A DNA stretch of 63,713 nucleotides from Oscillospiraceae bacterium. GTDB lineage: Bacteria; Bacillota; Clostridia; Oscillospirales; Oscillospiraceae. The stretch covers positions 1 to 63,713 of the forward strand of contig JAFYHU010000090.1 of NCBI GenBank assembly GCA_017538965.1, read 5' to 3'. Positions 1 to 63,713 of this stretch are shown here, piece after piece. The first letter of the stretch is position 1; every line of letters begins with the position of its first letter. The translations under genes were made by a program, and so were the position numbers. The notes under the pieces were generated by a model. The model worked only from the letters and a program-made list of their open reading frames with translations. It did not search any database and had not been told where the DNA came from.

Positions 1-125
1 CTCCATGGAAGACCTCCTCATTTTCATTGGTGTTGGTCGGCAAACCTTTCACCTACTGTAATGGGGAGTTTTATTTTTGTCCATAGCTAAAGCCTTTTTT
101 GCCACTGGCATAGCCAGTGGTTGTC
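1..125 (-). mobile_element. possible left end of an IS200/IS605-type element, cut by window edge
   Basis: On the minus strand a strong RBS (GAGGAGG) sits 7 nt before an ATG at position 6, so a gene starts here and leaves the window after two codons (Met-Glu). Upstream is a perfect hairpin (CCACTGGC-TAT-GCCAGTGG, about 101-119) followed by an A-rich tract. A subterminal hairpin followed by a leader and a gene starting Met-Glu is typical of IS200-like Y1 transposase elements. The identification rests on layout only; it could be any gene with a leader hairpin. Confidence 0.3.
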
Positions 126-131
126 TACCAA

Positions 132-161
132 GAAAAAACAAGCAGCGGCGGAGCCGCTGCT
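132..161 (-). terminator. intrinsic terminator of peptide block 1
   Basis: On the minus strand AGCAGCGGC-TCC-GCCGCTGCT forms a 9-bp G+C-rich stem followed by TGTTTTTTC. It lies downstream of the small peptide gene at 303-497 and is the first terminator met by its transcript. Confidence 0.75.
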
Positions 162-302
162 GAGAGAGTTGAGAGTTGAGAGTGGAGAGTTGAGAGACGG
201 GAGGTGCCGCGGGGCGGCGCAGAGAAGAGAGTGGAGATTGGTCAGGTTCTTTTTTCTTTCCGGATTCGTAGTGTATCTCCTGTAAAATTAAAAATACTGT
301 TC

Positions 303-497
303 TCAGTCATAGTTATAGTTTAATATTACTCCCGTACAGTTCACACATACATATGGCATGAAGGGACACGGCTGAGGTGTTTCGCAACTGCAATAATCTA
401 TCGCAGTATTATCGGTATCAATCTCTTCAAATCCGCCCGACACCTTGTCGAGCAGTTCATCGTTCAGGACGACTTTTTTATCTTTTCTGTTTTCCAT
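303..497 (-). CDS. class A double-glycine leader peptide (orphan RiPP/bacteriocin-like precursor)
   Basis: A 64-residue peptide. Residues 1-22 are a leader (MEN start, LNDELLDKVSGG at 11-22) of the double-glycine type, which C39-peptidase transporters normally cleave after the GG. The 42-residue core is acidic and carries five cysteines including CSC and a CxxC near the C-terminus. The start at 497 is chosen over an upstream in-frame ATG at 515 because GGAGG lies 8 nt before it and the sister peptides begin MEN or MGN. It is the only gene of block 1, between a promoter at 538-566 and a terminator at 132-161. No transporter or modifying enzyme lies nearby, so the fate of the core is unknown. 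Leader recognition is firm; a bacteriocin role is inference. Confidence 0.8.
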   Translation of the reverse strand: MENRKDKKVVLNDELLDKVSGGFEEIDTDNTAIDYCSCETPQPCPFMPYVCVNCTGVILNYNYD

Positions 498-537
498 GAT
501 AAAGCCTCCGATCAAAGAGTTTTCCTATTATGCTCAC

Positions 538-566
538 AGTGTAGCACAGCTTCTGTCACAAAACAA
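538..566 (-). promoter_or_regulatory. sigma-A-type promoter of peptide block 1
   Basis: Minus strand: -35 TTGTTT (561-566), 17-nt spacer, -10 TACACT (538-543). The spacer (TGTGACAGAAGCTGTGC) is nearly identical to those of the promoters at 10924-10952 and 13940-13968, so the three blocks share one control sequence. The spacer holds a near direct repeat TGTGA-N7-TGTG that could bind a regulator. Confidence 0.75.
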
Positions 567-574
567 GCACACAA

Positions 575-775
575 TGAAGCGCCGCGGAGCGGCGCAGAGA
601 GGAGAGTGGAGAGTGGAGAGTGGAGATTTGCCGCTGCGGCGGGGAGAGCGGAGCGATCTGGGGATCGCTCCCTACGGCTTCCCGCGCGTCAGGATGCTCC
701 CTACGGCGCGCTCCAAAGGAGACGGCAGGGGCGCCTGCGGGCGCGGGGAGGGCGGACGACGGAGCTCTTCCGTTT
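575..775 (+). repeat. about 200-bp mosaic dispersed repeat, copy 1 (left of AbiE-like module)
   Basis: Contains purine-rich GAGAGTGGAGAGTGGAGA runs, the palindrome GGAGCGATC-N4-GATCGCTCC (650-671), CTACGG repeats and a G+C-rich tail. It matches 2238-2416 almost base for base, apart from an extra 29-bp internal duplication bounded by CTCCCTACGG. The two copies are in the same orientation and bracket the toxin pair at 810-2176. Confidence 0.85.
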
Positions 776-809
776 AAGTCGCAGAGACAGATTTCTTGGC
801 TCGAGGAGA

Positions 810-1514
810 TTATATGAATGCTTCGATGTACAATTTTACAGCATGATAAACTTCTTCGAAAGAGGGTTTGTCGACATCGCCCGAGAAACGGAACTTCTCA
901 TATGCGTGTTTTAATTCCTCGGTTCTGTGAAGAAAACCGTTAAAACAGTCTAAGGTCTTTCCGCTGTTTTCCAGTGCCTGCGTAATCGCTGATCTGTCGA
1001 GATCGAATGTCCTGGAAATGTAGTATAGATCCACAAGGTCTTTGATTCTCCTGAAAATCTTATCAGAAGAGATTACCAACAGCTTGTCAGCTATCATCTG
1101 GGCAGGAACAGCACCGCGAAAGCGAATTCCTTCTACCTCATATATCTTTGTCGGCGTGACGGGACGATTCACATCGACATCCATAGTAAACAGCATTTCA
1201 CCGGAAGAAGGATCTGTCAGTTCAAATCCGGCGGACCGGCTTTGACCGTACATTCTGTAAAGACTTACATTCAGATTGATGTTGCTTTTTGTGAGCGCAT
1301 TTTGGATGGATTCTGTCATCTGTTCAGCAGTCGGCGGAACATCGGTATTCCAGTTGGCATCAATGTCGACCGTATGCCGGGTTTCTTCGGGGTATCCAGC
1401 TTCTATCAGGCATGCCTTCAACACCATGGAGCCCTTGAAGCTGATTGGGATACCGCAATCATAAACAGCCTTCATCACACCATACATAAGTTTTTCTTCT
1501 GCAGTAATGATCAT
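810..1514 (-). CDS. AbiEii/AbiGii-type nucleotidyltransferase toxin
   Basis: A 234-residue protein resembling the AbiEii family of nucleotidyltransferase toxins, the toxic half of type IV toxin-antitoxin and abortive-infection systems. Visible features: GS at 28-29 inside KGSMVLKACL, and R46-x-T-x-D-I-D (46-52), the usual R-x-T-x-DID active-site layout. It lies 11 bp downstream of a DNA-binding partner (1526-2176) on the same strand, the usual antitoxin-then-toxin order. The pair would be transcribed from the autoregulated promoter at 2194-2222. Both genes lie between two direct repeats, suggesting acquisition as a unit. Family assignment is fairly secure; a phage-defence role is inferred from the family and from its location beside phage genes. 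Confidence 0.75.
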   Translation of the reverse strand: MIITAEEKLMYGVMKAVYDCGIPISFKGSMVLKACLIEAGYPEETRHTVDIDANWNTDVPPTAEQMTESIQNALTKSNINLNVSLYRMYGQSRSAGFELTDPSSGEMLFTMDVDVNRPVTPTKIYEVEGIRFRGAVPAQMIADKLLVISSDKIFRRIKDLVDLYYISRTFDLDRSAITQALENSGKTLDCFNGFLHRTEELKHAYEKFRFSGDVDKPSFEEVYHAVKLYIEAFI

Positions 1515-1525
1515 GCTGTTTCTCC

Positions 1526-2176
1526 TTAGTTATCATAGTATGCGATTGCTTCTTCTGCCAGAGTTTCGAATCTTTCCTGATACTCGGGGGCTACGGAAAT
1601 ACCGTTGAAACTGTCACCGTTGGAGTAGTAGTATCGGCTGACAGCTTCGGTAATACCCTGCATGTCTAAAATCGATTCGTTCGCAAGCGCATCAGACAAA
1701 GTTCTGTTAAAATCAGTATATCGCAATCCGTTCCTGCTGTCCACGCTGTAGGGACTGATATGATTTCCAAGGACAACGACACCGTTATATTGAGCAACAG
1801 AATCGTCTCCGTATACCCATACGATGTATTCATCACTGCGGCCGCCGAATCTCCCCTGACACATGAGCGCTTCATCCAAAGCGAAAACGACCGACTCTCC
1901 CAAGGTATCCCGGACCGCCTGAAGCCATGCAACGGCGCCAACGTATTCGCTCCGTTTGGGGAGATTCTTCTTTTGCGGATCATACTTTGGCAGTGCATTT
2001 GTCTTTCGATTAATCAGATCTTCCTGAATCCGTTGTTCCAGCAGATTCAAGATATAGTCCGGCGGCTTGCGCACACCAGTTTCCCAATTCTGAATGGTGC
2101 GAAAGGGAATCTGATATCTCGCGGCGAATTCACTTTGCGTATCGCCCAATTGTGTTCTCAATTCTCGAATGTTCAT
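1526..2176 (-). CDS. XRE-family DNA-binding protein, probable antitoxin partner of the AbiEii-like toxin
   Basis: A 216-residue protein. Residues 1-50 form a helix-turn-helix of the XRE type (RELRTQLGDTQSEFAARY then PFRTIQNWETGVRKPP); the remainder is an unrecognised domain likely to bind the toxin or neutralise it. The start is the ATG at 2176, with AGGTG 6 nt upstream; an ATG at 2182 is also possible. A near-perfect palindrome lies inside its promoter spacer, just upstream, so autorepression is likely. It differs from the classical AbiEi antitoxin (winged helix) and resembles the HTH partners often paired with stand-alone AbiEii-like toxins. The DNA-binding domain is clear; the antitoxin role is inferred from position. 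Confidence 0.7.
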   Translation of the reverse strand: MNIRELRTQLGDTQSEFAARYQIPFRTIQNWETGVRKPPDYILNLLEQRIQEDLINRKTNALPKYDPQKKNLPKRSEYVGAVAWLQAVRDTLGESVVFALDEALMCQGRFGGRSDEYIVWVYGDDSVAQYNGVVVLGNHISPYSVDSRNGLRYTDFNRTLSDALANESILDMQGITEAVSRYYYSNGDSFNGISVAPEYQERFETLAEEAIAYYDN

Positions 2177-2193
2177 ATTCATCACCTGCATAA

Positions 2194-2222
2194 AAAATAC
2201 ACCCATTGGGTGTATTTGTCAA
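2194..2222 (-). promoter_or_regulatory. promoter with built-in operator for the toxin-antitoxin pair
   Basis: Minus strand: consensus -35 TTGACA (2217-2222), 17-nt spacer, -10 TATTTT (2194-2199). The spacer is a palindrome, AATACACCCA-N-TGGGTGTATT (2196-2216), overlapping both promoter boxes. This is the expected layout for autorepression by the XRE protein that starts at 2176. Confidence 0.85.
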
Positions 2223-2237
2223 TGCCTATCTGTAAGT

Positions 2238-2416
2238 CATGAGGCGCGGGGAGAGCGCGCGGAGCGGCGCAGAGAGGAGAGTTGAGAGTGGAGAGTGGAG
2301 ATTTGCCGCTGCGGCGGGGAGAGCGGAGCGATCTGGGGATCGCTCCCTACGGCGCGCTCCAAAGGAGACGGCAGGAGAGCCTGCGGGCGCGGGGAGGGCG
2401 GACGGCGGGATGCAGG
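2238..2416 (+). repeat. mosaic dispersed repeat, copy 2 (right of AbiE-like module)
   Basis: Near-identical to 575-775, same orientation, with the palindrome at 2325-2346. It begins about 15 bp from the -35 box of the toxin-antitoxin promoter and ends 1 bp before the ImmA-like stop codon region, so the toxin pair is a discrete insert between direct repeats. Confidence 0.85.
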
Positions 2417-2417
2417 C

Positions 2418-2963
2418 TCAGAGCGGGGAGTTGACGAGGCGGAGGAAGTCCACGTATTCATTCCAGCGGTATTCCGCTGCCGTCTGGCTCAGGCCGAAGA
2501 AGTCCCGGATCTCGGCCGGTCTCCGGAAATCCTTCCGCGCGATGGCAAAGAAGGGGGCAAGGAAGGATGCGGCAAAATAGTCCGCCTCTTCCTCCATCAG
2601 CTTGTTTTCCGGCAGGAAATCCATATCGATTTCCAGGAAATGACCGGCGACGACGTGGCCGATCTCATGGGCGATCGTCCAGCGGATTCTGGCCGGGCTC
2701 CTGCCCTCTTCGTTGGCCGCGATCATATAGTGGTTCTTCTTCCGATCGTAGAATACGCATCCGTCCGGGTTTTTCAGGATCCTTACGATGTCTGCCGGTC
2801 TGCACTTATTTTTCACCGCAAGCTGCTCATAGCTTCTGTAGTAACAGGCGTAGATTTTCCCGATCAGGGCGACGGGATCAGCCGGGAAGACAAAGGGCGC
2901 GAAGCCCTCCCAATAGATCTTCATGACCGTCTCGTCGATGACCTTTTTAACAACCGTTCTCAT
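2418..2963 (-). CDS. ImmA/IrrE-family metallopeptidase
   Basis: A 181-residue zinc metallopeptidase of the ImmA/IrrE family. HEIGH at 99-103 supplies the two zinc-binding histidines and the catalytic glutamate; a third ligand is expected in EEEADYFAASFLAP (about 125-138). Members such as ImmA of ICEBs1 cleave a phage or ICE repressor to trigger induction. The start at 2963 is chosen because its ATG overlaps the stop codon of the upstream repressor (ATGA), whereas the longer reading frame would overlap that gene by 60 nt. The partner is therefore the XRE protein at 2960-3292. Together they form the immunity module of the neighbouring prophage-like region. Confidence 0.85.
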   Translation of the reverse strand: MRTVVKKVIDETVMKIYWEGFAPFVFPADPVALIGKIYACYYRSYEQLAVKNKCRPADIVRILKNPDGCVFYDRKKNHYMIAANEEGRSPARIRWTIAHEIGHVVAGHFLEIDMDFLPENKLMEEEADYFAASFLAPFFAIARKDFRRPAEIRDFFGLSQTAAEYRWNEYVDFLRLVNSPL

Positions 2964-3292
2964 TCGTCCCTGAACGCATCCGCAAATCCCGCGCGGATAA
3001 TCTTCATCGCCTGCTCCCACTCGTCATGCGACATGTTCTGCCGCGCCCTGTGAAGGCTGATGAAGTCCTCGTCCATCATCTGGTCGGCCGGCTTTTCCAC
3101 GCCGGTATTCCCGTACAGATAGTCGGTTGACACATTGAAATACTTCGCCAGCGCGACGACCTTTTCCGAGCTGGGGCTGTTGGTCCGGATCTTCCGGAGC
3201 GAGGCGGGAGAGAAATTCAGATCCCGTTCCACCCGGGCAATCGTGACACCTTTCTTTCTGGCAAGCATGCTGATTCTGTCATACATGTCCAT
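2960..3292 (-). CDS. XRE-family repressor, prophage immunity type
   Basis: A 110-residue protein with an N-terminal helix-turn-helix (residues about 5-62: ARKKGVTIARVERDLN, SPASLRKIRTNSPSSEKV, then ALAKYFNVSTDYLYG, the standard end of XRE/Cro-CI domains in Firmicutes phages). The C-terminal 45 residues are acidic and would contact the ImmA-type protease encoded immediately downstream with a 4-nt overlap. RBS AGGTG lies 5 nt before the ATG. It reads divergently from the rightward promoter at 3341-3369, which it probably represses. Function as the lysogeny repressor follows from this ImmR-ImmA-like layout. Confidence 0.85.
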   Translation of the reverse strand: MDMYDRISMLARKKGVTIARVERDLNFSPASLRKIRTNSPSSEKVVALAKYFNVSTDYLYGNTGVEKPADQMMDEDFISLHRARQNMSHDEWEQAMKIIRAGFADAFRDE

Positions 3293-3340
3293 AGTTTCAC
3301 CTGATTTGAAAAATTTTAGTAATTGATTGCTAATTTCATA

Positions 3341-3369
3341 TTGACTTTACGAATCTTTTATGGTATCCT
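3341..3369 (+). promoter_or_regulatory. rightward early promoter candidate
   Basis: TTGACT (3341-3346), 17-nt spacer, TATCCT (3364-3369), reading toward the small gene at 3455. A second -10-like TATAAT lies at 3408-3413 with a weak -35. It is placed opposite the repressor gene, as an early promoter would be. Confidence 0.6.
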
Positions 3370-3454
3370 GCTTCACGGTAGTAGTAATTCTTTCCTGCGA
3401 TTGCTATTATAATAGGAACATCTGTGAAAGTCAAGAAAAATTCAGGAGGGCAGC

Positions 3455-3613
3455 ATGAAAACGAATCAGAGAAAATCGTCGGAGCCGGAAGACAGCGAGA
3501 TCATGATGGTGAAGAAGATCAAAAAAGTGATTGCCAGGGGCAATCATGCGGAAGTGAAGAGGCAGGCGGACGGAAGCTTCCGGGTCTATGAAGTGAAAAA
3601 GTCCGTGCAGTAA
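3455..3613 (+). CDS. small conserved phage-type protein of unknown function
   Basis: A 52-residue, lysine-rich protein (begins MKTNQRKSSEPEDSE, ends FRVYEVKKSVQ). RBS AGGAGG lies 6 nt before the ATG. It is the first gene rightward of the immunity region and follows the promoter candidate at 3341-3369. Its C-terminal half (RGNHAEVKRQADGSFRVYEV) reads like a beta hairpin. Small basic proteins at this position are common in Clostridia prophages. I do not recognise a function. Coding status is supported by the RBS, promoter and position. Confidence 0.6.
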   Translation: MKTNQRKSSEPEDSEIMMVKKIKKVIARGNHAEVKRQADGSFRVYEVKKSVQ

Positions 3614-3919
3614 AACAAAAGATATGCCGTCGGCGAAGCGGCGCCGGCGAAGGACCAATCGGGGTCGGCAGACAGGTTTCTGTGAAAGCAGAAGCGGTCT
3701 GCCGGCCCTGGTTTTTTTTGCGGGAAAAGGGCGCCTGCGGGCGCAGGGTTTGCGGAGCGATCTGGGGCAGCAGGCTCGGATCGTCGCACGCTACCCGCGC
3801 GTCAGGATGCTCCCTACGGGGTGCTGTTTTTTTGCAAAAAAAATTTTTTAACCCGGAAACAGACCTTCCGGGTTAAGCGGTAATCTCAGCGCAGCGAAAC
3901 AGGAAAGGAGGGAGAAAGC
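3614..3919. repeat. noncoding stretch of degenerate mosaic repeat plus hairpin
   Basis: Holds a variant of the GGAGCGATCTGGGG repeat (from about 3757, interrupted by an insertion), the GCGCCTGCGGGCGC motif and the CGCGCGTCAGGATGCTCC motif seen also at 690 and 3796. At 3848-3876 is an 11-bp perfect hairpin (TTAACCCGGAA / TTCCGGGTTAA) flanked by T-rich sequence; on the minus strand it would make a good intrinsic terminator. No gene seen. Confidence 0.65.
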
Positions 3920-4237
3920 GTGACAGCGACGGAACGGCGGCAGGAGATCATAAACGTTCTCATCAGCCGCAGACATGCGACGGCCGGCGAGCTTGCCGCA
4001 GAGTACGGCGTGAGCGAGCGGACGATCCGGTCTGACCTGTCCGTGCTGACATGCGAGTATCCCATTGAACCTGTTTTCGGCAAGTACGGCGGCGGATTCC
4101 GACTGGCCGAGTGGTTCCGCCCCGGCAGAAAGGTCCTTGCCCGGGAGCAGGCGGATGCGATCCGGAAAGCTGCGCAGTTTCTGGACGGCAAAGATCGGCA
4201 GGCGCTTCTGAGCATCCTGGCACAATTCTCGAATTAA
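3920..4237 (+). CDS. DeoR/HTH_11-type DNA-binding protein
   Basis: A 105-residue protein that starts with GTG, with AAAGGAGGGAG 8 nt upstream. Residues about 5-60 form a winged helix-turn-helix of the HTH_11/DeoR type (RRQEIINVLISRRHATAGEL, AEYGVSERTIRSDLSVL, then a wing with GKYGGGFRL). There is no WYL or sugar-phosphate domain, only a short helical tail (LAREQADAIRKAAQFLDGKD), so it is a minimal DNA-binding protein. Proteins like this head the replication module of many Clostridia prophages. It lies 19 bp upstream of the DUF6291-like gene and is probably an early regulator. The DNA target is unknown. Confidence 0.7.
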   Translation: MTATERRQEIINVLISRRHATAGELAAEYGVSERTIRSDLSVLTCEYPIEPVFGKYGGGFRLAEWFRPGRKVLAREQADAIRKAAQFLDGKDRQALLSILAQFSN

Positions 4238-4256
4238 GAAAGGAAGTGAAATCGAC

Positions 4257-4616
4257 ATGGAAGAATCTTCGGCCCTGACGCGGATCACCTTTTTCCGCTC
4301 CTACTGGGATGCGGAGCAGCAGATGGAAACCCGGCGCGACAGACTTTCCTTTCTCGAAGGCCTGCTGTTCTATGCCTTCGAAGGGGAAATTATTCGGATG
4401 ACGCCGGCGGCATATCTGCTCTTCACGGTCATAAAACCGCACATTGATATCAGCAAAAAGCGCTCTGCCGCCGGGAAAACCGCGAGAAATTCCTCACCGG
4501 CAATGCCCGGAACCGGCGGCTTTTCCCGGGATTTTGCTCAGACAGGCTGTGGAAACAATAAGAATAAGAATAAGAATGAGAATGAGAATAAAGAATGGAG
4601 AATTCATTATGACTGA
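4257..4616 (+). CDS. DUF6291-like phage replication protein with Asn-Lys/Asn-Glu linker
   Basis: A 119-residue protein. The N-terminus (TFFRSYWDAEQQMETRRDRL, then LEGLLFYAFEGEI) matches the helical DUF6291 domain found in Firmicutes phage replication modules, next to DnaC-like loaders. Near the C-terminus a (AATAAG/AATGAG)n DNA repeat at 4555-4596 encodes alternating Asn-Lys and Asn-Glu, a low-complexity linker common in this family. RBS GGAAGTG lies upstream of ATG 4257. The stop codon overlaps the start of the ATPase gene by 8 nt, indicating translational coupling. The domain that usually follows the linker is missing, so the protein is short for the family. Its precise role in replication initiation is not known. 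Confidence 0.6.
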   Translation: MEESSALTRITFFRSYWDAEQQMETRRDRLSFLEGLLFYAFEGEIIRMTPAAYLLFTVIKPHIDISKKRSAAGKTARNSSPAMPGTGGFSRDFAQTGCGNNKNKNKNENENKEWRIHYD

Positions 4617-5307
4617 CTCTTTGGTTTTGGATGCTTATGACCTCGGGGGCGTGGACTGTCCGGAGTGCGGGAACAGCGGGATGGTCACCTGGGTCGGCGA
4701 AGAGGGCATGCTGTATTCCCGCACCTGCCGCTGCATGAAGAAGCGCATCGCCCTGCGGCGCATCCGCCGGAGCGGCATGAGCGATCTGCTGCGCCGGTAC
4801 CGCTTTCAAAGCTACCGGGCCGACACGCCCGAGCAGGAGAAGATCCTCCGCCTGGCGCGCCGCTTCGCCGCGGAGGACGAGGGCTGGTTCTACATCTTCG
4901 GGCAGAGCGGCAGCGGGAAGAGCCACATCTGCACCGCCATCTGCGGCGCGCTGATCGGGCGGGACCGGGATGTTTACTACATGCCCTGGCGGGACGAGAG
5001 CACGACGCTGAAGGCGCTGGTCACGGACGCGGCGGCATATATGAAGCGGATGAAGCTGCTGAAGCACGCGGAGATTCTGTATATCGACGACTTCCTGAAG
5101 GGCGGCGACACGGACGCGGACATCCGCCTGGCCTACGAGATTCTGAACTACCGCTACAACGACAAGGCGCTGCGGACGATCGTGTCGAGCGAGATGACGC
5201 CGGAGACGCTGCTGCGCCGGGACGAGGCCCTGGGCGGCCGCATCTATGAGCGCGCACGCGGTTATATTCTCAAGGCCCCGCCGGTCAATCAGAGATTTGA
5301 GAGGTGA
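4609..5307 (+). CDS. DnaC/IstB-like helicase-loader ATPase
   Basis: A 232-residue AAA+ ATPase resembling DnaC and phage helicase loaders. An N-terminal zinc-binding module is suggested by CPEC (17-20) and CRC (40-42); Walker A is GQSGSGKS (98-105) and Walker B is LYIDDF (157-162). The start at 4609 is chosen because GGAG lies 10 nt upstream and the ATG overlaps the preceding stop; the longer frame would run through the neighbour's linker. It would load the host replicative helicase at the phage origin. Its position between the DUF6291-like gene and the late regulator is typical. Confidence in family is high; helicase-loading activity is inferred from family. Confidence 0.85.
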   Translation: MTDSLVLDAYDLGGVDCPECGNSGMVTWVGEEGMLYSRTCRCMKKRIALRRIRRSGMSDLLRRYRFQSYRADTPEQEKILRLARRFAAEDEGWFYIFGQSGSGKSHICTAICGALIGRDRDVYYMPWRDESTTLKALVTDAAAYMKRMKLLKHAEILYIDDFLKGGDTDADIRLAYEILNYRYNDKALRTIVSSEMTPETLLRRDEALGGRIYERARGYILKAPPVNQRFER

Positions 5308-5310
5308 GAA

Positions 5311-5547
5311 ATGGATTGCTGGAAGAGACTTGCATGCGCCATCGCCCTGCAGGCGATGGAAGACTATCTGATGCTCGAGCCTGAGGAAGATCGCGAAGAG
5401 CTCGAAACGTTTTTCCGATCCGCTTTCTTCGCAGAGCTCTGCGAGCTCGATGCGGAGCGGCTGATCATCATGCTGAAGGAGGAGGAAAATCCGGAAGATG
5501 GAATTCTGCGATGCGAAGAGCTTTTTGAATCAGGTGAATTATTCTGA
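5311..5547 (+). CDS. hypothetical acidic phage protein
   Basis: A 78-residue protein, strongly acidic and helical (LEPEEDREELETFFRSAFF). It starts 4 bp after the DnaC-like stop with GAGGTGAG upstream, and its last 50 nt overlap the start of the DUF1492-like gene in another frame. I recognise no domain. Small acidic proteins in this position are common in Clostridia phage replication blocks. Its place in a tight gene string with proper RBS spacing is the only evidence that it is expressed. Confidence 0.6.
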   Translation: MDCWKRLACAIALQAMEDYLMLEPEEDREELETFFRSAFFAELCELDAERLIIMLKEEENPEDGILRCEELFESGELF

Positions 5548-5878
5548 ACTGCAGATCAGCACCAGGCGGAAAGAGCTGGAGACGCTGGAGGCTCTCCTCC
5601 TCTCCCCGGAGGCTCCGCCCGGCACCGACCTGAAGATCCTCAGCCTGCAGGAGGAGCTTACCCGCGAGATCGACGGCCTGGTAGGCCGCAGGTGCGAGAT
5701 TCTGCAGCTGATCGCCCGGCTCCCGAAACCGGAACACCGCATCATCCTCGAGCTGCACTACCTCCGCGGCTGGTCTTTCAGCCGCATCGCGGTGAACATG
5801 AAATACGGAAAGCGCTATATCTACAGGCTTCATGCCGCCGCGCTGAAAAATTTTTCCGAAATTCTGAAAGATGTATAA
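5498..5878 (+). CDS. DUF1492/ArpU-like late transcription regulator
   Basis: A 126-residue protein of the DUF1492 group, phage proteins related to sigma-70 region 4 and ArpU/RinA-type activators of late genes. An N-terminal coiled region (residues about 1-60) is followed by ARLPKPEHRIILELHYLRGW and SFSRIAVNMKYGKRYIYRLH, a helix-turn-helix like that of sigma region 4.2. RBS GGAGGAGG-type sequence lies upstream, inside the preceding gene, which it overlaps by 50 nt. In related phages it sits just before the terminase and switches on packaging and structural genes; here the terminase is missing from this spot and the portal follows after a repeat. Confidence 0.8.
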   Translation: MEFCDAKSFLNQVNYSELQISTRRKELETLEALLLSPEAPPGTDLKILSLQEELTREIDGLVGRRCEILQLIARLPKPEHRIILELHYLRGWSFSRIAVNMKYGKRYIYRLHAAALKNFSEILKDV

Positions 5879-5924
5879 AAAAGTGGAAAAATGCCACTAC
5901 CCCCGTTTGCTATACTGAACGCAA

Positions 5925-6132
5925 AGAGAGTTGAGAGTGGAGAGTGGAGATTACCGCTGCGGCGGGGTTTTGCGGAGCGATCTGGGGATCGCTCCCTACG
6001 GAAGGTTCGCGCTTCGTTGTGCTCTCTACGGGAAACGAATTCTATTCCCTGCTCCTATTCGCGGCAGCAGGAGTTTCGAGAGGGGCAGATGTTTCCCTGG
6101 CCGCGAAACAAGACAACCTCATTGGGAGCGAA
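5925..6132 (+). repeat. mosaic repeat upstream of the portal gene
   Basis: Begins with GAGAGTTGAGAGTGGAGAG runs, carries the palindrome at 5974-5995, then a TTCGCGGCAGCAG...GGCCGCGAA element (6058-6107) followed by ATTGGGAGCGAAT. The last part matches 31316-31364 and 31505-31540 and provides the RBS of the portal gene. No gene is seen between 5879 and 6135. Confidence 0.8.
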
Positions 6133-6135
6133 TCA

Positions 6136-7512
6136 ATGACTTCAAATATTATCGAAAAGCTGAGGGAGCTCGGGTATCAGACGGTAACGGAAGATCACTA
6201 TCGGGCGGTGGAGATATGGAGGCAGTGGTACAGGGGACATGTCAAGAGCTTCCACGATTATAAGGTATTTAACGGGCTTCGGCATGTCCCCTGTCAGAAG
6301 GTCACCGCAGGCCTGGCCAAACAGGCCTGCGAGGACTGGGCCGACCGCCTCATGAACGAGAAGGTGACCGTCAGCCTCTCCGGGGAAAAGGAACAGGCCT
6401 TCTTCGATCAGATCTGCGAGCAGAACCGCTTCCGATCCATGATGAACCGGTATCAGGAGCTCTCCTTCGCCCTGGGCGGGGCCGCCTGCGTCGTCCGTCT
6501 GGGCGGGCTCACCGTCGACGGCCGGGGAAAAATCGCCGGGACCTCCGGGAGGCTTTTCCTGGACTTCGTCACCGCGGACGGCATCTTCCCCCTCAGCTGG
6601 AAGGACGGCGTTGTCACCGAGTGCGCCTTCGCCACCGAGCTGGCCAAAGGCGATTCCGTCTTCTGCTACCTGCAGCTGCATGTGCTGGATGAAAACGGGA
6701 GGTATGTCATTTGCAATCATGTTTACCGCAAAGAGAATGAGACTCTGACGGAGATCATGCCGGCGGATGTTCCCGGGTTCGAGTCCGTGCCGGCGTGTTT
6801 CCATACCGGCTCTTCCTCTCCCCTGTTCGTGCTGTTCCGGCCGAACATCGCGAACAACCTGGATATCAGCTCTCCTCTGGGCATTTCGGTCTATGCCAAC
6901 GCGATTGATCAGCTCAAGACCTGCGACAACATCTTCGATTCCTTCAATTCGGAATTCGCGCTCGGGAGAAAGCGCATCATGGTCAAGCCCGAGGGCCTGC
7001 GCAGCGCGGACGGCGAGCCGTATTTCGACCCGAACGACCTGGTGTTCTACCTGCTGCCGGAGGACGCGAAGAGCGGGGCCACCGTGCAGGAGATGGAAGC
7101 CACCCTGCGCATGGACGAGCATCTGGCCGGCATGGAGATGGCCATGAATCTGCTGGCCGTCAAGTGCGGCTTCTCTCCGGGCCACTGGGAGCTCGACCGG
7201 AAGCAGCGTACGCTGCACACCGCGACCGAGGTCATCAGCACGAACAGCGCGGAGTTCCGCACGCTGAAGAAGCACGAGATCATCCTGGAGGATGCGCTGA
7301 TCAGTCTGGCGCGGATCATCCTGAAGATCGGGAACATCTGGTTTGAGCTGGGGCTGAATGAGAACGTGGAGATCAGCGTTAATTTTGATGATTCCATCAT
7401 CGAGGATGAAGACGCCCTCTTCGCCCGCGACCTGAAAATGCTCGACGCAAACATCCTTACAAAAGAAGAATTCCGCCACCGCTGGGTGACGGAAAAGGAG
7501 GAAACAAAATGA
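6136..7512 (+). CDS. phage portal protein (SPP1 Gp6/A118-like)
   Basis: A 458-residue portal protein. The portal forms the dodecameric ring at one capsid vertex through which DNA is packaged. The family is recognised from the N-terminal region (MTSNIIEKLRELGYQTVTED, then IWRQWYRGHVKSFHDYKVFNG), typical of SPP1/A118-type portals in Firmicutes, and from the C-terminal SIIEDEDALFARDLKMLDANILTKEEFRHRW. The start at 6136 is preferred to an upstream in-frame ATG at 5944 because the upstream 64 codons are repeat sequence; GGGAG lies 8 nt before 6136 and is itself inside the repeat. The stop overlaps the next start (ATGA). A terminase would normally precede it but is found at 21682. Confidence 0.88.
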   Translation: MTSNIIEKLRELGYQTVTEDHYRAVEIWRQWYRGHVKSFHDYKVFNGLRHVPCQKVTAGLAKQACEDWADRLMNEKVTVSLSGEKEQAFFDQICEQNRFRSMMNRYQELSFALGGAACVVRLGGLTVDGRGKIAGTSGRLFLDFVTADGIFPLSWKDGVVTECAFATELAKGDSVFCYLQLHVLDENGRYVICNHVYRKENETLTEIMPADVPGFESVPACFHTGSSSPLFVLFRPNIANNLDISSPLGISVYANAIDQLKTCDNIFDSFNSEFALGRKRIMVKPEGLRSADGEPYFDPNDLVFYLLPEDAKSGATVQEMEATLRMDEHLAGMEMAMNLLAVKCGFSPGHWELDRKQRTLHTATEVISTNSAEFRTLKKHEIILEDALISLARIILKIGNIWFELGLNENVEISVNFDDSIIEDEDALFARDLKMLDANILTKEEFRHRWVTEKEETK

Positions 7513-7958
7513 CCGAAGAAAACAAAAATCCAGAAGAAACCACCCCTGTTGAAGAGGTCGTAGGGAGTGATCCCCAGATCACTCCGCAAAGAAACGAACA
7601 GGGATCAGAATCCGAGGCAGGGTCTCCCCCCGCAGCAGAAACGCCATCGAAAGGAGAAGCAGAAATGGAAAAACTCCGTGCCGAACTGGAGAAGGTGCGC
7701 AGCCAGGTCGCGAAGCTGGAACACGAGCGCTTCCTGCTGGGCAGAGGCGTGCCGGAGGAGGATCTGGATTACTACGCCTTCAAGATCGAGCAGCAGGCCG
7801 GCGCCTCTGAGGACTTTGCCAAAGCGGCGAAGGAATACCTCAGGGCCCATCCCGTGAAGCGCACCGCCGTGAGCTCCGGCGCCGAGCTCGGTGCCGGCGG
7901 TTCCCGCAAACCCGCCAGCTCCAGCGATCTCATGAACCAGCTTCTCAGAAACCGCTGA
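7509..7958 (+). CDS. capsid scaffolding-like protein
   Basis: A 149-residue, highly charged protein. Residues about 1-48 are low complexity and acidic, about 50-80 form a coiled coil (MEKLRAELEKVRSQVAKLEHERFLL), and the C-terminus is basic (SDLMNQLLRNR). This layout and the position between portal and capsid fit a scaffolding protein that guides procapsid assembly. It is coupled to the portal by a 4-nt overlap. The N-terminal segment VGSDPQITPQ is encoded by an in-frame copy of the dispersed palindrome (7564-7585), so repeat insertion has extended the protein. The assignment is by position and composition, not by sequence family. Confidence 0.65.
   Translation: MTEENKNPEETTPVEEVVGSDPQITPQRNEQGSESEAGSPPAAETPSKGEAEMEKLRAELEKVRSQVAKLEHERFLLGRGVPEEDLDYYAFKIEQQAGASEDFAKAAKEYLRAHPVKRTAVSSGAELGAGGSRKPASSSDLMNQLLRNR
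7564..7585 (+). repeat. in-frame copy of the dispersed palindrome with compensatory changes
   Basis: GGAGTGATC-N4-GATCACTCC inside the scaffold-like gene. Compared with other copies (GGAGCGATC...GATCGCTCC), one base in each arm has changed so that pairing is kept. It encodes part of VGSDPQITPQ. Confidence 0.85.
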
Positions 7959-8008
7959 AAAAAACAGGCTGCTCCGAAGAACAGCCCAACTAAATCGTAT
8001 TCTGTTCA

Positions 8009-8338
8009 TCACGCGGCTGCATAGATCATCTTCCTCTCCTGTTTCACGGTCTCTCTGAATCGCAGCTGGCTGCGCCGATCTGTCGGCTCTTCCATCGAAT
8101 CAAGCGTAACGAGGTCGATCGTTGTTCCCAGCGCCTCTTCCAGGTCGCTGTACAGCCCTCCGAGCTTGAGCAGGCTGTCGATTCCGGTACCGGAGATATC
8201 TACCAGCAGGTCAATATCACTGTCCGCAGTCGCTTCTCCCCTGGCATAGGAACCGAAAAGGAAAACCGCCGGAAGGCCGTATTTCTTTGCAACCGGTGCA
8301 ATGCGACGCGATATTTCTTCAATTGTATAAGGAAGCAT
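8009..8338 (-). CDS. MNT-type nucleotidyltransferase (MntA-like), cargo gene
   Basis: A 109-residue minimal nucleotidyltransferase. The active-site signature GSYARGEATADSDIDLLVD spans about 29-47 (G-S...S-D-I-D). MntA-type proteins usually act as antitoxins that AMPylate a HEPN toxin. No HEPN partner is encoded beside it: upstream is the divergent gene at 8440 and downstream is the scaffold-like gene. The start at 8338 is preferred (GGAAGGCGG upstream) over an in-frame ATG at 8362 that has its RBS too close. It has its own good promoter at 8396-8424. It is oriented against the phage genes, so it is best read as a moron. Family is certain, role open. Confidence 0.85.
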   Translation of the reverse strand: MLPYTIEEISRRIAPVAKKYGLPAVFLFGSYARGEATADSDIDLLVDISGTGIDSLLKLGGLYSDLEEALGTTIDLVTLDSMEEPTDRRSQLRFRETVKQERKMIYAAA

Positions 8339-8395
8339 TTCTACACCGCCTTCCGTAATCATTCCTGCACTGTCTTTTCCTGTTGCAGCGTATTC

Positions 8396-8424
8396 AGTAT
8401 AACGCAGTCCAAATTATCAGTCAA
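8396..8424 (-). promoter_or_regulatory. promoter of the MNT gene
   Basis: Minus strand: TTGACT (8419-8424), 17-nt spacer, TATACT (8396-8401), ending about 58 nt upstream of the ATG at 8338. It lies inside the leader of the divergent gene at 8440. Confidence 0.8.
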
Positions 8425-8439
8425 GAACAAGGAGGAAAA

Positions 8440-8898
8440 ATGAATTCCATTATTGCAGCCATCAAAAAGCTCTTCAGCCTTGAGGGTGATCCGAGGACGA
8501 TCGCCGAGGCGCTGGACGCGGCGGAGCTGCCGGATCCCGGAGGCCTGCCGGAGGTAAGCTCTGCCGACAAGGACAAAGGCCTGCGGGTCAACAGCTCCGG
8601 CGCATGGGAGGCCGCAGACGGCGTCGTGTTTCCGGAAACGCTCACCTATGCATCCGGCCTTGTCGAACTCCGGGCGGTCTCCTACAGCGACATGTCTTCG
8701 ACGCGATGGAAAACCTGCCGGTTTACCGCGCTGCCGATCACGGACGCAAGCTGGAAGGGCAAAACCATTATGGGCAACCGGAGCACGGGCGCGTGGAACA
8801 TCGTGGACTTTCCGGAAGGCCTGCCGGCAGTGACCAGCGCCGACAACGGGAAGATCCTGAAGGTTGTTGATGGGGCGTGGGCTGTGGCAAGTCCGTAA
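8440..8898 (+). CDS. head-fibre/decoration-like protein with repeated SADxGKxLxV motif
   Basis: A 152-residue protein. An N-terminal amphipathic stretch (MNSIIAAIKKLFSLEGDPRT) is followed by two copies of a motif: GLPEVSSADKDKGLRVNSSG near residue 35 and GLPAVTSADNGKILKVVDGA near the C-terminus. This SADNGK-type repeat is widespread in surface and fibre proteins of Firmicutes phages, including head-fibre proteins. RBS AAGGAGG lies 6 nt before ATG 8440. It lies between scaffold and capsid, which favours a capsid decoration or fibre role over a tail one. It could alternatively be a tail-associated adhesin fragment. Confidence 0.55.
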   Translation: MNSIIAAIKKLFSLEGDPRTIAEALDAAELPDPGGLPEVSSADKDKGLRVNSSGAWEAADGVVFPETLTYASGLVELRAVSYSDMSSTRWKTCRFTALPITDASWKGKTIMGNRSTGAWNIVDFPEGLPAVTSADNGKILKVVDGAWAVASP

Positions 8899-9388
8899 AC
8901 ACCTCATGAGTCACGGGGCGCGACGCGTTAAGCGAACGTGCCGTGAATCACGGGGACATGAGTCACGGGGACAGGTTCCTTGACTCATTTTCCCCGACTT
9001 CGGCGGTTGCAGTTACGCGGAATTGCAGCTGGTCCCTCGCACAGACCTTCCCCCGCCGCGTTTTATTAAAGAGTGTAACTCCCCTTTATTGTCATTGCGA
9101 AACCAGTTCGCAAACTGGTTGTGGCAATCCGCATCCCCAACAATGAATCACGGTGACAGGTTGACTCATTCGCTCCCTCGTGCGTTTTCCCGTTTCGCGG
9201 CCAGGGAACCACCTGCCCCTAACCGACCACTGCTGCCGCGAATAAAATGTTTCAATGTTTCTCTCACTTAAAACGCGGGACGGTACTGCGTTGGTGCGAG
9301 GAAAAACTTCCTCTCCCGCGTAATCATATACCCCCCGATCGGGGGCATGCGCATTAAAACAAAATAAAAATGAAGGAGATAAAAACTT
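8899..9388. repeat. noncoding repeat cluster before the capsid gene
   Basis: About 490 bp without a supported gene. It contains a GGGGCGCGACGCGTTAAG motif (also near 20594), two copies of an ATGAATCACGGGGACAG-type phrase, a long repeat (9016-9142: GCGGAATTGCAGCTG to GTTGTGGCAATCCGCATCCC, with the GTCATTGCGA hairpin) also found at 20761-20887, 21085-21186 and 30578-30672, and the inverted TTCGCGGCC...GCCGCGAA element (9194-9242). The last 60 bp are the capsid leader with RBS GAAGGAGA. Confidence 0.75.
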
Positions 9389-10327
9389 ATGCCTGCTATT
9401 GAAAGACAGAATATGGGCGGACTTATTCCCGAGCCCGTATCCCGCGAGATTTTCCAGGGTGTCGTGGAGCAGAGCGCCGTGCTGCGCGCGGGCCGCAAGC
9501 TCCCCAACATGACCGCGAAGACCCAGGCGATCAACGTCCTGGACATGCTGCCCCTGGCCTACTGGGTGGACGGCGACACCGGCTTCAAGCGGACTTCTTC
9601 CCAGGCTTGGGACAAGAAGAAGCTCTATGCCGAGGAGCTCGCCGTCATCATCCCGATTCCCGAGGCGGTCCTCGCGGACACCAACTATGACATCTGGGGC
9701 GAGGTCCGGCCGCGTATTGTGGAGGCCATGGGCCGCCGCGTGGACGAGGCGATCCTTTTCGGGACCGGCAAGCCCTCGACCTGGCGCGACGACATCCTTA
9801 CCACGGCCACCGCGGCCGGTACCGTCGTCACCGAGACCGGCGACCTCTTTGCCGACATCATGGGCCCGGGCGGCCTGATCGCGAAGGTGGAGGACAACGG
9901 CTATCTGCCGACCCGCATCCTGAGCGCGATCTCGATGCGCTCGAAGCTGAGAGGTCTGACGGATCAGGTCGGGCATCCGCTGTTCCTGCACGGGCTGCAG
10001 GGCCCGGCGCAGTATGACCTGGACGGCATCCATCTGGACTTCCCGATGAACGGGGCCTGGGATGCGGAAGAGGCCCTGATGATCGCCGGCGACTTCAGCC
10101 AGCTCGTGTACTCCATTCGTCAGGATGTGACCTACAAGGTGCTGACCGAGGCCACCATCGTCGATCCGGCCACCCGCGAGGTCGTGTACTCGCTGGCGCA
10201 GCAGGACATGGTCGCGCTGCGTGCGGTCATGCGCCTCGGCTGGGAGATCCCCAACCCCGTGAGCGCCTACCGGTCCACGCTGGATGCCTACAGCCCGTTT
10301 GCGGTGTATGTGCCGGCGTCCGAGTAA
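9389..10327 (+). CDS. HK97-fold phage major capsid protein
   Basis: A 312-residue major capsid protein that would build the icosahedral head. The N-terminus (MGGLIPEPVSREIFQGVVEQ, SAVLRAGRKLPNM) and the E-loop/A-domain features (AYWVDGDTGFKRTSSQAWDK, then a conserved EELAVIIPIPEAVL) are typical of HK97-type capsid proteins. There is no long N-terminal delta domain, consistent with a separate scaffold. RBS AAGGAGAT lies 9 nt before the ATG. It appears full length. Downstream, the connectors begin only at 11002 because a minus-strand peptide block (10340-10952) has been inserted between capsid and connector. Confidence 0.88.
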   Translation: MPAIERQNMGGLIPEPVSREIFQGVVEQSAVLRAGRKLPNMTAKTQAINVLDMLPLAYWVDGDTGFKRTSSQAWDKKKLYAEELAVIIPIPEAVLADTNYDIWGEVRPRIVEAMGRRVDEAILFGTGKPSTWRDDILTTATAAGTVVTETGDLFADIMGPGGLIAKVEDNGYLPTRILSAISMRSKLRGLTDQVGHPLFLHGLQGPAQYDLDGIHLDFPMNGAWDAEEALMIAGDFSQLVYSIRQDVTYKVLTEATIVDPATREVVYSLAQQDMVALRAVMRLGWEIPNPVSAYRSTLDAYSPFAVYVPASE

Positions 10328-10339
10328 GTAAAACCGACG

Positions 10340-10376
10340 AAAACCCGCCGGACGACGGCAAAGTCGTTCCGGCGGG
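10340..10376 (-). terminator. intrinsic terminator of peptide block 2
   Basis: Minus strand: CCCGCCGG-A-ACGAC / GTCGTCCGGCGGG stem with 6-nt loop followed by TTTT. It is homologous to the terminator at 12182-12223 of block 3; in block 3 the same sequence is also the 3' coding part of the tail gene at 11934. About 90 bp here (10340-10430) are thus a duplicated gene end. Confidence 0.85.
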
Positions 10377-10464
10377 GATACGGAAGATTTTATGTTGACG
10401 CTGAGGTTAGAGGAACTATGGGAAAGTTCAGAGTGCAAAGACGGAGGTCGTCCCCTGTCCGGTC

Positions 10465-10656
10465 TTAGTTTATATAGACGCCGCAGTATATGCAGATCAG
10501 TTTGCCGTCATCCCCCCGGGTCCATTCATGCCCCACGCCGCTCAGATTCCATTGACATGTTGTGTTGTCGTCCGGGTCATCACCGTAAACTCCGCCGGAC
10601 ACCTTGTCCAGCAGTTCGTCGTTCAGAGCAACTTTTTTAGCTTTTTTGTTTTCCAT
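10465..10656 (-). CDS. class A double-glycine leader peptide
   Basis: A 63-residue peptide. Residues 1-22 form the leader (MENKKAKKVALNDELLDKVSGG with the GG at 21-22). The 41-residue core contains DDPDD, HEW and a C-terminal CxxCG (CIYCG), a half zinc-ribbon-like pattern shared with the peptide at 13457-13648. RBS GGAGG lies 9 nt upstream. It is the second gene of block 2, downstream of the class C peptide at 10722-10886. Spacer repeats flank it on both sides. It is probably exported after leader cleavage, but by machinery not in this window. Confidence 0.8.
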   Translation of the reverse strand: MENKKAKKVALNDELLDKVSGGVYGDDPDDNTTCQWNLSGVGHEWTRGDDGKLICIYCGVYIN

Positions 10657-10671
10657 GACAAGAACCTCCGA

Positions 10672-10721
10672 TTAAAGTTCAAAGTGCTATGACGGGATGA
10701 AACGAGGAACTGACCCCCGGT
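10672..10721 (-). repeat. inter-peptide spacer repeat, block 2 copy
   Basis: AAAGTTCAAAGTGCTATGACGGGATGAAACG-type sequence between the two peptide genes of block 2, written here as AAAGTTCAAAG then GACGGGATGAAACG. A second, partial copy (AAAGTTCAGAGTGCAAAGAC then CGTCCCCTGTC) lies at about 10429-10463 on the other side of the class A gene. Same family as the spacers at 12777-13735. Confidence 0.7.
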
Positions 10722-10886
10722 TCAGTGAAGATCTATAAGCCCGCTGTAGAATTGTCCGGCCCCTCCGGCGACCTTTTCCATATCATCGTCGCTCAAAGCT
10801 ACTTTCGCTTCTTCAACAACTTCTTCCGCTTTTTCAGCTTCTTCTTTGCTCTTAACATCTTTGTTTTGCTTATCAAAGAGTTTCAT
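10722..10886 (-). CDS. class C double-glycine leader peptide
   Basis: A 54-residue peptide. The 42-residue leader (MKLFDKQNKDVKSKEEAEKA, then VEEAKVALSDDDMEKVAGG) is charged and helical; the core after GG is only 12 residues (AGQFYSGLIDLH). The start at 10886 is chosen because GGGAGG lies 8 nt upstream and the sister gene at 13727-13900 has the same start; the longer frame would begin inside the promoter. It is the first gene of block 2, 37 nt from the -10 box. The leader is nearly identical to the sister peptide but the core differs, a usual sign of a leader-directed secretion system. Function unknown. Confidence 0.75.
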   Translation of the reverse strand: MKLFDKQNKDVKSKEEAEKAEEVVEEAKVALSDDDMEKVAGGAGQFYSGLIDLH

Positions 10887-10923
10887 GACTGCATCCTCCC
10901 GAAAATATTTTCTTTTTAAGCAT

Positions 10924-10952
10924 ATTTTATCACAGCTTTCGTCACAAAACAA
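10924..10952 (-). promoter_or_regulatory. sigma-A-type promoter of peptide block 2
   Basis: Minus strand: -35 TTGTTT (10947-10952), 17-nt spacer TGTGACGAAAGCTGTGA, -10 TAAAAT (10924-10929). Spacer and upstream GTGTGAT are identical to those of block 3. It reads away from the plus-strand connector gene at 11002. Confidence 0.85.
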
Positions 10953-11001
10953 TCACACAAAATAATACAAAAACGGGGAGACGGGAAAGGAGAAACGAAA
11001 C

Positions 11002-11385
11002 GTGATCGCAGATTATGAGTTTTATCGGGGCAGCTATCTCGGAACTCTCCTGACGGAGGAGAACTTCCCGAAGTACGCGCTGCGCGCAGACTCCTATCTC
11101 GACCTGCTGACCACCGGACGTTACCGGTACGACTGCCTCCCGGCCGGAGCCGCGGAGGCAGTCAGGATGGCGGAATGCGCAATTGCGGAGCTCTGCCTGA
11201 ACCTGGAACAGGCGGAGCTGCAGAGCGACGCCGCGTGGAAGGTGCAGGGCGAGAAGGTGGGAAACCACAGCGTGACCTATCGGAACAATGCGGAGATCGC
11301 CGAGCAGACAGAGAGACAGATCCGCAAAACCGCGGCACGCTATCTGCTCCGCTGGGGACTTTTATACAGAGGAATGCCATTATGA
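11002..11385 (+). CDS. head-tail connector protein
   Basis: A 127-residue, mainly helical protein. The pattern YEFYRGSYLGTLLTEENFPK, YALRADSYLDLLTTGRY, then AVRMAECAIAELCLNLEQAE is that of Gp6/Gp15-type head-completion adaptors, which sit on the portal and join head to tail. It starts with GTG, with AAAGGAG 8 nt upstream. Its stop overlaps the next gene (ATGA). It would normally follow the capsid gene directly; block 2 peptides intervene. Confidence in the connector call comes from helical pattern plus position. Confidence 0.7.
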   Translation: MIADYEFYRGSYLGTLLTEENFPKYALRADSYLDLLTTGRYRYDCLPAGAAEAVRMAECAIAELCLNLEQAELQSDAAWKVQGEKVGNHSVTYRNNAEIAEQTERQIRKTAARYLLRWGLLYRGMPL

Positions 11386-11834
11386 TTGCTCCGCATACTG
11401 CAAGCTTAATCAATCAGCACGGAGAGAATACCTATCTCACGATTCTGCGGGGCGTCATGATCCAGGACATGGAACGGAAGTCGGTCCTTCAGGCCGGCGA
11501 CTATGACTCGAGCTATACGAAGATTTTCATTCCGTTCGGGGTAGACGCAAGAAATGCGGACGGAGAACCCGTTTCGTATCTGCTGCCGAAGGAGTATGCG
11601 AAGAGCATGGAGCCGGAGCAGCACTGGACACTGCAGGCGGACGGGGATGAAGCCGGGCGAAGCAGCTTTTTCGTGAAGGGTGAGATTCCGGAGGCGTGCA
11701 GCCTGGCCGAGGCGAGGGAACTTTATGATGGGGTTTTCATTGTAACGACCGTGAGCACGAGAGACTACGGCCAACCGGGCATGCAGCATTGGGAAGCGGC
11801 GTCCTCACAAGCTCTGTATCGTTCGCTTCCCTGA
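11382..11834 (+). CDS. DUF6751-like head-tail joining protein with repeat-derived C-terminus
   Basis: A 150-residue protein, translationally coupled to the connector by a 4-nt overlap. Features such as NTYLTILRGVMIQDMERKSV, the SYTKIFIPFGVDARN strand region and the DGVFIVTTVSTRDYG segment fit small head-closure proteins in Clostridia phages (DUF6751-like). The last 11 or so residues (SSQALYRSLP) and the stop codon lie inside a dispersed repeat whose inverted copy is at 31400-31509, so the native C-terminus has been replaced or extended. Role as a head-tail joining protein is inferred from gene order. Confidence 0.6.
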   Translation: MIAPHTASLINQHGENTYLTILRGVMIQDMERKSVLQAGDYDSSYTKIFIPFGVDARNADGEPVSYLLPKEYAKSMEPEQHWTLQADGDEAGRSSFFVKGEIPEACSLAEARELYDGVFIVTTVSTRDYGQPGMQHWEAASSQALYRSLP

Positions 11835-11908
11835 AGCGTCAGGAAAGCTCACTCACTCCGCTGCTCGTCCTTTCCGATGAAAATCCACTTCGTTGGGTTT
11901 TTCATCGG
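11797..11908. repeat. dispersed repeat with terminal hairpin, copy inside and after the joining gene
   Basis: Starts GCGTCCTCACAAGCTC, includes CTCCGCTGCTCGTCCTTTC, and ends in a hairpin CCGATGAAAA...TTTTTCATCGG (11874-11908). An inverted copy with the same order and its own hairpin lies at 31400-31509; related hairpin arms also occur near 20886-20957. Confidence 0.8.
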
Positions 11909-11933
11909 TATAAAGTGGGAAAAGATTGAAATT

Positions 11934-12299
11934 ATGAATATTCGAAATATCTATGAGTGGATTTGCTCGGCGCCGATGCTGGTGGGCGAGAAAGTCAATC
12001 TGGACTATCTGCCTGCCAATGCCGGATGGTCCGTGACTACACCGAGAACGAAGACGAACACCGATATTCTGGGAAACAGCTGGGAATCTGTGGAAGTCAC
12101 CATCACACGGAGAAAGAGCGTTTCGGGGAATGCGGACCGGCTGAACCTGCTGGATGAAATGGATGCTCTCCGCGTCTGGGCAAAAGAAAACCCGCCGGAC
12201 GGCGGAAGGGTCGTCCCGGCGGGAATATCGAAACCGAAAAGTCGCAGTGCAGCAGGTACGGAAGATTTTGCGCTGACACTGAGGGTGGAGGAAGGATAA
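11934..12299 (+). CDS. phage tail-completion/minor structural protein
   Basis: A 121-residue protein in the position of a tail terminator or minor capsid protein. It begins MNIRNIYEWICSAPMLVGEK, followed by a beta-rich segment (WESVEVTITRRKSVSGNADR) and a helix (LLDEMDALRVWAKEN). I do not recognise a family with certainty. The RBS is weak. The C-terminal segment from PPDGGRVVPAGIS onward is encoded by DNA that on the other strand is the terminator of peptide block 3, and this 3' end is duplicated after the capsid gene (10340-10430). The gene end and the peptide block are therefore physically fused. Confidence 0.55.
   Translation: MNIRNIYEWICSAPMLVGEKVNLDYLPANAGWSVTTPRTKTNTDILGNSWESVEVTITRRKSVSGNADRLNLLDEMDALRVWAKENPPDGGRVVPAGISKPKSRSAAGTEDFALTLRVEEG
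12182..12223 (-). terminator. intrinsic terminator of peptide block 3, inside a tail gene
   Basis: Minus strand: CCCGCCGGGACGACCC...CGCCGTCCGGCGGG stem followed by TTTTCTTTT (12182-12190). It lies within the coding sequence of the plus-strand gene at 11934-12299, so convergent transcripts overlap there. Confidence 0.8.
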
Positions 12300-12322
12300 G
12301 AAGGCGGGAAACGGCAATAGAC

Positions 12323-12559
12323 TTATCTTGCTTGGATATAGGGGCACAGATCCGGATGGCAAAGCTCTGTATCAACGTAGATACAAGTTGGATCATATTG
12401 ACACATAGGTGGAGGACCCAAATGTTCCTCTCTTCCGCCTGCCACCTGGTCCAGCTCGTCATCGGTAAGGAGTATGCCGGCCTTTTTGATGGCCTCGCGC
12501 TTCTCTTCCTTGGTGGCTGCAGATTCAACCTGGGTTTTGAGTTTTCCTGTGAGTTTCAT
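12323..12559 (-). CDS. class B double-glycine leader peptide, cysteine-rich core
   Basis: A 78-residue peptide. The 42-residue leader (MKLTGKLKTQVESAATKEEK, then LLTDDELDQVAGG) is almost identical to that at 13145-13363. The 36-residue core has four cysteines spaced C-x5-C, then C-x4-C, with several prolines. RBS GAGAGG lies upstream of ATG 12559. It is the last gene of block 3; 24 nt separate it from the preceding peptide and the terminator follows about 100 nt later. The leader points to C39-type processing; the core could be disulfide-bonded or cysteine-modified. No modifying enzyme is present in the window. Confidence 0.8.
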   Translation of the reverse strand: MKLTGKLKTQVESAATKEEKREAIKKAGILLTDDELDQVAGGREEHLGPPPMCQYDPTCIYVDTELCHPDLCPYIQAR

Positions 12560-12583
12560 AATGAGAACCTCTCTTTTATTGAA

Positions 12584-12763
12584 TTAACCTTGATTTACCC
12601 AATAAAATCTTGGTCTGTTACCCGTTGGCTCGCCTAGCCCGCCTGCAACCATGTCCAGTTGATCATCGCTGAGCAATATAGTGGCCTGCTCCACAGCCTC
12701 TTCCTTCTCTTCCCCAATGGTTTTGGATTTTACCTGTTCCTTCAGGTTTTTTGTCAGTTTCAT
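12584..12763 (-). CDS. class B double-glycine leader peptide, short core
   Basis: A 59-residue peptide. Residues 1-42 are a class B leader (MKLTKNLKEQVKSK, then LLSDDQLDMVAGG), more diverged than the other two. The core is 17 residues (LGEPTGNRPRFYWVNQG), basic and aromatic, with no cysteine. The start at 12763 aligns with the other MKLT starts and has GGAGG upstream; the longer frame adds repeat-derived residues. It is the fifth gene of block 3 and directly precedes 12323-12559 without the usual spacer repeat. Function unknown. Confidence 0.75.
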   Translation of the reverse strand: MKLTKNLKEQVKSKTIGEEKEEAVEQATILLSDDQLDMVAGGLGEPTGNRPRFYWVNQG

Positions 12764-12836
12764 GATAAGAACCTCCGTATTAAAGTTCAAAGTTCAAAGT
12801 TCAAAGACGGAGAACCGTCCCCTGTCTGGTCCAAGA

Positions 12837-13064
12837 TCAGTCGGTACAGACACAATAGCCATCATACTCATATATCGTATGCTGATCGTTGATAACGATA
12901 TCGGGCGATGCGCAATACTTGCATACAGCATAATCTCCTGTGCTTGACCACACCATACTGCAGCTTTTGCACTCATAATCATACACGATCGTTACGCCTT
13001 CGCCGCCGCTGACCTTCTCCAGCAGCTCGTCATTCAGTTTGGCTTTCTCATTTTTGTTTCCCAT
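12837..13064 (-). CDS. class A double-glycine leader peptide with three CxC/CxxC pairs
   Basis: A 75-residue peptide. Leader residues 1-21 (MGNKNEKAKLNDELLEKVSGG); core of 54 residues with six cysteines arranged CKSC, CKYC and CVC, the first two forming a zinc-ribbon-like pair of CxxC knuckles separated by 13 residues. RBS GGAGG lies 9 nt upstream. It is the fourth gene of block 3. The core is the longest of the nine. It could bind metal or carry disulfides; the sequence alone does not decide. The leader class is clear. Confidence 0.8.
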   Translation of the reverse strand: MGNKNEKAKLNDELLEKVSGGEGVTIVYDYECKSCSMVWSSTGDYAVCKYCASPDIVINDQHTIYEYDGYCVCTD

Positions 13065-13144
13065 GGTAAGAACCTCCGATCATAATTCAAAGTTCAGACT
13101 TCAGAATTCAAAGACGGGATGAAAACGCACAATCGTCCCCTGTT

Positions 13145-13363
13145 TCATTGCTCATAAGGCGATATAAAAGGCGGCTTTTCGCTCTCATACTCGTCGTCTA
13201 TCCAGATTACTCCTCCGCCCGGATTCGTCCCCCATCTTCCGCCGGACACCTGGTCCAACTCGTCGTCGGTGAGGAGCATGCCGGCCTGCTTGATGGCCTC
13301 TCTCTTCTCTTCCTTCGTGGCTGCGGATTCAACTTGGATTTTGAGTTTACCTGTGAGTTTCAT
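13145..13363 (-). CDS. class B double-glycine leader peptide, Gly/acidic core
   Basis: A 72-residue peptide. The 42-residue leader ends LLTDDELDQVSGG. The 30-residue core (begins RWGTNPGGGVIWIDDEYESE, then KPPFISPYEQ) has no cysteine. The start at 13363 matches the other class B peptides; the longer frame would add repeat-encoded residues. It is the third gene of block 3, with spacer repeats on both sides. Its leader is over 90% identical to that at 12323-12559 while the cores share nothing, showing rapid core change behind a fixed leader. Confidence 0.8.
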   Translation of the reverse strand: MKLTGKLKIQVESAATKEEKREAIKQAGMLLTDDELDQVSGGRWGTNPGGGVIWIDDEYESEKPPFISPYEQ

Positions 13364-13456
13364 GATGAGAACCTCTCTTTCAAAGCTCAAAGTTCAGAGT
13401 GCAAAATGCAAAGATAGGATGAAACGCGGAAGCGTCCCCTGTTTCACTGCATCTCG

Positions 13457-13648
13457 TCATCCGTTTGGTCCTCTCAAGAGGCCGCAATTAAAGCACGTCT
13501 GAGACCCGCCAATTTGCGTGACCCATTCATGCCTTGGATCGTCCGGATCATCTGGTGAGCACGCTTCGTCGTCGTAAGCGGTTCCTCCGCCGGAAACCTT
13601 GTCCAGCAGTTTGTCATTCAGAACAACTTTTTCTTTTTTGTTTTCCAT
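13457..13648 (-). CDS. class A double-glycine leader peptide with HEW and CxxCG
   Basis: A 63-residue peptide. Leader residues 1-21 (MENKKEKVVLNDKLLDKVSGG); core of 42 residues with PDDPDDPRHEW and a later CFNCG. The DDPDD, HEW and CxxCG elements match the core at 10465-10656, the strongest core similarity among the nine and evidence that blocks 2 and 3 share an ancestor. Start at 13648 with GGAGG 9 nt upstream. It is the second gene of block 3. Confidence 0.8.
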   Translation of the reverse strand: MENKKEKVVLNDKLLDKVSGGGTAYDDEACSPDDPDDPRHEWVTQIGGSQTCFNCGLLRGPNG

Positions 13649-13726
13649 GATGAGAACCTCCGATTTAAAGTTCAAAGTTCAGAGTTTAAAGTTTAAAGAT
13701 GGGATGAAACGCGGAAGCGTCCTGTT

Positions 13727-13900
13727 TCATCCAGGATCCTTGCTGATTAACCCACTCTTGATTTGACCACCAATACCACCAGCGACCTTCTCCATATCGT
13801 CATCGCTCAGGGCCATTTTCGCTTCTTCAACAACTTCTTCTGCTTCTACTGCTTCTTTTTTGCTCTTAACATCTTTGTGTTGCTTATCACAGAGTTTCAT
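13727..13900 (-). CDS. class C double-glycine leader peptide, first gene of block 3
   Basis: A 57-residue peptide. The leader (MKLCDKQHKDVKSKKEAVEA, then EEAKMALSDDDMEKVAGG, 42 residues) is about 85% identical to that at 10722-10886; the core is 15 residues (IGGQIKSGLISKDPG). GGGAGG lies 8 nt before the ATG at 13900. As in block 2, the class C gene is the one closest to the promoter (13940-13968). The upstream leader region also matches block 2, including GACTGCATCCTCCC read on the plus strand. Confidence 0.75.
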   Translation of the reverse strand: MKLCDKQHKDVKSKKEAVEAEEVVEEAKMALSDDDMEKVAGGIGGQIKSGLISKDPG

Positions 13901-13939
13901 GACTGCATCCTCCCTGATAACAATTTCCTATTTGAGCAC

Positions 13940-13968
13940 ATTCTATCACAGCTTTCGTCACAAAACAA
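13940..13968 (-). promoter_or_regulatory. sigma-A-type promoter of peptide block 3
   Basis: Minus strand: -35 TTGTTT (13963-13968), 17-nt spacer TGTGACGAAAGCTGTGA, -10 TAGAAT (13940-13945). It lies 25 nt from the start of the plus-strand tail-tube gene and reads away from it. Confidence 0.85.
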
Positions 13969-13993
13969 TCACACGAGGAAAGGAGTTTTTGTT

Positions 13994-14521
13994 TTGCCGG
14001 ATATTACATTCAACACCGATGCGGGGAAAACCATTGCCCGCGAGATGCTCATCTGCTACCTGAACACCGGGACCGCGCAGTCCCCTGTCTGGTCCCCGCT
14101 GGGTAAGCGCGTGGAGGACAGCTCCACGGAGCTGGACTGGGAGAGCGAAACCATCCGTGACATTCTCGGCGCGACATACGGAACACTCAAGAAACCCAAG
14201 ATCACCCAGACCTTCGAGCCCTGCCATCTGGACGGCGGCGATGTCGCGCAGGTCAAGCTCTGGAACCTGGCCGTCAAGGATCAGGACGCCCAGGCCCTGG
14301 CCGCGCAGGACATGCTGGTCGTGCACTTCTACGCCGGCACCGCGTCGAGCCCCTTTGCGGAAAGATACGTCTCCTGCATGATCGAGATCACCGGTCTCGG
14401 CGGCGAAGGCGGCAGCAATGTCGGTATGCCGATCACCGTCACCTTCGGCGGCACACGCACCACCGGCACAGCCGCGAGAGACAGCACCACCGGCGTCATC
14501 ACTTTCACACCTGACACATAA
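13994..14521 (+). CDS. phage major tail (tube) protein
   Basis: A 175-residue beta-rich protein in the position of the major tail tube subunit. Features: PDITFNTDAGKTIAREMLIC, the conserved-looking segment KITQTFEPCHLDGGDVAQVK, and a C-terminal Gly/Thr-rich domain with PITVTFGGTRTTGTAARDST. It starts with TTG; AAAGGAG lies 8 nt upstream, and codons before it belong to the peptide promoter. It would polymerise to form the inner tube of a long non-contractile tail. The preceding tail-completion gene lies 1.7 kb upstream, separated by peptide block 3. Confidence 0.8.
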   Translation: MPDITFNTDAGKTIAREMLICYLNTGTAQSPVWSPLGKRVEDSSTELDWESETIRDILGATYGTLKKPKITQTFEPCHLDGGDVAQVKLWNLAVKDQDAQALAAQDMLVVHFYAGTASSPFAERYVSCMIEITGLGGEGGSNVGMPITVTFGGTRTTGTAARDSTTGVITFTPDT

Positions 14522-14531
14522 GGAGACACAC

Positions 14532-14951
14532 ATGAAGAATTTGACTTTTGACAACGGGATTGAAGAATACGACCTGGACGGAAAAGTCACCGTAAAATTC
14601 AACCCGACTGACGTTGCCTTTCTGGAAAAGCTGTCTGACAGCTTTCAGGTTCTGGATCTGATTCAGGAAGAAGTGAAGCTGAGTCAGGAAGAGATCACTG
14701 ACGAAAAGGATGTCTTCAACCTGGCGAAGAATCTGGACACGAAGATGCGCGACATCATCAACGCGCTCTTCGGGCAGGATGTCTGCACTCCCCTTTTCGG
14801 TGAGATGAATCTCTTCGCTTCCGCGGGCGGGCTGCCCGTCTGGGCCAACCTGATGCTGGCCATTGCGGACGAAGTCCAAAACAGTATGCAGGGCGAGCTC
14901 AAAAAGCGCGAAGCGCGAATCCGCAAGTATACCGATAAGTATAAAAAATGA
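14532..14951 (+). CDS. tail assembly chaperone-like protein
   Basis: A 139-residue acidic helical protein (DVAFLEKLSDSFQVLDLIQE, then a lysine/arginine-rich end KKREARIRKYTDKYKK). It lies 10 bp after the tail-tube gene with AAGGAGA as RBS. Position between tube and Gp15, size and composition fit the first tail assembly chaperone (gpG-like), which coats the tape measure during tail assembly. HicAB has been inserted between it and Gp15. No frameshift signal was recognised. Confidence 0.7.
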   Translation: MKNLTFDNGIEEYDLDGKVTVKFNPTDVAFLEKLSDSFQVLDLIQEEVKLSQEEITDEKDVFNLAKNLDTKMRDIINALFGQDVCTPLFGEMNLFASAGGLPVWANLMLAIADEVQNSMQGELKKREARIRKYTDKYKK

Positions 14952-14967
14952 TCCCCAATGAAGGGGA

Positions 14968-15315
14968 TCAGGAGACTTTGTATTCTGCGAGCTTTTCCCG
15001 AACAGCAGTTTCAACGAAACTGTTGAGGGATTGGTTGTGTGTCATGGCATAGATTGCAGCATCACGATGCAGTTCCGGTGCGAGTCGAACATTGAAGCTG
15101 CCCTTATAAGCCACTTCCGGTTTTGTGCCCTCTTCTTTGCATAGAACAAGATAATCATCAACTGCCTCGTGGAAATCCCGAATCAATGCTTTGGCGTTCT
15201 CTCCTTCATAGGAGATCAGAGAACGAATGCCCTGGACTTTTCCGAAGAAAACACCATCAGCTTCTGAGAACTCAACGCTTCCCACATAGCCTTTGTATTC
15301 CATCGTGTTATTCAA
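14968..15315 (-). CDS. hicB: HicB-family antitoxin
   Basis: A 115-residue antitoxin. The N-terminal HicB fold is seen in YKGYVGSVEFSEADGVFFGK, VQGIRSLISYEGENAKALI and DFHEAVDDYL; the C-terminus (SFNVRLAPELHRDAAIYA, then SLNSFVETAVREKL) is a ribbon-helix-helix DNA-binding domain. Its start overlaps the HicA stop by 4 nt. It neutralises the HicA mRNA interferase and probably represses the operon by binding the palindrome at 15617-15634. The pair lies against phage transcription, between the tail chaperone and Gp15 genes. Confidence 0.9.
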   Translation of the reverse strand: MNNTMEYKGYVGSVEFSEADGVFFGKVQGIRSLISYEGENAKALIRDFHEAVDDYLVLCKEEGTKPEVAYKGSFNVRLAPELHRDAAIYAMTHNQSLNSFVETAVREKLAEYKVS

Positions 15316-15569
15316 ATGACTCCCTCCTCCTTCAGTTGCTCAATCAGCAACTTTACCTGGTATTCCAAGAGTTCTTTTCTTGGGTGGGGTTTATGCAAGA
15401 TCACCTTCGAACCTGTCTCAACATTTGTGAACAGCACGCGCGAGCCGCTTGTTTTTCCTTTGTTGCTGCGTTTGTAATTCAGATAGCCAAGCAGCGTTTC
15501 CGCTTTCTCAAATGTAAAGTCACGAGGATTACTCTTTAATTCCTGAATAAGTTTCTCTTTCTTACCCAA
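15312..15569 (-). CDS. hicA: HicA-family mRNA interferase toxin
   Basis: An 85-residue HicA-type toxin, a double-stranded RNA-binding-fold ribonuclease. The domain runs KLIQELKSNPRDFTFEKAE, then GYLNYKRSNKGKTSGSRVLF and ILHKPHPRKELLEYQVK; the histidine in HKPHP is the expected catalytic residue. The start is TTG at 15569 with GAGGGGG upstream; no ATG is available in the right place. It is upstream of hicB in the usual order. The family is sure; activity is inferred. Confidence 0.88.
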   Translation of the reverse strand: MGKKEKLIQELKSNPRDFTFEKAETLLGYLNYKRSNKGKTSGSRVLFTNVETGSKVILHKPHPRKELLEYQVKLLIEQLKEEGVI

Positions 15570-15591
15570 CGCAAAGCCCCCTCTCGAAAAA

Positions 15592-15634
15592 AATATATCA
15601 CAACGAAACCCAATTTGCAACTATATTTAGTTGC
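15592..15634 (-). promoter_or_regulatory. hicAB promoter and operator
   Basis: Minus strand: TTGCAA (15615-15620), 17-nt spacer, TATATT (15592-15597). A palindrome GCAACTA-N4-TAGTTGC (15617-15634) overlaps the -35 box, the expected place for HicB binding. Gp15 starts 13 bp to the right, so its own RBS is squeezed against the operator. Confidence 0.8.
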
Positions 15635-15646
15635 TTCATAAGAAAG

Positions 15647-16174
15647 ATGTTCGATCTTCCGAAAACAATTACCATCAACAATAAAGAATATTCCATCCGC
15701 ATGGATTACCGGGTCATTCTGGAAATCTTCATCATGCTGAATGACCCGGACCTGACTGACGGGGACAAGACGGAAGCGCTCCTGCAGATGTTCTACATCG
15801 ACCGGCCGAGGGACACAAAAGCGGCTGTTAAAGCCTTTGCTGATTTTGTCGAACCCAGGAAACGAGCAGGGAAAAAGCCGGGGCTGGTGGATTGGGAATC
15901 TGATTTTGATCTGATCGTTGCACCGGTGAACAGGATTCTCGGAACGGAGTGCCGGACTCTCCCCTATCTGCACTGGCGCAGTTTCCTGAGTGCCTACATG
16001 GAGATTGGTTCTGATTCTCTGTTCTCGCGAGTTATTTCTTTGCGGGAGAAGCTAAAGACCGGGAAGAAGCTGGAGAAGTGGGAGCGCAGCTGGTACAGGA
16101 AAAACAAGGATCTTGTGGATCTCCCGATGAAGTTCAGCGATAACGAAAAGGCCCTTCTGGAGGAATGGACATGA
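15647..16174 (+). CDS. bacteriophage Gp15-family tail assembly protein
   Basis: A 175-residue protein of the phage Gp15 family, found just before the tape-measure gene in A118-like phages. Recognisable segments are KTITINNKEYSIRMDYRVIL, EIFIMLNDPDLTDGDKTEAL and LPYLHWRSFLSAYMEIGSDS. It probably acts as the second tail assembly chaperone. The start ATG at 15647 has only a weak AAGAAAG RBS, and the normal upstream context has been replaced by the hicAB promoter. The stop overlaps the tape-measure start (ATGA). Confidence 0.85.
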   Translation: MFDLPKTITINNKEYSIRMDYRVILEIFIMLNDPDLTDGDKTEALLQMFYIDRPRDTKAAVKAFADFVEPRKRAGKKPGLVDWESDFDLIVAPVNRILGTECRTLPYLHWRSFLSAYMEIGSDSLFSRVISLREKLKTGKKLEKWERSWYRKNKDLVDLPMKFSDNEKALLEEWT

Positions 16175-17499
16175 CGAAACAACTGTACTTCAATCTCGAT
16201 CCGGATGCGGTTGATGCGTACGGAGATATCTCCGATGTCCTGAAAGACACGATCAAGCGATTCGACAGTCTGAACAAGACCGTGATGAAAGCAGAGCGGC
16301 AGCTGCTCAAGTTCGATGAGATCAACCGCCTGGTTGCGTATGAAGTAACGGAGAAAACAGCGTCTTCCGGGAAGAGCTCTTCCGGCGGCAGCTCGAAGAG
16401 CAGCAGCAAGAGCAGCACGACCAAAAAGGAAACCACCGGAACCGGGGCCGGCACCGGAAAAAGCACGAAGCAGAAAAGCTATGAAGCCTCCCTGCCCATG
16501 TACATCACTATCAAGGATGTGCTGTTCAACTGGGATGACCTGAACTGGGAGCAGATCATGATGAAGATCATCGCCGGTCTCGGCGCCTTGGGCGGAGCGA
16601 TCATCGGCGGCATGGTCGGCGGCGTGCCGGGTGCCATCATCGGTCTCGGAGCCGGATTGCTTTTTGGTATCGCATTGGATTCCACGATTTTCAACTTTGA
16701 CGGCGAGCTGCAGAAGGACGAAATCTGGAAAAGTCTGCTGGCCGTGCTTGCGCCTATCGCCGGCGGCATTCTCGGCTTTGTCGCGGGAGGTCCCTTCGGC
16801 GCTGCCCTCGGGATCACCGTCACGGCTGTTCTGAGTTTCGTCATTACCGGCACCAACTGGGATGAAGTACTGAAGAACATCTATGACTTCTTTGATGATC
16901 TCCGGTACAACCTCGATCTGAGAATCCGGAGTCTAGAACGATTAATTCAGGAAGGCATCGATGGGATCAGGAATTGGTGGCGAAATCTCAGTTTCGATTC
17001 CTTCCATCTGAAGCTCCCGCATCTGGTCGTGGAGTGGCAGGAACTCAATGCAAACGGCGTCCTGGCCAGGTTCCTCGGCGTGACCGCGATCCCGCATCTC
17101 TCTGTGGAATGGTACGCACGTGGCGGCATCGTGGACGGGGCCACGCTGATCGGTGCTGGAGAAAAAGGCAAGGAAGCGATCATCCCGCTGGAGAGAAATA
17201 CCGGCTGGATTCACATGGTCGCGGTGCAGCTCACAGAGGAGCTGGAGAAGCTCTCTCCCTCTGATGCGCTTTCTCTCGTCCCCATGCCGGCAGCGGCAAC
17301 CGGCGCCCTGATCCCGCCGAGCGCAGCAGCGCCCTCCGCACCTCTGGACCTCGACAGCCTGGCGAACACGATTGCGAATGCGATTGCCGGTCTGAGCCAG
17401 GAGAAGGAAGAACCCATCATCCGCGTTTATCTTGACGGGAAAGAAATGACCCGAATCGTCACGCAGTATCAAAGACGGAATAATCGAGCGTTTGGATAG
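16171..17499 (+). CDS. short tail tape measure protein
   Basis: A 442-residue protein. The N-terminal coil (about 1-60) is followed by a Ser/Gly/Lys-rich linker (65-110), then hydrophobic Gly-rich segments (IIAGLGALGGAIIGGMVGG and LLAVLAPIAGGILGFVAGG) and a C-terminal segment EWYARGGIVDGATLIGAGEK followed by GKEAIIPLERNTG, the hallmark end of Firmicutes tape-measure proteins. It sets tail length and channels DNA. GGAGGA lies 6 nt before ATG 16171, favouring this start over 16165. Most tape measures in such phages are 700 residues or more, so this one lacks most of the coiled-coil middle. Confidence 0.85.
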   Translation: MTKQLYFNLDPDAVDAYGDISDVLKDTIKRFDSLNKTVMKAERQLLKFDEINRLVAYEVTEKTASSGKSSSGGSSKSSSKSSTTKKETTGTGAGTGKSTKQKSYEASLPMYITIKDVLFNWDDLNWEQIMMKIIAGLGALGGAIIGGMVGGVPGAIIGLGAGLLFGIALDSTIFNFDGELQKDEIWKSLLAVLAPIAGGILGFVAGGPFGAALGITVTAVLSFVITGTNWDEVLKNIYDFFDDLRYNLDLRIRSLERLIQEGIDGIRNWWRNLSFDSFHLKLPHLVVEWQELNANGVLARFLGVTAIPHLSVEWYARGGIVDGATLIGAGEKGKEAIIPLERNTGWIHMVAVQLTEELEKLSPSDALSLVPMPAAATGALIPPSAAAPSAPLDLDSLANTIANAIAGLSQEKEEPIIRVYLDGKEMTRIVTQYQRRNNRAFG

Positions 17500-17566
17500 A
17501 AAAAAGAGAACGGTTCCAAGTGCTGGTTACAGCATACAGAACCGTCTCCGTTGGTATTTATGTTTA

Positions 17567-17935
17567 TTATGGGCAGAGCTTCACAGCGTTCAACTCTTGT
17601 ATCTTGAATATCCCAGTATCTGCAGTAAGCAAAGTCAGATTGGATGATATTGCTGTCGCGGCAATAATTGCATCCGGCAATTTCACATTATATTGCCTTC
17701 GAATACGAATGGTCTGTTCCTTTACGAAATCACTGATCTGAAAGACTTCACATTCGTCCAAAAATTCTCTGATTATTCTTTCTTCGTCAGTTGTAATAGA
17801 AGGAAACGAAAGCAGCTCCATAACGCTGATCACTGAAACAGCCAAGCGCTCTCCAAGATATGGAGCCATGCAAGAGTTTCCGGATAACAAGTAAAGAACC
17901 GCATTGGTATCAGCCAGGTAATCAAGCCCACTCAT
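17567..17935 (-). CDS. PIN-domain toxin (VapC-like)
   Basis: A 122-residue PIN-domain ribonuclease. Conserved acidic residues appear at LADTNAVLYLL (Asp 9), the SVMELLSFP glutamate, the PDAIIAATAI aspartate and the LLTADTGIF aspartate, the standard four-acid PIN active site. It overlaps the stop codon of the antitoxin gene at 17922-18131 by 14 nt. VapC toxins usually cleave tRNA or rRNA. The pair lies opposite to the phage genes, between the tape measure and distal tail genes. Family is firm; RNA target unknown. Confidence 0.9.
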   Translation of the reverse strand: MSGLDYLADTNAVLYLLSGNSCMAPYLGERLAVSVISVMELLSFPSITTDEERIIREFLDECEVFQISDFVKEQTIRIRRQYNVKLPDAIIAATAISSNLTLLTADTGIFKIQELNAVKLCP

Positions 17936-18131
17936 TACGCATAACCTCTTGCACTTTCATGCCATCCGGCAAACCTTTTATACTGCCAAAATAGTTTCTG
18001 GTCTCTACGGATTCATTCCTTCTTTTTCCATTCTTTTCTCTAAAAAGAAGGTATTCAACATACTTTGAGACTTCTTCATAGTATTCTTCTGGCAAGGATT
18101 GAAGCTGTTTTTCGAGCATTGCATATGACAC
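17922..18131 (-). CDS. VapB-like antitoxin (DUF2281 type)
   Basis: A 69-residue protein beginning MSYAMLEKQLQSLPEEYYEE, then VSKYVEYLLFREKNGKR, the pattern of DUF2281-type antitoxins paired with PIN toxins. The C-terminal tail (SIKGLPDGMKVQEVMRNEWA) would wrap the toxin. It starts with GTG with AGGAGG 8 nt upstream. Just upstream on the minus strand are TGCTATAA and TTATAGCA half sites about 25 nt apart (around 18157-18196) that could serve as operator and -10 sequence. Confidence 0.85.
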   Translation of the reverse strand: MSYAMLEKQLQSLPEEYYEEVSKYVEYLLFREKNGKRRNESVETRNYFGSIKGLPDGMKVQEVMRNEWA

Positions 18132-18275
18132 GCTTTACACCTCCTGTGATTCTGCTATAAATCTTACGAATTTTTTCTTTTTAATAATTATAGCAAAAGA
18201 GAGCAGGTATGGCAAGATATCGGTTGGAATTCCGCGTAATTGCGGTAAGCCTCGGTCGGTCTATAGGAGGATGAA

Positions 18276-18647
18276 ATGCCAAGTCAGAGATTTTCAATCA
18301 ACAATTACAACATGCTTCCCTACATTGCTGAAGATGGGCTGACCTTTCAGTTCTTTGACATCGATGCTCCGGACGCAGGCAGAACACTGGACGGGCTGAT
18401 GCATCGGAACCGGGTAGCAACCAAGGTCAAAATTCTCGTGACCTGCCGACCGCTGACCAGCGACGAGATCATGCTGATCCGGCAGGCAACGGCCTCGGAA
18501 TATCTGACGGTAAGATATATTGACCCCGTTTCCGGGCAGACGCAGAAGACCATGTACATGGGTGACTGCTCCTGCCGGGAGAGCATGATCTACCCGGACG
18601 GCAAGGCCCGCTGGGTGGACTACACCTTCAATCTGATAGAACGTTGA
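18276..18647 (+). CDS. DUF6711-like/distal tail protein
   Basis: A 123-residue beta-rich protein (NYNMLPYIAEDGLTFQFFDI, DGLMHRNRVATKVKILVTCR, then YIDPVSGQTQKTMYMGDCSC). The pattern fits DUF6711-type small distal tail proteins of Clostridia phages, which replace the classical Dit. RBS AGGAGG lies 5 nt before the ATG. It precedes the tail endopeptidase-like gene at 18819, from which it is separated by 171 bp of dispersed repeat. Confidence 0.7.
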   Translation: MPSQRFSINNYNMLPYIAEDGLTFQFFDIDAPDAGRTLDGLMHRNRVATKVKILVTCRPLTSDEIMLIRQATASEYLTVRYIDPVSGQTQKTMYMGDCSCRESMIYPDGKARWVDYTFNLIER

Positions 18648-18818
18648 GAGCGATGCTCCCTCTCAACTTGTGCCATTTCGCGGCCATAGCAAGTATTGCC
18701 CCTATCGTACCTCCTGCTGCCGCGATTTATTACTCCGTAGGGAGCGATCCCCAGATCGCTCCGCAATTCCCGCCGCAGCGGAAAAACCTTGCTCCCGCAG
18801 GCGCCCTAGGAGAACAGA
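18648..18818. repeat. mosaic repeat between distal tail genes
   Basis: Contains the inverted TTCGCGGCC...GCCGCGA element (18677-18726), the palindrome GGAGCGATC-N4-GATCGCTCC (18741-18762) and the CCCGCAGGCGCC motif. The RBS of the next gene (TAGGAGAA) directly follows the repeat. No gene seen. Confidence 0.8.
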
Positions 18819-20480
18819 ATGCAAACGACATCAGCACTTTATCAAAGTATCCTCGCGGGGGATCACCGCGTGGAAGTAAAAGTGAATATCAACGGGGTCG
18901 ATTACGGCATTGACAAGATCACTTCCGTGCAGACTTCCCGGGCGGCATTCGGGACTGGGCGGCCGGTATTAGGATTAGCTTCTGCCGGAGAGATTTCTCT
19001 TTCGCTGTATGCGGAATCGGGGCTGATCCCGCGCATGGCAGAGATGAAGCCGTACGTCAGATTGGTGAATGAATCCCGGCAGCAGAGTGAGTGGATTCCG
19101 AAAGGGACATTCTATATCGACACCCGAAAGACAGACTCAAACGGTCTGCTTGAGCTCACCGGGTTTGACGCGATGTTGAAGGCAGAGCGCACGCAGCCCT
19201 GGTCGGAACTGAGCTGGCCGGCGCGAGATATCGACGCCGTGGGTGAGATCGCGGAGATCATGGGACTGACCGTGGATGCAAAGACCACTTCCCTGATGAC
19301 CAGCGCCTTCTCGATCCCGATGCCGGTGAACTACACCATGCGCGAAACGCTGCAGTACATCGCGGCGCTGTATGGCGGGAGCTTCATCGTTTCAGATCGG
19401 AACACTCTGCAGCTTGTGTGTCTCTGGGACCGGGCAGCATCGGCAGACGTGACGATTGGCACGTCGTGCAGAAGACTATCGAATGCGCCGGCACTTGCCG
19501 CCTGCACCGGCGTGAAGCTGGTGAAGGAAGACGGAACAGAATACACTGCCGGCACGACAAGCGGGTATGTGTATGAAGCGAAATCTCCCTGGGCAACACA
19601 GGCAGCGGCCAACGCGCTGCTGGCAAGAATGAGTGGTTTCGTTTACCGACCCTTTGCGGCAGAGGGAGCAATCATCAATCCCGCTGCGGAGATCGGAGAC
19701 ACGATCTCAGAGAACAACCTGCTCTCTTCCCTCTTCAGCTGCGACATCAATTTTGACAGCATGTGCGCGGCCAACATTGAAGCGCCGGGGTATGAAGAAC
19801 TCGATCATGAGTACCCGTATGAATCTTCGGAAAACCGGGTCTTCAATCGGAAGATGAACAACTTTCAGTCGGAGCTCACGCTGCAGGCACAGGCCATTGC
19901 GGCAAAGGTCTCAAGAGTCGGAGGAGACGCCCACACTTTCGGCTGGTACCTGGACGCGGATCACTTTTCGCTGGCGTCAAACGGACAGACGGTCATGTAT
20001 GTGGATGACGAGGGCCTGACGGTGAACGGAACCGTGAATGCCACCGCCGGGAACATCGGCGGCTGCACGATTCAGAACGGTACGCTGCATGTGGAGAACG
20101 CGAACATAGACAACCTGAATGCGGGAAAGATTACATCAGGCACACTGCCGACCGGCAGGATCGGCTTGCAGTCCATCACGGGAGCGAAGATCGCAGATGA
20201 GACCCTGGCCTCCGGGCATCTGATTGACGGGGCGGCGGTTAACCGGGTCATCGGCAACTCGGCTGTGAGCTATTCAAAAACCAGCTTTCAGGGTACGCTG
20301 GATCAGGTGGGAACAAACACCGCAAACATTGACACGCTCTATGGCTATTTCACCGGCTCGGCACATTTCCAGAACTGCCAGATCGACGGCATCTTCATGT
20401 TCGCCGGGAAATATATCGGTACCACGACCAAAACCGTGGACGGAAGAACACTCTACTATCTGGAATGGAGAGATCCGTAA
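18819..20480 (+). CDS. phage tail protein, tail-endopeptidase/baseplate-hub like
   Basis: A 553-residue tail protein. Residues about 1-330 resemble the hub domain of Tal/ReqiPepy6 Gp37-like proteins (SALYQSILAGDHRVEVKVNI, FYIDTRKTDSNGLLELTGFD, MRETLQYIAALYGGSFIVSD); the C-terminal part (about 360-553) has DAHTFGWYLDADHFSLASNG, then MYVDDEGLTVNGTVNATAGN and repeated INxxLNxGKI-type turns of a fibre beta-helix. It would form the tail tip contacting the host. No peptidase catalytic residues are recognised, so the endopeptidase name is only by family. No separate receptor-binding protein follows. Confidence 0.8.
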   Translation: MQTTSALYQSILAGDHRVEVKVNINGVDYGIDKITSVQTSRAAFGTGRPVLGLASAGEISLSLYAESGLIPRMAEMKPYVRLVNESRQQSEWIPKGTFYIDTRKTDSNGLLELTGFDAMLKAERTQPWSELSWPARDIDAVGEIAEIMGLTVDAKTTSLMTSAFSIPMPVNYTMRETLQYIAALYGGSFIVSDRNTLQLVCLWDRAASADVTIGTSCRRLSNAPALAACTGVKLVKEDGTEYTAGTTSGYVYEAKSPWATQAAANALLARMSGFVYRPFAAEGAIINPAAEIGDTISENNLLSSLFSCDINFDSMCAANIEAPGYEELDHEYPYESSENRVFNRKMNNFQSELTLQAQAIAAKVSRVGGDAHTFGWYLDADHFSLASNGQTVMYVDDEGLTVNGTVNATAGNIGGCTIQNGTLHVENANIDNLNAGKITSGTLPTGRIGLQSITGAKIADETLASGHLIDGAAVNRVIGNSAVSYSKTSFQGTLDQVGTNTANIDTLYGYFTGSAHFQNCQIDGIFMFAGKYIGTTTKTVDGRTLYYLEWRDP

Positions 20481-21315
20481 ATGGATAAGCGCTCCCACTC
20501 AGCTTGTACCATTTCGCGGCCAGAGAAGCAGTTGCCCCTGTCGTACTCCCTGCTGCCGCGAATAATTTGAGGGATTAAAGGCTTCCACTTTGGGGCGCGA
20601 CGCGTTAAGTCGTAGGGAGCGATCCCCAGATCGCTCCGCAATCCCCGCGCCCGCAGGCGCCTTTCCCATCATGGGGAAGGTGCCCCAGTGCGCACATCTG
20701 GGGCGGATGAGGTGTTCCCCGCCCGCAGGCGAAAATGCCCGACTTCAGCTTCCTGCAATTACGCGGAATTGCAGCTGATCCCTCGCACGGACCTTTCCCC
20801 GCCGCGTTTTATGAAAGAGTGTAACTCCCCCCTTATTGTCATTGCGAGACCAGTTCGCAAACTGGTTGTGGCAATCCGTATCCCCGATGGGAAGCCCAGT
20901 ATAACGACGCGCGGGAAGCGTGCGACGATCCAAGCTTGCTAAACGTGTTCCCATCGGAAGCGACGAGCATCCTGACGCGCGAGAAACATCCTGACGCGCG
21001 AGAAGTGTCGTAGGGAGCGATCCCCAGATCGCTCCGCAATCCCCGCGCCCGCAGGCGAAAAAGCCCGACTTCAGCTCCCTGCAGTTACGCGGAATTGCAG
21101 CTGATCCCTCGCACGGACCTTCCCCCGCCGCGTTTTATTAAAGAGTGTAACTCCCCCCTTATTGTCATTGCGAGACCAGTTCGCAATGACAGTAAGGGAA
21201 ACTCTCCGCTTATACAGCGCGGTGCAGGAGTTTGGTGCGAGGGACCACTTACTTTACCGCGCAATTGCACAAACCCCGGAACGGGGAAGAAAAAACGATC
21301 ATATGGAGGTACAAA
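20481..21315. repeat. 835-bp noncoding repeat cluster before the holin
   Basis: No supported gene. In order: the TTCGCGGCC...GCCGCGAA element (20513-20562), the palindrome (20616-20637), the GCCCGACTTCAGCTTCCTGC motif (20739), the long repeat with GTCATTGCGAGACC hairpin (20761-20887), CCGATGGGAAGCCC arms (20886-20957), a second palindrome (21014-21035), a second GCCCGACTTCAGCTCC motif, and a truncated second copy of the long repeat (21085-21186) ending in an inverted GTGCGAGGGACC...GCGCAATTGCA end (to 21275), which makes a MITE-like unit with inverted termini. An endolysin or tail-fibre gene would be expected here. Confidence 0.8.
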
Positions 21316-21588
21316 ATGAAAGCTATCAACTGGAAGGTACGTATCAACAACAAGCTGTTCTGGATCGCGCTGATCCCGGCGGTGCTGATTCTGATTCAGA
21401 CTGCGTGCGGTCTTTTCGGGCTGAGTCTGGATTTCAGCGGTCTGGAAGAGAAGCTGATTGCCCTGGTCAACGCGCTCTTCGCAGTACTCGCCATTCTGGG
21501 CATCGTGGCAGACCCCACGACCGAAGGCCTGTATGACAGCAAGCGGGCGATGACCTATGAAGTTCCCGCTTTGCGGGACAAGGACTGA
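21316..21588 (+). CDS. phage holin (phi LC3-like family)
   Basis: A 90-residue membrane protein: INWKVRINNKLFWIALIPAV begins the first membrane segment, a second lies at EEKLIALVNALFAVLAILGI, followed by the family-typical ADPTTEGLYDSKRAMTYEVP. This matches phi LC3-type holins, which form the lysis pore. TGGAGG lies 7 nt before ATG 21316. No endolysin gene is adjacent, so lysis could not be completed by the visible genes. Confidence 0.88.
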   Translation: MKAINWKVRINNKLFWIALIPAVLILIQTACGLFGLSLDFSGLEEKLIALVNALFAVLAILGIVADPTTEGLYDSKRAMTYEVPALRDKD

Positions 21589-21681
21589 TTTTCTGCTGCG
21601 GCGCCTCCGGCGCCCGGCAAGTCGTGTCGTGTCTGTCTGAGCGGGAATTGAGCAAATCAGGATGGAACTTGGGAGGAGACT

Positions 21682-23289
21682 ATGCCGGTATCGGAAAAAT
21701 CGCTTGAAAATCTGAAGAAAGGCCGGCCTTTTACGAAGGAAAATGCCTCGGAATACGGCAGGCGCGCCAAGAAACGGTCCGACGAGGTAAAAAGACAGCG
21801 CAAAAATATGGTCCAGATGCTCTCCGTGATCGCTGCGGGCGACATTACGGACGAGGAAAAGAAGGAAAAGCTCGCTGCTCTCGGCTTCGGCGAAGAGGAC
21901 ATGCAGAACGAGGCGCTGGTCGCTGTTGCGCTTTACGACAAAGCCAGAGCCGGTGATGTCCGTGCGATTGAGACCTGGGCCGAGCTGCGCGGTCGGGGGA
22001 AAAGCGCGCCCGAAGAGGCGGAAGCTGCCGGGAAGCAGGCCTTGTCTCTGGTGTGGATGAACTATGTAAAGAACACCAACTCCGGCTTCGGCTCGATCAC
22101 GGTCTGTGCCCTGAATCACCTTTATACCCATTACGAGGCCAGCGGCGGACGCGGCAGCGGGAAGTCCACCTGGGCTTCCCTGACCGTGATCCGTCTCCTG
22201 ATGGAGCATCCCGACGTGCACGCCCTGGTTCTCAGAAAAGTGGCCAATACGCTGCGGGATTCCGTGTACGCCCAGTATCTCTGGTCCATTGAGGCCCTCG
22301 GGGTCACGGACTTCTGGGAGGCGAAAAAGTCGCCCCTGGAGCTTGTTTACAAGCCCACGGGGCAGAAGATTCTTTTCCGCGGCGCGGACGACCCGATGAA
22401 GATCAAGTCCATCAAGACGGAGTTCGGCTACATCGGCATCACGCACTTTGAGGAAAAGGACCAGTTCTCGGGCCGCGCGGAAATTGACAGCATCCTGCAG
22501 TCCACCATGCGCGGCGGTACGGAGTTCTGGAATTTCGAGACCTACAACCCGCCCCGGTCCAAAGACAACTGGGCCAACAAGGACAGTCAGGAAGAACGTC
22601 CGAATCGCGTGCAGCACCGGAGCACCTATCTGGATCTCGATCATCCCGAGTGGCTGGGCGAAGCCTTCATGGAGGAGGCCGAGTCGCTGAAGCAGCGCGA
22701 TGAGGGGCGGTATCAGCATGAGTACCTGGGCATTCCGGTCGGGATCGGGGGAAGCGTGTTCGAGAATCTCGAGCTGCGGGAGATCACGGAGGAAGAAATC
22801 CGGCACTTCGACCGGATTTATCAGGGTGTGGACTGGGGTTGGTTCCCGGATCCCTACGCCTTCATCCGGCTGCACTATGACAAGGCGCGGGAGACCATCT
22901 ACCTGATCGATGAGCTCTTCGGCAACAAGCTGACCAATGAGCAGAGCGCCCGGTGGATTCGGGAACACGGATATCATGATGTTCCCACGACCTGCGACAG
23001 TGCGGAGCCGAAGAGCGTGTCGGACTACCGCAGTCTGGGCGTGAACGCGAAAGAGGCGATCAAGGGGCCGAGCAGCGTGGAATACGGGATGAAGTGGCTG
23101 CAGAGCCGCACGATCGTGATCGACAAACGGAGAACCCCGCATGCGTACGAGGAGTTCGTGAACTACGAGTACGAGAAGAACAGGGCGGACGAGTGGATCA
23201 GCGGCTATCCGGACAGGAACAACCACACCATCGACGCCGTGAGATACGCGCTGGAGAGAATCTCCAATAAATATCGGAGTCAGGCCTGA
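21682..23289 (+). CDS. terminase: small-subunit-like N-terminus fused to large subunit (PBSX type)
   Basis: A 535-residue protein. Residues about 1-110 (LENLKKGRPFTKENASEYGR, then MLSVIAAGDITDEEKKEKLA) resemble Firmicutes phage terminase small subunits, including the LGxxEEDMxNxxAxxVAL segment and the RAIETWAELRG end. From about 120 the sequence is a large terminase: Walker A GGRGSGKST (155-163), Walker B region near FGYIGITHFEEKDQF (248-262), the nuclease aspartate in GVDWGW, and a late NHTIDAVRYAL. The large subunit pumps DNA into the procapsid and cuts it. The gene lies after the holin rather than before the portal. The fused layout is read from the sequence; function of the fusion is inference. 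Confidence 0.85.
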   Translation: MPVSEKSLENLKKGRPFTKENASEYGRRAKKRSDEVKRQRKNMVQMLSVIAAGDITDEEKKEKLAALGFGEEDMQNEALVAVALYDKARAGDVRAIETWAELRGRGKSAPEEAEAAGKQALSLVWMNYVKNTNSGFGSITVCALNHLYTHYEASGGRGSGKSTWASLTVIRLLMEHPDVHALVLRKVANTLRDSVYAQYLWSIEALGVTDFWEAKKSPLELVYKPTGQKILFRGADDPMKIKSIKTEFGYIGITHFEEKDQFSGRAEIDSILQSTMRGGTEFWNFETYNPPRSKDNWANKDSQEERPNRVQHRSTYLDLDHPEWLGEAFMEEAESLKQRDEGRYQHEYLGIPVGIGGSVFENLELREITEEEIRHFDRIYQGVDWGWFPDPYAFIRLHYDKARETIYLIDELFGNKLTNEQSARWIREHGYHDVPTTCDSAEPKSVSDYRSLGVNAKEAIKGPSSVEYGMKWLQSRTIVIDKRRTPHAYEEFVNYEYEKNRADEWISGYPDRNNHTIDAVRYALERISNKYRSQA

Positions 23290-23300
23290 GCCTGACTCCG
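23275..23300 (+). terminator. hairpin at the end of the phage module
   Basis: CGGAGTCAGGC-N4-GCCTGACTCCG, an 11-bp perfect stem overlapping the terminase stop codon and standing between convergent genes. The T tract is poor (TTCTG), so it may act weakly or in both directions. Confidence 0.6.
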
Positions 23301-23324
23301 TTCTGCGTGAAACCGATTCTGTTT

Positions 23325-25157
23325 TCAGGCGGCGCTGGCCTGCTGTCCCCCGGACCGGTACCAGGCGTTGATCAACTGATTGAGCCGGGCGTCATCATAG
23401 AAATTCCCATAGGCAGGAAGGCCGTCGTCGATGCCCGCGAAGGAAATCACCGTATCGATCATGCTGTTCGACTGCGTCTCAATCGGAATGTCGATATCGC
23501 AGCCGCGCTCGACGCTGACATACTGCGAATCCGTCAGCTGCCACTGGCCGCTCGACAGGATATAGCCGAGTCCTTCCGCGTCGCATCCGACCTGGACACA
23601 GCAGGAGCCGCCGGAGGTGGGCTCGCCGATGAGCACCATGCCTCCCTCCTGGGCGATAATCGGGAAGAGGTTGCCGCAGGAGAAGGCAAAGCGGGTTGTC
23701 AGTACGCCATAGTTGAAATCATATCGGACTTCTTTGTCCTTTTCGTCATATACGCCGTCGAAATTCGCATCCACTTCGAAGGTAAACAGGAGTTTCTGGC
23801 CGGTCATCTTCTGGATGCCGTAGATCTGGTCCTGGCCGGTCGTCAGGGCGAGGATCGCCATCATCACATCCGGACTTCCGCCGCCGTTGCAGCTGAGATC
23901 AAAGATGACATTCTTGATGGCGCGGTTTCTGTCTGCTTTCCGGAGGCCTGACACCACAATGCCGAGGGGGTCCTCAGGAAAGTCGCCGGTGCCGTTGTAA
24001 TAATCCGCCCAGGCCTTTTCATCCGGCATGAAGGAATCCAGACGGATGATCGCCGTGCTGCCGTATTCCCGGTAGGTCTCATCTCCCCACATGTATTTGC
24101 GCTGCAGCGGGATGGATTCATTCCGCAGCTGTTTCAGGATCGACGGGCTTTTCAGATAAGCCGTGGGAAATCCGAGAACGGACATTTCCTTCAGGGCGGG
24201 GTTGTCTTTGAACGCGGGTTCCTGCATAAGCTGGATGCCGCTCATAAAGGTGGTGTGACCGTCGCTCAGATCAATCGCGAACAGCTCGGTCATGGCAGCG
24301 ACATATTCTCCGAAATCCGAGGAAAGCAGGCCGTTTTTGATGGAAAGCCCGTCCTCCCCGAGATCGATCAGAGCCTGATCCAGGCCTTTCTCGGCGATCG
24401 GCTGGTCAAGCAATGACTTTTCGGGATGGCCGAAGAAGTTGTCAAAGGTGAAGCAGAGATCCGCGTAGCACTGGCGGACAATGTCATCCTGCCGTTTCTG
24501 CCCCTTCATTTCGGCCTGAAGACGCTCGGATTCCCAGAAGCCTTCCGGCGATTTTCCTTCCAGATCCAGCCTCAGCGCATACAGGTTTTCGCCGTTGTAG
24601 ATCAGATAATTGGTGGCAATATCCGTCATCATGTCGGTCAGGGTCGAAACCGGCAGATAGATATCGTCCTGATCCGCATAGAGGGCGATTCCGTACTTCG
24701 CGAAATCAAGCTCGATCGGCTTCGGCTCTCCCTCAAAGTCTACGGCCGTGATCCGGGCAAAGCGGGTCTCCGTATCCTTCCAGCCCAGCGCCACGTCTTC
24801 AAGGGGCAGGGGAAGGTCAAAGAAGCGGTCCCAGTTCGGCACGCTTATCTTCTGGGCATCGACGTCGCAGACGAGCTGCTCGCCGATTCCGTTTTCCATG
24901 ACGAGCGTGCCGTCTTCCTGTTCGAGGAGCGTCAGGGGCTGGTGCTTCATATACTCGGAATACTGATTCAGGCCCATATAGGGAACGTTGGGCGTGCTGT
25001 CATAAAAGCGCAGGACAAGCTCGCCGGATTTTTCCCCGTCAATTGTGAACACGGGGGTGGCTTTCTCCGTAAAGTGCGCATCGTCCGCCCATGCGGTAGC
25101 AGCCGGCGCAGCCATCACGAAGAGAACGATCAGTACGATCAGCAAGGTCTTTTTCAT
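23325..25157 (-). CDS. secreted S41-family peptidase-like protein
   Basis: A 610-residue protein with a signal peptide (MKKTLLIVLIVLFVMAAPAA then ATAWA). The C-terminal half carries S41 tail-specific-protease features: NVIFDLSCNGGGSPDVMMAI (Gly-rich substrate strand) and RFAFSCGNLFPIIAQEGGMV, where the serine of FSCGN is in the place of the catalytic serine, followed by LIGEPTSGGSCCV. The N-terminal half (about 30-300) is not recognised. It is probably anchored or released outside the cell. It has its own promoter (25220-25249), is convergent with the terminase and lies outside the phage module. Proteolytic activity is likely but the base residue (Lys) was not located. Confidence 0.75.
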   Translation of the reverse strand: MKKTLLIVLIVLFVMAAPAATAWADDAHFTEKATPVFTIDGEKSGELVLRFYDSTPNVPYMGLNQYSEYMKHQPLTLLEQEDGTLVMENGIGEQLVCDVDAQKISVPNWDRFFDLPLPLEDVALGWKDTETRFARITAVDFEGEPKPIELDFAKYGIALYADQDDIYLPVSTLTDMMTDIATNYLIYNGENLYALRLDLEGKSPEGFWESERLQAEMKGQKRQDDIVRQCYADLCFTFDNFFGHPEKSLLDQPIAEKGLDQALIDLGEDGLSIKNGLLSSDFGEYVAAMTELFAIDLSDGHTTFMSGIQLMQEPAFKDNPALKEMSVLGFPTAYLKSPSILKQLRNESIPLQRKYMWGDETYREYGSTAIIRLDSFMPDEKAWADYYNGTGDFPEDPLGIVVSGLRKADRNRAIKNVIFDLSCNGGGSPDVMMAILALTTGQDQIYGIQKMTGQKLLFTFEVDANFDGVYDEKDKEVRYDFNYGVLTTRFAFSCGNLFPIIAQEGGMVLIGEPTSGGSCCVQVGCDAEGLGYILSSGQWQLTDSQYVSVERGCDIDIPIETQSNSMIDTVISFAGIDDGLPAYGNFYDDARLNQLINAWYRSGGQQASAA

Positions 25158-25219
25158 GATTTGTCATCCCTGTCTTTCTCTGTCCGCCGTCGAAGGCGGG
25201 TATTTGACGTGCTGCATGT

Positions 25220-25249
25220 ATTGTAACACGGAAGCGGCACGGCTGTAAA
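25220..25249 (-). promoter_or_regulatory. promoter of the S41 peptidase-like gene
   Basis: Minus strand: TTTACA (25244-25249), 18-nt spacer, TACAAT (25220-25225), 63 nt upstream of the start codon. Confidence 0.6.
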
Positions 25250-25310
25250 CAGAAAAGTACGCCCGTACCTGTTCGGAACGACCGAAATTTCAAAGCGGAT
25301 GCATTCAGGC

Positions 25311-25339
25311 TTTACTATCAGAAACATTCATAGTATAAT
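25311..25339 (+). promoter_or_regulatory. promoter of the folate/formate operon
   Basis: TTTACT (25311-25316), 17-nt spacer, consensus TATAAT (25334-25339), about 110 nt upstream of fhs. It is divergent from the peptidase promoter. Confidence 0.75.
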
Positions 25340-25449
25340 GGGGAGCCGTAATACAAAATATGGGGATCGGATCCGGTCCGCATCGGAAGATCTGGTTCAC
25401 AGCGCCCGGGCAGAGGGCCCGTATCATGACAAAAAAGGCGGTAAAGAGA

Positions 25450-27120
25450 ATGGCGTATAAAACGGATATTGAGATCGCACAGGAAACAAAACTGCGTCCC
25501 ATCAACGAAGTCGCGGCTTCTTTGGGCATTCCCGATGAGGCGGTGGAAAACTACGGCCGCTACAAGGCCAAGCTGGATATCCGCGCGCTGAAGGATCTGC
25601 CCGAAAAGGGCAAGCTGATTCTGGTCACGGCCATCACCCCCACCCCGGCGGGCGAAGGCAAGACCACGACCAGCGTCGGGCTGACCGACGGGCTGCGGAA
25701 GATCGGAAAGAATGCCCTTGTCGCGCTGCGCGAGCCTTCTCTCGGCCCCGTCTTCGGCATAAAGGGCGGCGCGGCCGGCGGCGGCTATGCGCAGGTCGTC
25801 CCCATGGAGGATATCAACCTCCATTTCACCGGTGATTTCCACGCCATCGGCGCCGCCAACAACCTGCTGGCCGCCATGCTGGACAACCACATCCAGCAGG
25901 GCAACTCCCTCGGCATCGACGTCAAGCAGATCACCTGGAAGCGCGCCGTGGATATGAACGACCGGCAGCTCCGTCACATTGTGGACGGCCTGGGCGGCAA
26001 GGCGCAGGGCGTGCCCCGCGAGGACGGTTTCGAGATCACGGTGGCTTCCGAGATCATGGCCGTGCTGTGTTTGGCCTCCGATCTGAAGGATCTGAAAGCG
26101 CGCTGCGCACGGATCATCGTCGGCTACACCTATGACGGCAGGCCCGTCACCGCCCACGATCTGAAGGCCGAGGGCGCCATGACGGCGCTGCTGAAGGACG
26201 CCATCAAGCCGAATCTGGTTCAGACGCTGGAAGGGACGCCGGCTTTCGTCCACGGCGGCCCGTTTGCGAACATCGCGCACGGCTGCAACTCCGTCATCGC
26301 CACGCACACGGCGCTGAAGCTGGCAGACTATGTCATCACGGAGGCCGGTTTCGCCGCCGATCTCGGCGCGGAGAAATTCCTGGACATCAAGTGCCGCATG
26401 GCGGATCTTCATCCGAGCGCGGTGGTCATCGTGGCCACGGTACGCGCGCTGAAGTATCACGGCGGGGTCCCCAAGACGGAGCTGAACAGCGAGAATCTCG
26501 AAGCGCTGGAGAAGGGCCTGCCCAATCTGCTGCAGCACGTCAGCAACATCAAGGATGTTTTCGGTCTGCCCTGCGTGGTGGCGATCAACGCCTTCCCGAC
26601 GGACACCGAGGCCGAGCTGCAGATGGTCGAAAAGAAGTGCAGAGAGCTGGGCGTGAACGTCGCGCTCTCGGAAGTCTGGGCCAAAGGCGGCGAGGGCGGC
26701 AGGGTTCTGGCGGAGGAAGTCGTACGCCTGTGCGAACAGCCCAACGATTTCCGCTTCTCCTATCCGCTGGACATGAGCATCGAGGAAAAGCTCGAAACGA
26801 TCTGCAGACGGATCTATCACGCGGACGGCGTGATTCTGGACGCCAACGCCGGAAAGCAGGCCGCTCAGCTGACCGAGCTCGGGTTCGACAAACTTCCCAT
26901 CTGCATGGCCAAGACCCAGTACTCGTTCTCGGACAACGCCGCGCTGCTGGGCGCGCCGAAGGGCTTCAGCATCACCGTGCGAAATCTGAAGGTTTCCGCG
27001 GGGGCGGGCTTCATCGTAGCCCTCACGGGCGACATCATGACGATGCCCGGCCTGCCGAAGGTCCCCGCCGCCGAGAAGATCGACGTGGACGAGAACGGCC
27101 GGATCAGCGGTCTGTTCTGA
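25450..27120 (+). CDS. fhs: formate-tetrahydrofolate ligase
   Basis: A 556-residue enzyme, the normal length for the family. It catalyses formate + tetrahydrofolate + ATP to 10-formyl-THF + ADP + phosphate in the cytosol. The ATP-binding signature [16 protein letters not shown] lies at 64-79; other family stretches are [20 protein letters not shown] and the [13 protein letters not shown] segment. The start at 25450 is chosen because it gives the family N-terminus ([20 protein letters not shown]); an in-frame ATG at 25426 is possible. It heads the operon with folD, folT, fchA and a formate channel, so it feeds formate into one-carbon metabolism (or, reversed, makes ATP from formyl-THF). Confidence 0.96.
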
Positions 27121-27167
27121 TCGGCCGCGGGAAGCTTCCGAAGGGAACCATCCGGGGAGGGTGACAA

Positions 27168-28022
27168 ATGGCGGAAAACCTCAAAGGCGCACCGGTCGCC
27201 GCAGCGATTACGGAAGACCTGGTCCTGCGCACGGAAAAGCTGAAGGAAAAGGGGATCGTCCCGTGTCTGGCCATTCTGCGGGTCGGCGAGCGGGAAAGCG
27301 ATCTCTCCTATGAGCGCGGCGCGCTGAAGCGCTGCGAGAAAACCGGGATTGCGGTCAAACAGTTCATTCTGCCGGAGGACACGACCCAGGAAGACCTGAT
27401 GGCGGCGATTTCGGAGATGAACCGGGACAGGGCCATTCACGGCTGCCTGATGCTCCGCCCGCTGCCGAAGACGCTGGATGAAAAGGCAGCCTGCGCGGCG
27501 CTTGAGCCGAAGAAGGACGTGGACGGAATCACAGCCGGTTCCATGGCCATGATCTATTCCGGAAACGGAGCCGGTTTCGCGCCCTGCACGGCACAGTCGT
27601 GCATGGAGATGCTGCATTATTACGGGGTCGACGTTTCCGGCAGACGGGCGGCCGTGATCGGGCGCAGCCTGGTCATCGGGCGGCCGGCGGCCATGCTCCT
27701 GATGCAGGAAAACGCGACGGTCACGGTCTGCCACACCAGGACACGGAACATGCCGGAGATCGTCCGGGAGGCGGAGATCGTCATCGTCGCCGCCGGAAAG
27801 GCCGAAGCGATCGGGGCGGAATACTTCCGGGAAGGACAGACGGTTCTGGACGTCGGCATCAACTGGTCGGAGGAGAAGCAGAAGCTGGTCGGCGACGTGG
27901 ACTTTGCAGCCGCCGAGCCGGTCGTCCGGGCCATCTCTCCCGTTCCCGGCGGCGTCGGCAGCGTTACGACAGCCGTGCTTTGCAAACATGTGATCGAAGC
28001 AGCCGAAAAGGCCGCAGACTGA
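27168..28022 (+). CDS. folD: methylenetetrahydrofolate dehydrogenase, FolD family, cyclohydrolase residue missing
   Basis: A 284-residue FolD-family enzyme converting methylene-THF to methenyl-THF. Family marks: KDVDGI (116-121), the Rossmann segment VIGRSLVIGRPAAMLLMQEN, and SPVPGGVGSVTTAVL. The catalytic motif YxxxK is changed: Tyr48 is kept but the lysine position is Ala52 (SYERGALKRCEK, aligned on the following Cys-Glu), and the QLPLP motif reads LRPLP, so the usual glutamine is Leu96. In characterised FolD proteins that lysine is essential for cyclohydrolase activity. The enzyme is therefore probably a monofunctional dehydrogenase, with FchA (28729-29361) doing the hydrolysis. It follows fhs by 47 bp with GGAGGGTG as RBS. 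Confidence 0.88.
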   Translation: MAENLKGAPVAAAITEDLVLRTEKLKEKGIVPCLAILRVGERESDLSYERGALKRCEKTGIAVKQFILPEDTTQEDLMAAISEMNRDRAIHGCLMLRPLPKTLDEKAACAALEPKKDVDGITAGSMAMIYSGNGAGFAPCTAQSCMEMLHYYGVDVSGRRAAVIGRSLVIGRPAAMLLMQENATVTVCHTRTRNMPEIVREAEIVIVAAGKAEAIGAEYFREGQTVLDVGINWSEEKQKLVGDVDFAAAEPVVRAISPVPGGVGSVTTAVLCKHVIEAAEKAAD

Positions 28023-28042
28023 TGATCGGAAAAACCAAAAGA

Positions 28043-28187
28043 CAGAGTAGAACAAGCGCGTCAAGTGCCGGCGGATGGGAGGTCGCCGCCGGACGAAGCA
28101 CTTCGGTGCGCGATGCTTGTTCGCATCCGCTGCCACCTGAGGAAAAGAAAACTCCTTTCGTGGCACATCGCCGGGAAAGGAGTTTTT
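28043..28187 (+). promoter_or_regulatory. tetrahydrofolate (THF-I) riboswitch with RBS-sequestering hairpin
   Basis: Core elements GAGTAGA, GCGTCAAGTGCC, GGATGGGAGGTCGCCGCC and the closing GCATCCGCTGCC (about 28043-28136) match the THF-I aptamer. The expression platform is ACTCCTTTC (28151-28159) pairing with GAAAGGAGT (28175-28183), which covers the RBS of folT just 4 nt before the ATG; a T5 run follows, so it may also terminate. It regulates folT and the genes behind it, inside the operon rather than at its head. Confidence 0.92.
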
Positions 28188-28748
28188 ATGACAATAACCG
28201 GATCCAAATTCAACACCCGCACGCTGACAAGCCTTGCCCTGCTGACCGCGCTGGAGATCGTGCTGTCCCGCTTTCTCTCAATCAACGCCTGGAACATCAA
28301 GATCGGATTCAGCTTTGTGCCGATTGTCGTCGCCGCCCTGCTTTTCGGGCCGCTTGAGGCCGGCATCGTCGCCGCGCTGGGCGACTTTCTGGGGGCGATT
28401 CTGTTCCCCATCGGGGCCTACTTCCCCGGTTTCACGCTGACGGCCTTCCTGACCGGCTGCGTCTTCGGTTTCTTTCTGCACAAAAAGCAGGGCTGGCCGC
28501 AGATTCTTGCCGCGGTCGGCATCAATCAGTTCGTCCTCAGCCTGTTTCTCAACACGCTGTGGATTTCCATCCTCTACGGTTCTCCCTACGGTCCGCTGCT
28601 GGCGACACGGATCGTGCAGTGCCTGATTCTGACGGCGGTTCAGGTCCTCGGCATTCGAATCATCCGGGATACCCTGATCCGCCGCAGGAAGAAAGACGCC
28701 GTCACCGAAGACGAAAGGACAGAAAGCAATGACGGAACAGCTGGTTAA
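28188..28748 (+). CDS. folT: folate ECF transporter S component
   Basis: A 186-residue integral membrane protein with about five or six membrane segments, of the FolT family of substrate-binding subunits of energy-coupling-factor importers. Typical parts: TRTLTSLALLTALEIVLSRF, IKIGFSFVPIVVAALLFGPL, and GALVAALGDFLG-like AGIVAALGDFLGAILFPIGA. It binds folate and works with an EcfAAT module encoded elsewhere. Its expression is controlled by the THF riboswitch directly upstream, which supports folate as substrate. It overlaps fchA by 20 nt. The charged C-terminal tail (RRRKKDAVTEDERTE) is cytoplasmic. Confidence 0.92.
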   Translation: MTITGSKFNTRTLTSLALLTALEIVLSRFLSINAWNIKIGFSFVPIVVAALLFGPLEAGIVAALGDFLGAILFPIGAYFPGFTLTAFLTGCVFGFFLHKKQGWPQILAAVGINQFVLSLFLNTLWISILYGSPYGPLLATRIVQCLILTAVQVLGIRIIRDTLIRRRKKDAVTEDERTESNDGTAG

Positions 28749-29361
28749 TCTGAGCTGCCGGGATTTTTCCGGGCAGCTGGCATCCAAAGCGCCGGTTCCC
28801 GGAGGAGGGGGCGCGGCCGCGCTGACCGCCGCGCTCGCGGCAGCCCTGTGCGCCATGGCGGCGCGGCTCACGATCGGGAAGAAAAACTTCCTCCCGTACG
28901 AGGAGGATCATCAGCGGATCATCGCGGCGGCCGACGCGCTGCGCGAGCGTTTCCTCCGGCTGATTGAGGAAGACGCCGCCGCTTTCGAGCCGCTCTCGAA
29001 AATCTACGCCATGGACAAAAGCCTTCCCGGTTATCCGGAAAAGCTGACCGAGGCGACCCTGAACGCGGCGGAAGCGCCCTTTGCAGCGCTGCGCTGCTGC
29101 TGCGATCTGATCGTGCTGCTGGAGGAGCTGCGCGAAAAGTGCAGCGTGCTGCTGCTGTCGGATGTGGGATGCGCGGCGGCTTCCGCCCGGTCCGTGCTGG
29201 AGTGCGCGGCGATGAACGTCTTTGTCAACACGCGTCTGCTCCCGGACAGCAGCCGGGCGCGGGACCTGGCGGCACAGACCGAAGCCATGCTTCGGGAATT
29301 CGTCCCGAGAGCGCAGGCGGTTTCGGATTCCGTGACCGCTTTTCTGAGGGAGCCGAAATGA
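28729..29361 (+). CDS. fchA: methenyltetrahydrofolate cyclohydrolase (cyclodeaminase family)
   Basis: A 210-residue protein of the formiminotransferase-cyclodeaminase C-terminal family. The signature APVPGGGGAAALTAALAAAL (residues 21-40) is followed by ARLTIGKKNF, both typical. In clostridial and acetogen pathways the stand-alone protein, FchA, hydrolyses methenyl-THF to 10-formyl-THF. Here it would replace the cyclohydrolase activity that FolD appears to lack. It overlaps folT by 20 nt and the next gene by 4 nt (ATGA), so it is a true operon member under the THF riboswitch. A histidine-pathway cyclodeaminase is less likely because no hut genes are near. Confidence 0.88.
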   Translation: MTEQLVNLSCRDFSGQLASKAPVPGGGGAAALTAALAAALCAMAARLTIGKKNFLPYEEDHQRIIAAADALRERFLRLIEEDAAAFEPLSKIYAMDKSLPGYPEKLTEATLNAAEAPFAALRCCCDLIVLLEELREKCSVLLLSDVGCAAASARSVLECAAMNVFVNTRLLPDSSRARDLAAQTEAMLREFVPRAQAVSDSVTAFLREPK

Positions 29362-29984
29362 AAAAACTGTCTCTTTTCGTATCGGCCGTTCTGGCCGGGA
29401 TCAGCATCGGCCTCGGAGGCCTCGCGTTTCTTTCGGCGGAGAACCGGATTCCGGGCGCCGCGCTCTTCACCGTCGGGCTCTTCTGCGTCTGCACCTTCGG
29501 CTTTCATCTGTTCACCGGAAAGGTCTGCTATGTTTTTCAGAACGACCGGGCCTATGCGCTGGACCTGCCCCTGATCTGGCTGGGGAATCTGGCCGGCACC
29601 GGCGCCGCGGCGCTTTTCGCTTCCCTGACGCGAAACGGAGCGGCCCTGCAGGAAAAGGCCATGGGACTCTGTCAGACCAAGCTGAACGACAGCCTGCTCA
29701 GTCTGTTTTTCCTGGGTCTTCTCTGCAACATTTTCATCTACATTGCCGTGGAAGGATATAAAAACAATCCCCACGAGCTCGGGAAATACCTGTCTCTGTT
29801 CTTCGGCGTCATGGTATTTATTCTCTCCGGAACCGAGCACTGCGTCGCCGACATGTTCTATTTCTGGATTGCGCAGGCCTGGTCCGGCCGGGCCGCCGTC
29901 TGCATTCTCGTCATCAGCCTCGGCAACGCCGCCGGCGGCGTACTTCTCCCCCTGCTCCGGGAGCTTGCCGGACGATCCCGATAA
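29358..29984 (+). CDS. formate/nitrite transporter (FNT family)
   Basis: A 208-residue membrane protein with about six helices. FNT-type marks: SAVLAGISIGLGGLAFLSAE at the start, TGKVCYVFQ after the second helix, and GTEHCVADMFYF, which holds the conserved pore histidine of the fifth helix. It is somewhat shorter than the usual 260-280 residues because the cytoplasmic termini are trimmed. Coupling to fchA by ATGA and presence of fhs suggest formate as substrate, moving it in or out to balance one-carbon metabolism. Nitrite or hydrosulfide cannot be excluded. Confidence 0.85.
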   Translation: MKKLSLFVSAVLAGISIGLGGLAFLSAENRIPGAALFTVGLFCVCTFGFHLFTGKVCYVFQNDRAYALDLPLIWLGNLAGTGAAALFASLTRNGAALQEKAMGLCQTKLNDSLLSLFFLGLLCNIFIYIAVEGYKNNPHELGKYLSLFFGVMVFILSGTEHCVADMFYFWIAQAWSGRAAVCILVISLGNAAGGVLLPLLRELAGRSR

Positions 29985-31559
29985 AAAGGAAAGCAGCTTT
30001 CTGCTCATCTGGAGTGCCCGTTCTGATTTCGAAACCCGGTCACAGATCCCGAACCCCCTGCGATAAAAACCCCCCGGCTTACGCCATAAGGAAAGCGGCT
30101 TTCTGCTCATCTGCAGTGGTCGTTCTGATTTCGAAACCCGGTCACAATTCCCGAGCCTCCTGCATGAAAAAACCCCTGCTGACGCAGTGGGTTTTTTATA
30201 ATTTCCAACGTCTTCCTCTTCCGTGTCGTAGGGAGCATAACGACGCGCGAGAAGCGTGAAAAACTCCACGCCCGTAGGGAGCGATCCCTAGATCGCTCCG
30301 CAATCCCAGCGGAGGGTGTCCACCTGGTTACAGATTACTCCCGGAACGCTCACCGCAGAAAACACAAAACAAGAAAATGCGGCGGGATAAGGTACGTGCG
30401 AGCACCAAACTGAAAATCCGCGTAATTGCAGAAAGCCGGAGTCGGGCATCAGAAAACGTTTTCGTAGAGCACCCGACTCCGGCTCCTGCATTTGCGCGGC
30501 AGGGAAGGTAGGTGGCTCGCTCTCAACCCCTGCGCCGCGCTTTGGTGTAATGGGAAAGAATATGCGTTAGATTGGAGCCTTGTCCCTCGCACTGATGTTT
30601 CTCCGCCACGCTTTTTGTTACTGTCATTGCGAAACCAGTGTCGCAACACTGGTTGTGGCAATCCGCATCCCCGACGGAAAGTCTCCGTCGCGCTTTTCTT
30701 AAGGAAAGCGGCTTTCTGCCCATCTGGAGTAGTCGTTCTGATTTCGAAACCCGGTCACAATTTCCGAGCCTCCGGCATGAAAAAACCCCTGCTGACGCAG
30801 TGGGTTTTTATAACTTCCAACCTCTCCCTCTTCCGTATCGTAGGGAGCATAACGATGCGCGAGAAACGCGTGACGATCCGAGCTTGCTGCTCCAGATCGC
30901 TCCGCAATCCCTGCGCCCGCAGGCGCCCTTCCCCTCATGGAATCGCGCAATGCCGCTGCCTATGGCAGAGGAAGGCATTGCGGGATTACTGCAGCGGTCG
31001 GAGAATCGGAGGATCAGCGTAAGCCCGAACGATTCTCCGGGTACCGCAAAGCGGAGAAGGTGGCATCCGGCGTCTCACGCAAGCCGGATGACGGATGAGG
31101 TGTTCCCGCCCGCAGGCGAGAAAGCCCGACTTCAGCTTCCTGCAATTGCGCGGCAGGGAACGTTTCCCCTCGCTCTCAACCCCTGCGCCGCGCTTCGTTT
31201 GTCGAGACGGTTTTGCGCGTTTGGTCGGGACCAAGTGCGAGTAGAAAGCCGGCAGTGGTGGCACTTGGTAATGCCTCCCTATGGATGGCAAGAATAAACA
31301 TGTACCCAATAATCATTCGCGGCAGCAGTGGCTGGTCAGGGGCTTACCGTTCCCTGGCCGCGAAACAGTATGGCCTGATTGGGAGTCACCCCGCATCCCC
31401 GATGGAAAGCCCAGCAAAGCGGGTTTCCATCGGAAAGGACGAGCAGCGGAGGGAGTGAGCTTTCCTCACGCCTGAGGGAAGCGAATGATCCGGAGCTTGT
31501 GAGGACGCGGCCGCGAAACAATAAAGCCTGATTGGGAGCGAAATTCGACTTTTCGGGGA
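29985..31559. repeat. 1.6-kb noncoding cluster of mosaic repeats
   Basis: No supported gene. Three copies of a repeat starting GGAAAGCGGCTTTCTGC and containing GTTCTGATTTCGAAACCCGG (about 29988-30062 partial, 30097-30250, 30703-30860). The full copies hold an intrinsic terminator-like hairpin AAACCCCTGC-N4-GCAGTGGGTTT (about 30173-30197 and 30784-30808), which can end the folate operon. Also present: the palindrome (30278-30299), a copy of the GTCATTGCGA repeat (30578-30672), GCAGGCGCC motifs, the TTCGCGGCAGC...GGCCGCGAA element (31316-31364) and the hairpin repeat 31400-31509 (inverted copy of 11797-11908). Confidence 0.85.
30428..30489. repeat. long imperfect inverted repeat (MITE-like)
   Basis: GCAGAAAGCCGGAGTCGGG pairs with CCCGACTCCGGCTCCTGC around a palindromic GAAAACGTTTTC core; the pairing extends outward into CCGCGTAATT / AATTTGCGCGG-like ends. 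The end motif CTGCAATTACGCGG also borders the repeats at 9010, 20757, 21079 and 31139. Confidence 0.75.
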
Positions 31560-32945
31560 TCATTCCAGCCGGAGGTCGTCCCGGGTGATGTTCCTGAGCC
31601 ATTTTTTGCTGCGGTAGTGGCTGAGGACCCAGGGCCATTTGACAAACTCATCCGTGCACAGCAGGAAATACACCCACAGAGGCGGAAGCTTCAGCACCGC
31701 CGCGGCCAGAAAGCCCAGCGGCACCGCATAGCACCACATGTCGATCGTATCGCAGATCATGCCGAAACGGCTGTCGCCGCCGGCGCGGAAAATCCCCGCG
31801 ATCAGCGTGGTGTTGACGGCCGCGCCCATGACGTAATAGGAATTGATCAGCAGCATGACCCGCAGATAGCCCTTTCCGGTTTCCGTCAGCCGGGCAAAGC
31901 TGAGCACGGGACGTATGGTCAGCAGGATCAGCACGCCGCCGATCAGCCCCGAAAGGATCGTCAGGCGCATAATCGCTTTAGCCGCCCGGTCGGCTTCCTT
32001 CATCCGGTTATTCCCGATCAGATGGCCCAGAAGGATGCTGCCCGCGCTCGCGATGCTGAAGCAGAGCACGGTCGCGAAGCTGCGCACCTGCGAAACAAAG
32101 GAGTTCGCAGCCACCATATCCGAGCCGAGAAACTGGCCGATGATGACGGAATACATCGAAAAGGCCAGCCCCCAGCTCACATCGTTGATCAGAGCGGGCA
32201 TGGCCATCTTCAGGAAATCGTGAAACAGCGGTTTGCTGCGGAGAAACAGGCAGCGCGGATGGAGCTTAACATCGCGGCTTCGCGCGGAGACGATCAGGCT
32301 CAGCGCCAGTTCGATCAGACGGCTCGCGGAGGTGGCAAGCGCCACACCCTTCGCCCCCATGCGCGGCGCGCCGAAGAGGCCGAAGATGAACACGGCGTTC
32401 AGGAGAATATTCAGGCTGAAGGCGGTAACGTTGAGCGCGGTCGCAATGGCCACCCGGCCCACGCTGCGCAGCACGGCGAGATAGATCTCCGTCACGCCCC
32501 AGCAGAGGTAGGCGATCCCGACCAGACGCAGGTATTCGGCGCCGATGGCAATCAGCTCGGGATCGGGGGTAAAGACCCGCATCATCTGCTCCGGGACCGT
32601 AAAGGCCGCCAGCGCAGCAAGCGCCGAGATCAGAAGCGAAAAGCGCAGCGCAATGCCCTCAACCGCCTCGATGGCACGCAGATCGCCCTTTCCGTAATAC
32701 TGCGCGCACAGCATGGTGGCTCCCGTTCCGAGGCCGTAATAGACCATGAAGAGAACCATGGCATACTGGGCTGCCAGGGAAACCGCCGAGATATGCGCCT
32801 GGCCCACGAAATTGAGCATGACGACATCGGCCGAGGTCACGGCAGCACTCAGCAGGTCCTGCAGGATAATCGGCCAGGTCAGGGCTCCGATGCGGGCATA
32901 CAGGCTTCGGTCGTCAGACAGACGGTTTTCCGGGTTCAGTCTCAT
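31560..32945 (-). CDS. MATE-family efflux transporter
   Basis: A 461-residue membrane protein with the 12-helix MATE pattern: two homologous halves beginning IGALTWPIILQDLLSAAVTS and MAMPALINDVSWGLAFSMYS, and the family-like LRLVGIAYLCWGVTEIYLAV. It would export cationic compounds or drugs with sodium or protons. It has its own promoter (32982-33010), inside the 3' end of cbiC, and its stop borders the repeat cluster, so it is probably not part of the cobalamin operon, although read-through is possible. The substrate is unknown. Confidence 0.9.
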   Translation of the reverse strand: MRLNPENRLSDDRSLYARIGALTWPIILQDLLSAAVTSADVVMLNFVGQAHISAVSLAAQYAMVLFMVYYGLGTGATMLCAQYYGKGDLRAIEAVEGIALRFSLLISALAALAAFTVPEQMMRVFTPDPELIAIGAEYLRLVGIAYLCWGVTEIYLAVLRSVGRVAIATALNVTAFSLNILLNAVFIFGLFGAPRMGAKGVALATSASRLIELALSLIVSARSRDVKLHPRCLFLRSKPLFHDFLKMAMPALINDVSWGLAFSMYSVIIGQFLGSDMVAANSFVSQVRSFATVLCFSIASAGSILLGHLIGNNRMKEADRAAKAIMRLTILSGLIGGVLILLTIRPVLSFARLTETGKGYLRVMLLINSYYVMGAAVNTTLIAGIFRAGGDSRFGMICDTIDMWCYAVPLGFLAAAVLKLPPLWVYFLLCTDEFVKWPWVLSHYRSKKWLRNITRDDLRLE

Positions 32946-32981
32946 GGATTCACAATCCCTGTGCTTTCGAAATTCCGCCTT

Positions 32982-33010
32982 ATTCTAAATGCTGACGGCC
33001 TGTTTGTCAA
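32982..33010 (-). promoter_or_regulatory. promoter of the MATE gene
   Basis: Minus strand: consensus TTGACA (33005-33010), 17-nt spacer, TAGAAT (32982-32987), starting over the stop codon of cbiC and 37 nt from the MATE ATG. Confidence 0.8.
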
Positions 33011-33657
33011 ATCTGCGGGTTTTCCGGCCTGCATGCCGCATAGAGCAGCGCGTTGCAGATTGCCACGGCGACCGTACTGCCGCCCTTGCAGCCCATGGCG
33101 AAGACGGCGGGCACATCGAAGCGGCTGCAGACCGAAAAGGCGCGTTCCTTGCTCTCCGTCACGTTGACAAAGCCGACCGGCACGCCGATCACCAGCGCCG
33201 GACGCAGCCCCTGTTCGATGTGTTCGGAAAGGCGCAGGAGCGCCGTCGGGGCGTTGCCGACGGCATAGACGGCGTTCGGAAACAGGGCTGCGGCATGGTC
33301 CATGGAGACGACCGCTCTTGTCACGCCGCGCTCTTTTGCCGCGCGGGCGACATCGTCCTCGGCCATGAAACAGCGCGCCGTACAGCGCAGTTCCCGAAGA
33401 GCCGGTCTGCTGAGCCCCGCGAGGGCCATGTTGGTGTCCGTAACAATGACGCCGCCGGGCAGCGCCGCCAGCGCATGCCGGACGGCCTCCGGCGTAAAGC
33501 GCAGGGTTTCGGCATAATCAAAGTCCGCCGTGGTGTGAATCACGCGCCTGACGACGGGCGCGATTTCCTCCGGCAGCACGATGCCGCGCGCGGAAAGCTC
33601 ACGCGAGATGATCGCCATGCTCTCCCGTTCAATCTCGTCGGGTTTCGTTATCTTCAT
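33007..33657 (-). CDS. cbiC: cobalt-precorrin-8 methylmutase
   Basis: A 216-residue CbiC/CobH protein that moves a methyl group from C11 to C12 to make cobyrinic acid. Marks: VRRVIHTTADFDYAETLRFT (with the catalytic histidine), GGVIVTDTNMALAGLS, and VIGVPVGFVNVTESKERAF. The start at 33657 overlaps the cbiP stop by 4 nt; the longer frame upstream is only overlap. It is the last gene of the cobalamin operon. The C-terminus (ICNALLYAACRPENPQI) is normal for the family. Confidence 0.93.
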   Translation of the reverse strand: MKITKPDEIERESMAIISRELSARGIVLPEEIAPVVRRVIHTTADFDYAETLRFTPEAVRHALAALPGGVIVTDTNMALAGLSRPALRELRCTARCFMAEDDVARAAKERGVTRAVVSMDHAAALFPNAVYAVGNAPTALLRLSEHIEQGLRPALVIGVPVGFVNVTESKERAFSVCSRFDVPAVFAMGCKGGSTVAVAICNALLYAACRPENPQI

Positions 33658-35138
33658 CCGGCCGTCTCCTCCATGATCCGATAAACCGCATCCAGATCCA
33701 GCGCTTCGCGTACGGCGGAGGCCAGCAGGTCGTACTGGCGCTCTTTCACCGCCTGCCGGGGCTCCGCCGCTCCGGTTTCCGGCGGGATGCCCGCGCGAGC
33801 GCACAGCCAGGCGGCGAGCTTTTCCACCGCATCGCCGCTGTCGAAGAGACCGTGCAGATAGGTGCCGAACACGTTTCCCTGCCGGCATCCGTCCGTTCTG
33901 CCGTCTTCCAGGCGGCAGAACGCCTCGCCCTCTCCCCCGGTTCTGCCCATGTGGATTTCATAGCCTTCCAGCACGGCTCCGTCCAGCGGTCCTCCTGCAG
34001 CGATTCCGCGGACGCGCGTGAGAGTTTTCCCCGGCACAAACTCCGTTCTGCAGGGCAGCAGGCCCATGCCGCGAAGAGAAGGCAGATTTCCCTCCGCAGC
34101 GTCCGCATCCTCGATGCGCTCGCCCAGCATCTGGTAGCCGCCGCAGATCCCCAGCACCGGGGTACCGGCCGCGGCAAGGCGCCGGATCGCAGCCTCGAGA
34201 CCGTTCCGGCGCAGCCAGAGCAGATCCTCCATCGTGCTTTTTGTACCGGGCAGGATCACAAGATCCGGCGTCCCCAGTCCGGATGCGCGGTCCACATAGC
34301 GCAGGCCCAGCACAGGATGTGCCTCCAGCGGAGCGAAATCGGTGAAGTTCGCGATATGCGGCAGGCGGATGACCGCGAGATCAATCGGCCGGCCGGTCTG
34401 CGAGACGGCAAGACGCGGGGAGAGAGAATCCTCGTCGTCAATATCGACATGCAGAAACGGCACAACGCCCAGCACCGGGATGCCGGTCAGGTCTTCCAGC
34501 TGCTTCAGGCCCGGCCGCAGAAGCGCGGCATCTCCGCGGAATTTGTTGATGATCAGGCCCCGGACCCGCGCGCGCTCGGTTTCCGTCAGCAGCATCACGG
34601 TTCCGTACAGCTGGGCAAACACGCCGCCGCGGTCGATATCGCCCGCCAGCAGCACCGGCGCGCGGACAAGCTCGGCCAGACCCATGTTGACAATGTCGTT
34701 TTCGCGCAGATTGATCTCCGCCGGACTGCCCGCGCCTTCGATCACAATCACGTCGTTCTCCGCCGCGAGGCTCTCGTACGCCGCCAGGATCTCGGGAATC
34801 AGCTGTTTTTTATACGCAAAATAGTCCGCAGCCGCCATCTGGGCGCGCACCCGGCCGTTTACGATGACCTGGCTTCCCACATCGCTGGAGGGCTTGAGCA
34901 GAACCGGGTTCATGCGCACGTCCGGTTCCGCGCCTGCGGCCTCGGCCTGCACGGCCTGCGCGCGGCCGATCTCAAGCAGATCGCGCGTGACAAAGCTGTT
35001 GAGCGCCATGTTCTGACTTTTGAAGGGGGCAACCCGCAGGCCGTCCTGCCGGAAAATACGGCAGAGCGCCGTACACAGCAGGCTTTTGCCGGCGCCTGAC
35101 ATGGTGCCCTGGATCATGATGCATTTTGCTCTGCTCAT
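33654..35138 (-). CDS. cbiP: cobyric acid synthase
   Basis: A 494-residue glutamine amidotransferase that amidates positions b, d, e and g of adenosyl-cobyrinate a,c-diamide. The N-terminal ATPase half has IQGTMSGAGKSLLCTALCRI (P-loop at about 9-18) and VIVIEGAGSPAEINLRENDI; the C-terminal half is a GATase-1 domain with GTPVLGICGGYQMLGE containing the catalytic cysteine and a late LHGLFDS. It overlaps cobD (ATGA) and cbiC. Full length. Confidence 0.95.
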   Translation of the reverse strand: MSRAKCIMIQGTMSGAGKSLLCTALCRIFRQDGLRVAPFKSQNMALNSFVTRDLLEIGRAQAVQAEAAGAEPDVRMNPVLLKPSSDVGSQVIVNGRVRAQMAAADYFAYKKQLIPEILAAYESLAAENDVIVIEGAGSPAEINLRENDIVNMGLAELVRAPVLLAGDIDRGGVFAQLYGTVMLLTETERARVRGLIINKFRGDAALLRPGLKQLEDLTGIPVLGVVPFLHVDIDDEDSLSPRLAVSQTGRPIDLAVIRLPHIANFTDFAPLEAHPVLGLRYVDRASGLGTPDLVILPGTKSTMEDLLWLRRNGLEAAIRRLAAAGTPVLGICGGYQMLGERIEDADAAEGNLPSLRGMGLLPCRTEFVPGKTLTRVRGIAAGGPLDGAVLEGYEIHMGRTGGEGEAFCRLEDGRTDGCRQGNVFGTYLHGLFDSGDAVEKLAAWLCARAGIPPETGAAEPRQAVKERQYDLLASAVREALDLDAVYRIMEETAG

Positions 35139-36181
35139 GTCAAAATCTCCCTCAAGGCTGCGGCAAGCCGGGCGTTGTCCTCCGGAGCGCGCACCGCAGC
35201 GCGGTACCAGTTTTCATTCAGGCCGCGGAAATCGGTACAGCTGCGGATCAGGATGCCGCGGTTCCGCAGCGCTTCTTCCAGCGGGGCAGCACAGAAAAAC
35301 AGCAGAAAATTTGCCTCCCCCGGAATGACCTTCAGGCCGAGCGTTTCCAGTTCTTTCTTCAGCCGCGGACGCTCTGTCCGGATCAGAGAGCGCAGGCGTT
35401 CCGGATAGTCACGCTCACGGAGCGCGGCCAGGCCTGCCGCCTGCGCCGGGACGGACACACTCCAGGGCGGGCCGGAGCCGTCGACCGCGTCGAGGAAGGC
35501 CCGGTCCGCGCACAGCGCATAGCCCAGCCTCACGCCCGCCATGCCGAAGAACTTGGTAAAAGCCCGGAGAATCAGCAGGTGAGAGCAGCTCTCCAGCAGC
35601 GCTTTCAGGGTGTGGCGCTCCGGCTCGTCGAGAAAGTCGAGAAAGCACTCGTCGACCATCAGGCGTACGGCGTTTTCTTCACAGCGCCGGACGATTCGGC
35701 GCAGCAGCTCCGGCTCGATCGTACGGCCGGTCGGGTTGTTGGGATTGCACAGGATCAGCAGATCGGGACGGCGGTCAATTTCCGGAAGAATCCGCTCCGT
35801 CAGCACAAAAGGCTCCGCCAGCGGGTGGAAGAGAATTTCGCATTCGACCGCCTTCAGCGCCGCCTCGTATTCGCTGAAGCAGGGAGCTGCCAGCAGCGCG
35901 CGTTTCGGTTTCAGGGCCAGGGCGGAACGCCAGATCAGATCGGCAGCGCCGCCGCCGCAGAGCACCCGGTCTTCCGGAACGCCTTCCCGCGCGGCAACGG
36001 CCGCACAGAGCGCGCGGCAGTTCGGGTCGGGATAGCGATCCGATTCCGGCGCCGCGTCCGCGATCGCCTTCCGCACTCCCTCCGGCACCCCGAGCGGGCT
36101 GATATTCGCTGAAAAATCCAGCGGTGCAAAGCCCCGGCTTTCGACAAAGGCCGTCGGGTCGCCTCCGTGCATCCGTTTCAT
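35135..36181 (-). CDS. cobD: threonine-phosphate decarboxylase, CobD-type aminotransferase fold
   Basis: A 348-residue PLP enzyme that makes (R)-1-amino-2-propanol phosphate for the nucleotide loop linker. Marks: MHGGDPTAFVESRGFAPLDF then SANISPLGVP, the typical CobD N-terminus; LLILCNPNNPTGR; and RAFTKFFGMAGVRLGY with the PLP lysine. It overlaps cbiB and cbiP by 4 nt each. ATG 36181 or the ATG three codons later could be the start. It could be confused with histidinol-phosphate aminotransferase, but the N-terminus and location decide for CobD. Confidence 0.93.
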   Translation of the reverse strand: MKRMHGGDPTAFVESRGFAPLDFSANISPLGVPEGVRKAIADAAPESDRYPDPNCRALCAAVAAREGVPEDRVLCGGGAADLIWRSALALKPKRALLAAPCFSEYEAALKAVECEILFHPLAEPFVLTERILPEIDRRPDLLILCNPNNPTGRTIEPELLRRIVRRCEENAVRLMVDECFLDFLDEPERHTLKALLESCSHLLILRAFTKFFGMAGVRLGYALCADRAFLDAVDGSGPPWSVSVPAQAAGLAALRERDYPERLRSLIRTERPRLKKELETLGLKVIPGEANFLLFFCAAPLEEALRNRGILIRSCTDFRGLNENWYRAAVRAPEDNARLAAALREILT

Positions 36182-37146
36182 CCCGGCATCCTCACAAACG
36201 CAAATCGCAGTGCCGCGCAGGTCAGCAGCAGCAATACATTTGCACAGATCATCATCCGGTCGGCGCGCAGGATATCCTCCGGCTCACAGGAACGGCGCGC
36301 GTCGCCGAGCGTGTTTTTTTCCACCCGCTTTCCGAAGTACCAGGCCTCTCCGCCGAGCTGAATGCCCAGGGAACCGGCGCAGGCGCTCTCCGTCTGGCCG
36401 GCATTGGGACTCTGATGGCGGCGGGCGTCGCGCCGCCAGATCCGGAAAGCTCCCGCCGCATCCTGTCCCGTCAGGGCGGCCGCGGCAACCCAGAACAGGG
36501 CGGCAATCCGCGAGGGGAGCCAGTTTGCCGCGTCATCGAGTCTGGCTGCCGCCCGGCCGAAGTACAGATACCGGTCGTTTCGATAGCCCAGCATGCTGTC
36601 CATGGTGTTGATCGCCTTGTAGAACAGCGCCAGCGGCGCGCCGCCGAGCGCCATGTACAGAAGCGGCGCGGCAACGCCGTCGGACGCGTTTTCCGCGACG
36701 GTCTCGACGGCGGCCTTTGCAACGCCCTCTTCGTCGAGGTGCTCGACATCCCGGCCGACGATGCGGGCAACCGCGCTGCGCGCAGCGGGAAGATCTCCTG
36801 CTCGCAGCGCATCACAGACTTTTCCGCTCTCCTCGGCGAGACCGCGCGCCGCAAGCGACTGCGCACACCAGAAGGTCTGCACCGCCAGTTCCGCCGCCGG
36901 GTGGAGGAGCCGGGCAAGGCGGCAGACGGCAAAGGAGAGGCCGAAGCACAGCAGCGGCAGCGAGACGGCGAGCATAGCGCCGCTGAGGAGCTCGCCGCGC
37001 GGCGTCCGGGGGAAGCGCGGACGCAGGCTGCGCTCGTACCGGGAAATAACTTTTCCCATGATCACAACCGGATGCGGAAGCCATGCAGGATCCCCGAAGA
37101 GCAGGTCGAGCGCAAAGCCCGTCAGCATCGCAGCAAGAATCAGCAT
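36178..37146 (-). CDS. cbiB: adenosylcobinamide-phosphate synthase
   Basis: A 322-residue integral membrane protein that joins the aminopropanol linker to adenosylcobyric acid. Typical parts: MLTGFALDLLFGDPAWLPHP, VIMGKVISRYERSLRP, and ALGGAPLALFYKAINTMDSM followed by LGYRNDRYLYFGRAAARLDD, a conserved loop of the family. It overlaps cobC by 7 nt and cobD by 4 nt. About five membrane helices are expected. Confidence 0.94.
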   Translation of the reverse strand: MLILAAMLTGFALDLLFGDPAWLPHPVVIMGKVISRYERSLRPRFPRTPRGELLSGAMLAVSLPLLCFGLSFAVCRLARLLHPAAELAVQTFWCAQSLAARGLAEESGKVCDALRAGDLPAARSAVARIVGRDVEHLDEEGVAKAAVETVAENASDGVAAPLLYMALGGAPLALFYKAINTMDSMLGYRNDRYLYFGRAAARLDDAANWLPSRIAALFWVAAAALTGQDAAGAFRIWRRDARRHQSPNAGQTESACAGSLGIQLGGEAWYFGKRVEKNTLGDARRSCEPEDILRADRMMICANVLLLLTCAALRFAFVRMPG

Positions 37147-37748
37147 CCTGTTTCTTCCTTTCCGTACTGCACCGTCTCCAGCAGAACCAGGCGGCGGCCG
37201 TCCTTCCGGGCCGCGGGCTCACAGTCCAGCACAAATCCCCCGCCGGGCGGCGGGTTCACCTCAAAATAACCGCAGGGCGGCAGGGAGAAGCGCTCCATCA
37301 CCGCGCGCAGGGTTCCGCTGTGGGCAAGCACGACCAGCCTGTCCTGTTTTTCTGCGGCGGCCCGATCAAGCAGGGCGGCAAAGGCGCGGCAGCTGCGCGC
37401 GCAGAACTCCGCAAGGCTTTCCCCGTTCGGGCATCGCCCCGTGCAGCCTCCCTCCACCCAGGCGCGATAGGCGGCATCCCCGGCCATCTCGTCCGCGCTG
37501 CGGCCGTCAAAGTCGCCGAAGTCCATCTCCGCAAAGGCATCCACAACAAGCTGTTCCGCCGCCGGGAACAGAATGCGCGCCGTCTGCCGGGCGCGCAGGA
37601 GCGGAGAAACATAGACCTGAGCAGGCGAAAAGTCCGCAGCGCTCAGTTCCTCCGTTCCTTCCCGGGACAGCGGGAGATCCAGTTTTCCCTGATAGCGGCG
37701 CAGGTCATTATACGCCGTACGCCCGTGGCGCAGGAGGAAGATTTTCAC
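37140..37748 (-). CDS. cobC: alpha-ribazole phosphatase, histidine phosphatase family
   Basis: A 202-residue histidine phosphatase. The phospho-acceptor motif FLLRHGRTAYND lies at about 4-15 and the second histidine in LVVLAHSGTLRAVM; SPLLRARQTARILFP is the substrate-side loop. It removes phosphate from alpha-ribazole-5-phosphate or adenosylcobalamin-5-phosphate. The assignment among the many histidine phosphatases rests on operon position. It overlaps the CobU-like gene by 4 nt. Confidence 0.87.
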   Translation of the reverse strand: MKIFLLRHGRTAYNDLRRYQGKLDLPLSREGTEELSAADFSPAQVYVSPLLRARQTARILFPAAEQLVVDAFAEMDFGDFDGRSADEMAGDAAYRAWVEGGCTGRCPNGESLAEFCARSCRAFAALLDRAAAEKQDRLVVLAHSGTLRAVMERFSLPPCGYFEVNPPPGGGFVLDCEPAARKDGRRLVLLETVQYGKEETGC

Positions 37749-38080
37749 CTTGTGTCTCCTTTAAGCAGTTTCGGAATGCCGCAGAACACGCGCACAACCG
37801 TGTCGGCACGCTCGGCAAGCAGGCAGGCAAGACGCCCTGCCCGCTCGCGCGCGGCGCGCTCGGCCGGGTCAAGCGGGATGATGCCGCTGCCGAGCTCGGC
37901 AATCGTCACCGCGTCAAACTGCGCGAGTTCATCGGCAAGCGCCTCAAGATCCTCGCATTCGGCAGCAAGCGCGTGCACGTCACAGGCACAGCGCGCTTCG
38001 AGTTCCTCTTCGCGGCAGCGGAGAAGCTGCATCGCGACATGACGCTTTCCGCTGTAAAGCGGACCGGTGATCAGAATCAC
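37745..38080 (-). CDS. short CobU-like P-loop protein
   Basis: A 111-residue protein with a GTG start that overlaps the cobS stop (GTGA). Residues 1-20 (VILITGPLYSGKRHVAMQLL, first codon read as Met) form a P-loop like that of CobU, and the C-terminal half AVTIAELGSGIIPLDPAERA followed by RERAGRLACLLAERADTVVR matches the CobU nucleotide-binding core. The middle part of CobU, including the residues that carry GMP, is missing. A full CobU is encoded at 38853-39389, so this is a paralogue of unknown role, perhaps a regulatory or assembly subunit. Similar short CobU-like genes occur in clostridial cob operons. Confidence 0.7.
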   Translation of the reverse strand: MILITGPLYSGKRHVAMQLLRCREEELEARCACDVHALAAECEDLEALADELAQFDAVTIAELGSGIIPLDPAERAARERAGRLACLLAERADTVVRVFCGIPKLLKGDTR

Positions 38081-38856
38081 AGCCCTCTCCCTCCCAACTG
38101 CAGCGCTGTCAGCGCTGCCAGCAGCCAGAATTCTTCCTTCACCAGGAACCATCCGGCCAGATCGCCGGAGATACCGCCGAATTCCCTGACGGCCGTGCGG
38201 CCGCAGCGGTATGCGGCGATGACCGAGACGGCGGCGGCCGCCAGAAAACTCATCCACCCGCCAAAGCAGAACAGCGCCGCCAGACAGGCCGCCGCCGTAC
38301 CCGCCAGGATGCGCCTTACGCGCCGCTTGTCCGCCGCGTCGGCAAAGCTCTTTGCCAGTCCGGAACCGGGGGCAATCGGCAGGATACACAGCGCCGCGCC
38401 GGACAGGGCGCGCGAAAGCACAAAGGAAATGCCCAGGCACCGGAGCGCCGCCGGTGTCGGGTTCAGCGTACAGCAGAGCGCAAAGCAAAGGACAAATAAG
38501 ATGCACAGCCGGATGCACGCGAAGGCGCCGCAGTGCGCATCGTGCAGGATCTCGCGTTTTCGCTCGGGCGGGGCATGGCTCGCGAGCGCATCGGCGGTGT
38601 CACAGTAGCCGTCCAGATGAATGCCTCCGGTTACGAGGGCCGGAAGCACGCAGAGCCCCGCGCCGCGCAGAAGCGGGGGAAGCGCGAGGGCAGCGCACAG
38701 CGCCGACCAGCCCCAGCAGAAAAGCCCGAGCACCGCGCCGACCAGCGGGAAAGCGGCGAGGGCATAGCGCATGTTCTTCTGCGTCCACGGAAAAGCGGGC
38801 ATCGGCAGCGCCGAGTACAGGGAGAAGGCGACCGCTGCGGTTTCCCAGATTCTCAT
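38077..38856 (-). CDS. cobS: adenosylcobinamide-GDP ribazoletransferase (cobalamin synthase)
   Basis: A 259-residue membrane enzyme that couples adenosylcobinamide-GDP with alpha-ribazole. Marks: FSLYSALPMPAFPWTQKNMR, ALVTGGIHLDGYCDTADALA (conserved Asp-containing loop) and HDAHCGAFACIRLC. Several membrane segments follow. It overlaps cobU and the short CobU-like gene by 4 nt each. Full length for the family. Confidence 0.94.
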   Translation of the reverse strand: MRIWETAAVAFSLYSALPMPAFPWTQKNMRYALAAFPLVGAVLGLFCWGWSALCAALALPPLLRGAGLCVLPALVTGGIHLDGYCDTADALASHAPPERKREILHDAHCGAFACIRLCILFVLCFALCCTLNPTPAALRCLGISFVLSRALSGAALCILPIAPGSGLAKSFADAADKRRVRRILAGTAAACLAALFCFGGWMSFLAAAAVSVIAAYRCGRTAVREFGGISGDLAGWFLVKEEFWLLAALTALQLGGRGL

Positions 38857-39389
38857 TTCTGCGCCTCCTCTCCCCTGTAATACTCCGCCAGCCCGCAGAC
38901 GACCTCGCAGACCCGGTCCGACAGCGCCGCCAGACGCTGATTGACTTCGCCGAGCAGACGCAGATACCGGAGCGTCCCGCTTTCCCAGTTCGCGCCGCCC
39001 GCGCCCACTTCGTTCGTGACGATCACGAGAAGCCGGCAGCGTTTCTGCAGTTCCTTCACCCCGTCCACAACCGCATCCGCAGCGCCGTCCGGTCCGCTGC
39101 CCGCGGGATCAAACATCTCGTTGGCGCAGAGGTTTCCGATATCCTCAAGCAGCACGGCACTGTCCGGCGGGACCTTCGCAGACGCAAGGCCGCAGAAGCA
39201 CTCCAGAGTCCGGAAGCCGCGGCCCGCGCGAAGGGCGCGGTGCCGTGCAATCCGATCGGCGGCTTCCGCACCGCCGGGCTTCATCGTGGCCAGATAGATG
39301 CGCGGGCTGTCTTCGGACAGCGCGCACAGCAGCTTTTCGGCATAGGCGCTCTTGCCGCTCGCCGCCCCTCCGGAAACCAGGATCGTCAC
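38853..39389 (-). CDS. cobU: adenosylcobinamide kinase/guanylyltransferase
   Basis: A 178-residue bifunctional enzyme, GTG start overlapping the cobT stop (GTGA). The P-loop VSGGAASGKSAYAE lies at about 5-18, then RIYLATMKPGGAEAADRIAR with the RxxRHR-type loop (ARHRALRAGRGFRTLE) carrying the guanylylated histidine, and VIVTNEVGAGG near the C-terminus. It phosphorylates adenosylcobinamide and then adds GMP. Confidence 0.94.
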   Translation of the reverse strand: MTILVSGGAASGKSAYAEKLLCALSEDSPRIYLATMKPGGAEAADRIARHRALRAGRGFRTLECFCGLASAKVPPDSAVLLEDIGNLCANEMFDPAGSGPDGAADAVVDGVKELQKRCRLLVIVTNEVGAGGANWESGTLRYLRLLGEVNQRLAALSDRVCEVVCGLAEYYRGEEAQK

Positions 39390-40441
39390 AGCCTTGTGTA
39401 CGGCGTGATGCCGCCCTCCGAGAAGGTATAACAGTCCCGATAGACCGCAAGGGCCATATCCAGCAGCGGCATCACCGCTACGGCACCGCTGCCCTCTCCG
39501 AGACGCATTTCGGCCGTAATCAGCGGTTTTTTGCCGAGCGCGCGCAGCAGCAGTTCTCCCGCCGGTTCGGCGGAAACATGGCTTGCAAGCATCGCCTTTC
39601 CTGCCGCCGGGCAGAGCCGCAGCGCACACAGCGCCGCAGCGGCGCTGGGAAACCCGTCAATCAGCACCGGGATCCGACAGAGCGCGCCGCCGAGAAAGAG
39701 GCCGCACATCCCCGCCAGATCGAAGCCGCCCAGTTTGGCCAGCACGTCCAGCGCATCGTCGGCATCCGGCCGGTTGACTTCCATTCCGCGGCGGATTGCC
39801 GAGATTTTGCGCTGCAGGCCTTTGTCCGAAAGCCCGGCGCCGCGGCCCGTCACCTGTTCAGGGTCCGTTCCCGTCAATACCGCCGTAACTGCCGAAGCCG
39901 CCGCAGTATTGCCGATGCCCATCTCGCCGGCCGCCAGCAGGCGCGTACCGCGTTCGGCCTCCGCACGCACCAGGTTCACCCCCGTCAGAACGGCCGACTC
40001 CGCCTGCGCGCGCGTCATGGAAGGCCCTTCGGCAAAGTCCGCCGTACCGTTTCCCGCGCGGCAGTCCAGCACGCCCGCGCAGCCGGGAAAATCCCGGATT
40101 CCCATATCCACGGGCACGACGCGGCACTGCGCAAGCCCGGCCATACGGCAGACGGAGGTGCGCCCCCGCGCAAGCTCGCGCGCGACAATGCCGGTCACGC
40201 GGCTGTCCGTCTGCGCAACGCCGCGGGCCGTAACCCCGTTGTCCGCGCAGAGCACCAGCACCGCGCGCGGCGTCATGCGGACGTCCGGGCTGCCGGTCAG
40301 GGCCGCGATGTCGCAGACAGCCGATTCCAGCAGGCCGAGACTGCCCAGCGGCTTTGCGCAGGCATCCCAGCGCCGACGGGCGGCTTCGCGCGCCTCTTCA
40401 TCCGGCGGCGTGATTCTGTTCAGCAGTTCCGTCAGTTCCAT
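39386..40441 (-). CDS. cobT: nicotinate-nucleotide-dimethylbenzimidazole phosphoribosyltransferase
   Basis: A 351-residue CobT that activates the lower-ligand base. Marks: WDACAKPLGSLGLLESAVCD, VLCADNGVTARGVAQTDS, GIGNTAAASAVTAVLTG and the C-terminal MRLGEGSGAVAVMPLLDMAL containing the catalytic glutamate. Its start overlaps the 3' end of cbiA by 44 nt. It is full length. Which base is used cannot be told from sequence. Confidence 0.95.
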   Translation of the reverse strand: MELTELLNRITPPDEEAREAARRRWDACAKPLGSLGLLESAVCDIAALTGSPDVRMTPRAVLVLCADNGVTARGVAQTDSRVTGIVARELARGRTSVCRMAGLAQCRVVPVDMGIRDFPGCAGVLDCRAGNGTADFAEGPSMTRAQAESAVLTGVNLVRAEAERGTRLLAAGEMGIGNTAAASAVTAVLTGTDPEQVTGRGAGLSDKGLQRKISAIRRGMEVNRPDADDALDVLAKLGGFDLAGMCGLFLGGALCRIPVLIDGFPSAAAALCALRLCPAAGKAMLASHVSAEPAGELLLRALGKKPLITAEMRLGEGSGAVAVMPLLDMALAVYRDCYTFSEGGITPYTRL

Positions 40442-41789
40442 GTTCTGCTCCGTATTTTTCCGCGGCGCGGATCAAGCGCTCCGCAAGAATGGGGCTTCCC
40501 GCAAAATACAGATGCGGGAAAGCGGCGTAGAGACTGCCGCCGGCAAAGCCCGCCTTCCACTCGATGCCCGAAATCGGCTTCCGGAGCCGGAAGTCCCTGC
40601 CGTTTTCGGTCGAATCCCAGCGGTGAAATTCATGAACGGGGATTCTGTCGCCTGCGCGAAACAGCAGACTGTTCCGGTCCGCAATCAGTTCCGCATAGCC
40701 GAAGCGGGTCAGTCTGCCGGCATCGGCGGCTTCTCCCGGCAGGACACCGGCCATGGGAAAGCGCTCGCCGTCCGGCGCCGCAAGCGCTGTCCCGAGATAG
40801 AGAAACCCGCCGCACTCCGCCACGGTCGGAAGCCCGGCACGCACCGCCCCGGCAACCGCGCGGCGCATGGCGGCATTCTCCGAAAGCCGGCGCGCATACA
40901 GCTCAGGATAGCCGCCGGGAAGATAAAGCCCGCCGATCCGCTCCGGCAGCGCCGCATCGTGCAGCGGGCTGAAAAAAACGATTTCAGCGCCGCGCTCGGC
41001 AAAGGTCTCGAAGGTCTCGGCATAGGCAAAGCAGAATGCCTCATCCCGCGCCGCCGCGATGCGGCAGCGCTTCGGCGGCGGCGAAGAGGGGGGCTCCGCT
41101 TCGGGCACTGCGCCGTCGAAGAGCTCCGTCAGGCGCGCAAGGTTCACGTTCTCTTCCATCGCCCGGGCCAGGGCGGACAGACGCCCGTCGAGATCGCGGA
41201 TTTCCTGCGCCGTCAGAAGGCCGAGGTGGCGGCTTTCGACGGCGGCCTCGGGGACACGCGGCAGGCAGCCGAGCACCGGGATGCCCGTCTCCTGTTCCAG
41301 CATCGGAGCAAGCTTCCTGCAGAGAGCGGGAGAGCAGTCGTTGAGAATCACGGCTTTGATGCGGCAGGGCGTGCGGAAGCTCTGCAGACCGCGGACGGCG
41401 GCCGCGAGCGTCAGGCCGGCACCGTGCGCCGGGAGCACCAGGAGAACCGGAACATCCAGCGTATCGGCAAGCTGCCGGGCGCTTGCGCGGTCGGTCGTTC
41501 CGCCGAGGCCGTCGTAATAGCCCATTGCCCCTTCGATGACAGCGGCACCGCGGCCGCGGCAGCCCCTGGCAAACTGCGTCCGTACGGTTCCCGCATCGCT
41601 CAGAAACAGGTCCAGATTCCGGCTTTCCACGTTTAGGCAGGCGCGGTGAAACATCGGGTCGATGTAATCGGGCCCGCATTTGAAGGCGCAGGGATTGAGC
41701 CCGCGCTCCCGAAAAATGCGCAGCAGCGCACAGCTCACCGCCGTCTTGCCGCAGCCGGAAGCGGGAGCGGAAACCAGAAGGCGGATCAT
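40398..41789 (-). CDS. cbiA: cobyrinate a,c-diamide synthase
   Basis: A 463-residue glutamine amidotransferase that amidates the a and c side chains of cobyrinic acid. The P-loop is SAPASGCGKTAVSC (about 7-20); EGAMGYYDGLGGTTDRAS is a family signature; the GATase domain has LPTVAECGGFLYLG with the catalytic cysteine. The start at 41789 overlaps the cbiET stop (ATGA); a longer open frame upstream is read-through of the opposite phase of cbiET. Confidence 0.94.
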   Translation of the reverse strand: MIRLLVSAPASGCGKTAVSCALLRIFRERGLNPCAFKCGPDYIDPMFHRACLNVESRNLDLFLSDAGTVRTQFARGCRGRGAAVIEGAMGYYDGLGGTTDRASARQLADTLDVPVLLVLPAHGAGLTLAAAVRGLQSFRTPCRIKAVILNDCSPALCRKLAPMLEQETGIPVLGCLPRVPEAAVESRHLGLLTAQEIRDLDGRLSALARAMEENVNLARLTELFDGAVPEAEPPSSPPPKRCRIAAARDEAFCFAYAETFETFAERGAEIVFFSPLHDAALPERIGGLYLPGGYPELYARRLSENAAMRRAVAGAVRAGLPTVAECGGFLYLGTALAAPDGERFPMAGVLPGEAADAGRLTRFGYAELIADRNSLLFRAGDRIPVHEFHRWDSTENGRDFRLRKPISGIEWKAGFAGGSLYAAFPHLYFAGSPILAERLIRAAEKYGAEHGTDGTAEQNHAAG

Positions 41790-42994
41790 CTGTCTTCCTC
41801 CCGGCAGGACGCAATGAGAAAGACCGGGTTGTTCGCCAGAAGAAGATGCTTTCCGCCGGCCGGCCGGCTCCGGCTTACGGCAATCTGCGTGACTTCGAAG
41901 TCCAGTCCGCGGGCAGAGAGGATCTCCTGCGCCGCCGCCAGCGTTTCCAGCGTGACGGCGGACACGCACAGGCGGGCTTCCGGGTTTTTGGCGAGCACCG
42001 CATCCAGGATTTCGGAGAGCTTCCCTTCGCTGCCGCCGATAAAGACCGCATCCGGCGCAGGCAGCTTCTCCAGCGCTTCCGGCGCTCTTCCGCGTACAAG
42101 GCGCAGATTCCATGCGCCGAAGCGCAGACGGTTCTGCTCGATGAGGGCGCAGGCTTCGTCCCGAACTTCGACGGCATAGGCTTTCCCCCGCCGGGCGGCA
42201 AGCGCCAGCTCGATCGACACGCTGCCGGTGCCCGCGCCGATGTCCCAGACCGTGTCCTCCGCTCCGACCGCAAGCTTTGCCAGCGCCGCAGCGCGGATTT
42301 CCTGCTTGGTCATCGGCACTTCGCCCCGGAGAAAGGCGGTATCCGGAAATCCGCCCGTGCGGAGAACCGGACGCGGCAGCGCCTCGATCAGCAGCACCGA
42401 GAGCGGCGCAAAGCTCTCTTCGGCGCATGCCGACGCGGACAGGCTGACAATCCGCTCCTCCGGGCAGAAAAGATTCTCTCCCACCGTCGCCCGCAGGGCA
42501 CCGAGACCGGCGTCCGTCAGGCAGCGGCAGAGCGAAGCGGGCGTGTTTTCGCCGCCGGTGAGGAAGAAGGCCGGTTTTCCCTCCATGAGCGCGGCAACGG
42601 GATCGCAGTCCGTGCCGTGGGCGGAGCAGAGCGTCCAATCCTGCCAGGGCTCGCCGAGGCGCGCCGCCAGAAGCTGGACGCTTGAAAGGCCCGGGAGAAC
42701 GCGAAAGGCGATGCCCGCTTCCCGGAGAAGCGCGGCCAGACTGCGGGCGCCGGAATAAAAACCGGTATCCCCGCTGCAGACAACGCAGCAGGCTTCCGCA
42801 TCCGACTCCCGGATCCGGGCGAAAATCTCCTCTGCACGGACCGCCGCGATTCGCTTCTGCCGCTCTGCGGGAGGAAGCGCGGCCAGCAGGCGCCCGGCGC
42901 CGAGCACAAGGTCAGCCCGGTCCAGCGCCGCTTTCGCTTCCTGCGTCAGCGTGCGGCAGGTTCCGCTCCCGAGTCCGATCAGGCTCAGCTGCAT
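41786..42994 (-). CDS. cbiET: fused cobalt-precorrin-7 C5-methyltransferase/C15-methyltransferase (decarboxylating)
   Basis: A 402-residue CbiE-CbiT fusion (CobL type). CbiE spans about 1-200 with GLGSGTCRTLTQEAKAALDR, CVVCSGDTGFYSGARSLAAL and VLPGLSSVQLLAARLG; CbiT spans about 220-402 with MTKQEIRAAALAKLAVGAED and the SAM motif TVWDIGAGTGSVSIELALA, then a conserved FIGGSEGKLSEIL. It methylates C5 and C15 and decarboxylates C12. Overlaps cbiJ by 10 nt. Confidence 0.94.
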   Translation of the reverse strand: MQLSLIGLGSGTCRTLTQEAKAALDRADLVLGAGRLLAALPPAERQKRIAAVRAEEIFARIRESDAEACCVVCSGDTGFYSGARSLAALLREAGIAFRVLPGLSSVQLLAARLGEPWQDWTLCSAHGTDCDPVAALMEGKPAFFLTGGENTPASLCRCLTDAGLGALRATVGENLFCPEERIVSLSASACAEESFAPLSVLLIEALPRPVLRTGGFPDTAFLRGEVPMTKQEIRAAALAKLAVGAEDTVWDIGAGTGSVSIELALAARRGKAYAVEVRDEACALIEQNRLRFGAWNLRLVRGRAPEALEKLPAPDAVFIGGSEGKLSEILDAVLAKNPEARLCVSAVTLETLAAAQEILSARGLDFEVTQIAVSRSRPAGGKHLLLANNPVFLIASCREEDR

Positions 42995-43725
42995 TTCATC
43001 ATCTCCTCACAGGCTGCGGCAAGCTGTTCATAATACTCGCCCTGTTCCTCCGGACGGCGCAGAACAATCAGCACCGCGCCGGTCTCCTTCGCCGCAGCGG
43101 CTTTTTCGGGAAAACCGCCCTCGGCGCCGCCGTCTTTCGTCACAAGAAACGCGATGTTCTTCTGCCGGATCAGTTCCGCGTTCAGCCCCTGTGTAAAGGG
43201 ACCCTGCATGGCGATGATGTTGCGGTGCGGAATCCCGAGAGCCTCGCAGGCGGCGATTGCCTCGTGCGAAGGCAGCACCCGCGGGAAGAGCCGTCCGGGA
43301 TCCAGCGAGTGAAAGGCCGAAAGCTCCTTCGAGCCGATTGCGAGAAGGACATTGCCCTCCGTTCCGGCAAGCCAGGCCGCCGCATCCGCGGCAGCGGCAA
43401 CGCTGACCGCGCCTTCTGCTTCGCAGGCGCCGCGCAGCAGTCTGCGGTACGGCACGCCGGTTTTTTCACAGGCGGCGCGGATGTTTTCAGAGACCAGCAC
43501 GGCATAGGGATGCGTCGCGTCGATGCAGAGCGCAAAGCCCGGCAGCAGCGCTGCCATCTCTTCGGCGGTCCGGCGGCCGGTCAGCACCGCAACGCCGGGG
43601 CTCGACCCCTGTTCTTCGCTGCCGTATTCCGTCGCAACGCAGACCGTCACCTCGGCGTCGCTTTCCGCGAGACGCCGGGAAAGCCGGCGGCCGTCCGAGG
43701 TACCGCTGAAAATCAGAATCTTCAT
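42985..43725 (-). CDS. cbiJ: cobalt-precorrin-6A reductase
   Basis: A 246-residue CbiJ/CobK. Marks: ILIFSGTSDGRRLSRRLAES (nucleotide-binding start), VAVLTGRRTAEEMAALLPGF, CIDATHPYAVLVSENIRAAC with the family THPYA motif, and FLVTKDGGAEGGFPEKAAAA near the C-terminus. It reduces precorrin-6A with a pyridine nucleotide. Overlaps cbiH by 4 nt. Confidence 0.93.
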   Translation of the reverse strand: MKILIFSGTSDGRRLSRRLAESDAEVTVCVATEYGSEEQGSSPGVAVLTGRRTAEEMAALLPGFALCIDATHPYAVLVSENIRAACEKTGVPYRRLLRGACEAEGAVSVAAAADAAAWLAGTEGNVLLAIGSKELSAFHSLDPGRLFPRVLPSHEAIAACEALGIPHRNIIAMQGPFTQGLNAELIRQKNIAFLVTKDGGAEGGFPEKAAAAKETGAVLIVLRRPEEQGEYYEQLAAACEEMMKCS

Positions 43726-44450
43726 ACCGAATACCCCCGCGGCGTGACCAGCCGGCCGCCGATCTGCCTGGTTGTGCCGGATCCGATGAACACGGTCGTA
43801 AACATGTCTGTTTCCGTATCCCGGAGCCGGCCGAGCGTCAGCAGCTGCTTTTCCTGTCCCGGACGGCCGATGTTCCGCGCAACGCCGCAGGGGGTCTCCG
43901 CGCTGCGCGTCCGGAGCAGAATGTCGCAGGCGCGCTGCAGATACCCGCTGCGTTTTCGCGAGGAGGGATTATAGAGCACGATCGCAAAGTCTCCTTCCGC
44001 CGCGCTCTGCAGGCGCTTTTCAATGATTTCCCACGGGGTCAGCAGATCGCTGAGCGAGATCACGCAGAAGTCATGTCCCAGCGGCGCGCCGAGAAGCGCG
44101 GCGCCCGAGAGCGCCGCCGTCACGCCGGCGACAATCTCGACCTCGACCCCCTCATAGTCCGGCAGCAGCTCCAGCACCGGGCTTGCCATGCCGTATACGC
44201 CGGCGTCCCCGCTGCAGACCAGCGCAGCGGTCCTTCCGCTCTGTGCCAGCATCAGCGCGTGCCGGCAGCGCTCCAGCTCCTGTTTCATGGGTGTGAAGAA
44301 AGTTTCCTTTCCCGGAATCAGCGCCGCGATCTGATCCAGATACCCGGTGTAGCCGCAGATCACCTCTGCCTTCTCCAGCGCCGCAAGCGCTTCGCCGGTC
44401 ATGCAGGCGGCATTCCCCGGACCGAGACCGACGATCAGCAGTTCAGCCAT
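43722..44450 (-). CDS. cbiH: cobalt-precorrin-3B C17-methyltransferase
   Basis: A 242-residue SAM-dependent uroporphyrinogen-III-type methyltransferase. Marks: LLIVGLGPGNAACMTGEALA, AEVICGYTGYLDQIAALIPG, ALVCSGDAGVYGMASPVLEL, and GHDFCVISLSDLLTPWEIIE, the CbiH-specific stretch. It performs ring contraction and C17 methylation. It overlaps cbiG by 8 nt. No ferredoxin-like extension is present. Confidence 0.94.
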   Translation of the reverse strand: MAELLIVGLGPGNAACMTGEALAALEKAEVICGYTGYLDQIAALIPGKETFFTPMKQELERCRHALMLAQSGRTAALVCSGDAGVYGMASPVLELLPDYEGVEVEIVAGVTAALSGAALLGAPLGHDFCVISLSDLLTPWEIIEKRLQSAAEGDFAIVLYNPSSRKRSGYLQRACDILLRTRSAETPCGVARNIGRPGQEKQLLTLGRLRDTETDMFTTVFIGSGTTRQIGGRLVTPRGYSV

Positions 44451-45438
44451 GGGTCATCCTCCAGTCCAGCCGCAGCTCTTTCTGTGCCAGGGCGAAGGTT
44501 ACGCCCTCGGCTGCGTGTTTTCTTATGATCAGTTTCCCCCGGGCATGCCTGACGGCCGCGCGTTCGCAGACATTGTCCACGCCGGCCGCCTGCGCGACGA
44601 AGGCCGAGGCGGTAAAGTCCCCCTCGAGCGCGGCGAGCGCCTCGGCGCTGTCAAAATACAGCGGCCAGCCGTGTGCGGCACAGAAGTCCGCCAGGCCTTT
44701 CTCGTCCCGCTTCAGATCGATGCTCGCCGCGGCGCAGATCGCTTCCGGCAGCACCCCGGTCTCGGCACAGAAGGCAGCGAAGCGCCGATCCAGCGTCTCT
44801 TTTTCCGTGCCCCGGCGGCAGCCGATGCCCAGCACGAGAACCGGCGGCACCAGCATCAGCGCGTCATGCGGGCGCAGGTCCACCCATACGTCCGCATCCC
44901 CGCTCTCCGGCAGAACCACGCCCGCCGGCGCAGCGCCGTCAATCGGAAACGCCGAGCGGACGGCAATCGTCTCTCCGGCAAGGAGCTTTGCGGAAACGCG
45001 TTTGATTCTCTCCGGGTTTCTGAGCTTCAGGCCTTGGATGCGTGCCCATTCATCGACCGCGAAGACCCGGTTCCGATCGGTTGCGGTCGTAATGACCGGC
45101 TCTGCGCCGCAGACCGCGGCGATTTTTTCCGCAAGCGCATTGGCACCGCCGAGGTGTCCCGACAGAAGCGGTACGGCAAAGCGGCCGCACTCGTCCACCG
45201 CGACAACGGCGGGATCCGATGTCTTGCCTCGGAGATGCGGGGCAACGGCGCGCACCGCGATGCCGACAGCCCCGACAAAGACCAGCGCGCGTCCGGAGGA
45301 AAAGGCATCCGCCGTCCAGCCTGCGAGCGAAACACCGTCCCGCGTGCAGCTGACTTCTCCGCCGAGCGCCGCAGAGAGCGTCTTTGCCAGCGTCCGTCCC
45401 TTCTCGGTAAAGGCCAGGAAAACCATCTCTCCGTTCAT
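44443..45438 (-). CDS. cbiG: cobalt-precorrin-5A hydrolase
   Basis: A 331-residue CbiG that opens the delta-lactone and releases acetaldehyde. Marks: ALVFVGAVGIAVRAVAPHLR, SDPAVVAVDECGRFAVPLLS then GHLGGANALA in the middle, and a C-terminal domain LVLGIGCRRGTEKETLDRRF with ASIDLKRDEKGLADFC. It overlaps both neighbours. Full length. Confidence 0.94.
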   Translation of the reverse strand: MNGEMVFLAFTEKGRTLAKTLSAALGGEVSCTRDGVSLAGWTADAFSSGRALVFVGAVGIAVRAVAPHLRGKTSDPAVVAVDECGRFAVPLLSGHLGGANALAEKIAAVCGAEPVITTATDRNRVFAVDEWARIQGLKLRNPERIKRVSAKLLAGETIAVRSAFPIDGAAPAGVVLPESGDADVWVDLRPHDALMLVPPVLVLGIGCRRGTEKETLDRRFAAFCAETGVLPEAICAAASIDLKRDEKGLADFCAAHGWPLYFDSAEALAALEGDFTASAFVAQAAGVDNVCERAAVRHARGKLIIRKHAAEGVTFALAQKELRLDWRMTHG

Positions 45439-46193
45439 TCCGCACGCCCCTCCCGAAACGCCGTCGTAAAGGACGGATCATAGAGCCGGCTTTTTTCGCA
45501 GGGGCCGTCGAGGAAATCGCCGACAAGGATCAGGACCGTTTTGCTGATGCCCGCTTCCGCAGCCGTTTCCGCCAGGGTTCCGACCGTGCAGCGAAGGCAT
45601 TTTTCATCCGGCCAGGTCGCCTTATAAACAAGTGCTGCCGGTGTTTCCGGCGGGCAGCCGCCCGCGAGAAGCTCGGCCTGCACCCTGTCCGGCATACCGC
45701 CGGAGAGGAACAGGGCCATCGAAGCGCCGTGCCGCGCGAAATCTCGGAGTTTCTCTCCTTCCGGGACCTCCGTGCGGCCTGCGAGGCGCGTGATGATCAG
45801 GCTCTGACTGACGCCGGGGAGGGTAAACTCCGCATTCAGAGAAGCTGCCGCGCCGAACAGACTGCTGACCCCCGGCGTCACGTCGAAGGGGATTTTTTTC
45901 TCCCGCAGGGCATCCATCTGCTCGCGGACGGCCCCGTAGAGAGAGGGGTCTCCCGTATGCAGGCGCACGGTCGTCTTTCCTGCCGCTTCGGCTTCTTCCG
46001 TCACGGAAAGAATCTCGTCCAGCGTCATATGGGCGCTGTTATGGATTTCACAGCCTTCCCGGCAGTTCTGCAGCAGCAGAGGATTGACCAGGCTGCCTGC
46101 GTAGATCACCACGTCGGCAGCCTTCAGATGCGCTGCCCCGCGCAGGGTGATCAGATCGGGAGCTCCCGGCCCCGCACCGACAAAATGCACCAT
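45435..46193 (-). CDS. cbiF: cobalt-precorrin-4 C11-methyltransferase
   Basis: A 252-residue SAM-dependent methyltransferase. Marks: VHFVGAGPGAPDLITLRGAA, ADVVIYAGSLVNPLLLQNC, TVRLHTGDPSLYGAVREQMD and FDVTPGVSSLFGAAASLNAE. GAGGAG lies 8 nt before ATG 46193, which overlaps the cbiD stop (TAATG); a GTG at 46202 is less likely. Full length. Confidence 0.94.
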   Translation of the reverse strand: MVHFVGAGPGAPDLITLRGAAHLKAADVVIYAGSLVNPLLLQNCREGCEIHNSAHMTLDEILSVTEEAEAAGKTTVRLHTGDPSLYGAVREQMDALREKKIPFDVTPGVSSLFGAAASLNAEFTLPGVSQSLIITRLAGRTEVPEGEKLRDFARHGASMALFLSGGMPDRVQAELLAGGCPPETPAALVYKATWPDEKCLRCTVGTLAETAAEAGISKTVLILVGDFLDGPCEKSRLYDPSFTTAFREGRAE

Positions 46194-47323
46194 TATAACC
46201 ACTCCTCAAGCAGGCTTTTTGCCCCGGATGATGTGCCGAGGATGCCGAAGGCGTTCGAAAAGACCAGGGCACCGATGCGCAGTTTCCCTGCCGTACGGCG
46301 TTCCAGATGCCGCTGTATGGCCGCGAGCAGGCTCTCCAGAACTTCTTCGCGCAGACAGGCTTCCTCCAGAAGCGAAAGGCAGGCATCCGCCGTCACGGCT
46401 TCCATCAGGGCGCGGCAGAGCGTCGTATCCGCACCGCAGAGCGCGGCATGAGCCGTAAAAATCTCGCTGCGGCAGTCGGCCTGTCGGGAATGGGTGTTCA
46501 TGATGCCGCCCCCCAGCTTTACAAGCTTCCCGATATGGCCCACGAGCAGAAGCTCCTCCATGCCTTCCGACACTGCCGCATCGAGCGCCTCGCCGATAAA
46601 GTTCGAGCACTTGACGACCGGCACGCCGCGCGTATCCAGACCGTATTCCCGCAGGAAAGCCTCTCCGTAACTGCCCGGTGTCAGAATCACGCGGCGGCTT
46701 CCGAGCGCCGCAGCCTGCCGAACGGCAATCCCGACCGTATCGACGAGGGCCTGTTCGCTCATGGGTTCCACGATGCCGGAGGTGCCGAGAACGGAAATGC
46801 CGCCTTCGATGCCGAGCATCGGATTGAAGGTCTTTTTTGCCGTCTCCTCGCCTCCGGGAACCGAAATCACAACGGAAAGCCCTCCGCCGTAACCGAGTTC
46901 GGCGCAGACCTCCTCTGCCGCCTCGCGGATCATGCGGCGCGGAACGGAATTGATCGCCGCCGCGCCGACCGGCTGATCCAGGCCCGGCTTTGTCACACGG
47001 CCGATCCCTTCGCCGCCGTCAACCGTGATGCCGCGCGGCGTTCTGCGGACCTCGGCACAGACAAGGCAGCCGTCCGTCACGTCCGGATCATCGCCGGCAT
47101 CCTTGCGCACCGCGCAGAGCGCTTTCTCCCCGTCAAAGCGGCAGTCTGCAGGCGGCACCTCGACCGCCCAGCCTTTCGGCGTAATCAGGCGTACCGTTTC
47201 CGGCGCCTCACCGCTCAGCAGCAGCCGGGCAGCGCCCGCGGCAGCCAGCGCCGCACAGCTGCCGGTGGTGTATCCGCAGCGCAGCCGCTGCGCGCCGCTC
47301 CGGATAAAATGCTCAAACGCCAT
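46193..47323 (-). CDS. cbiD: cobalt-precorrin-5B C1-methyltransferase
   Basis: A 376-residue CbiD. Marks: LRCGYTTGSCAALAAAGAAR near the N-terminus, GIGRVTKPGLDQPVGAAAIN then PRRMI, GISVLGTSGIVEPMSEQALV and NFIGEALDAAVSEGMEELLL then VGHIGKLVKLGGGIMNTHS. It methylates C1. The start at 47323 gives the family N-terminus and overlaps the ABC ATPase stop by 11 nt. Confidence 0.95.
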   Translation of the reverse strand: MAFEHFIRSGAQRLRCGYTTGSCAALAAAGAARLLLSGEAPETVRLITPKGWAVEVPPADCRFDGEKALCAVRKDAGDDPDVTDGCLVCAEVRRTPRGITVDGGEGIGRVTKPGLDQPVGAAAINSVPRRMIREAAEEVCAELGYGGGLSVVISVPGGEETAKKTFNPMLGIEGGISVLGTSGIVEPMSEQALVDTVGIAVRQAAALGSRRVILTPGSYGEAFLREYGLDTRGVPVVKCSNFIGEALDAAVSEGMEELLLVGHIGKLVKLGGGIMNTHSRQADCRSEIFTAHAALCGADTTLCRALMEAVTADACLSLLEEACLREEVLESLLAAIQRHLERRTAGKLRIGALVFSNAFGILGTSSGAKSLLEEWL

Positions 47324-48338
47324 CGTCTCTTCTCCCGGCCAGCGCCGCAATCTCGGGCCAGCGCCGAAGCAGCTTTTCATAGTTTTCCCGCCGGTGGGGA
47401 AAGGAGCAATCCTCACAGCTCTTGACGCCCTCCCCGGTATAGCGGAAATTCCCGCCGCATCTGTCGCCCAGCGCATAGAGCGGGCAATAGCAGAACAGAC
47501 AGTTGAACTCCCGCTCCGGAACATCCCGGTGGCAGGGGAAAAACCGGCAGTGCTGATTTCGGAAAAAGCCCTGATCCCCGGCAGTGCCGAAAAAAGCGTC
47601 GTAGGTACCCGGCTCCATGCCGTAAAGCTCTTCGAGATAAGCACTGCGGAAGATCTCTTCCGGTTTTCCGACGCGATCGACCGCCCCGCCGCGGATACAG
47701 AGCACGAAATCGGAAATGCTCTCGGCGCAGTCCAACTCGTGCAGCGACATCACGACCGCAAAGTTTTTCTCGCGGGCCAGGCGTTTCAGCGTCGTCAGGA
47801 ATTCGATTTTATACCGCACATCCAGGAACGAGGTCGGTTCGTCGAGCAGCAGCACCTCTGGCTCCTGACAGAGAGCGCGGGCCAGCATGACGCGCTGGCG
47901 CTGACCGTCGCTGATCTGTTCAAAGCTCTGCTCCCGCAGTTCGCTCACCCGGACGAGCGCCATGGTCTCACGGACGACGGCGCGGTCATGCCCGGAGAGG
48001 ATGCCGAGACGCCCGGTATAGGGATATCGCCCCGTCGCGACGACTTCCTCGCAGCTCATCCGCTCGGCGCGCAGGCGTTCGGTCGTCAGGATGGAGAGGC
48101 GTTTCGCCAGCACGGATTCGGACATGGACGAAAGCGTTTCTCCGTCCAGCAGAATCGTCCCCGCGATCGGCTCCAGCTGCCGGGCGATGGTTTTGAGAAG
48201 CGTTGACTTGCCTGCGCCGTTCGGGCCGATGAGCGTCAGAATCTCTCCGGGACGGACGGAAAACGACACGTCACGCAGCACGGCCCTGCCGCCGTACCCC
48301 GCCGCGAGGTCTTCGGTCCGAAGAATCGCTTCCTTCAT
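47313..48338 (-). CDS. ABC transporter ATPase (BtuD/FecE-like) fused to a cysteine-rich domain
   Basis: A 341-residue protein. Residues 1-250 are an iron-siderophore/B12-type ATPase: Walker A LIGPNGAGKSTLLKTIA (about 36-52), signature ISDGQRQRVMLARAL, Walker B EVLLLDEPTS. Residues about 262-335 form an added domain with many Cys and His (NQHCRFFPCHRDVPEREF, NCLFCYCPLYALGDRCGG, VKSCEDCSFPHRREN), resembling the cysteine-rich small domain seen with cobalamin genes in archaea and clostridia. It probably binds metal. The partners are the permease and binding protein upstream. Whether the importer takes cobalamin, cobinamide or another tetrapyrrole is not decided by sequence, but riboswitch and operon favour corrinoids. 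Confidence 0.88.
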   Translation of the reverse strand: MKEAILRTEDLAAGYGGRAVLRDVSFSVRPGEILTLIGPNGAGKSTLLKTIARQLEPIAGTILLDGETLSSMSESVLAKRLSILTTERLRAERMSCEEVVATGRYPYTGRLGILSGHDRAVVRETMALVRVSELREQSFEQISDGQRQRVMLARALCQEPEVLLLDEPTSFLDVRYKIEFLTTLKRLAREKNFAVVMSLHELDCAESISDFVLCIRGGAVDRVGKPEEIFRSAYLEELYGMEPGTYDAFFGTAGDQGFFRNQHCRFFPCHRDVPEREFNCLFCYCPLYALGDRCGGNFRYTGEGVKSCEDCSFPHRRENYEKLLRRWPEIAALAGRRDDGV

Positions 48339-49354
48339 GGCTTTCCTCCTGTTTTTCGCTGCAGCAGCATGCCTATGACGATCGGCGCGCCGAACACGGC
48401 GGTCACCGAACTGATGCTCAGTTCCGTCGGAGCGAACAGCGTCCTTGCAAGCAGGTCGCAGAACAGGCAGAAGCCTGCCCCGCCGAGAAAGCATGCCGGA
48501 ATCATGAGAATCGGCTTTGCCGTTTTGAAAAGGCTCTTCATCAGGTGCGGCGCCGCAACGCCGACGAAAGAAATCGGCCCTGCGAAAGCCGTCACGCAGG
48601 CCGAGAGCAGACTCGACAGCAAAATCAGTTCCAGACGGAAGCGGCGGAGCTTCACCCCCATGTTCTGCGCGTAGCTTTCGCCGAGCTGATAGGCGCTCAT
48701 CGGCTTGGAGAGCAGGAAGCTCAGCAGCACGCCCGTAAGCGTCACCCCTGCGATCACGGGCAGATTGGCCCAGCGGATGCCGGAAAAACTGCCCATCGAC
48801 CAGTTGTGGAGATTCACGATGTTGGCATCATCCGCAAAGGTCACGGCAAATTCGGTAGCCGCGCTGCAGAGATAGCCGATCATCACGCCGCACACCACCA
48901 GCAGCGACATGTTTTTCACCCGGGCCGAGATCAGCAGAACAAAGCTCATGGCGATCAGCGAGCCGCAGAAGGCGGCACCGATCATCGCCGCCGAAGAGAG
49001 GGCGCGGCCGCCGGCCAGAGCGGCGATCATCGTCAGCGCGACCGTCAGCTTGGCTCCGGAGGATATTCCGAGGACAAAAGGTCCGGCAATGGGGTTTGCA
49101 AAAAAAGTCTGCAGCAGAAAGCCCGACACCGCAAGGGCGCCGCCGAGCAGGCACGCCGCCAGCAGGCGCGGCAGCCGAAGCGTCCAGACGACGCGCGCCG
49201 CGCTCTCCGTTTCCCCGCGCATGCGCAGGACCTCCAGCAGTTCGCCGGGCGAGACGCGGATGCTGCCGATGCTCAGGTTTGCGGCAAGCAGCAGAAAAAG
49301 CAGCGCAAGCAGCAGAGCAAAGGCCGACAGGCAGCGTTTTTTTTGCTTCTCCAA
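48335..49354 (-). CDS. BtuC/FecCD-family permease
   Basis: A 339-residue membrane protein with about ten helices. Marks: RLPRLLAACLLGGALAVSGF then LLQTFFANPIAGPFVLGISS GAKL, and ISFVGVAAPHLMKSLFKTA with the family GLxxPHxxR-like coupling loop. It is the transmembrane subunit of the importer formed with the ATPase at 47313 and the binding protein at 49367. It overlaps the ATPase by 4 nt. Confidence 0.92.
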   Translation of the reverse strand: MEKQKKRCLSAFALLLALLFLLLAANLSIGSIRVSPGELLEVLRMRGETESAARVVWTLRLPRLLAACLLGGALAVSGFLLQTFFANPIAGPFVLGISSGAKLTVALTMIAALAGGRALSSAAMIGAAFCGSLIAMSFVLLISARVKNMSLLVVCGVMIGYLCSAATEFAVTFADDANIVNLHNWSMGSFSGIRWANLPVIAGVTLTGVLLSFLLSKPMSAYQLGESYAQNMGVKLRRFRLELILLSSLLSACVTAFAGPISFVGVAAPHLMKSLFKTAKPILMIPACFLGGAGFCLFCDLLARTLFAPTELSISSVTAVFGAPIVIGMLLQRKTGGKP

Positions 49355-49366
49355 CGGTTTTCCCCC

Positions 49367-50482
49367 TTATCGCAGTCTGTGGAAGTACTGCAGGCTTTCG
49401 TCCCCGGCCGTGCCGCTGAGTATGCGGTGAAACTCGTCAATCATCACGGCGATGCCCGAGCTCTGCTGGAACATGTCGGCCTCCGTACACCAGACATTGC
49501 CGTTCTGCACCGCCCGGAAATCCGCCAGCCATTCCCCTTTGGCGAGAAGACTGTCCAGGGAATCCAGTCCGCCGCCGATCGTGGCGTTGTAAAACAGCAC
49601 ATCCGCGTCCTTTGCCGCGAGATAGAAGCTCTCCGCCTGCATGTTCATTGTCGAGCGCGCAGCTGTTTCGTCGCCCGGGAGGTGCGAGGGCACATACACC
49701 CCGCCTGCAAGATCGATCATTTCGGCGATGTAATCCTCCGGGCGGCGTACCATGATCGAGCCGTTCGCGCTGATGTAGAAGAAGGAAGCGGTTTTGCCGG
49801 TGCTCTCCTGCGCGCAGACCCGCTCTGCCAGCGCAGCCTGGGCGTCAAAAAACGCCTCCGCCTCTGCCGTTTTGCCGGTAAGCAGGCCGTAGAGCTTGAT
49901 CCATTCGAGCCTGCCCAGGGGATGCCTTTCGTAGCTGGAACGCTCCACCAGAACGGGAATGCCCAGGGCTTCCAGCTGTTCCTTCGTTTCGGGGCTGTGG
50001 AAAATCATGGTGTTTTCCAGCGCAAGCCCCGTCTCTTCGGACAGCAGCAGTTCATAATCCGGCGCCGCATATTTCCCGGCATAGAGAAGATCGCCGGCAT
50101 CCATACGCTCCCGTACTGCCGGAAGCGTCCAGTCTTCCTTCTTTGTGCTCGTCAGGCGTACCGCATCCAGCGCGTCCAGGCAGGAAAGCGGATCCATCGC
50201 CGACGAGGAGGCGACATAGAGATTCCTGATCGGGATCCGCAGGCTCGTGACTCCGGGCTCTTCCCGCATCTCCGCGCCTTCGGGTACAAGCAGGAAGCGA
50301 TCCTCTCCGCCGATCGTCACCAGCGCACAGCCCTCCTCGCCGCAGTCCACGCGGAACTGATCCGCATAGCGCAGCACCATGCGCTCTGTCCGAACAGATT
50401 CTTCTTCCGCGGGCTCCGCGCCTGCCTGCGCGCAGGCGAGCGCCAGCACCGCCAGAAGCAGCGCGGCAAACCGCTTTTTCAT
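49367..50482 (-). CDS. BtuF-like ABC substrate-binding protein
   Basis: A 371-residue exported protein. Signal peptide residues 1-22 (MKKRFAALLLAVLALACAQA); a cysteine in the signal region could serve as a lipobox (LALAC). The mature part has two lobes joined by a helix, as in TroA/BtuF-type proteins: LLYAGKYAAPDYELLLSEET, GIPVLVERSSYERHPLGRLE, and DADVLFYNATIGGGLDSLDS. It would deliver a corrinoid or related compound to the permease. It overlaps the chelatase-like gene by 4 nt. Substrate is inferred from operon and riboswitch. Confidence 0.85.
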   Translation of the reverse strand: MKKRFAALLLAVLALACAQAGAEPAEEESVRTERMVLRYADQFRVDCGEEGCALVTIGGEDRFLLVPEGAEMREEPGVTSLRIPIRNLYVASSSAMDPLSCLDALDAVRLTSTKKEDWTLPAVRERMDAGDLLYAGKYAAPDYELLLSEETGLALENTMIFHSPETKEQLEALGIPVLVERSSYERHPLGRLEWIKLYGLLTGKTAEAEAFFDAQAALAERVCAQESTGKTASFFYISANGSIMVRRPEDYIAEMIDLAGGVYVPSHLPGDETAARSTMNMQAESFYLAAKDADVLFYNATIGGGLDSLDSLLAKGEWLADFRAVQNGNVWCTEADMFQQSSGIAVMIDEFHRILSGTAGDESLQYFHRLR

Positions 50483-52227
50483 GACGCGGGGACGATCGTC
50501 GCCGCATCAAAACAGAGCGTATACGAAATTTCATGCGGCCGGCTCATGGCCGTCGTGTCCGCGATGACCGGAAGCGGGCGATCGAAAGCCGCAACGGGGA
50601 TGATACAGGCCGCGTGACCGTCTGTGACCTCGGTGCTGATCTGTTCGCCGTTTACGATCATATAATCGTAGTTCGGGCTGCTCCATACCACCTCCGCCTC
50701 CGCGGCGCCGTCCTCAATCCACAGGCGGCAGGGCGACTGAACGCTCGCTTTGCCCGAACCGCCGCCGAGCGTCACGGAAACCGCATAGCTTCCGTCCGGA
50801 AGGGAAAGGCTCTCCGCCGTCGTCAGATTCCGAAAGGCTTCCGGAGGCAGGGAATCCGCACGGAATACCAGTATACGGTCATACCAGAGTTCCTTGTTCC
50901 TGCTCCAGGCTGCGCAGGAAAGGCCCTTGTCCAGCGCTTCGACGGGGAATACGAAGGTGCTCTTCCCTTCGGCGTTTTCCTCCGACGCGATACAGTCCGT
51001 GTCCGCAGCCGCGGCCGCCTGTGCGGCGGTCCCCGGATAGAGATAGCCGTAGCTTGCGCTGCTCATGGTCAGTTTCGCGGTCATCTTTCCGTCTGCCGCG
51101 GTCAGCACACAGTCTTCAATGCGGAACATCGACGAACTGCTGCTCACTTCGACCGCATAGCTGCCGTCCCGGAGTTCGTCGGCGGGGACGGGTTTCATGC
51201 CTTCCTCAACCACTTCCTCCGCCGTCGTCATCTGCGACGCGTCTGCGACTTTTGACGTCTCCTGTTCCAACATCGCCGCCCGGGCATGCTCGACAAACAG
51301 CTCCTGAATTGCTTCCATCTCTCCGAGACCGCGCAGCAGGCAGGTCACTTCATAGCCTTCCGCCTCAAACACGCTCTTCCAGCTGTCTTCCTCATCGCCC
51401 GCCATGTCGTTGTTGGCATGGTCGCCGGCTACGATCATGAGCGGCTCGAGGACCACTTTCCGGTAATTTCCTTGCTTCACCGCGGCAACGACATCGTCCA
51501 GAGAGGGCTCCGCCTCCACCGTCCCGATGAACCGGTTTTCGCAGCCCATGTCTGTCAGCACCTGCTGCATCTTCGCATAGACCGCATTGGATTCCGCCTC
51601 GGTACCGTGGCCCATGAAGCAGATCGCCGTCTCGCCGTCGTCGTACTCCTTTGTCGCCTCAACGATGATCTCCGCCACACGCGCAAAGTCTTCCTCGCTC
51701 GTGAGCAGGGGCTCACCGACCGCGATCTTCTCAAAGGCGTCCGCGTAAGCTGCCAGTTCGGCAATAAGATCATTGTACTCAAAGCCGTTCATCAGGTGCG
51801 TCGGCTGAACAAGCAGCGTTTTCACCCCGTTCGCCGCCGCCCGGTCCAGAGCTTCGCCGACATTGTCAATTATTTCACCATCGCGTGCCTTCACGTGGTC
51901 GATGATGATCTGGCTGGTAAAGCCGCGGCGCACGCTCCAGTCCGGAAAGGCCTTTTCGATGGCACTTTCGATCCCGCCGACGGTCAATCGGCGGCTGTCG
52001 TTGAAACTTGTGCCGAAGCTTACAACCAGCAGTTCTCTCTCGCCGATGCCGTCCTGGTTGCGCGGATTGTCAAGGGACGCGTCTCCGGTGCCGTAGTTCT
52101 CTTCTTCCGCCGCTTCTTCCCCATTTTCCTCCGGAGCGGCCGGGCTTTCCTTCTCCGCCGCTGCGCTTCCGGCCAGAAGGCTGCTCAGCATCAGCACGGC
52201 AAGCAGAAAGGCGATCTTCTTTTTCAT
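50479..52227 (-). CDS. cbiK: exported CbiK-type cobaltochelatase with two extra C-terminal domains
   Basis: A 582-residue protein. Signal peptide 1-24, acidic linker to about 55, then a CbiK-type chelatase (about 62-325): LLVVSFGTSFNDSRRLTVGG, ICFMGHGTEAESNAVYAKMQ, FIGTVEAEPS and VAGDHANNDMAGDEEDSWKS, which hold the metal-binding His, Glu and His. Two similar beta-rich domains follow (about 350-455 and 475-575; DGSYAVEVSSSSSMF and DGSYAVSVTLGGGSG), each with a SYGYL or NYDYM-like turn, reminiscent of heme-binding NEAT-like domains. CbiK inserts cobalt into sirohydrochlorin; periplasmic CbiK forms are known in Desulfovibrio. It is the first gene of the cobalamin operon. An export-linked metal or tetrapyrrole scavenging role is possible. 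Confidence 0.85.
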   Translation of the reverse strand: MKKKIAFLLAVLMLSSLLAGSAAAEKESPAAPEENGEEAAEEENYGTGDASLDNPRNQDGIGERELLVVSFGTSFNDSRRLTVGGIESAIEKAFPDWSVRRGFTSQIIIDHVKARDGEIIDNVGEALDRAAANGVKTLLVQPTHLMNGFEYNDLIAELAAYADAFEKIAVGEPLLTSEEDFARVAEIIVEATKEYDDGETAICFMGHGTEAESNAVYAKMQQVLTDMGCENRFIGTVEAEPSLDDVVAAVKQGNYRKVVLEPLMIVAGDHANNDMAGDEEDSWKSVFEAEGYEVTCLLRGLGEMEAIQELFVEHARAAMLEQETSKVADASQMTTAEEVVEEGMKPVPADELRDGSYAVEVSSSSSMFRIEDCVLTAADGKMTAKLTMSSASYGYLYPGTAAQAAAAADTDCIASEENAEGKSTFVFPVEALDKGLSCAAWSRNKELWYDRILVFRADSLPPEAFRNLTTAESLSLPDGSYAVSVTLGGGSGKASVQSPCRLWIEDGAAEAEVVWSSPNYDYMIVNGEQISTEVTDGHAACIIPVAAFDRPLPVIADTTAMSRPHEISYTLCFDAATIVPAS

Positions 52228-52276
52228 GTCTGTTTCCTCCGTTTTATCTGAAATGCCTTTTCAGGCGCATGGCGAC

Positions 52277-52306
52277 AAAAACCCGTCTGCCTTCCGGCAG
52301 ACGGGC
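52277..52306 (-). terminator. intrinsic terminator in the cobalamin leader
   Basis: Minus strand: CCCGTCTGCC-N4-GGCAGACGGG perfect 10-bp stem followed by TTTTT. It stands between the riboswitch and cbiK and is the likely expression platform for transcription attenuation. Confidence 0.9.
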
Positions 52307-52329
52307 AAAACAACAAATATGCCAAGCCG

Positions 52330-52490
52330 AGGCTTCGGCTTCGCTTCATGCAGCACTTCCGGTTCCGGCAGAAACGCAGACAGCTTTCAGGTAATCTGAC
52401 TTATCCGCTCACACGCGGCTTCACAGTGACCGACTCGCGGGGCTTTTCACCCACATTCCCCCTGCCGCCCGAAGCGGCGAAAGACTGTAC
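52330..52490 (-). promoter_or_regulatory. cobalamin riboswitch
   Basis: Minus strand: GCCGCTTCGGGCGGCAGGGG, then AATGTGGGTGAAAAGCCCCG, GTCGGTCACTGTGAAGCC, and the B12 box AAGTCAGATTACCTGAAAGC (about 52387-52406). Order and sequence match the adenosylcobalamin-responsive aptamer. With the terminator at 52277-52306 it would switch off the whole 20-gene operon when cobalamin is plentiful. Confidence 0.93.
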
Positions 52491-52514
52491 GATATGGAAT
52501 TGTCATCATCCCCT

Positions 52515-52542
52515 ATTATATTGGAAACCCCGTTTTTTTCAA
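52515..52542 (-). promoter_or_regulatory. promoter of the cobalamin operon
   Basis: Minus strand: TTGAAA (52537-52542), 16-nt spacer, TATAAT (52515-52520), just upstream of the riboswitch aptamer. Confidence 0.75.
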
Positions 52543-52586
52543 GCGGTTTTTCATAGAAATTTCATTCTTCCCGGCAAGGCTTTACA

Positions 52587-52615
52587 TTGACGGCGGGGCC
52601 GAGTTGTGCTATATT
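52587..52615 (+). promoter_or_regulatory. promoter of pckA
   Basis: TTGACG (52587-52592), 17-nt spacer, TATATT (52610-52615), about 40 nt upstream of the pckA start and divergent from the cobalamin promoter. Confidence 0.85.
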
Positions 52616-52654
52616 CTATGTCGCAATAAATTTAGGAAGGAAGTCGATGCAGTT

Positions 52655-54268
52655 ATGGCAAATCTGGATCTCACCAAATATGGTATTACCGGCACAACGG
52701 AGATTATTCACAATCCCGGTTACGAACAGCTTTTTGAGGATGAAATGGCCCCCGGCCTCACCGGTTACGACGTGGGCGTTCTGACCGAGCTGGACGCGGT
52801 GAACGTGATGACCGGCATCTATACCGGCCGCTCCCCCAAGGACAAATACATCGTCATGGACGAGACCTCCAAGGACACCGTCTGGTGGACCACCGAGGGC
52901 TACAAGAACGACAACCACCCTATGACCCCGGAGGTCTGGACAGAAATCAAGAAGCTGGCCAAGGATGAACTCTCCGGCAAGAAACTGTATGTGTGCGATG
53001 TGTTCTGCGGCGCCAACAAGGACACCCGTATGGCCATCCGCTTCATCATGGAAGTCGCCTGGCAGGCCCACTTCGTGATGAACATGTTCATCAAGCCCAC
53101 TGCCGAGGAACTGGAAGCCTTCGAGCCGGACTTCGTGTCCTACGTCGCTTCCAAGGCCAAGTGCGAGAACTACAAGGAACTCGGTCTGCGCTCCGACACC
53201 GTCGTGGCCTTCAACGTCACCAGCCGTGAACAGTGCATCATCAACACCTGGTACGGCGGTGAGATGAAGAAGGGCATGTTCTCGATGATGAATTACTACC
53301 TGCCTCTGAAGGGCATCGCCGCCATGCACTGCTCGGCCAACACCGACATGAACGGCGAGAACACCGCCATCTTCTTCGGCCTTTCCGGCACGGGCAAGAC
53401 CACCCTTTCGACCGACCCGAAGCGCCTCCTCATCGGCGACGACGAGCACGGCTGGGACGACAACGGCGTCTTCAACTTTGAGGGCGGCTGCTATGCCAAG
53501 GTCATCAATCTGGACAAGGAGTCCGAGCCCGACATCTACAACGCCATCCGCCGCAATGCTCTGCTTGAGAACGTCACGGTCGATGCCGAGGGCAAGATCG
53601 ACTTTGCCGACAAGAGCGTAACCGAGAACACCCGCGTCTCCTATCCCATCGAGCATATCGAGAAGATCGTCAAGCGCGTCCGCCCGATTTCCTCCGGCCC
53701 GGATGCCAAGAACGTGATCTTCCTGTCCGCGGACGCCTTCGGCGTGCTGCCCCCGGTGAGCATTCTGACTCCCGAGCAGACCAAGTATTACTTCCTGTCC
53801 GGTTTCACCGCCAAGCTGGCCGGCACCGAGCGCGGGATTACCGAGCCCACCCCCACCTTCTCCGCCTGCTTCGGTCAGGCCTTCCTCGAGCTGCATCCCA
53901 CCAAGTATGCCGAAGAGCTCGTCCGCAAGATGGAAAAGTGCGGCGCCAAGGCCTATCTGGTCAACACCGGCTGGAACGGAACCGGCAAGCGCATCTCGAT
54001 CAAGGATACGCGCGGCATTATCGATGCCATCCTTGACGGAGACATTCTGACCGCACCCACCAAGAAAATCCCCTACTTTAATTTCGAAATTCCCACCCGG
54101 CTCAGAGGCGTCGACCCTGCCATTCTGGATCCGCGCGACACCTATGCCGATCCTGCCGAATGGGATGCCAAGGCCAAGGATCTGGCCGGCCGGTTCATCA
54201 AGAACTTTGTCAAGTATGAAAGCAACGAAGCCGGCAAGGCTCTGGTTGCCGCCGGTCCGCAGCTGTAA
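52655..54268 (+). CDS. pckA: phosphoenolpyruvate carboxykinase (ATP)
   Basis: A 537-residue enzyme interconverting oxaloacetate and PEP with ATP/ADP. Marks: [12 protein letters not shown] (about 57-67), the metal/substrate region [20 protein letters not shown] with the P-loop GLSGTGKTT (242-250), and [20 protein letters not shown]. The first ATG in frame that gives the family N-terminus is 52655; GGAAGG lies 14 nt before it, a rather long spacing. Near-normal length. In fermentative anaerobes it often runs toward oxaloacetate, conserving ATP. The next gene follows by 12 bp, so they form an operon. Confidence 0.96.
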
Positions 54269-54280
54269 AAGGAGTTCGCC

Positions 54281-55225
54281 ATGAGTATCGAATATGCTCC
54301 GCAGTTTGAATCCATCGTCTCGAAAGCCCGCGCCGAGGGCAAGCGCATGCGCGTGGCCCTGGCCGGAGCCGATTCCGAATCCATCCTGAAGGGCCTGTTC
54401 GAGGCCGAAGCCGACGGCTTCGTCGAGCCGATCCTGATCGGCAACTTCAAGCGCATTCAGGAGATGACCGAGCGGATCGGCGTGACCGGCCGCAGCTACG
54501 ATATTCAGCCCATCGACGACAGCACCAACGTGGTGCAGTACGCGATCGAGATGATCAAGGCCGGCAGCGCCGACTGCCTGATGCGCGGCGACACGTCGAC
54601 CCGTGACTTTCTGATGCCCGTCCTGAACAAGGCCAACCATCTCATCCGCGATGACCGTCTGGTGACGCATGTCGTCTTCCTTCAGATTCCGGGTTATGAG
54701 AAGCTTCTGGCCGTCTCCGATGTTACGCTGCTTATCAACCCCTCGGCGGACGGACGGCGCGAGGTTCTGAAGAATATCGTCCGCGCCCTGCGCGTTTTCG
54801 ATGTCGAGCATCCGAATATCGCCCTGCTGGCCATGGTCGAGAAGCCCAGCTTCCAGATGCGCGACACGGTCGAAGACCAGACCATGGTGCGTGAGCATCT
54901 CCAGCGCCCCATTGCCGACTGCAACCTCGCCGGCCCCATTGCCTATGACCTGATCATGAGCAAGGAAGCCGCCCGCCTGAAGAACTATGACTGCCCCTAC
55001 TGCGGCGAATTCGACGGCATCGTCGTGCCGAACCTGATGAGCGGCAACCTGATGATCAAGGTTCTGCAGCTGAACGCCGGTGCCACCAGCTGCGGCATTC
55101 TCGTCGGAGCCAAGATCCCCGTCGCCATCACCTCGCGCAGCGATTCGCCCGACAAGGTCTTCCTCTCGCTGGCTGCCTGCGCCGCCATGTGGAAGGACAA
55201 GGAACGCAAATACTTCGGCAAATAA
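54281..55225 (+). CDS. phosphate acetyl/butyryltransferase family protein
   Basis: A 314-residue PTA/PTB family enzyme that swaps CoA for phosphate on short acyl groups. Marks: ALAGADSESILKGLFEAEAD, PILIGNFKRIQEMTERIGV, DCLMRGDTSTRDFLMPVLNK and a C-terminal GATSCGILVGAKIPVAITSR SDS. It follows pckA by 12 bp with AAGGAG as RBS. Length and the lack of N-terminal extra domains fit a phosphate butyryl- or propionyl-type enzyme as well as a short Pta; no acyl kinase gene is adjacent, so the substrate remains open. Confidence 0.85.
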   Translation: MSIEYAPQFESIVSKARAEGKRMRVALAGADSESILKGLFEAEADGFVEPILIGNFKRIQEMTERIGVTGRSYDIQPIDDSTNVVQYAIEMIKAGSADCLMRGDTSTRDFLMPVLNKANHLIRDDRLVTHVVFLQIPGYEKLLAVSDVTLLINPSADGRREVLKNIVRALRVFDVEHPNIALLAMVEKPSFQMRDTVEDQTMVREHLQRPIADCNLAGPIAYDLIMSKEAARLKNYDCPYCGEFDGIVVPNLMSGNLMIKVLQLNAGATSCGILVGAKIPVAITSRSDSPDKVFLSLAACAAMWKDKERKYFGK

Positions 55226-55245
55226 TTCCCTTTCAAATGATGACT

Positions 55246-55270
55246 GCCCCGCCGTTTATCCCGGCGGGGC
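55246..55270 (+). terminator. terminator after the pckA operon
   Basis: GCCCCGCCG-N7-CGGCGGGGC, a 9-bp G+C-rich stem followed by TGCTTTCTGTT. Confidence 0.75.
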
Positions 55271-55349
55271 TGCTTTCTGTTCAGATTTTAATGTCCGCAT
55301 TCTTAACAGATGCCATTAGCTTCTTAACACAACTTAACAGCCTGCCGAT

Positions 55350-55378
55350 AATTCTTAGCGGCTTCTTTTCGCAGTATA
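55350..55378 (+). promoter_or_regulatory. promoter of the 55441 gene
   Basis: TTCTTA (55350-55355), 17-nt spacer, consensus TATAAT (55373-55378). Upstream are several TTAACA motifs (about 55303-55337) that could bind a regulator. Confidence 0.55.
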
Positions 55379-55440
55379 ATGATATGATCAATCTGTCAGA
55401 ACGACAATGAGAATATCAGAAAGAAAAGGAGAAAAACGGT

Positions 55441-56004
55441 ATGGAAGACTCTCTGCAGGTATCGCTGGAACCAGGAGAACAGATTCTCTGGCAGGGCGGA
55501 ACGGAAGCATTTGAAACTCTGGACAACACCCACAAAAAGAGTTTTGCGGTCAAAGCGATCATCGGAAGTCTGGTCGCAATCCTCATATCCGCAGTTTACG
55601 TTTTTGCTGTGATAAACACCGCCCCTATTAATTATTTTGTTTTTCTGGTTGTTTTTATTCTCTGCGGCATTCCGGCTTTCAACTTTCTGGGTGACGCACA
55701 CAAGCTGAGAAAGACTGTCTATCTCGCAACCGACCGCCGACTGATCGTTCTGAGAGACTCGGTTCATGACATGAAATATGCCTGCATACATGAGGCGGCT
55801 TTCCGAATGGACAGAGACGGACATGTCTCGCTGCTCTGCGGCGATGAGGCAATGAAGCTAAAACCCGAAAAATGGCGTGAGGCCGCTGTCGTCGGGCAGC
55901 GTGTAACCGAGGGTCCCGACTGTCATCGATTTGTATTTTACGCACCGTCCGACCCAGAAGCGTTGAAAGACATTCTGAATGCACACCTCTCATTTTCTCT
56001 GTAA
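55441..56004 (+). CDS. membrane protein with PH-like domain, unknown function
   Basis: A 187-residue protein. The N-terminus has LEPGEQILWQGG, typical of bacterial PH-domain membrane proteins; two membrane helices lie at about 38-60 and 65-85 (AIIGSLVAILISAVYVFAVI and FVFLVVFILCGIPAFNFLG); then YLATDRRLIVLRD begins the PH-like beta domain. RBS AAAGGAG lies 9 nt before the ATG. It is a single-gene unit, convergent with the large activase gene. Its role is unknown; related proteins are envelope-associated. Confidence 0.7.
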   Translation: MEDSLQVSLEPGEQILWQGGTEAFETLDNTHKKSFAVKAIIGSLVAILISAVYVFAVINTAPINYFVFLVVFILCGIPAFNFLGDAHKLRKTVYLATDRRLIVLRDSVHDMKYACIHEAAFRMDRDGHVSLLCGDEAMKLKPEKWREAAVVGQRVTEGPDCHRFVFYAPSDPEALKDILNAHLSFSL

Positions 56005-56015
56005 AAAGATAACGC

Positions 56016-59000
56016 TCACGACGACTGTTGTGGAGGAGCTGTCTGCTCCTCCATTGCTTTTTTTGCGGCAGAGAGCATCAGCTTGATACGGTTGAGCTGG
56101 TTGACCTCGCTGGCGCCCGGATCATAGTCCACGGCAGCGATGTTGGCCTGCGGATAGGCTCTGCGCAGAGCCTTGATAACGCCTTTGCCTACCACATGGT
56201 TGGGCAGGCAGGCGAAGGGCTGAATGCAGACGATGTTGGGTGTGCCGGCGGTAATCAGCTCTGCCATTTCGCCGGCGAGAAACCAGCCCTCGCCGTATTG
56301 ATTGCCGATGGAGAGGAAGGGTTTGGCCAGCTGCGCAATCTGCTCGATCGGCATAGGCGGCTCAAAACGGCGGCTCTTCTTCAGCGCCTCACAGGCAGGA
56401 GAGCGCAGGGCACGGATCAGACCCACTCCGATCTTCGCCTCGGCGGAAGCCATCCAGGGCTTGCCAAGAAACTCATGCCGGTAGTCGTTGTTATAAATCG
56501 TATAGTTCATGAAGTCCATCAGGTCCGGCACAACGACCTCCGCTCCCTCGCTCTCCAGCAGATCAACGAGATGGTTGTTTGCAAGCGGCATATATTTGAC
56601 CAGGATCTCACCGACAATGCCAACCCGCGGCTTGCGGACGCTCTCGTCGATGGGAAAGACGTCGAAGGCCTTTACGATGTCCCCGCAGACTTCTTTATAG
56701 CTGCGGCTGCCGTTTACCAGCGCGTCGATGCAGACAACCTGCAGTTCTTTATGAAGCGCGTTCGCGGAACCGGGTGTCCGCTCATAGGGGCGTACCCGAT
56801 AGAGGCATCGCATGAGCAGGTCTCCGAAGACGACGGCATGGCCGGCGTCGAGAAGCAACGGCATCGTAAGGCGAAAGCCGGGGTTGGTTTCCATCCCGTT
56901 GAGGTTGAGGGAAATGACGGGAATATGCCCTAGATTTACCTTATCCAATGCCCTGCGAATAAAGCCGACGTAGTTGCTGGCGCGGCAGCAGCCGCCAGTC
57001 TGGGTCATCACAACAGCGAGCCGGTCCGTATCGTATTGGCCGGAGAGCACGGCTTCCATGATCTGCCCTACCACCGTCATGGACGGAAAGCAGGCATCGT
57101 TGTTGACAAACTTCAGGCCTGTGTCAATAGCGCTGCGATTGTCGTTGTCCAGTACGACCAGATGATAGCCGTGCCTGCGGAATACAGGCTCCAGAAGATT
57201 AAAGTGGATGGGGCTCATCTGCGGGGCAAGAATGGTCCAGCCTTCCTTCTGCATGGCCCTGGTATAAATCGCGCGCCGGTAAGCGGGATTCCGAGGTCTG
57301 GCGCGGATCCCCTTTTCCCGCCGCTGATTCATCGCGGCAATGAGACTGCGGATCCGGATGCGCGCAGCGCCCAGATTGTTGACTTCATCGATTTTCAGCA
57401 CCGTGTAGAGCTTGTTGCTCTTTTCCAGAATCTCCGATACCTGATCCGTAGTCACCGCATCCAGCCCACAGCCGAAGGAATTGAGCTGTATCAGTTCCAG
57501 ATCGTCCCGCCGCGAGACAAACTCCGCCGCGTTGTACAGCCGGGAATGATAGACCCACTGGTCATTGACCCGCAGCGGACGATCCGGCTCAAAGTCGATG
57601 GGCAGACTGTCTTCCGTGAAGACGGTGAGCCCGAAGGAGGCAATCAGCTCCGGGATGCCGTGGTTGATCTCCGGGTCGATGTGATAGGGACGGCCTGCCA
57701 GCACGATGCCGCGGTCTCCCCTTTTCTCCATCTCCCGCAGAAGCCGTACGCCCTCGCGCCGAATGTCTTCTTTGGCCCGTTGCTGTTCCAGACCCGCCGT
57801 TCGAACGGCAGCGCGGACTTCTTTAGCCGGAATGTTCCACTCCTCCCGGCAGAGCTTCACCAGGCGGTCGGCGGCGCTTTTTTCATCTGTGAGGGCGATG
57901 AAAGGTCGGATATAGTGCACCAGACCATCCGCCACGGATTCCACGTTGTTTTTCAGGTTTTCGGAATAGGACACCACGATGGGGCAGTTATAATGGTTCT
58001 GCGCTCCGCGGGTCTCCTGATGTTCATAGAACACACAGGGATGGAAGACGGTTCTAATCCCCCGGTCAAAGAGCCACTGCACATGCCCGTGGGAGAGCTT
58101 GGCCGGGTAGCATTCCGACTCCGACGGGATACTCTCCATCCCCTTTTCGTAAATCCTGCGGCTGGAAAAGGGAGAAAGCTCTACCCGGAAGCCGAGTTCC
58201 CGGAAAAAGGTGGCCCAGAAGGGATAATTTTCATAAATGTTCAGCACACGGGGAATCCCGATCGTGCCCCGGGGCGCATCTGTCAGCGGAGGATAATCAA
58301 ACAGCCGTTGTTTTTTATAGTCCACCATGCTGGGCGCCCGGTTCCCTCCGCTGCCGCCCAGACCCCGTTCGCAGCGGTTGCCGGTGATGTGTTTTCTTCC
58401 GCCCGGGAATGTATTCACGGTCAGAAGGCAGTTGTTCTGACAGCCTCCGCAGCGGGTCGTGGATACATCGTAGGTAAGAGAAACAATCTCGTCGAGCGGA
58501 AGCATCTGCGTTTTCTGCCCGTGCCAGCGATCCCGGGCGATCAGCGCCGCACCGAAGGCGCCCATGATGCCGGCGATATCCGGGCAGGTGGCCTCCACGC
58601 CGGCGATCTGCTCGAAAGCGCGCAGCACCGCCCGGTTATAGAAGGTCCCGCCCTGCACCACGATCCGACGTCCCAGCTGATTCGGGTCGGTCAGCTTGAT
58701 GACCTTATACAGAGCGTTTTTAATAACGGAATAGGCCAGACCGGCGGAGATGTCCGAGACTTCGGCCCCCTCCTTCTGCGCCTGCTTGACATTGGAATTC
58801 ATGAACACCGTGCAGCGGGTGCCCAGATCCACGGGGTTTTCAGCATAGAGAGCCTCTTTGGCGAAATCCTCGGCGGAAAAGCCCAGAGAGTTGGCAAAGT
58901 TCTCTATAAAGGAACCGCAGCCTGAGGAACAGGCCTCATTTAAAAGCACGGTATCCACCGAGCCGTTTTTCAGCCTGATGCACTTCATGTCCTGTCCGCC

Positions 59001-60257
59001 GATATCCAGCACGCAATCCACCGAGGGATCAAAAAAGGCCGCTGCCGTGCAGTGGGCAATGGTTTCCACCTCTCCCTCGTCAAGGCTGAAGGCAGATTTT
59101 AACAGTCCCTCTCCGTAACCCGTGGAGCAAGAGCGCAGAATCCGCACGCTTTCCGGCAGGGCGGCTTGCAGGGCGGCAACCGCAGAGACAGCGGTTCTGA
59201 CGGGACTGCCCTGATTGTTTGCGTAAAAGGAGAACAGAAGCTCCCCCTCCCTGCCGATGAGAGCCAACTTTGTTGTGGTAGAGCCGGCATCGATGCCCAG
59301 AAAGCAATCTCCCCGGTAGGCAGACAGGTCTGTCTTTTTTACTACGGCCTTTCCGTGACGGTCGCAGAAGGCTCTGTATTCGGCCTCGTTTTCAAACAGC
59401 GGCGGCATGCGCTTGAGCTCGAAAGCCATCGAAACACCGGCTTCGAGCCTGCTGATCAGGCTGTCCATGTCCAGAGGGTCCGCATCGGCGCATTCCAATG
59501 CCGCGCCTCTGGCGGCGAACAGATGGGGATCCTCCGGATCAACGACGCTCTCCGGCTCCAGACGCAGCGTGCGAATAAAAGCCTTCTTCAGTTCCGGCAG
59601 GAAGTGAAGCGGCCCGCCGAGAAAGGCCACACAGCCACGGATGGGTTTTCCGCAGGCAAGCCCGGAAATGGTCTGGTTCACCACTGCCTGGAAGATCGAA
59701 GCGGCAATATCCGCCGTGGTTGCCCCTTCGTTGATCAGAGGCTGGATGTCAGATTTCGCGAAAACGCCGCAGCGGGCGGCAATGGGATAAATTTGCCGAT
59801 ACCCGGCTGCCGCGCTGTTGAGTCCCGCGTCATCCGTCTGCAGGAGAGAGGCCATCTGATCGATGAAAGAGCCGGTGCCGCCTGCGCAGACGCCGTTCAT
59901 ACGCTCTTCCAGGCCGCCGGTGAAGTAAATGATCTTCGCATCTTCCCCGCCCAACTCGATGGCCACATCGGTCTGCGGCGCTGCTTTCCGCAAAGCTGTC
60001 GCCACCGCGACCACCTCCTGAATGAAGCGGATATCGAGAGCCTTGCTTAGATTGATAGACCCGGAACCGGTAATGCCCGGTCGGAGCAGGCAGGGGCCCG
60101 TGACGGTACGCGCTTCCTTCAGAAGTGCTGTCAGCGTCTCCTGCGTATGAGCCATATGCCGGCGGTATTTCTGATAGACCGGTCGGTCTTTGTCATCAAG
60201 CAGCACCAGCTTTACCGTGGTGGAGCCGATGTCGATCCCCGCCCTGTATGTCTGCAT
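56016..60257 (-). CDS. giant acyl-CoA dehydratase activase (BadF/BadG/HgdC-type, two ASKHA domains)
   Basis: A 1,413-residue protein. Two BadF/BadG/BcrA/BcrD ATPase domains are visible: residues about 1-260 with GIDIGSTTVKLVLLDD (near 6-21) and NGVCAGGTGSFIDQM, and about 315-590 with FLGIDAGSTTTKLALIG and NEACSSGCGSFIENFA; the cysteines would hold the bridging [4Fe-4S] cluster. A DUF2229 region follows (GIPRVLNIYENYPFWATFFR, then PSESECYPAKLSHGHVQWLF), and a C-terminal part with NNDACFPSMTVVGQIMEAVL and TGGCCRASNYVGFIRRAL. Activases inject an electron into 2-hydroxyacyl-CoA dehydratases. No dehydratase subunits lie beside it. The start at 60257 has GGAGG 8 nt upstream; the longer frame is spurious. 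The true substrate partner is unknown. Confidence 0.85.
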   Translation of the reverse strand: MQTYRAGIDIGSTTVKLVLLDDKDRPVYQKYRRHMAHTQETLTALLKEARTVTGPCLLRPGITGSGSINLSKALDIRFIQEVVAVATALRKAAPQTDVAIELGGEDAKIIYFTGGLEERMNGVCAGGTGSFIDQMASLLQTDDAGLNSAAAGYRQIYPIAARCGVFAKSDIQPLINEGATTADIAASIFQAVVNQTISGLACGKPIRGCVAFLGGPLHFLPELKKAFIRTLRLEPESVVDPEDPHLFAARGAALECADADPLDMDSLISRLEAGVSMAFELKRMPPLFENEAEYRAFCDRHGKAVVKKTDLSAYRGDCFLGIDAGSTTTKLALIGREGELLFSFYANNQGSPVRTAVSAVAALQAALPESVRILRSCSTGYGEGLLKSAFSLDEGEVETIAHCTAAAFFDPSVDCVLDIGGQDMKCIRLKNGSVDTVLLNEACSSGCGSFIENFANSLGFSAEDFAKEALYAENPVDLGTRCTVFMNSNVKQAQKEGAEVSDISAGLAYSVIKNALYKVIKLTDPNQLGRRIVVQGGTFYNRAVLRAFEQIAGVEATCPDIAGIMGAFGAALIARDRWHGQKTQMLPLDEIVSLTYDVSTTRCGGCQNNCLLTVNTFPGGRKHITGNRCERGLGGSGGNRAPSMVDYKKQRLFDYPPLTDAPRGTIGIPRVLNIYENYPFWATFFRELGFRVELSPFSSRRIYEKGMESIPSESECYPAKLSHGHVQWLFDRGIRTVFHPCVFYEHQETRGAQNHYNCPIVVSYSENLKNNVESVADGLVHYIRPFIALTDEKSAADRLVKLCREEWNIPAKEVRAAVRTAGLEQQRAKEDIRREGVRLLREMEKRGDRGIVLAGRPYHIDPEINHGIPELIASFGLTVFTEDSLPIDFEPDRPLRVNDQWVYHSRLYNAAEFVSRRDDLELIQLNSFGCGLDAVTTDQVSEILEKSNKLYTVLKIDEVNNLGAARIRIRSLIAAMNQRREKGIRARPRNPAYRRAIYTRAMQKEGWTILAPQMSPIHFNLLEPVFRRHGYHLVVLDNDNRSAIDTGLKFVNNDACFPSMTVVGQIMEAVLSGQYDTDRLAVVMTQTGGCCRASNYVGFIRRALDKVNLGHIPVISLNLNGMETNPGFRLTMPLLLDAGHAVVFGDLLMRCLYRVRPYERTPGSANALHKELQVVCIDALVNGSRSYKEVCGDIVKAFDVFPIDESVRKPRVGIVGEILVKYMPLANNHLVDLLESEGAEVVVPDLMDFMNYTIYNNDYRHEFLGKPWMASAEAKIGVGLIRALRSPACEALKKSRRFEPPMPIEQIAQLAKPFLSIGNQYGEGWFLAGEMAELITAGTPNIVCIQPFACLPNHVVGKGVIKALRRAYPQANIAAVDYDPGASEVNQLNRIKLMLSAAKKAMEEQTAPPQQSS

Positions 60258-60359
60258 AGTTCGTACCTCCGTTCTGGGGAAATGAAAGGGTTCATCAGAA
60301 GAATGGCCTGCCGCCCGAAGACGGCAGACCAATGGGAGAAAAAGAGAGGACAACCACGT

Positions 60360-61070
60360 TCAGGAATCGCCTTCGACCATACGATAGCCAACGCCGACTT
60401 CCGTGAAAATATACTGCGGTTCTGCCGGGTTTTTTTCGATCTTCCGTCGGATATTGGCCATATTGACCCGCAGGATCTGGTTTCCACCCTGATTCTGCGG
60501 ACCCCATAGCTCCTGCAGAAGAAAATCATAGGTTAGCACGCGGCCTGCATATCTGGCCAGAAGCGCAACGATTTTATACTCATTCTGCGTCAGATGGCAG
60601 TTTTTACCGTCCACTAATACCTGATGCTTGTCATAATCGATTGTAAGGTTTCCGGCCGTAAATTTTCCGGAATGAACATGCGCCGAATCCGGCGCACCCA
60701 TTCGTGTATGTCGAATGGCAACACGCACCCGAGCCAGCAGTTCGGCCGAACTGAAGGGCTTGGTCAGATAATCGTCGGCCCCCAGATCCAGCGCCTGCAC
60801 TTTATCGCGATCATAGCTTCTGGCGGAAACCACAATAATCGGAAGATTTGTCCACGAGCGCACGGAACGGATCAGTTCTACCCCATCCATGTCGGGAAGC
60901 CCGAGATCCAGCACAATAAGTTCCGGGCAGTGAGAACTGATCATGGATAAGGCTTCCGAGCCTTTGACAGCGGTAATCACCTCATACCCGTTGGCAGTAA
61001 GAATGGTGCGGATGAGATTGGATATGGTCAGTTCATCCTCTACCACCAGAATTTTATCGCGCACAATCAT
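60360..61070 (-). CDS. KdpE-like response regulator (OmpR family)
   Basis: A 236-residue response regulator. Receiver domain 1-120 with ILVVEDE, phospho-acceptor Asp55 in LIVLDLGLPDMDG, and YLTKPF containing the conserved lysine; winged-helix output domain about 138-236 (LTQNEYKIVALLARYAGRVL, LRVNMANIRRKIEKNPAEPQ). Closest in pattern to KdpE. Its start overlaps the kinase gene by 17 nt. No kdpFABC genes are in the window, so its targets are unknown; the tat genes are upstream of the kinase. Confidence 0.85.
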   Translation of the reverse strand: MIVRDKILVVEDELTISNLIRTILTANGYEVITAVKGSEALSMISSHCPELIVLDLGLPDMDGVELIRSVRSWTNLPIIVVSARSYDRDKVQALDLGADDYLTKPFSSAELLARVRVAIRHTRMGAPDSAHVHSGKFTAGNLTIDYDKHQVLVDGKNCHLTQNEYKIVALLARYAGRVLTYDFLLQELWGPQNQGGNQILRVNMANIRRKIEKNPAEPQYIFTEVGVGYRMVEGDS

Positions 61071-62154
61071 CGTTTCTTCCTCCTTCCGGCAGCGTAAAGC
61101 AGAATTCTGCTCCGCCTTCCGGGAGATTTACCGCCCAGATACGGCCGCCATGGGCCTCCACAATGGTGCGGCAGACACTCAGCCCGATACCCATGAAGCG
61201 CGAACCGTCGCTTCTGTTTTTTCCGGAAAACTGCAAGCTTCCATCAAACAGATGCGGAAGCAGGCTTTCTTCAATCCCACAGCCGTCATCCCGCACACTG
61301 ACAATGACTTCTCCGTCCGCGCTCTTTGCCTCTATCCAAATCTTTGTCAAACCTGTGCCGTGCGTTACCGCATTATCCATGAGATTGCTGAGAACCTGCT
61401 CGATGAGTATGGGATCCATCGGAAGAAGTTTGACCTCCTGCGGGACGGAAACAGAGACGGGCACAGCATCCGGCCGCTTGCGATATCGCTGCACGGCCTC
61501 GCTGAACACCTCCTCCAGCAGTTCCTCGCTCTTGACGAGTTCACTGGCTTCCCCGCTGATCCGCGTGATGGACAGGATATTCTCTACCATGCGGGAAAGC
61601 CACTCCGCGTCCAACTTGGCGCCGGTCAGCAGTTCCCGCTTTGCCTCGTCAGAAAGCGAGCTCTCCTCCAAGACGGTTGAAATGGAACCGCCAATGGAAG
61701 TCAGCGGCGTACGCAGATCGTGAGAGATTGAGCGCAGAAGATTGGCCCGTATTCTCTCGCGCTCGGTTTCCACACGCAGCTGTTCCTGAACGCGCAGATG
61801 GGAGGCAAGCGTGGAGCAGGCAAAGCCCACGGCAAGCATGGTCATAAAGGTCAGCGGATACCCATACACAGAAAAATCAAGTTTCATATATGGATAGGTG
61901 AACGCGTAATTGACGCCGATCACGCTGACAACAGCAGCCAGCAAACCATAGAAATAGCCGTCAGTGGAAAGCGATACAATCAGCACCGCCAGCACAAAGA
62001 TCATCGGCACATGTACGTCCGAGCTTGTAATATGCTGCAGCAAGGCGCATACGATACTCGCCAGTCCAAGTGTCAATATAAAGATCAGCCAACCTTGTAA
62101 ATAAAAGCGAAAATAAAGCTTATGCTGTGTGCCATTTCTATTCTTTCTGAACAC
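61054..62154 (-). CDS. KdpD-like sensor histidine kinase lacking the N-terminal KdpD/USP domains
   Basis: A 366-residue membrane kinase. Four membrane helices in the first 115 residues form a DUF4118 sensor domain (ASIVCALLQHITSSDVHVPM, GLLAAVVSVIGVNYAFTYPY). The dimerisation motif SISHDLRTPLTSIGG places the phospho-histidine at 145; the ATPase domain has NLMDNAVTHG (N box), DDGCGIEESLLPHLFDG and MGIGLSVCRTIVEAHGGRIW. Full KdpD proteins are about 900 residues with two N-terminal cytosolic domains that are absent here. It pairs with the regulator downstream. Confidence 0.87.
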   Translation of the reverse strand: MFRKNRNGTQHKLYFRFYLQGWLIFILTLGLASIVCALLQHITSSDVHVPMIFVLAVLIVSLSTDGYFYGLLAAVVSVIGVNYAFTYPYMKLDFSVYGYPLTFMTMLAVGFACSTLASHLRVQEQLRVETERERIRANLLRSISHDLRTPLTSIGGSISTVLEESSLSDEAKRELLTGAKLDAEWLSRMVENILSITRISGEASELVKSEELLEEVFSEAVQRYRKRPDAVPVSVSVPQEVKLLPMDPILIEQVLSNLMDNAVTHGTGLTKIWIEAKSADGEVIVSVRDDGCGIEESLLPHLFDGSLQFSGKNRSDGSRFMGIGLSVCRTIVEAHGGRIWAVNLPEGGAEFCFTLPEGGRNDDCAR

Positions 62155-62192
62155 AGGCTCACCTCAACAGCAGGCAGATGCCCTCACCAATA

Positions 62193-62429
62193 CTATCCGT
62201 CGTCCTCTTCTTTGCCGGATTCGGTGTTTTCTGCGGCTTCTGCTTTCGAAGATTTTTTCTCCGTCTTTGCCTTTGGAACCTCTTCGTCATCCTTTTCTTC
62301 CATCATACCGTCCCGAAAGCTCTTTACACTCTTGCCGAACATTTTGGTCAGCTTAGGGATCTGCGTCGGGCCAAAAATCAAGGTGACAACGATCAGGACA
62401 ACGACGAGTTCCTGCATACCGATTTTCAT
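62193..62429 (-). CDS. tatA: twin-arginine translocase subunit TatA
   Basis: A 78-residue protein: a membrane helix (QELVVVLIVVTLIFG, about 6-20), the FGPTQIPKL hinge, an amphipathic helix (KMFGKSVKSFRDGM) and a highly charged tail (EEKDDEEVPKAKTEKKSSKA). This is the TatA/TatE layout, the pore-forming subunit for export of folded proteins. tatC lies 108 bp upstream on the same strand. No TatB is seen, as is usual in Gram-positive bacteria. Confidence 0.9.
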   Translation of the reverse strand: MKIGMQELVVVLIVVTLIFGPTQIPKLTKMFGKSVKSFRDGMMEEKDDEEVPKAKTEKKSSKAEAAENTESGKEEDDG

Positions 62430-62537
62430 ATGGATGCTCCTCTCCGGTTTTTACTCAGATCCCTCAATCCCCTTGGCCCTGAAATCATACAGGAGTTCGC
62501 TGAGGGTGTCAATCACACGGGAGAATTCTTAACAGAT

Positions 62538-63290
62538 TCATAACGGATGTCTTTCCTGCTCTCTTTTCTTTCCGACGAGGCGGCTGAGCAGAATGCTGAT
62601 TTCATAAAGCCCCAGCATCGGGACGGCAACCATGACTTGGGAAACCACATCGGGCGGTGTAATAATAGCAGCCAGCACGAAGATGATTACGATCATGACT
62701 TTGCGGCCTTTGATCAGCCATTCTGCACGGATTAGGCCGAGTCCGGTCAGCAGAACCGATATGACAGGAAGTTCAAAGATCAGACCGAAGATGATAAAAA
62801 CCGTCAGAAGAAAGCTTATATACTGCTGAATGCTGATCGAGGCTGATACATCCACTTCTCCTGTGAACTGTATCAGAAAGTTTAGCATAAATGGCAGACT
62901 GATGTAATAGGCAAACAGTACACCGATGATGAAAAAGACAGCCCCGGCAAACAGAGAACCGGTGACGGTCACTCGCTCTTTCCTGCTCAGGCCTGGGCTG
63001 CAGAAAGCATAAGCCTCATAGGCAAGCAGAGGAGAACAGAATGCCACAGCGGCTACCAACGCGGAGCTGATATACACCAAAAACAACTCCTGAGGTTCAA
63101 TGTAGACAAAGACATAAGAATACTTCTCGCCCATATCCGTAAGAAATGTAATGATTCTGGGCGCATAGTTCAAACATACGGAGAAAACGACCAGCAGCAG
63201 AATCAAGCAGACCAGAATCCGGTTGCGCAGTTCTCTCAGATGGCCGCTTACGCTCATGTTCCCCTCCGGGTTGTTGTGGTTCTTCGTCAT
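62538..63290 (-). CDS. tatC: twin-arginine translocase subunit TatC
   Basis: A 250-residue membrane protein with six helices. Marks: MSVSGHLRELRNRILVCLIL (TatC N-terminus that binds the twin-arginine signal), ALVAAVAFCSPLLAYEAYAF CSPGL with the EAYxFxxPGL motif, and FIIFGLIFELPVISVLLTGL with the conserved FELP. It receives Tat substrates and works with TatA downstream. No Tat substrate was recognised next to it. Confidence 0.93.
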   Translation of the reverse strand: MTKNHNNPEGNMSVSGHLRELRNRILVCLILLLVVFSVCLNYAPRIITFLTDMGEKYSYVFVYIEPQELFLVYISSALVAAVAFCSPLLAYEAYAFCSPGLSRKERVTVTGSLFAGAVFFIIGVLFAYYISLPFMLNFLIQFTGEVDVSASISIQQYISFLLTVFIIFGLIFELPVISVLLTGLGLIRAEWLIKGRKVMIVIIFVLAAIITPPDVVSQVMVAVPMLGLYEISILLSRLVGKKREQERHPL

Positions 63291-63325
63291 AATGTAGTGA
63301 TCGTCCTATTTTGAATTATCGCTGT

Positions 63326-63382
63326 TCATAGCGACAGCATCAGAATATATGTCAGCGCGAACAGAATGACCGAATAAAGCAC
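63326..63382 (-). pseudogene. tiny hydrophobic ORF, possible permease remnant
   Basis: A GTG-started, 18-residue frame (LYSVILFALTYILMLSL after the start) with GGGGAGGAAACG as a good RBS. The sequence resembles the first helix of ArsB/SLC13-type permeases in Clostridia, then stops. It may be the relic of such a gene, perhaps lost when the neighbouring insertion element arrived, or a genuine micro-membrane peptide. A hairpin GCCGGTGC...GCACCGACC lies upstream at about 63474-63502. Weak call. Confidence 0.25.
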
Positions 63383-63528
63383 TTCGTTTCCTCCCCTCGT
63401 GAGTAGCATAATTAGACCATTCCTCAAAATGAAGTAATGGATTTGGGGAGCGGAACACTCATAAGAACACAATCGGCCGGTGCGAAAATTTGCACCGACC
63501 GGGGTGATTCGCGGAGATTATTTTCTAA

Positions 63529-63713
63529 GGAAACGCTGATTTAATTCTGCGTTTACCCATTTTCTATAGTAATGTGCTATACTGTATGCATCCAATAAGA
63601 GGGGATGCGATTTGATGAAGAACCAGACCACATTCAGCGATGTTGAATACCAGAACCGGAAGCATACCACACCGAGAGAAGCCTTTCTCGACGCAATGAA
63701 TAAGCTTATTCCC
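63529..63713 (+). mobile_element. left end of an IS5-type insertion sequence, cut by window edge
   Basis: The element starts near GGAAACGCTGATTTAATTC (63529 on), containing an inner inverted AAACGC...GCGTTT. It is preceded by CTAA (63525-63528), fitting the YTAR target duplication of IS5-group elements. The transposase gene follows. The right end is outside the window. Confidence 0.7.
63615..63713 (+). CDS. IS5-family transposase, N-terminal fragment
   Basis: The first 33 codons of a transposase, open to the window edge: MKNQTTFSDVEYQNRKHTTP then REAFLDAMNKLIP. This N-terminus (QTTFSDVEY, then RKxxTxREEFLDxMxxxIPW) is characteristic of IS5-family DDE transposases in Clostridia and Proteobacteria. 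GAGGGG lies 10 nt before the ATG. The catalytic domain lies beyond the window. Confidence 0.85.
   Translation, partial: MKNQTTFSDVEYQNRKHTTPREAFLDAMNKLIP

Follow-up and report, generated by a model that had tools for sequence, protein, structure and literature searches.

GG leaders and C39 or NHLM exporters are typical of bacteriocins. Sublancin, encoded on SPbeta, is of phage origin and has a GG leader, and it brings its own exporter and modifying enzymes. The precursors of prochlorosins are scattered, with hypervariable cores behind conserved leaders, and share remote common machinery. In pln and blp, the GG-leader operons are scattered, their common promoters bear repeats, control is exerted by a two-component system and export is carried out by a C39 exporter. 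These class II bacteriocin regulons belong to Lactiplantibacillus plantarum (pln) and pneumococcus (blp) (PMC2714321, PMC4739728). In Synechococcus elongatus, secretion of the GG small proteins EbfG1-4 requires the C39 peptidase protein PteB; these proteins, whose cores are without known domains, serve a community trait (biofilm) and not killing (PMC4997328).

The locus described here lies in a 63,713-nucleotide stretch (the window) of the genome of an Oscillospiraceae bacterium (contig JAFYHU010000090.1), where nine small GG-leader genes occur in three blocks. The blocks are probably moron-type cargo cassettes in a prophage of an Oscillospiraceae-type gut bacterium; they would stand under a host regulon promoter, and their products would be exported via the host NHLM system.

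Nine GG-leader genes and their cores

A preliminary description of the window had listed nine GG-leader ORFs on the minus strand, every one preceded by a ribosome-binding site and opening with a leader that ends in V[SA]GG, and all nine are confirmed at their positions. The GG-gene rule, run over the window, returns exactly these nine genes and no others. Since 20 first-order Markov shuffles of the window yield 0–3 GG genes against the nine observed, the explanation that they are chance ORFs is rejected. In all nine, the N-terminal part of about 15–45 residues has hydrophobic positions before a double-glycine-type end.

The division into three leader classes also stands. Class A leaders (M[EG]N..LND.LL.KVSGG) precede the five-Cys core of W1 (303..497), the zinc-ribbon-like C..HEW..CxxC core of W2 (10465..10656; zinc-finger matches below cut-off), the six-Cys zinc-ribbon-like core of W6 (12837..13064; HypA-type matches below cut-off) and the C..HEW..CxxCG core of W8 (13457..13648). 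Class B leaders (MKLT.KLK...) precede the Cys4 core of W4 (12323..12559), the 17-residue core of W5 (12584..12763) and the 30-residue, Cys-free core of W7 (13145..13363). Class C leaders (MKL[FC]DKQ...) are found in W3 (10722..10886) and W9 (13727..13900), the first genes of the two-gene and six-gene blocks, respectively, whose cores of 12 and 15 residues have GQ-x2-SGLI in common. All zinc-ribbon matches of the window cores are under Pfam cut-offs, and an AlphaFold model of W6 from five sequences is uninformative (mean pLDDT 44.5). W1 sits at the edge of the element, close to the contig end.

The cores had been described as unrelated. Most of them indeed do not align, but some Cys-rich types are recurrent; by reading, a Cys4 type of the form C-x5-C-x5-8-C-x4/5-C is found with A, B and hybrid A/B leaders. 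The own-genome set comprises 26 GG genes, from the window and contigs C47, C55 and C76, and one further such gene is seen on contig C26; the presence of such genes on these four contigs rules against phage-only peptides. All 26 ORFs examined are open. The leaders are under purifying selection (pooled pS 0.477 versus pN 0.130), and most cores have 44–63% nucleotide identity. Two or more Cys residues are present in 21 of the 26 cores.

The motif, the candidate exporter and the candidate regulator

Each of the three blocks begins at a 33-bp promoter-like motif, GTGAYNGTTNTGTGACARANNCTGTGNTANNNT, and the window holds no further sites. The motif lies on the minus strand at 538..570 before W1 (48.0 bits; the best other window position scores 1.2), at 10924..10956 for the two-gene block and at 13940..13972 for the six-gene block (45.2 bits each). 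Repeated TGTGA boxes are seen within it. The whole genome (3.39 Mb) has 15 sites, behind 12 of which a GG gene comes first; those at C76:61515 and C29:44813 lead into other genes, one site is without a GG gene in first place, and the reversed-pattern control gives none. A matrix trained on eight own-genome sites (threshold at least 20 bits) finds 27 matches in 1.49 Mb of non-training loci, or 23 after dropping places fetched twice. In this set, where some loci had been picked for holding GG or NHLM genes, 22 of the 27 matches (19 of 23 deduplicated) have a GG gene within 300 nt, while shuffles averaged 0.2. The same matrix gives no match in 322 kb of unrelated viral loci. The motif is a putative promoter.

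Two repeat families were set aside as definitions of the cassettes. The REP-like CAGGGGACG repeats were rejected as the cassette-defining unit, with 15 copies genome-wide and three in a window block, and the heptad TTTGAAC repeats are widespread (31 matches) and not cassette-specific; the latter may help recombination. A terminator scan is not clearly above shuffles (8 versus 4.2, sd 2.1).

An unselected scan of the genus finds the motif in 40 of 102 genomes, and in none of the controls. From the first ORF, by reading, 35 of the 36 genus sites inspected (in 30 loci) open onto a GG gene, the exception leading into a Sec-type protein; those at L209, L216, L221 and L224 had already been seen earlier. 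NHLM matches above cut-off are present in 38 of the 40 motif-positive genomes versus 25 of the 62 motif-negative ones (p 5e-9), and a response-regulator family in 38 of 40 versus 15 of 62 (p 2e-13), both p values ignoring kinship and genome incompleteness. The motif-positive genomes G170 and G178 are without NHLM above cut-off, and G166 and G178 without the regulator family.

The nine genes had been called orphans, dependent on a host transporter encoded elsewhere. The window is indeed without a C39 domain, but such domains occur on three other contigs of the genome, two of them in NHLM-type ABC proteins; the third match, on contig C13, is partial. The host transporter was correctly anticipated, in that a full NHLM exporter lies on another contig, with NHLM_ABC1 at 933.8 bits (cut-off 853.3) and ABC2 at 741.8 bits (cut-off 709.4); the HlyD-like protein is far under its cut-off. 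In the genus NHLM regions fetched, the rule finds GG genes in 14 of 20, 12 of them convincing by reading. Two GG-rule matches in genus phage regions (L161 and L169) are judged chance. It is presumably the NHLM exporter of contig C34 that handles the window products.

A histidine kinase and a response regulator adjoin the NHLM locus, and regulator and motif lie within 1 kb of each other in five genomes (G000:C34, G198:C39, G209:C26, G168:C27 and G172:C12). Such an arrangement speaks for a pheromone-controlled regulon of the pln/blp kind, in which the short class C cores would be autoinducers and the kinase–regulator pair would activate all motif promoters; the repeated boxes of the motif and the position of W3 and W9, which lead their blocks with very short cores, point the same way. 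This alternative is nevertheless improbable. Both regulators examined have a Response_reg match and a weak one to Trans_reg_C (25.0 and 17.0, cut-off 26.2) but none to a LytTR domain, and the kinase matches PF06580, unlike pln and blp. In addition, a class B/C leader profile run over 150 sampled family genomes has a match in one, the own genome, a finding that also weighs against the cassette reading favoured here.

The cargo behind the same motif elsewhere includes LysM, CW_7, GW and PepSY domains over cut-off and SH3- or zinc-ribbon-like domains under cut-off. The recognisable part is mostly LysM, CW_7 or PepSY-like (partly by eye), and the window cores are acidic and often Cys-rich. This bears on the proposal of the preliminary description that the cargo is a RiPP or bacteriocin, with antimicrobial or modified peptides killing the rivals of the lysogen after export by the host transporter. 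Cores that change fast and form arrays, together with the GG leaders and C39/NHLM exporters, would be consistent with it, as would the regulon member L230, which by eye resembles a glycine-rich pore former, and a radical-SAM and NHLM locus in the genome (L039, contig C63). However, for none of the nine genes does a bacteriocin or RiPP model of NCBIfam or Pfam exceed its cut-off, several weak bacteriocin-type matches staying below it (e.g. TIGR01847, 14.3 versus 15.7). The cores are not cationic, as those of class II bacteriocins are, but net-acidic in 24 of 26 own-genome cases and seven of nine in the window. No modifying or immunity gene was noticed beside the blocks by eye in the gene list, the precursors of the radical-SAM locus carry other leaders, and a large share of the regulon cargo that can be recognised is of wall-binding or PepSY-like types. 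Bacteriocin or RiPP cargo is unlikely overall, although some individual cores may have a bacteriocin or pheromone role. Membership of the NHLP/Nif11 leader families was likewise rejected, with no TIGR03793 match and Nif11 (TIGR03798) scores of 18.2 and 14.1 bits against a cut-off of 32.3.

Phage setting and phage relatives

Two of the blocks had been placed in the capsid–connector and the tail-completion/tail-tube gaps of a phage structural cluster, and this placement holds, the last two gene names resting on gene order. The two-gene block lies between the major head protein (9389..10327, phrog_10) and the head–tail adaptor, or connector (11002..11385, phrog_541), both on the plus strand. The six-gene block lies between a tail-completion-like gene (11877..12299), whose gene order is conserved in relatives and whose name comes from the preliminary description, and a tail-tube-like gene (13994..14521; phrog_3099, of unknown function), again on the plus strand. 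In the relative L083, tblastn match ends leave about 36 bp between the tail-completion and tube genes and about 43 bp between the capsid and connector genes; by sequence comparison, both blocks are inserted at junctions of late genes where this relative has no intervening gene. The tail-tube-like gene has a second copy, with 94% identity, on contig C76, where the phage region is present once more in degraded form and has, at the corresponding tail junction, an antisense GG block unlike that of the window. As extra genes between phage genes, with their own promoter by motif and absent from relatives, the blocks resemble morons.

Antisense GG genes are present in four of the ten closest phage loci (tube identity at least 76%) and in none of the 34 remaining loci. 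There are five such genes in these four loci (L045, L047, L049 and L084), all with the motif. It is found by the matrix in L045, in L049 and before both L084 genes, and by alignment only in L047, which is absent from the matrix matches and requires an insertion and a deletion of one base each. One slot, next to a homologous 281-residue gene, holds GG genes in L045 and L084 that differ from those in L049. Related peptides thus exist in other phages and genomes, in line with the preliminary description. The sense-strand GG-rule matches in L083, L091 and L092 are judged chance.

In the viral collection, the strict motif matches the contig of L045 alone, and a looser promoter pattern gives four matches, which all represent a single unrelated tandem repeat (GTGATAC) with no GG gene. 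No viral contig matches a strict DNA pattern for the class A leader; a looser leader pattern finds 38 stretches with three ORF candidates, two of them GG-like by eye (L114 and L130). The stretches fetched from the nearest isolated phages, Fontainebleau and FP_Lugh, and from record MT835625 contain no motif and no rule-based GG gene. The phage-associated GG proteins number 19 (nine in the window, five at the C76 tail junction and five in other phages); a PHROGs search of ten of them gives none at E ≤0.01 and three weak matches at E 0.015–0.095.

Among the other antisense genes of the window element are those for HicB/HicA, a nucleotidyltransferase and a PIN-like protein (the last by eye). The C76 copy is fragmentary, terL is displaced and an integrase was not noticed in passing; the prophage may thus be defective. 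These traits would suit passive hitch-hiking, in which host GG genes came by chance into a decaying prophage that collects antisense genes, with no benefit to phage or lysogen. Such an origin is quite unlikely, since antisense GG genes and the motif persist at late-gene gaps in phage contigs of other samples, different GG genes occupy one slot in related phages, and selection on the leaders and the open state of the 26 ORFs argue against it.

Proposed role and comparison with known systems

As moron-type cassettes, the blocks would each be transcribed against the virion genes from their own copy of the host regulon promoter, probably activated by a two-component response regulator. The products would be precursors of mini-proteins; the C39 domain of the host NHLM exporter probably cleaves off their GG leaders, so that cores of 12–54 residues are released outside. 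Conservation of promoter, leader and short repeats around rapidly changing cores would make both cores and whole genes exchangeable among phages and between phage and chromosome. The likeliest benefit would be lysogenic conversion, acting on the cell surface or beyond it, rather than a virion function, with envelope decoration, competition and exclusion of other phages as candidates. Regulator binding, expression in the lysogen, export and the roles of the mature products are predictions.

A wider reading, which is possible but tentative, is that the NHLM exporter, the two-component regulator and the single motif of this gut genus form a general 'mini-domain display' programme that dresses the cell surface and into which temperate phages tap. 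The domains would be LysM, CW_7, PepSY, GW, SH3-like and zinc-ribbon-like ones. Interchangeable promoter–leader–core cassettes, antisense in the virion operon, would remodel the lysogen envelope, which could, for example, shut out other phages or rivals.

A search of an open-access library found nothing that joins NHLM exporters, GG-leader wall-binding domains and phage precursor cassettes behind a host motif. NHLM exporters are annotated as bacteriocin systems; here they are tied to GG-leader cell-wall-binding domains and to phage cassettes, and viruses are brought into connection with an extensive secretion programme of bacteria that has apparently not been described before. The specificity of the motif suffices to predict the exported proteins across many genomes of uncultured gut bacteria and to recognise phage-borne regulon members; function, regulator and exporter are therefore directly testable.

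Each of the known systems has a part of this arrangement. Like pln and blp, the present regulon has a common repeat-bearing motif upstream of several GG operons. However, its exporter belongs to the two-ABC NHLM type, the two candidate regulators examined have no LytTR match, its recognisable cargo consists largely of mini-proteins that are wall-binding, PepSY-like or rich in Cys, and some of its operons are carried by phages. EbfG1-4 and PteB belong to a different organism, and the word phage is absent from the text of their report that was consulted (PMC4997328). With the NHLM/NHLP systems (TIGR03796, TIGR03797 and TIGR03794) the genome shares ABC1 and ABC2 proteins over cut-off, while none of the NHLP leader models is matched by the nine leaders and the HlyD-like protein falls far short of its cut-off. 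The dispersed conserved-leader precursors with variable cores and remote machinery recall the prochlorosins, from which they differ in Cys motifs that fit zinc ribbons or disulfides and in their phage setting. As in prophage morons, accessory genes stand among phage genes, with expression in the lysogen predicted. Unlike sublancin on SPbeta, the precursors here travel alone, and the host would supply both export and control.

The phage element and its antisense gene blocks

The siphophage-like element occupies the left 23 kb of the window, contig C87 of a 3.39-Mb draft genome in 91 contigs, and PHROGs matches identify its portal, major head protein, connector, tape measure, tail protein and terminase. 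The nine small minus-strand genes of the preliminary description (303-497; 10465-10656 and 10722-10886; 12323-12559, 12584-12763, 12837-13064, 13145-13363, 13457-13648 and 13727-13900) are present at exactly these coordinates, each with a ribosome-binding site and a double-glycine leader (GG genes). A rule for such genes finds exactly these nine in the window, and finds 0 to 3 in 20 first-order Markov shuffles.

In L083, a phage locus in a goat-rumen genome of the same genus, the matches to capsid and connector lie about 43 bp apart and those to the tail-completion and tail-tube genes about 36 bp apart; in the related locus L046, the latter junction measures about 97 bp. In the window, the first gap is filled by two GG genes and the second by six. 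Contig C76 of the same genome carries the phage region again, reduced to a fragment (identity to the window 94% for the tube, 97% for the chaperone-like gene and 92% for tail completion). This copy, too, has antisense GG genes at the tail junction, in a block that differs from that of the window.

The degraded C76 copy (L036, 7962-15271) adjoins what by eye is an apparent CODH/acetyl-CoA-synthase region, and eight GG genes lie in or near it; in one C76 gene, C76g, a class C promoter is apparently joined to a class A gene by deletion. In the related phage L081 (6380-10010), the tail-completion/tube gap is 3.6 kb and is filled by minus-strand genes of host type, which by eye resemble YdcF and a nucleosidase; the 5′ end of the tube gene is duplicated. 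The element also has further minus-strand toxin-antitoxin-like genes (14968-15620, 8009-8362, 17567-18131 and 810-2206): HicB/HicA, a nucleotidyltransferase, a pair that by eye is PIN-like, and AbiEii together with an HTH protein. The gene for the large terminase subunit (21682-23289), which adjoins the portal gene in relatives, lies at the element's far 3′ end. Given this displacement, and with no integrase noticed among its genes, the prophage may be defective.

A promoter-like motif shared with the host and related phages

The regions upstream of the first gene of each block have a 33-bp promoter-like motif in common. The three window sites score 48, 45 and 45 bits, and the next best window position scores 1.2. 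A search of the own genome with 29 bp of this motif, allowing up to 3 mismatches, gives 15 sites, and the reversed pattern gives 0. A GG gene comes first at 12 of the 15, two of which (on C26 and C55) are missed by leader searches; the other three sites are followed by a protein of 454 residues or more, by a nucleotidyltransferase-type pair (by eye; L204, C29:44813, motif with 2 mismatches), and by a region with no GG gene as its first gene.

We derived a matrix from 8 own-genome sites and scanned it over 1.49 Mb of loci outside the training set, own-genome stretches L039-L044 included. It gives 27 hits of at least 20 bits (23 without places fetched twice), where shuffles would give 0.2. A GG gene is within 300 nt of 22 of the 27 hits (19 of the 23), a proportion biased upwards since some loci had been chosen for GG genes or for NHLM exporters, the two-ABC type with a C39 domain. 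The genus-wide consensus search (at most 3 mismatches) is the fairer test: the motif is present in 40 of 102 genomes, and the reversed control is zero in all. Of the sites listed genus-wide, 36 in 30 loci were inspected: 35 start a GG gene by reading and the remaining one starts a Sec-type secreted protein. PepSY-type cores on GG leaders follow the motif in five loci, L225 (44.4 bits, cut-off 24) and, by eye, L232, L233, L207 and L218.

Viral and genome collections provided 44 tube-bearing loci, ten of them with tube identity of at least 76% (three are truncated at or within the tube gene). Antisense GG genes are present in four of the ten, five in all: one each in L045, L047 and L049 and two in L084; the rule finds none in the other 34. 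The motif precedes all five, scoring 23.3 bits in L045 and L084, which are near-identical at this slot, and 27.7 bits in L049 with the own-genome matrix; in L047 it is seen by alignment only, with one base inserted and one deleted. The second L084 gene, with a motif of 22.9 bits on a refined matrix, encodes a GG leader joined to a GW domain (21.7 bits against a cut-off of 21). One slot, beside homologous 281-residue genes (Bax-inhibitor-like in L084), holds different GG genes in L045/L084 and L049. The strict motif is found in the viral collection only on L045's contig, although records very close to the window's may be absent there, and the nearest isolated phages have neither motif nor GG gene in the stretches examined.

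Leaders, cores and a candidate exporter

The window's leaders are of class A (M[EG]N..LND.LL.KVSGG), B (MKLT.KLK...) or C (MKL[FC]DKQ...). Leaders were compared with their cores in 26 own-genome proteins (nine from the window, nine from C76 and four each from C47 and C55). Leader pairs have a pooled pS of 0.477 and pN of 0.130, while nearly all core pairs, when aligned with gaps, are 44-63% identical in nucleotides (76% for one pair). Window gene W2 and C76g have 95% of their DNA in common over the leader and 49% over the core. By reading, a Cys4 type of core is found with leaders of class A, of class B and of hybrid A/B type. Cys accounts for 9.0% of the residues in cores and 0.13% of those in leaders; of the 26 cores, 21 contain two or more Cys, 16 contain four or more, and 24 are net acidic. 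REP-like CAGGGGACG...CGT elements (15 in the genome) lie between GG genes at 12790-13700 and elsewhere, as do TTTGAAC heptad arrays (31 hits), and both are a possible substrate for cassette recombination.

Contig C34 encodes an NHLM set of ABC1 (933.8 bits, cut-off 853.3), ABC2 (741.8, cut-off 709.4), a weak HlyD-like protein and a STAS protein, with a GG-leader LysM protein adjoining. A second ABC1, at the edge of contig C63, is accompanied by radical-SAM genes and has Cys-rich precursors of its own; this locus (L039, C63 1-7250), where two Nif11-like precursors have very Cys-rich short cores (one 32.7 bits, cut-off 32.3), is a candidate for a separate RiPP. Of 20 NHLM regions taken from the genus, 14 have a GG gene by rule, and on reading it is convincing in 12, with cores that include LysM and CW_7. 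In genome G194 (L187), the exporter gene is some 840 bp away from a gene for a CxxC protein with a class A-like leader end, ELLDKVSGG; a Pfam search names no domain in this protein.

NHLM is above cut-off in 63 of the 102 genomes, 38 of 40 with the motif and 25 of 62 without it (Fisher 5e-9), and a response-regulator family, searched with one C34 protein, is present in 53, 38 of 40 and 15 of 62 (Fisher 2e-13), both uncorrected for kinship and incompleteness. A family member and a motif site are no more than 1 kb apart on G000:C34, G198:C39, G209:C26, G168:C27 and G172:C12. We infer that a response regulator of this family binds the TGTGA repeats of the motif.

Probable role of the blocks

The window blocks are probably moron-like cargo cassettes that would use a host regulon, and their products would most likely be exported by the host NHLM exporter. 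The recognizable regulon cargo includes domains that bind or act on the cell wall (LysM, CW_7 and GW above cut-off, SH3 below), PepSY above cut-off, and zinc-ribbon-like cores below cut-off or by motif. In view of this cargo, we consider that the products more likely serve the lysogen at its envelope or outside the cell than act simply as bacteriocins. Zinc binding by the cores is likewise putative, based on motifs and sub-cut-off hits. Published accounts provide precedents for such roles: EbfG1-4 of Synechococcus for GG proteins with a non-killing role (PMC4997328), and CwpV of Clostridioides difficile for surface proteins that protect from phages (PMC4737114). In archaea, a GG/C39 island has been interpreted as a toxin or quorum-sensing system (PMC6393860).
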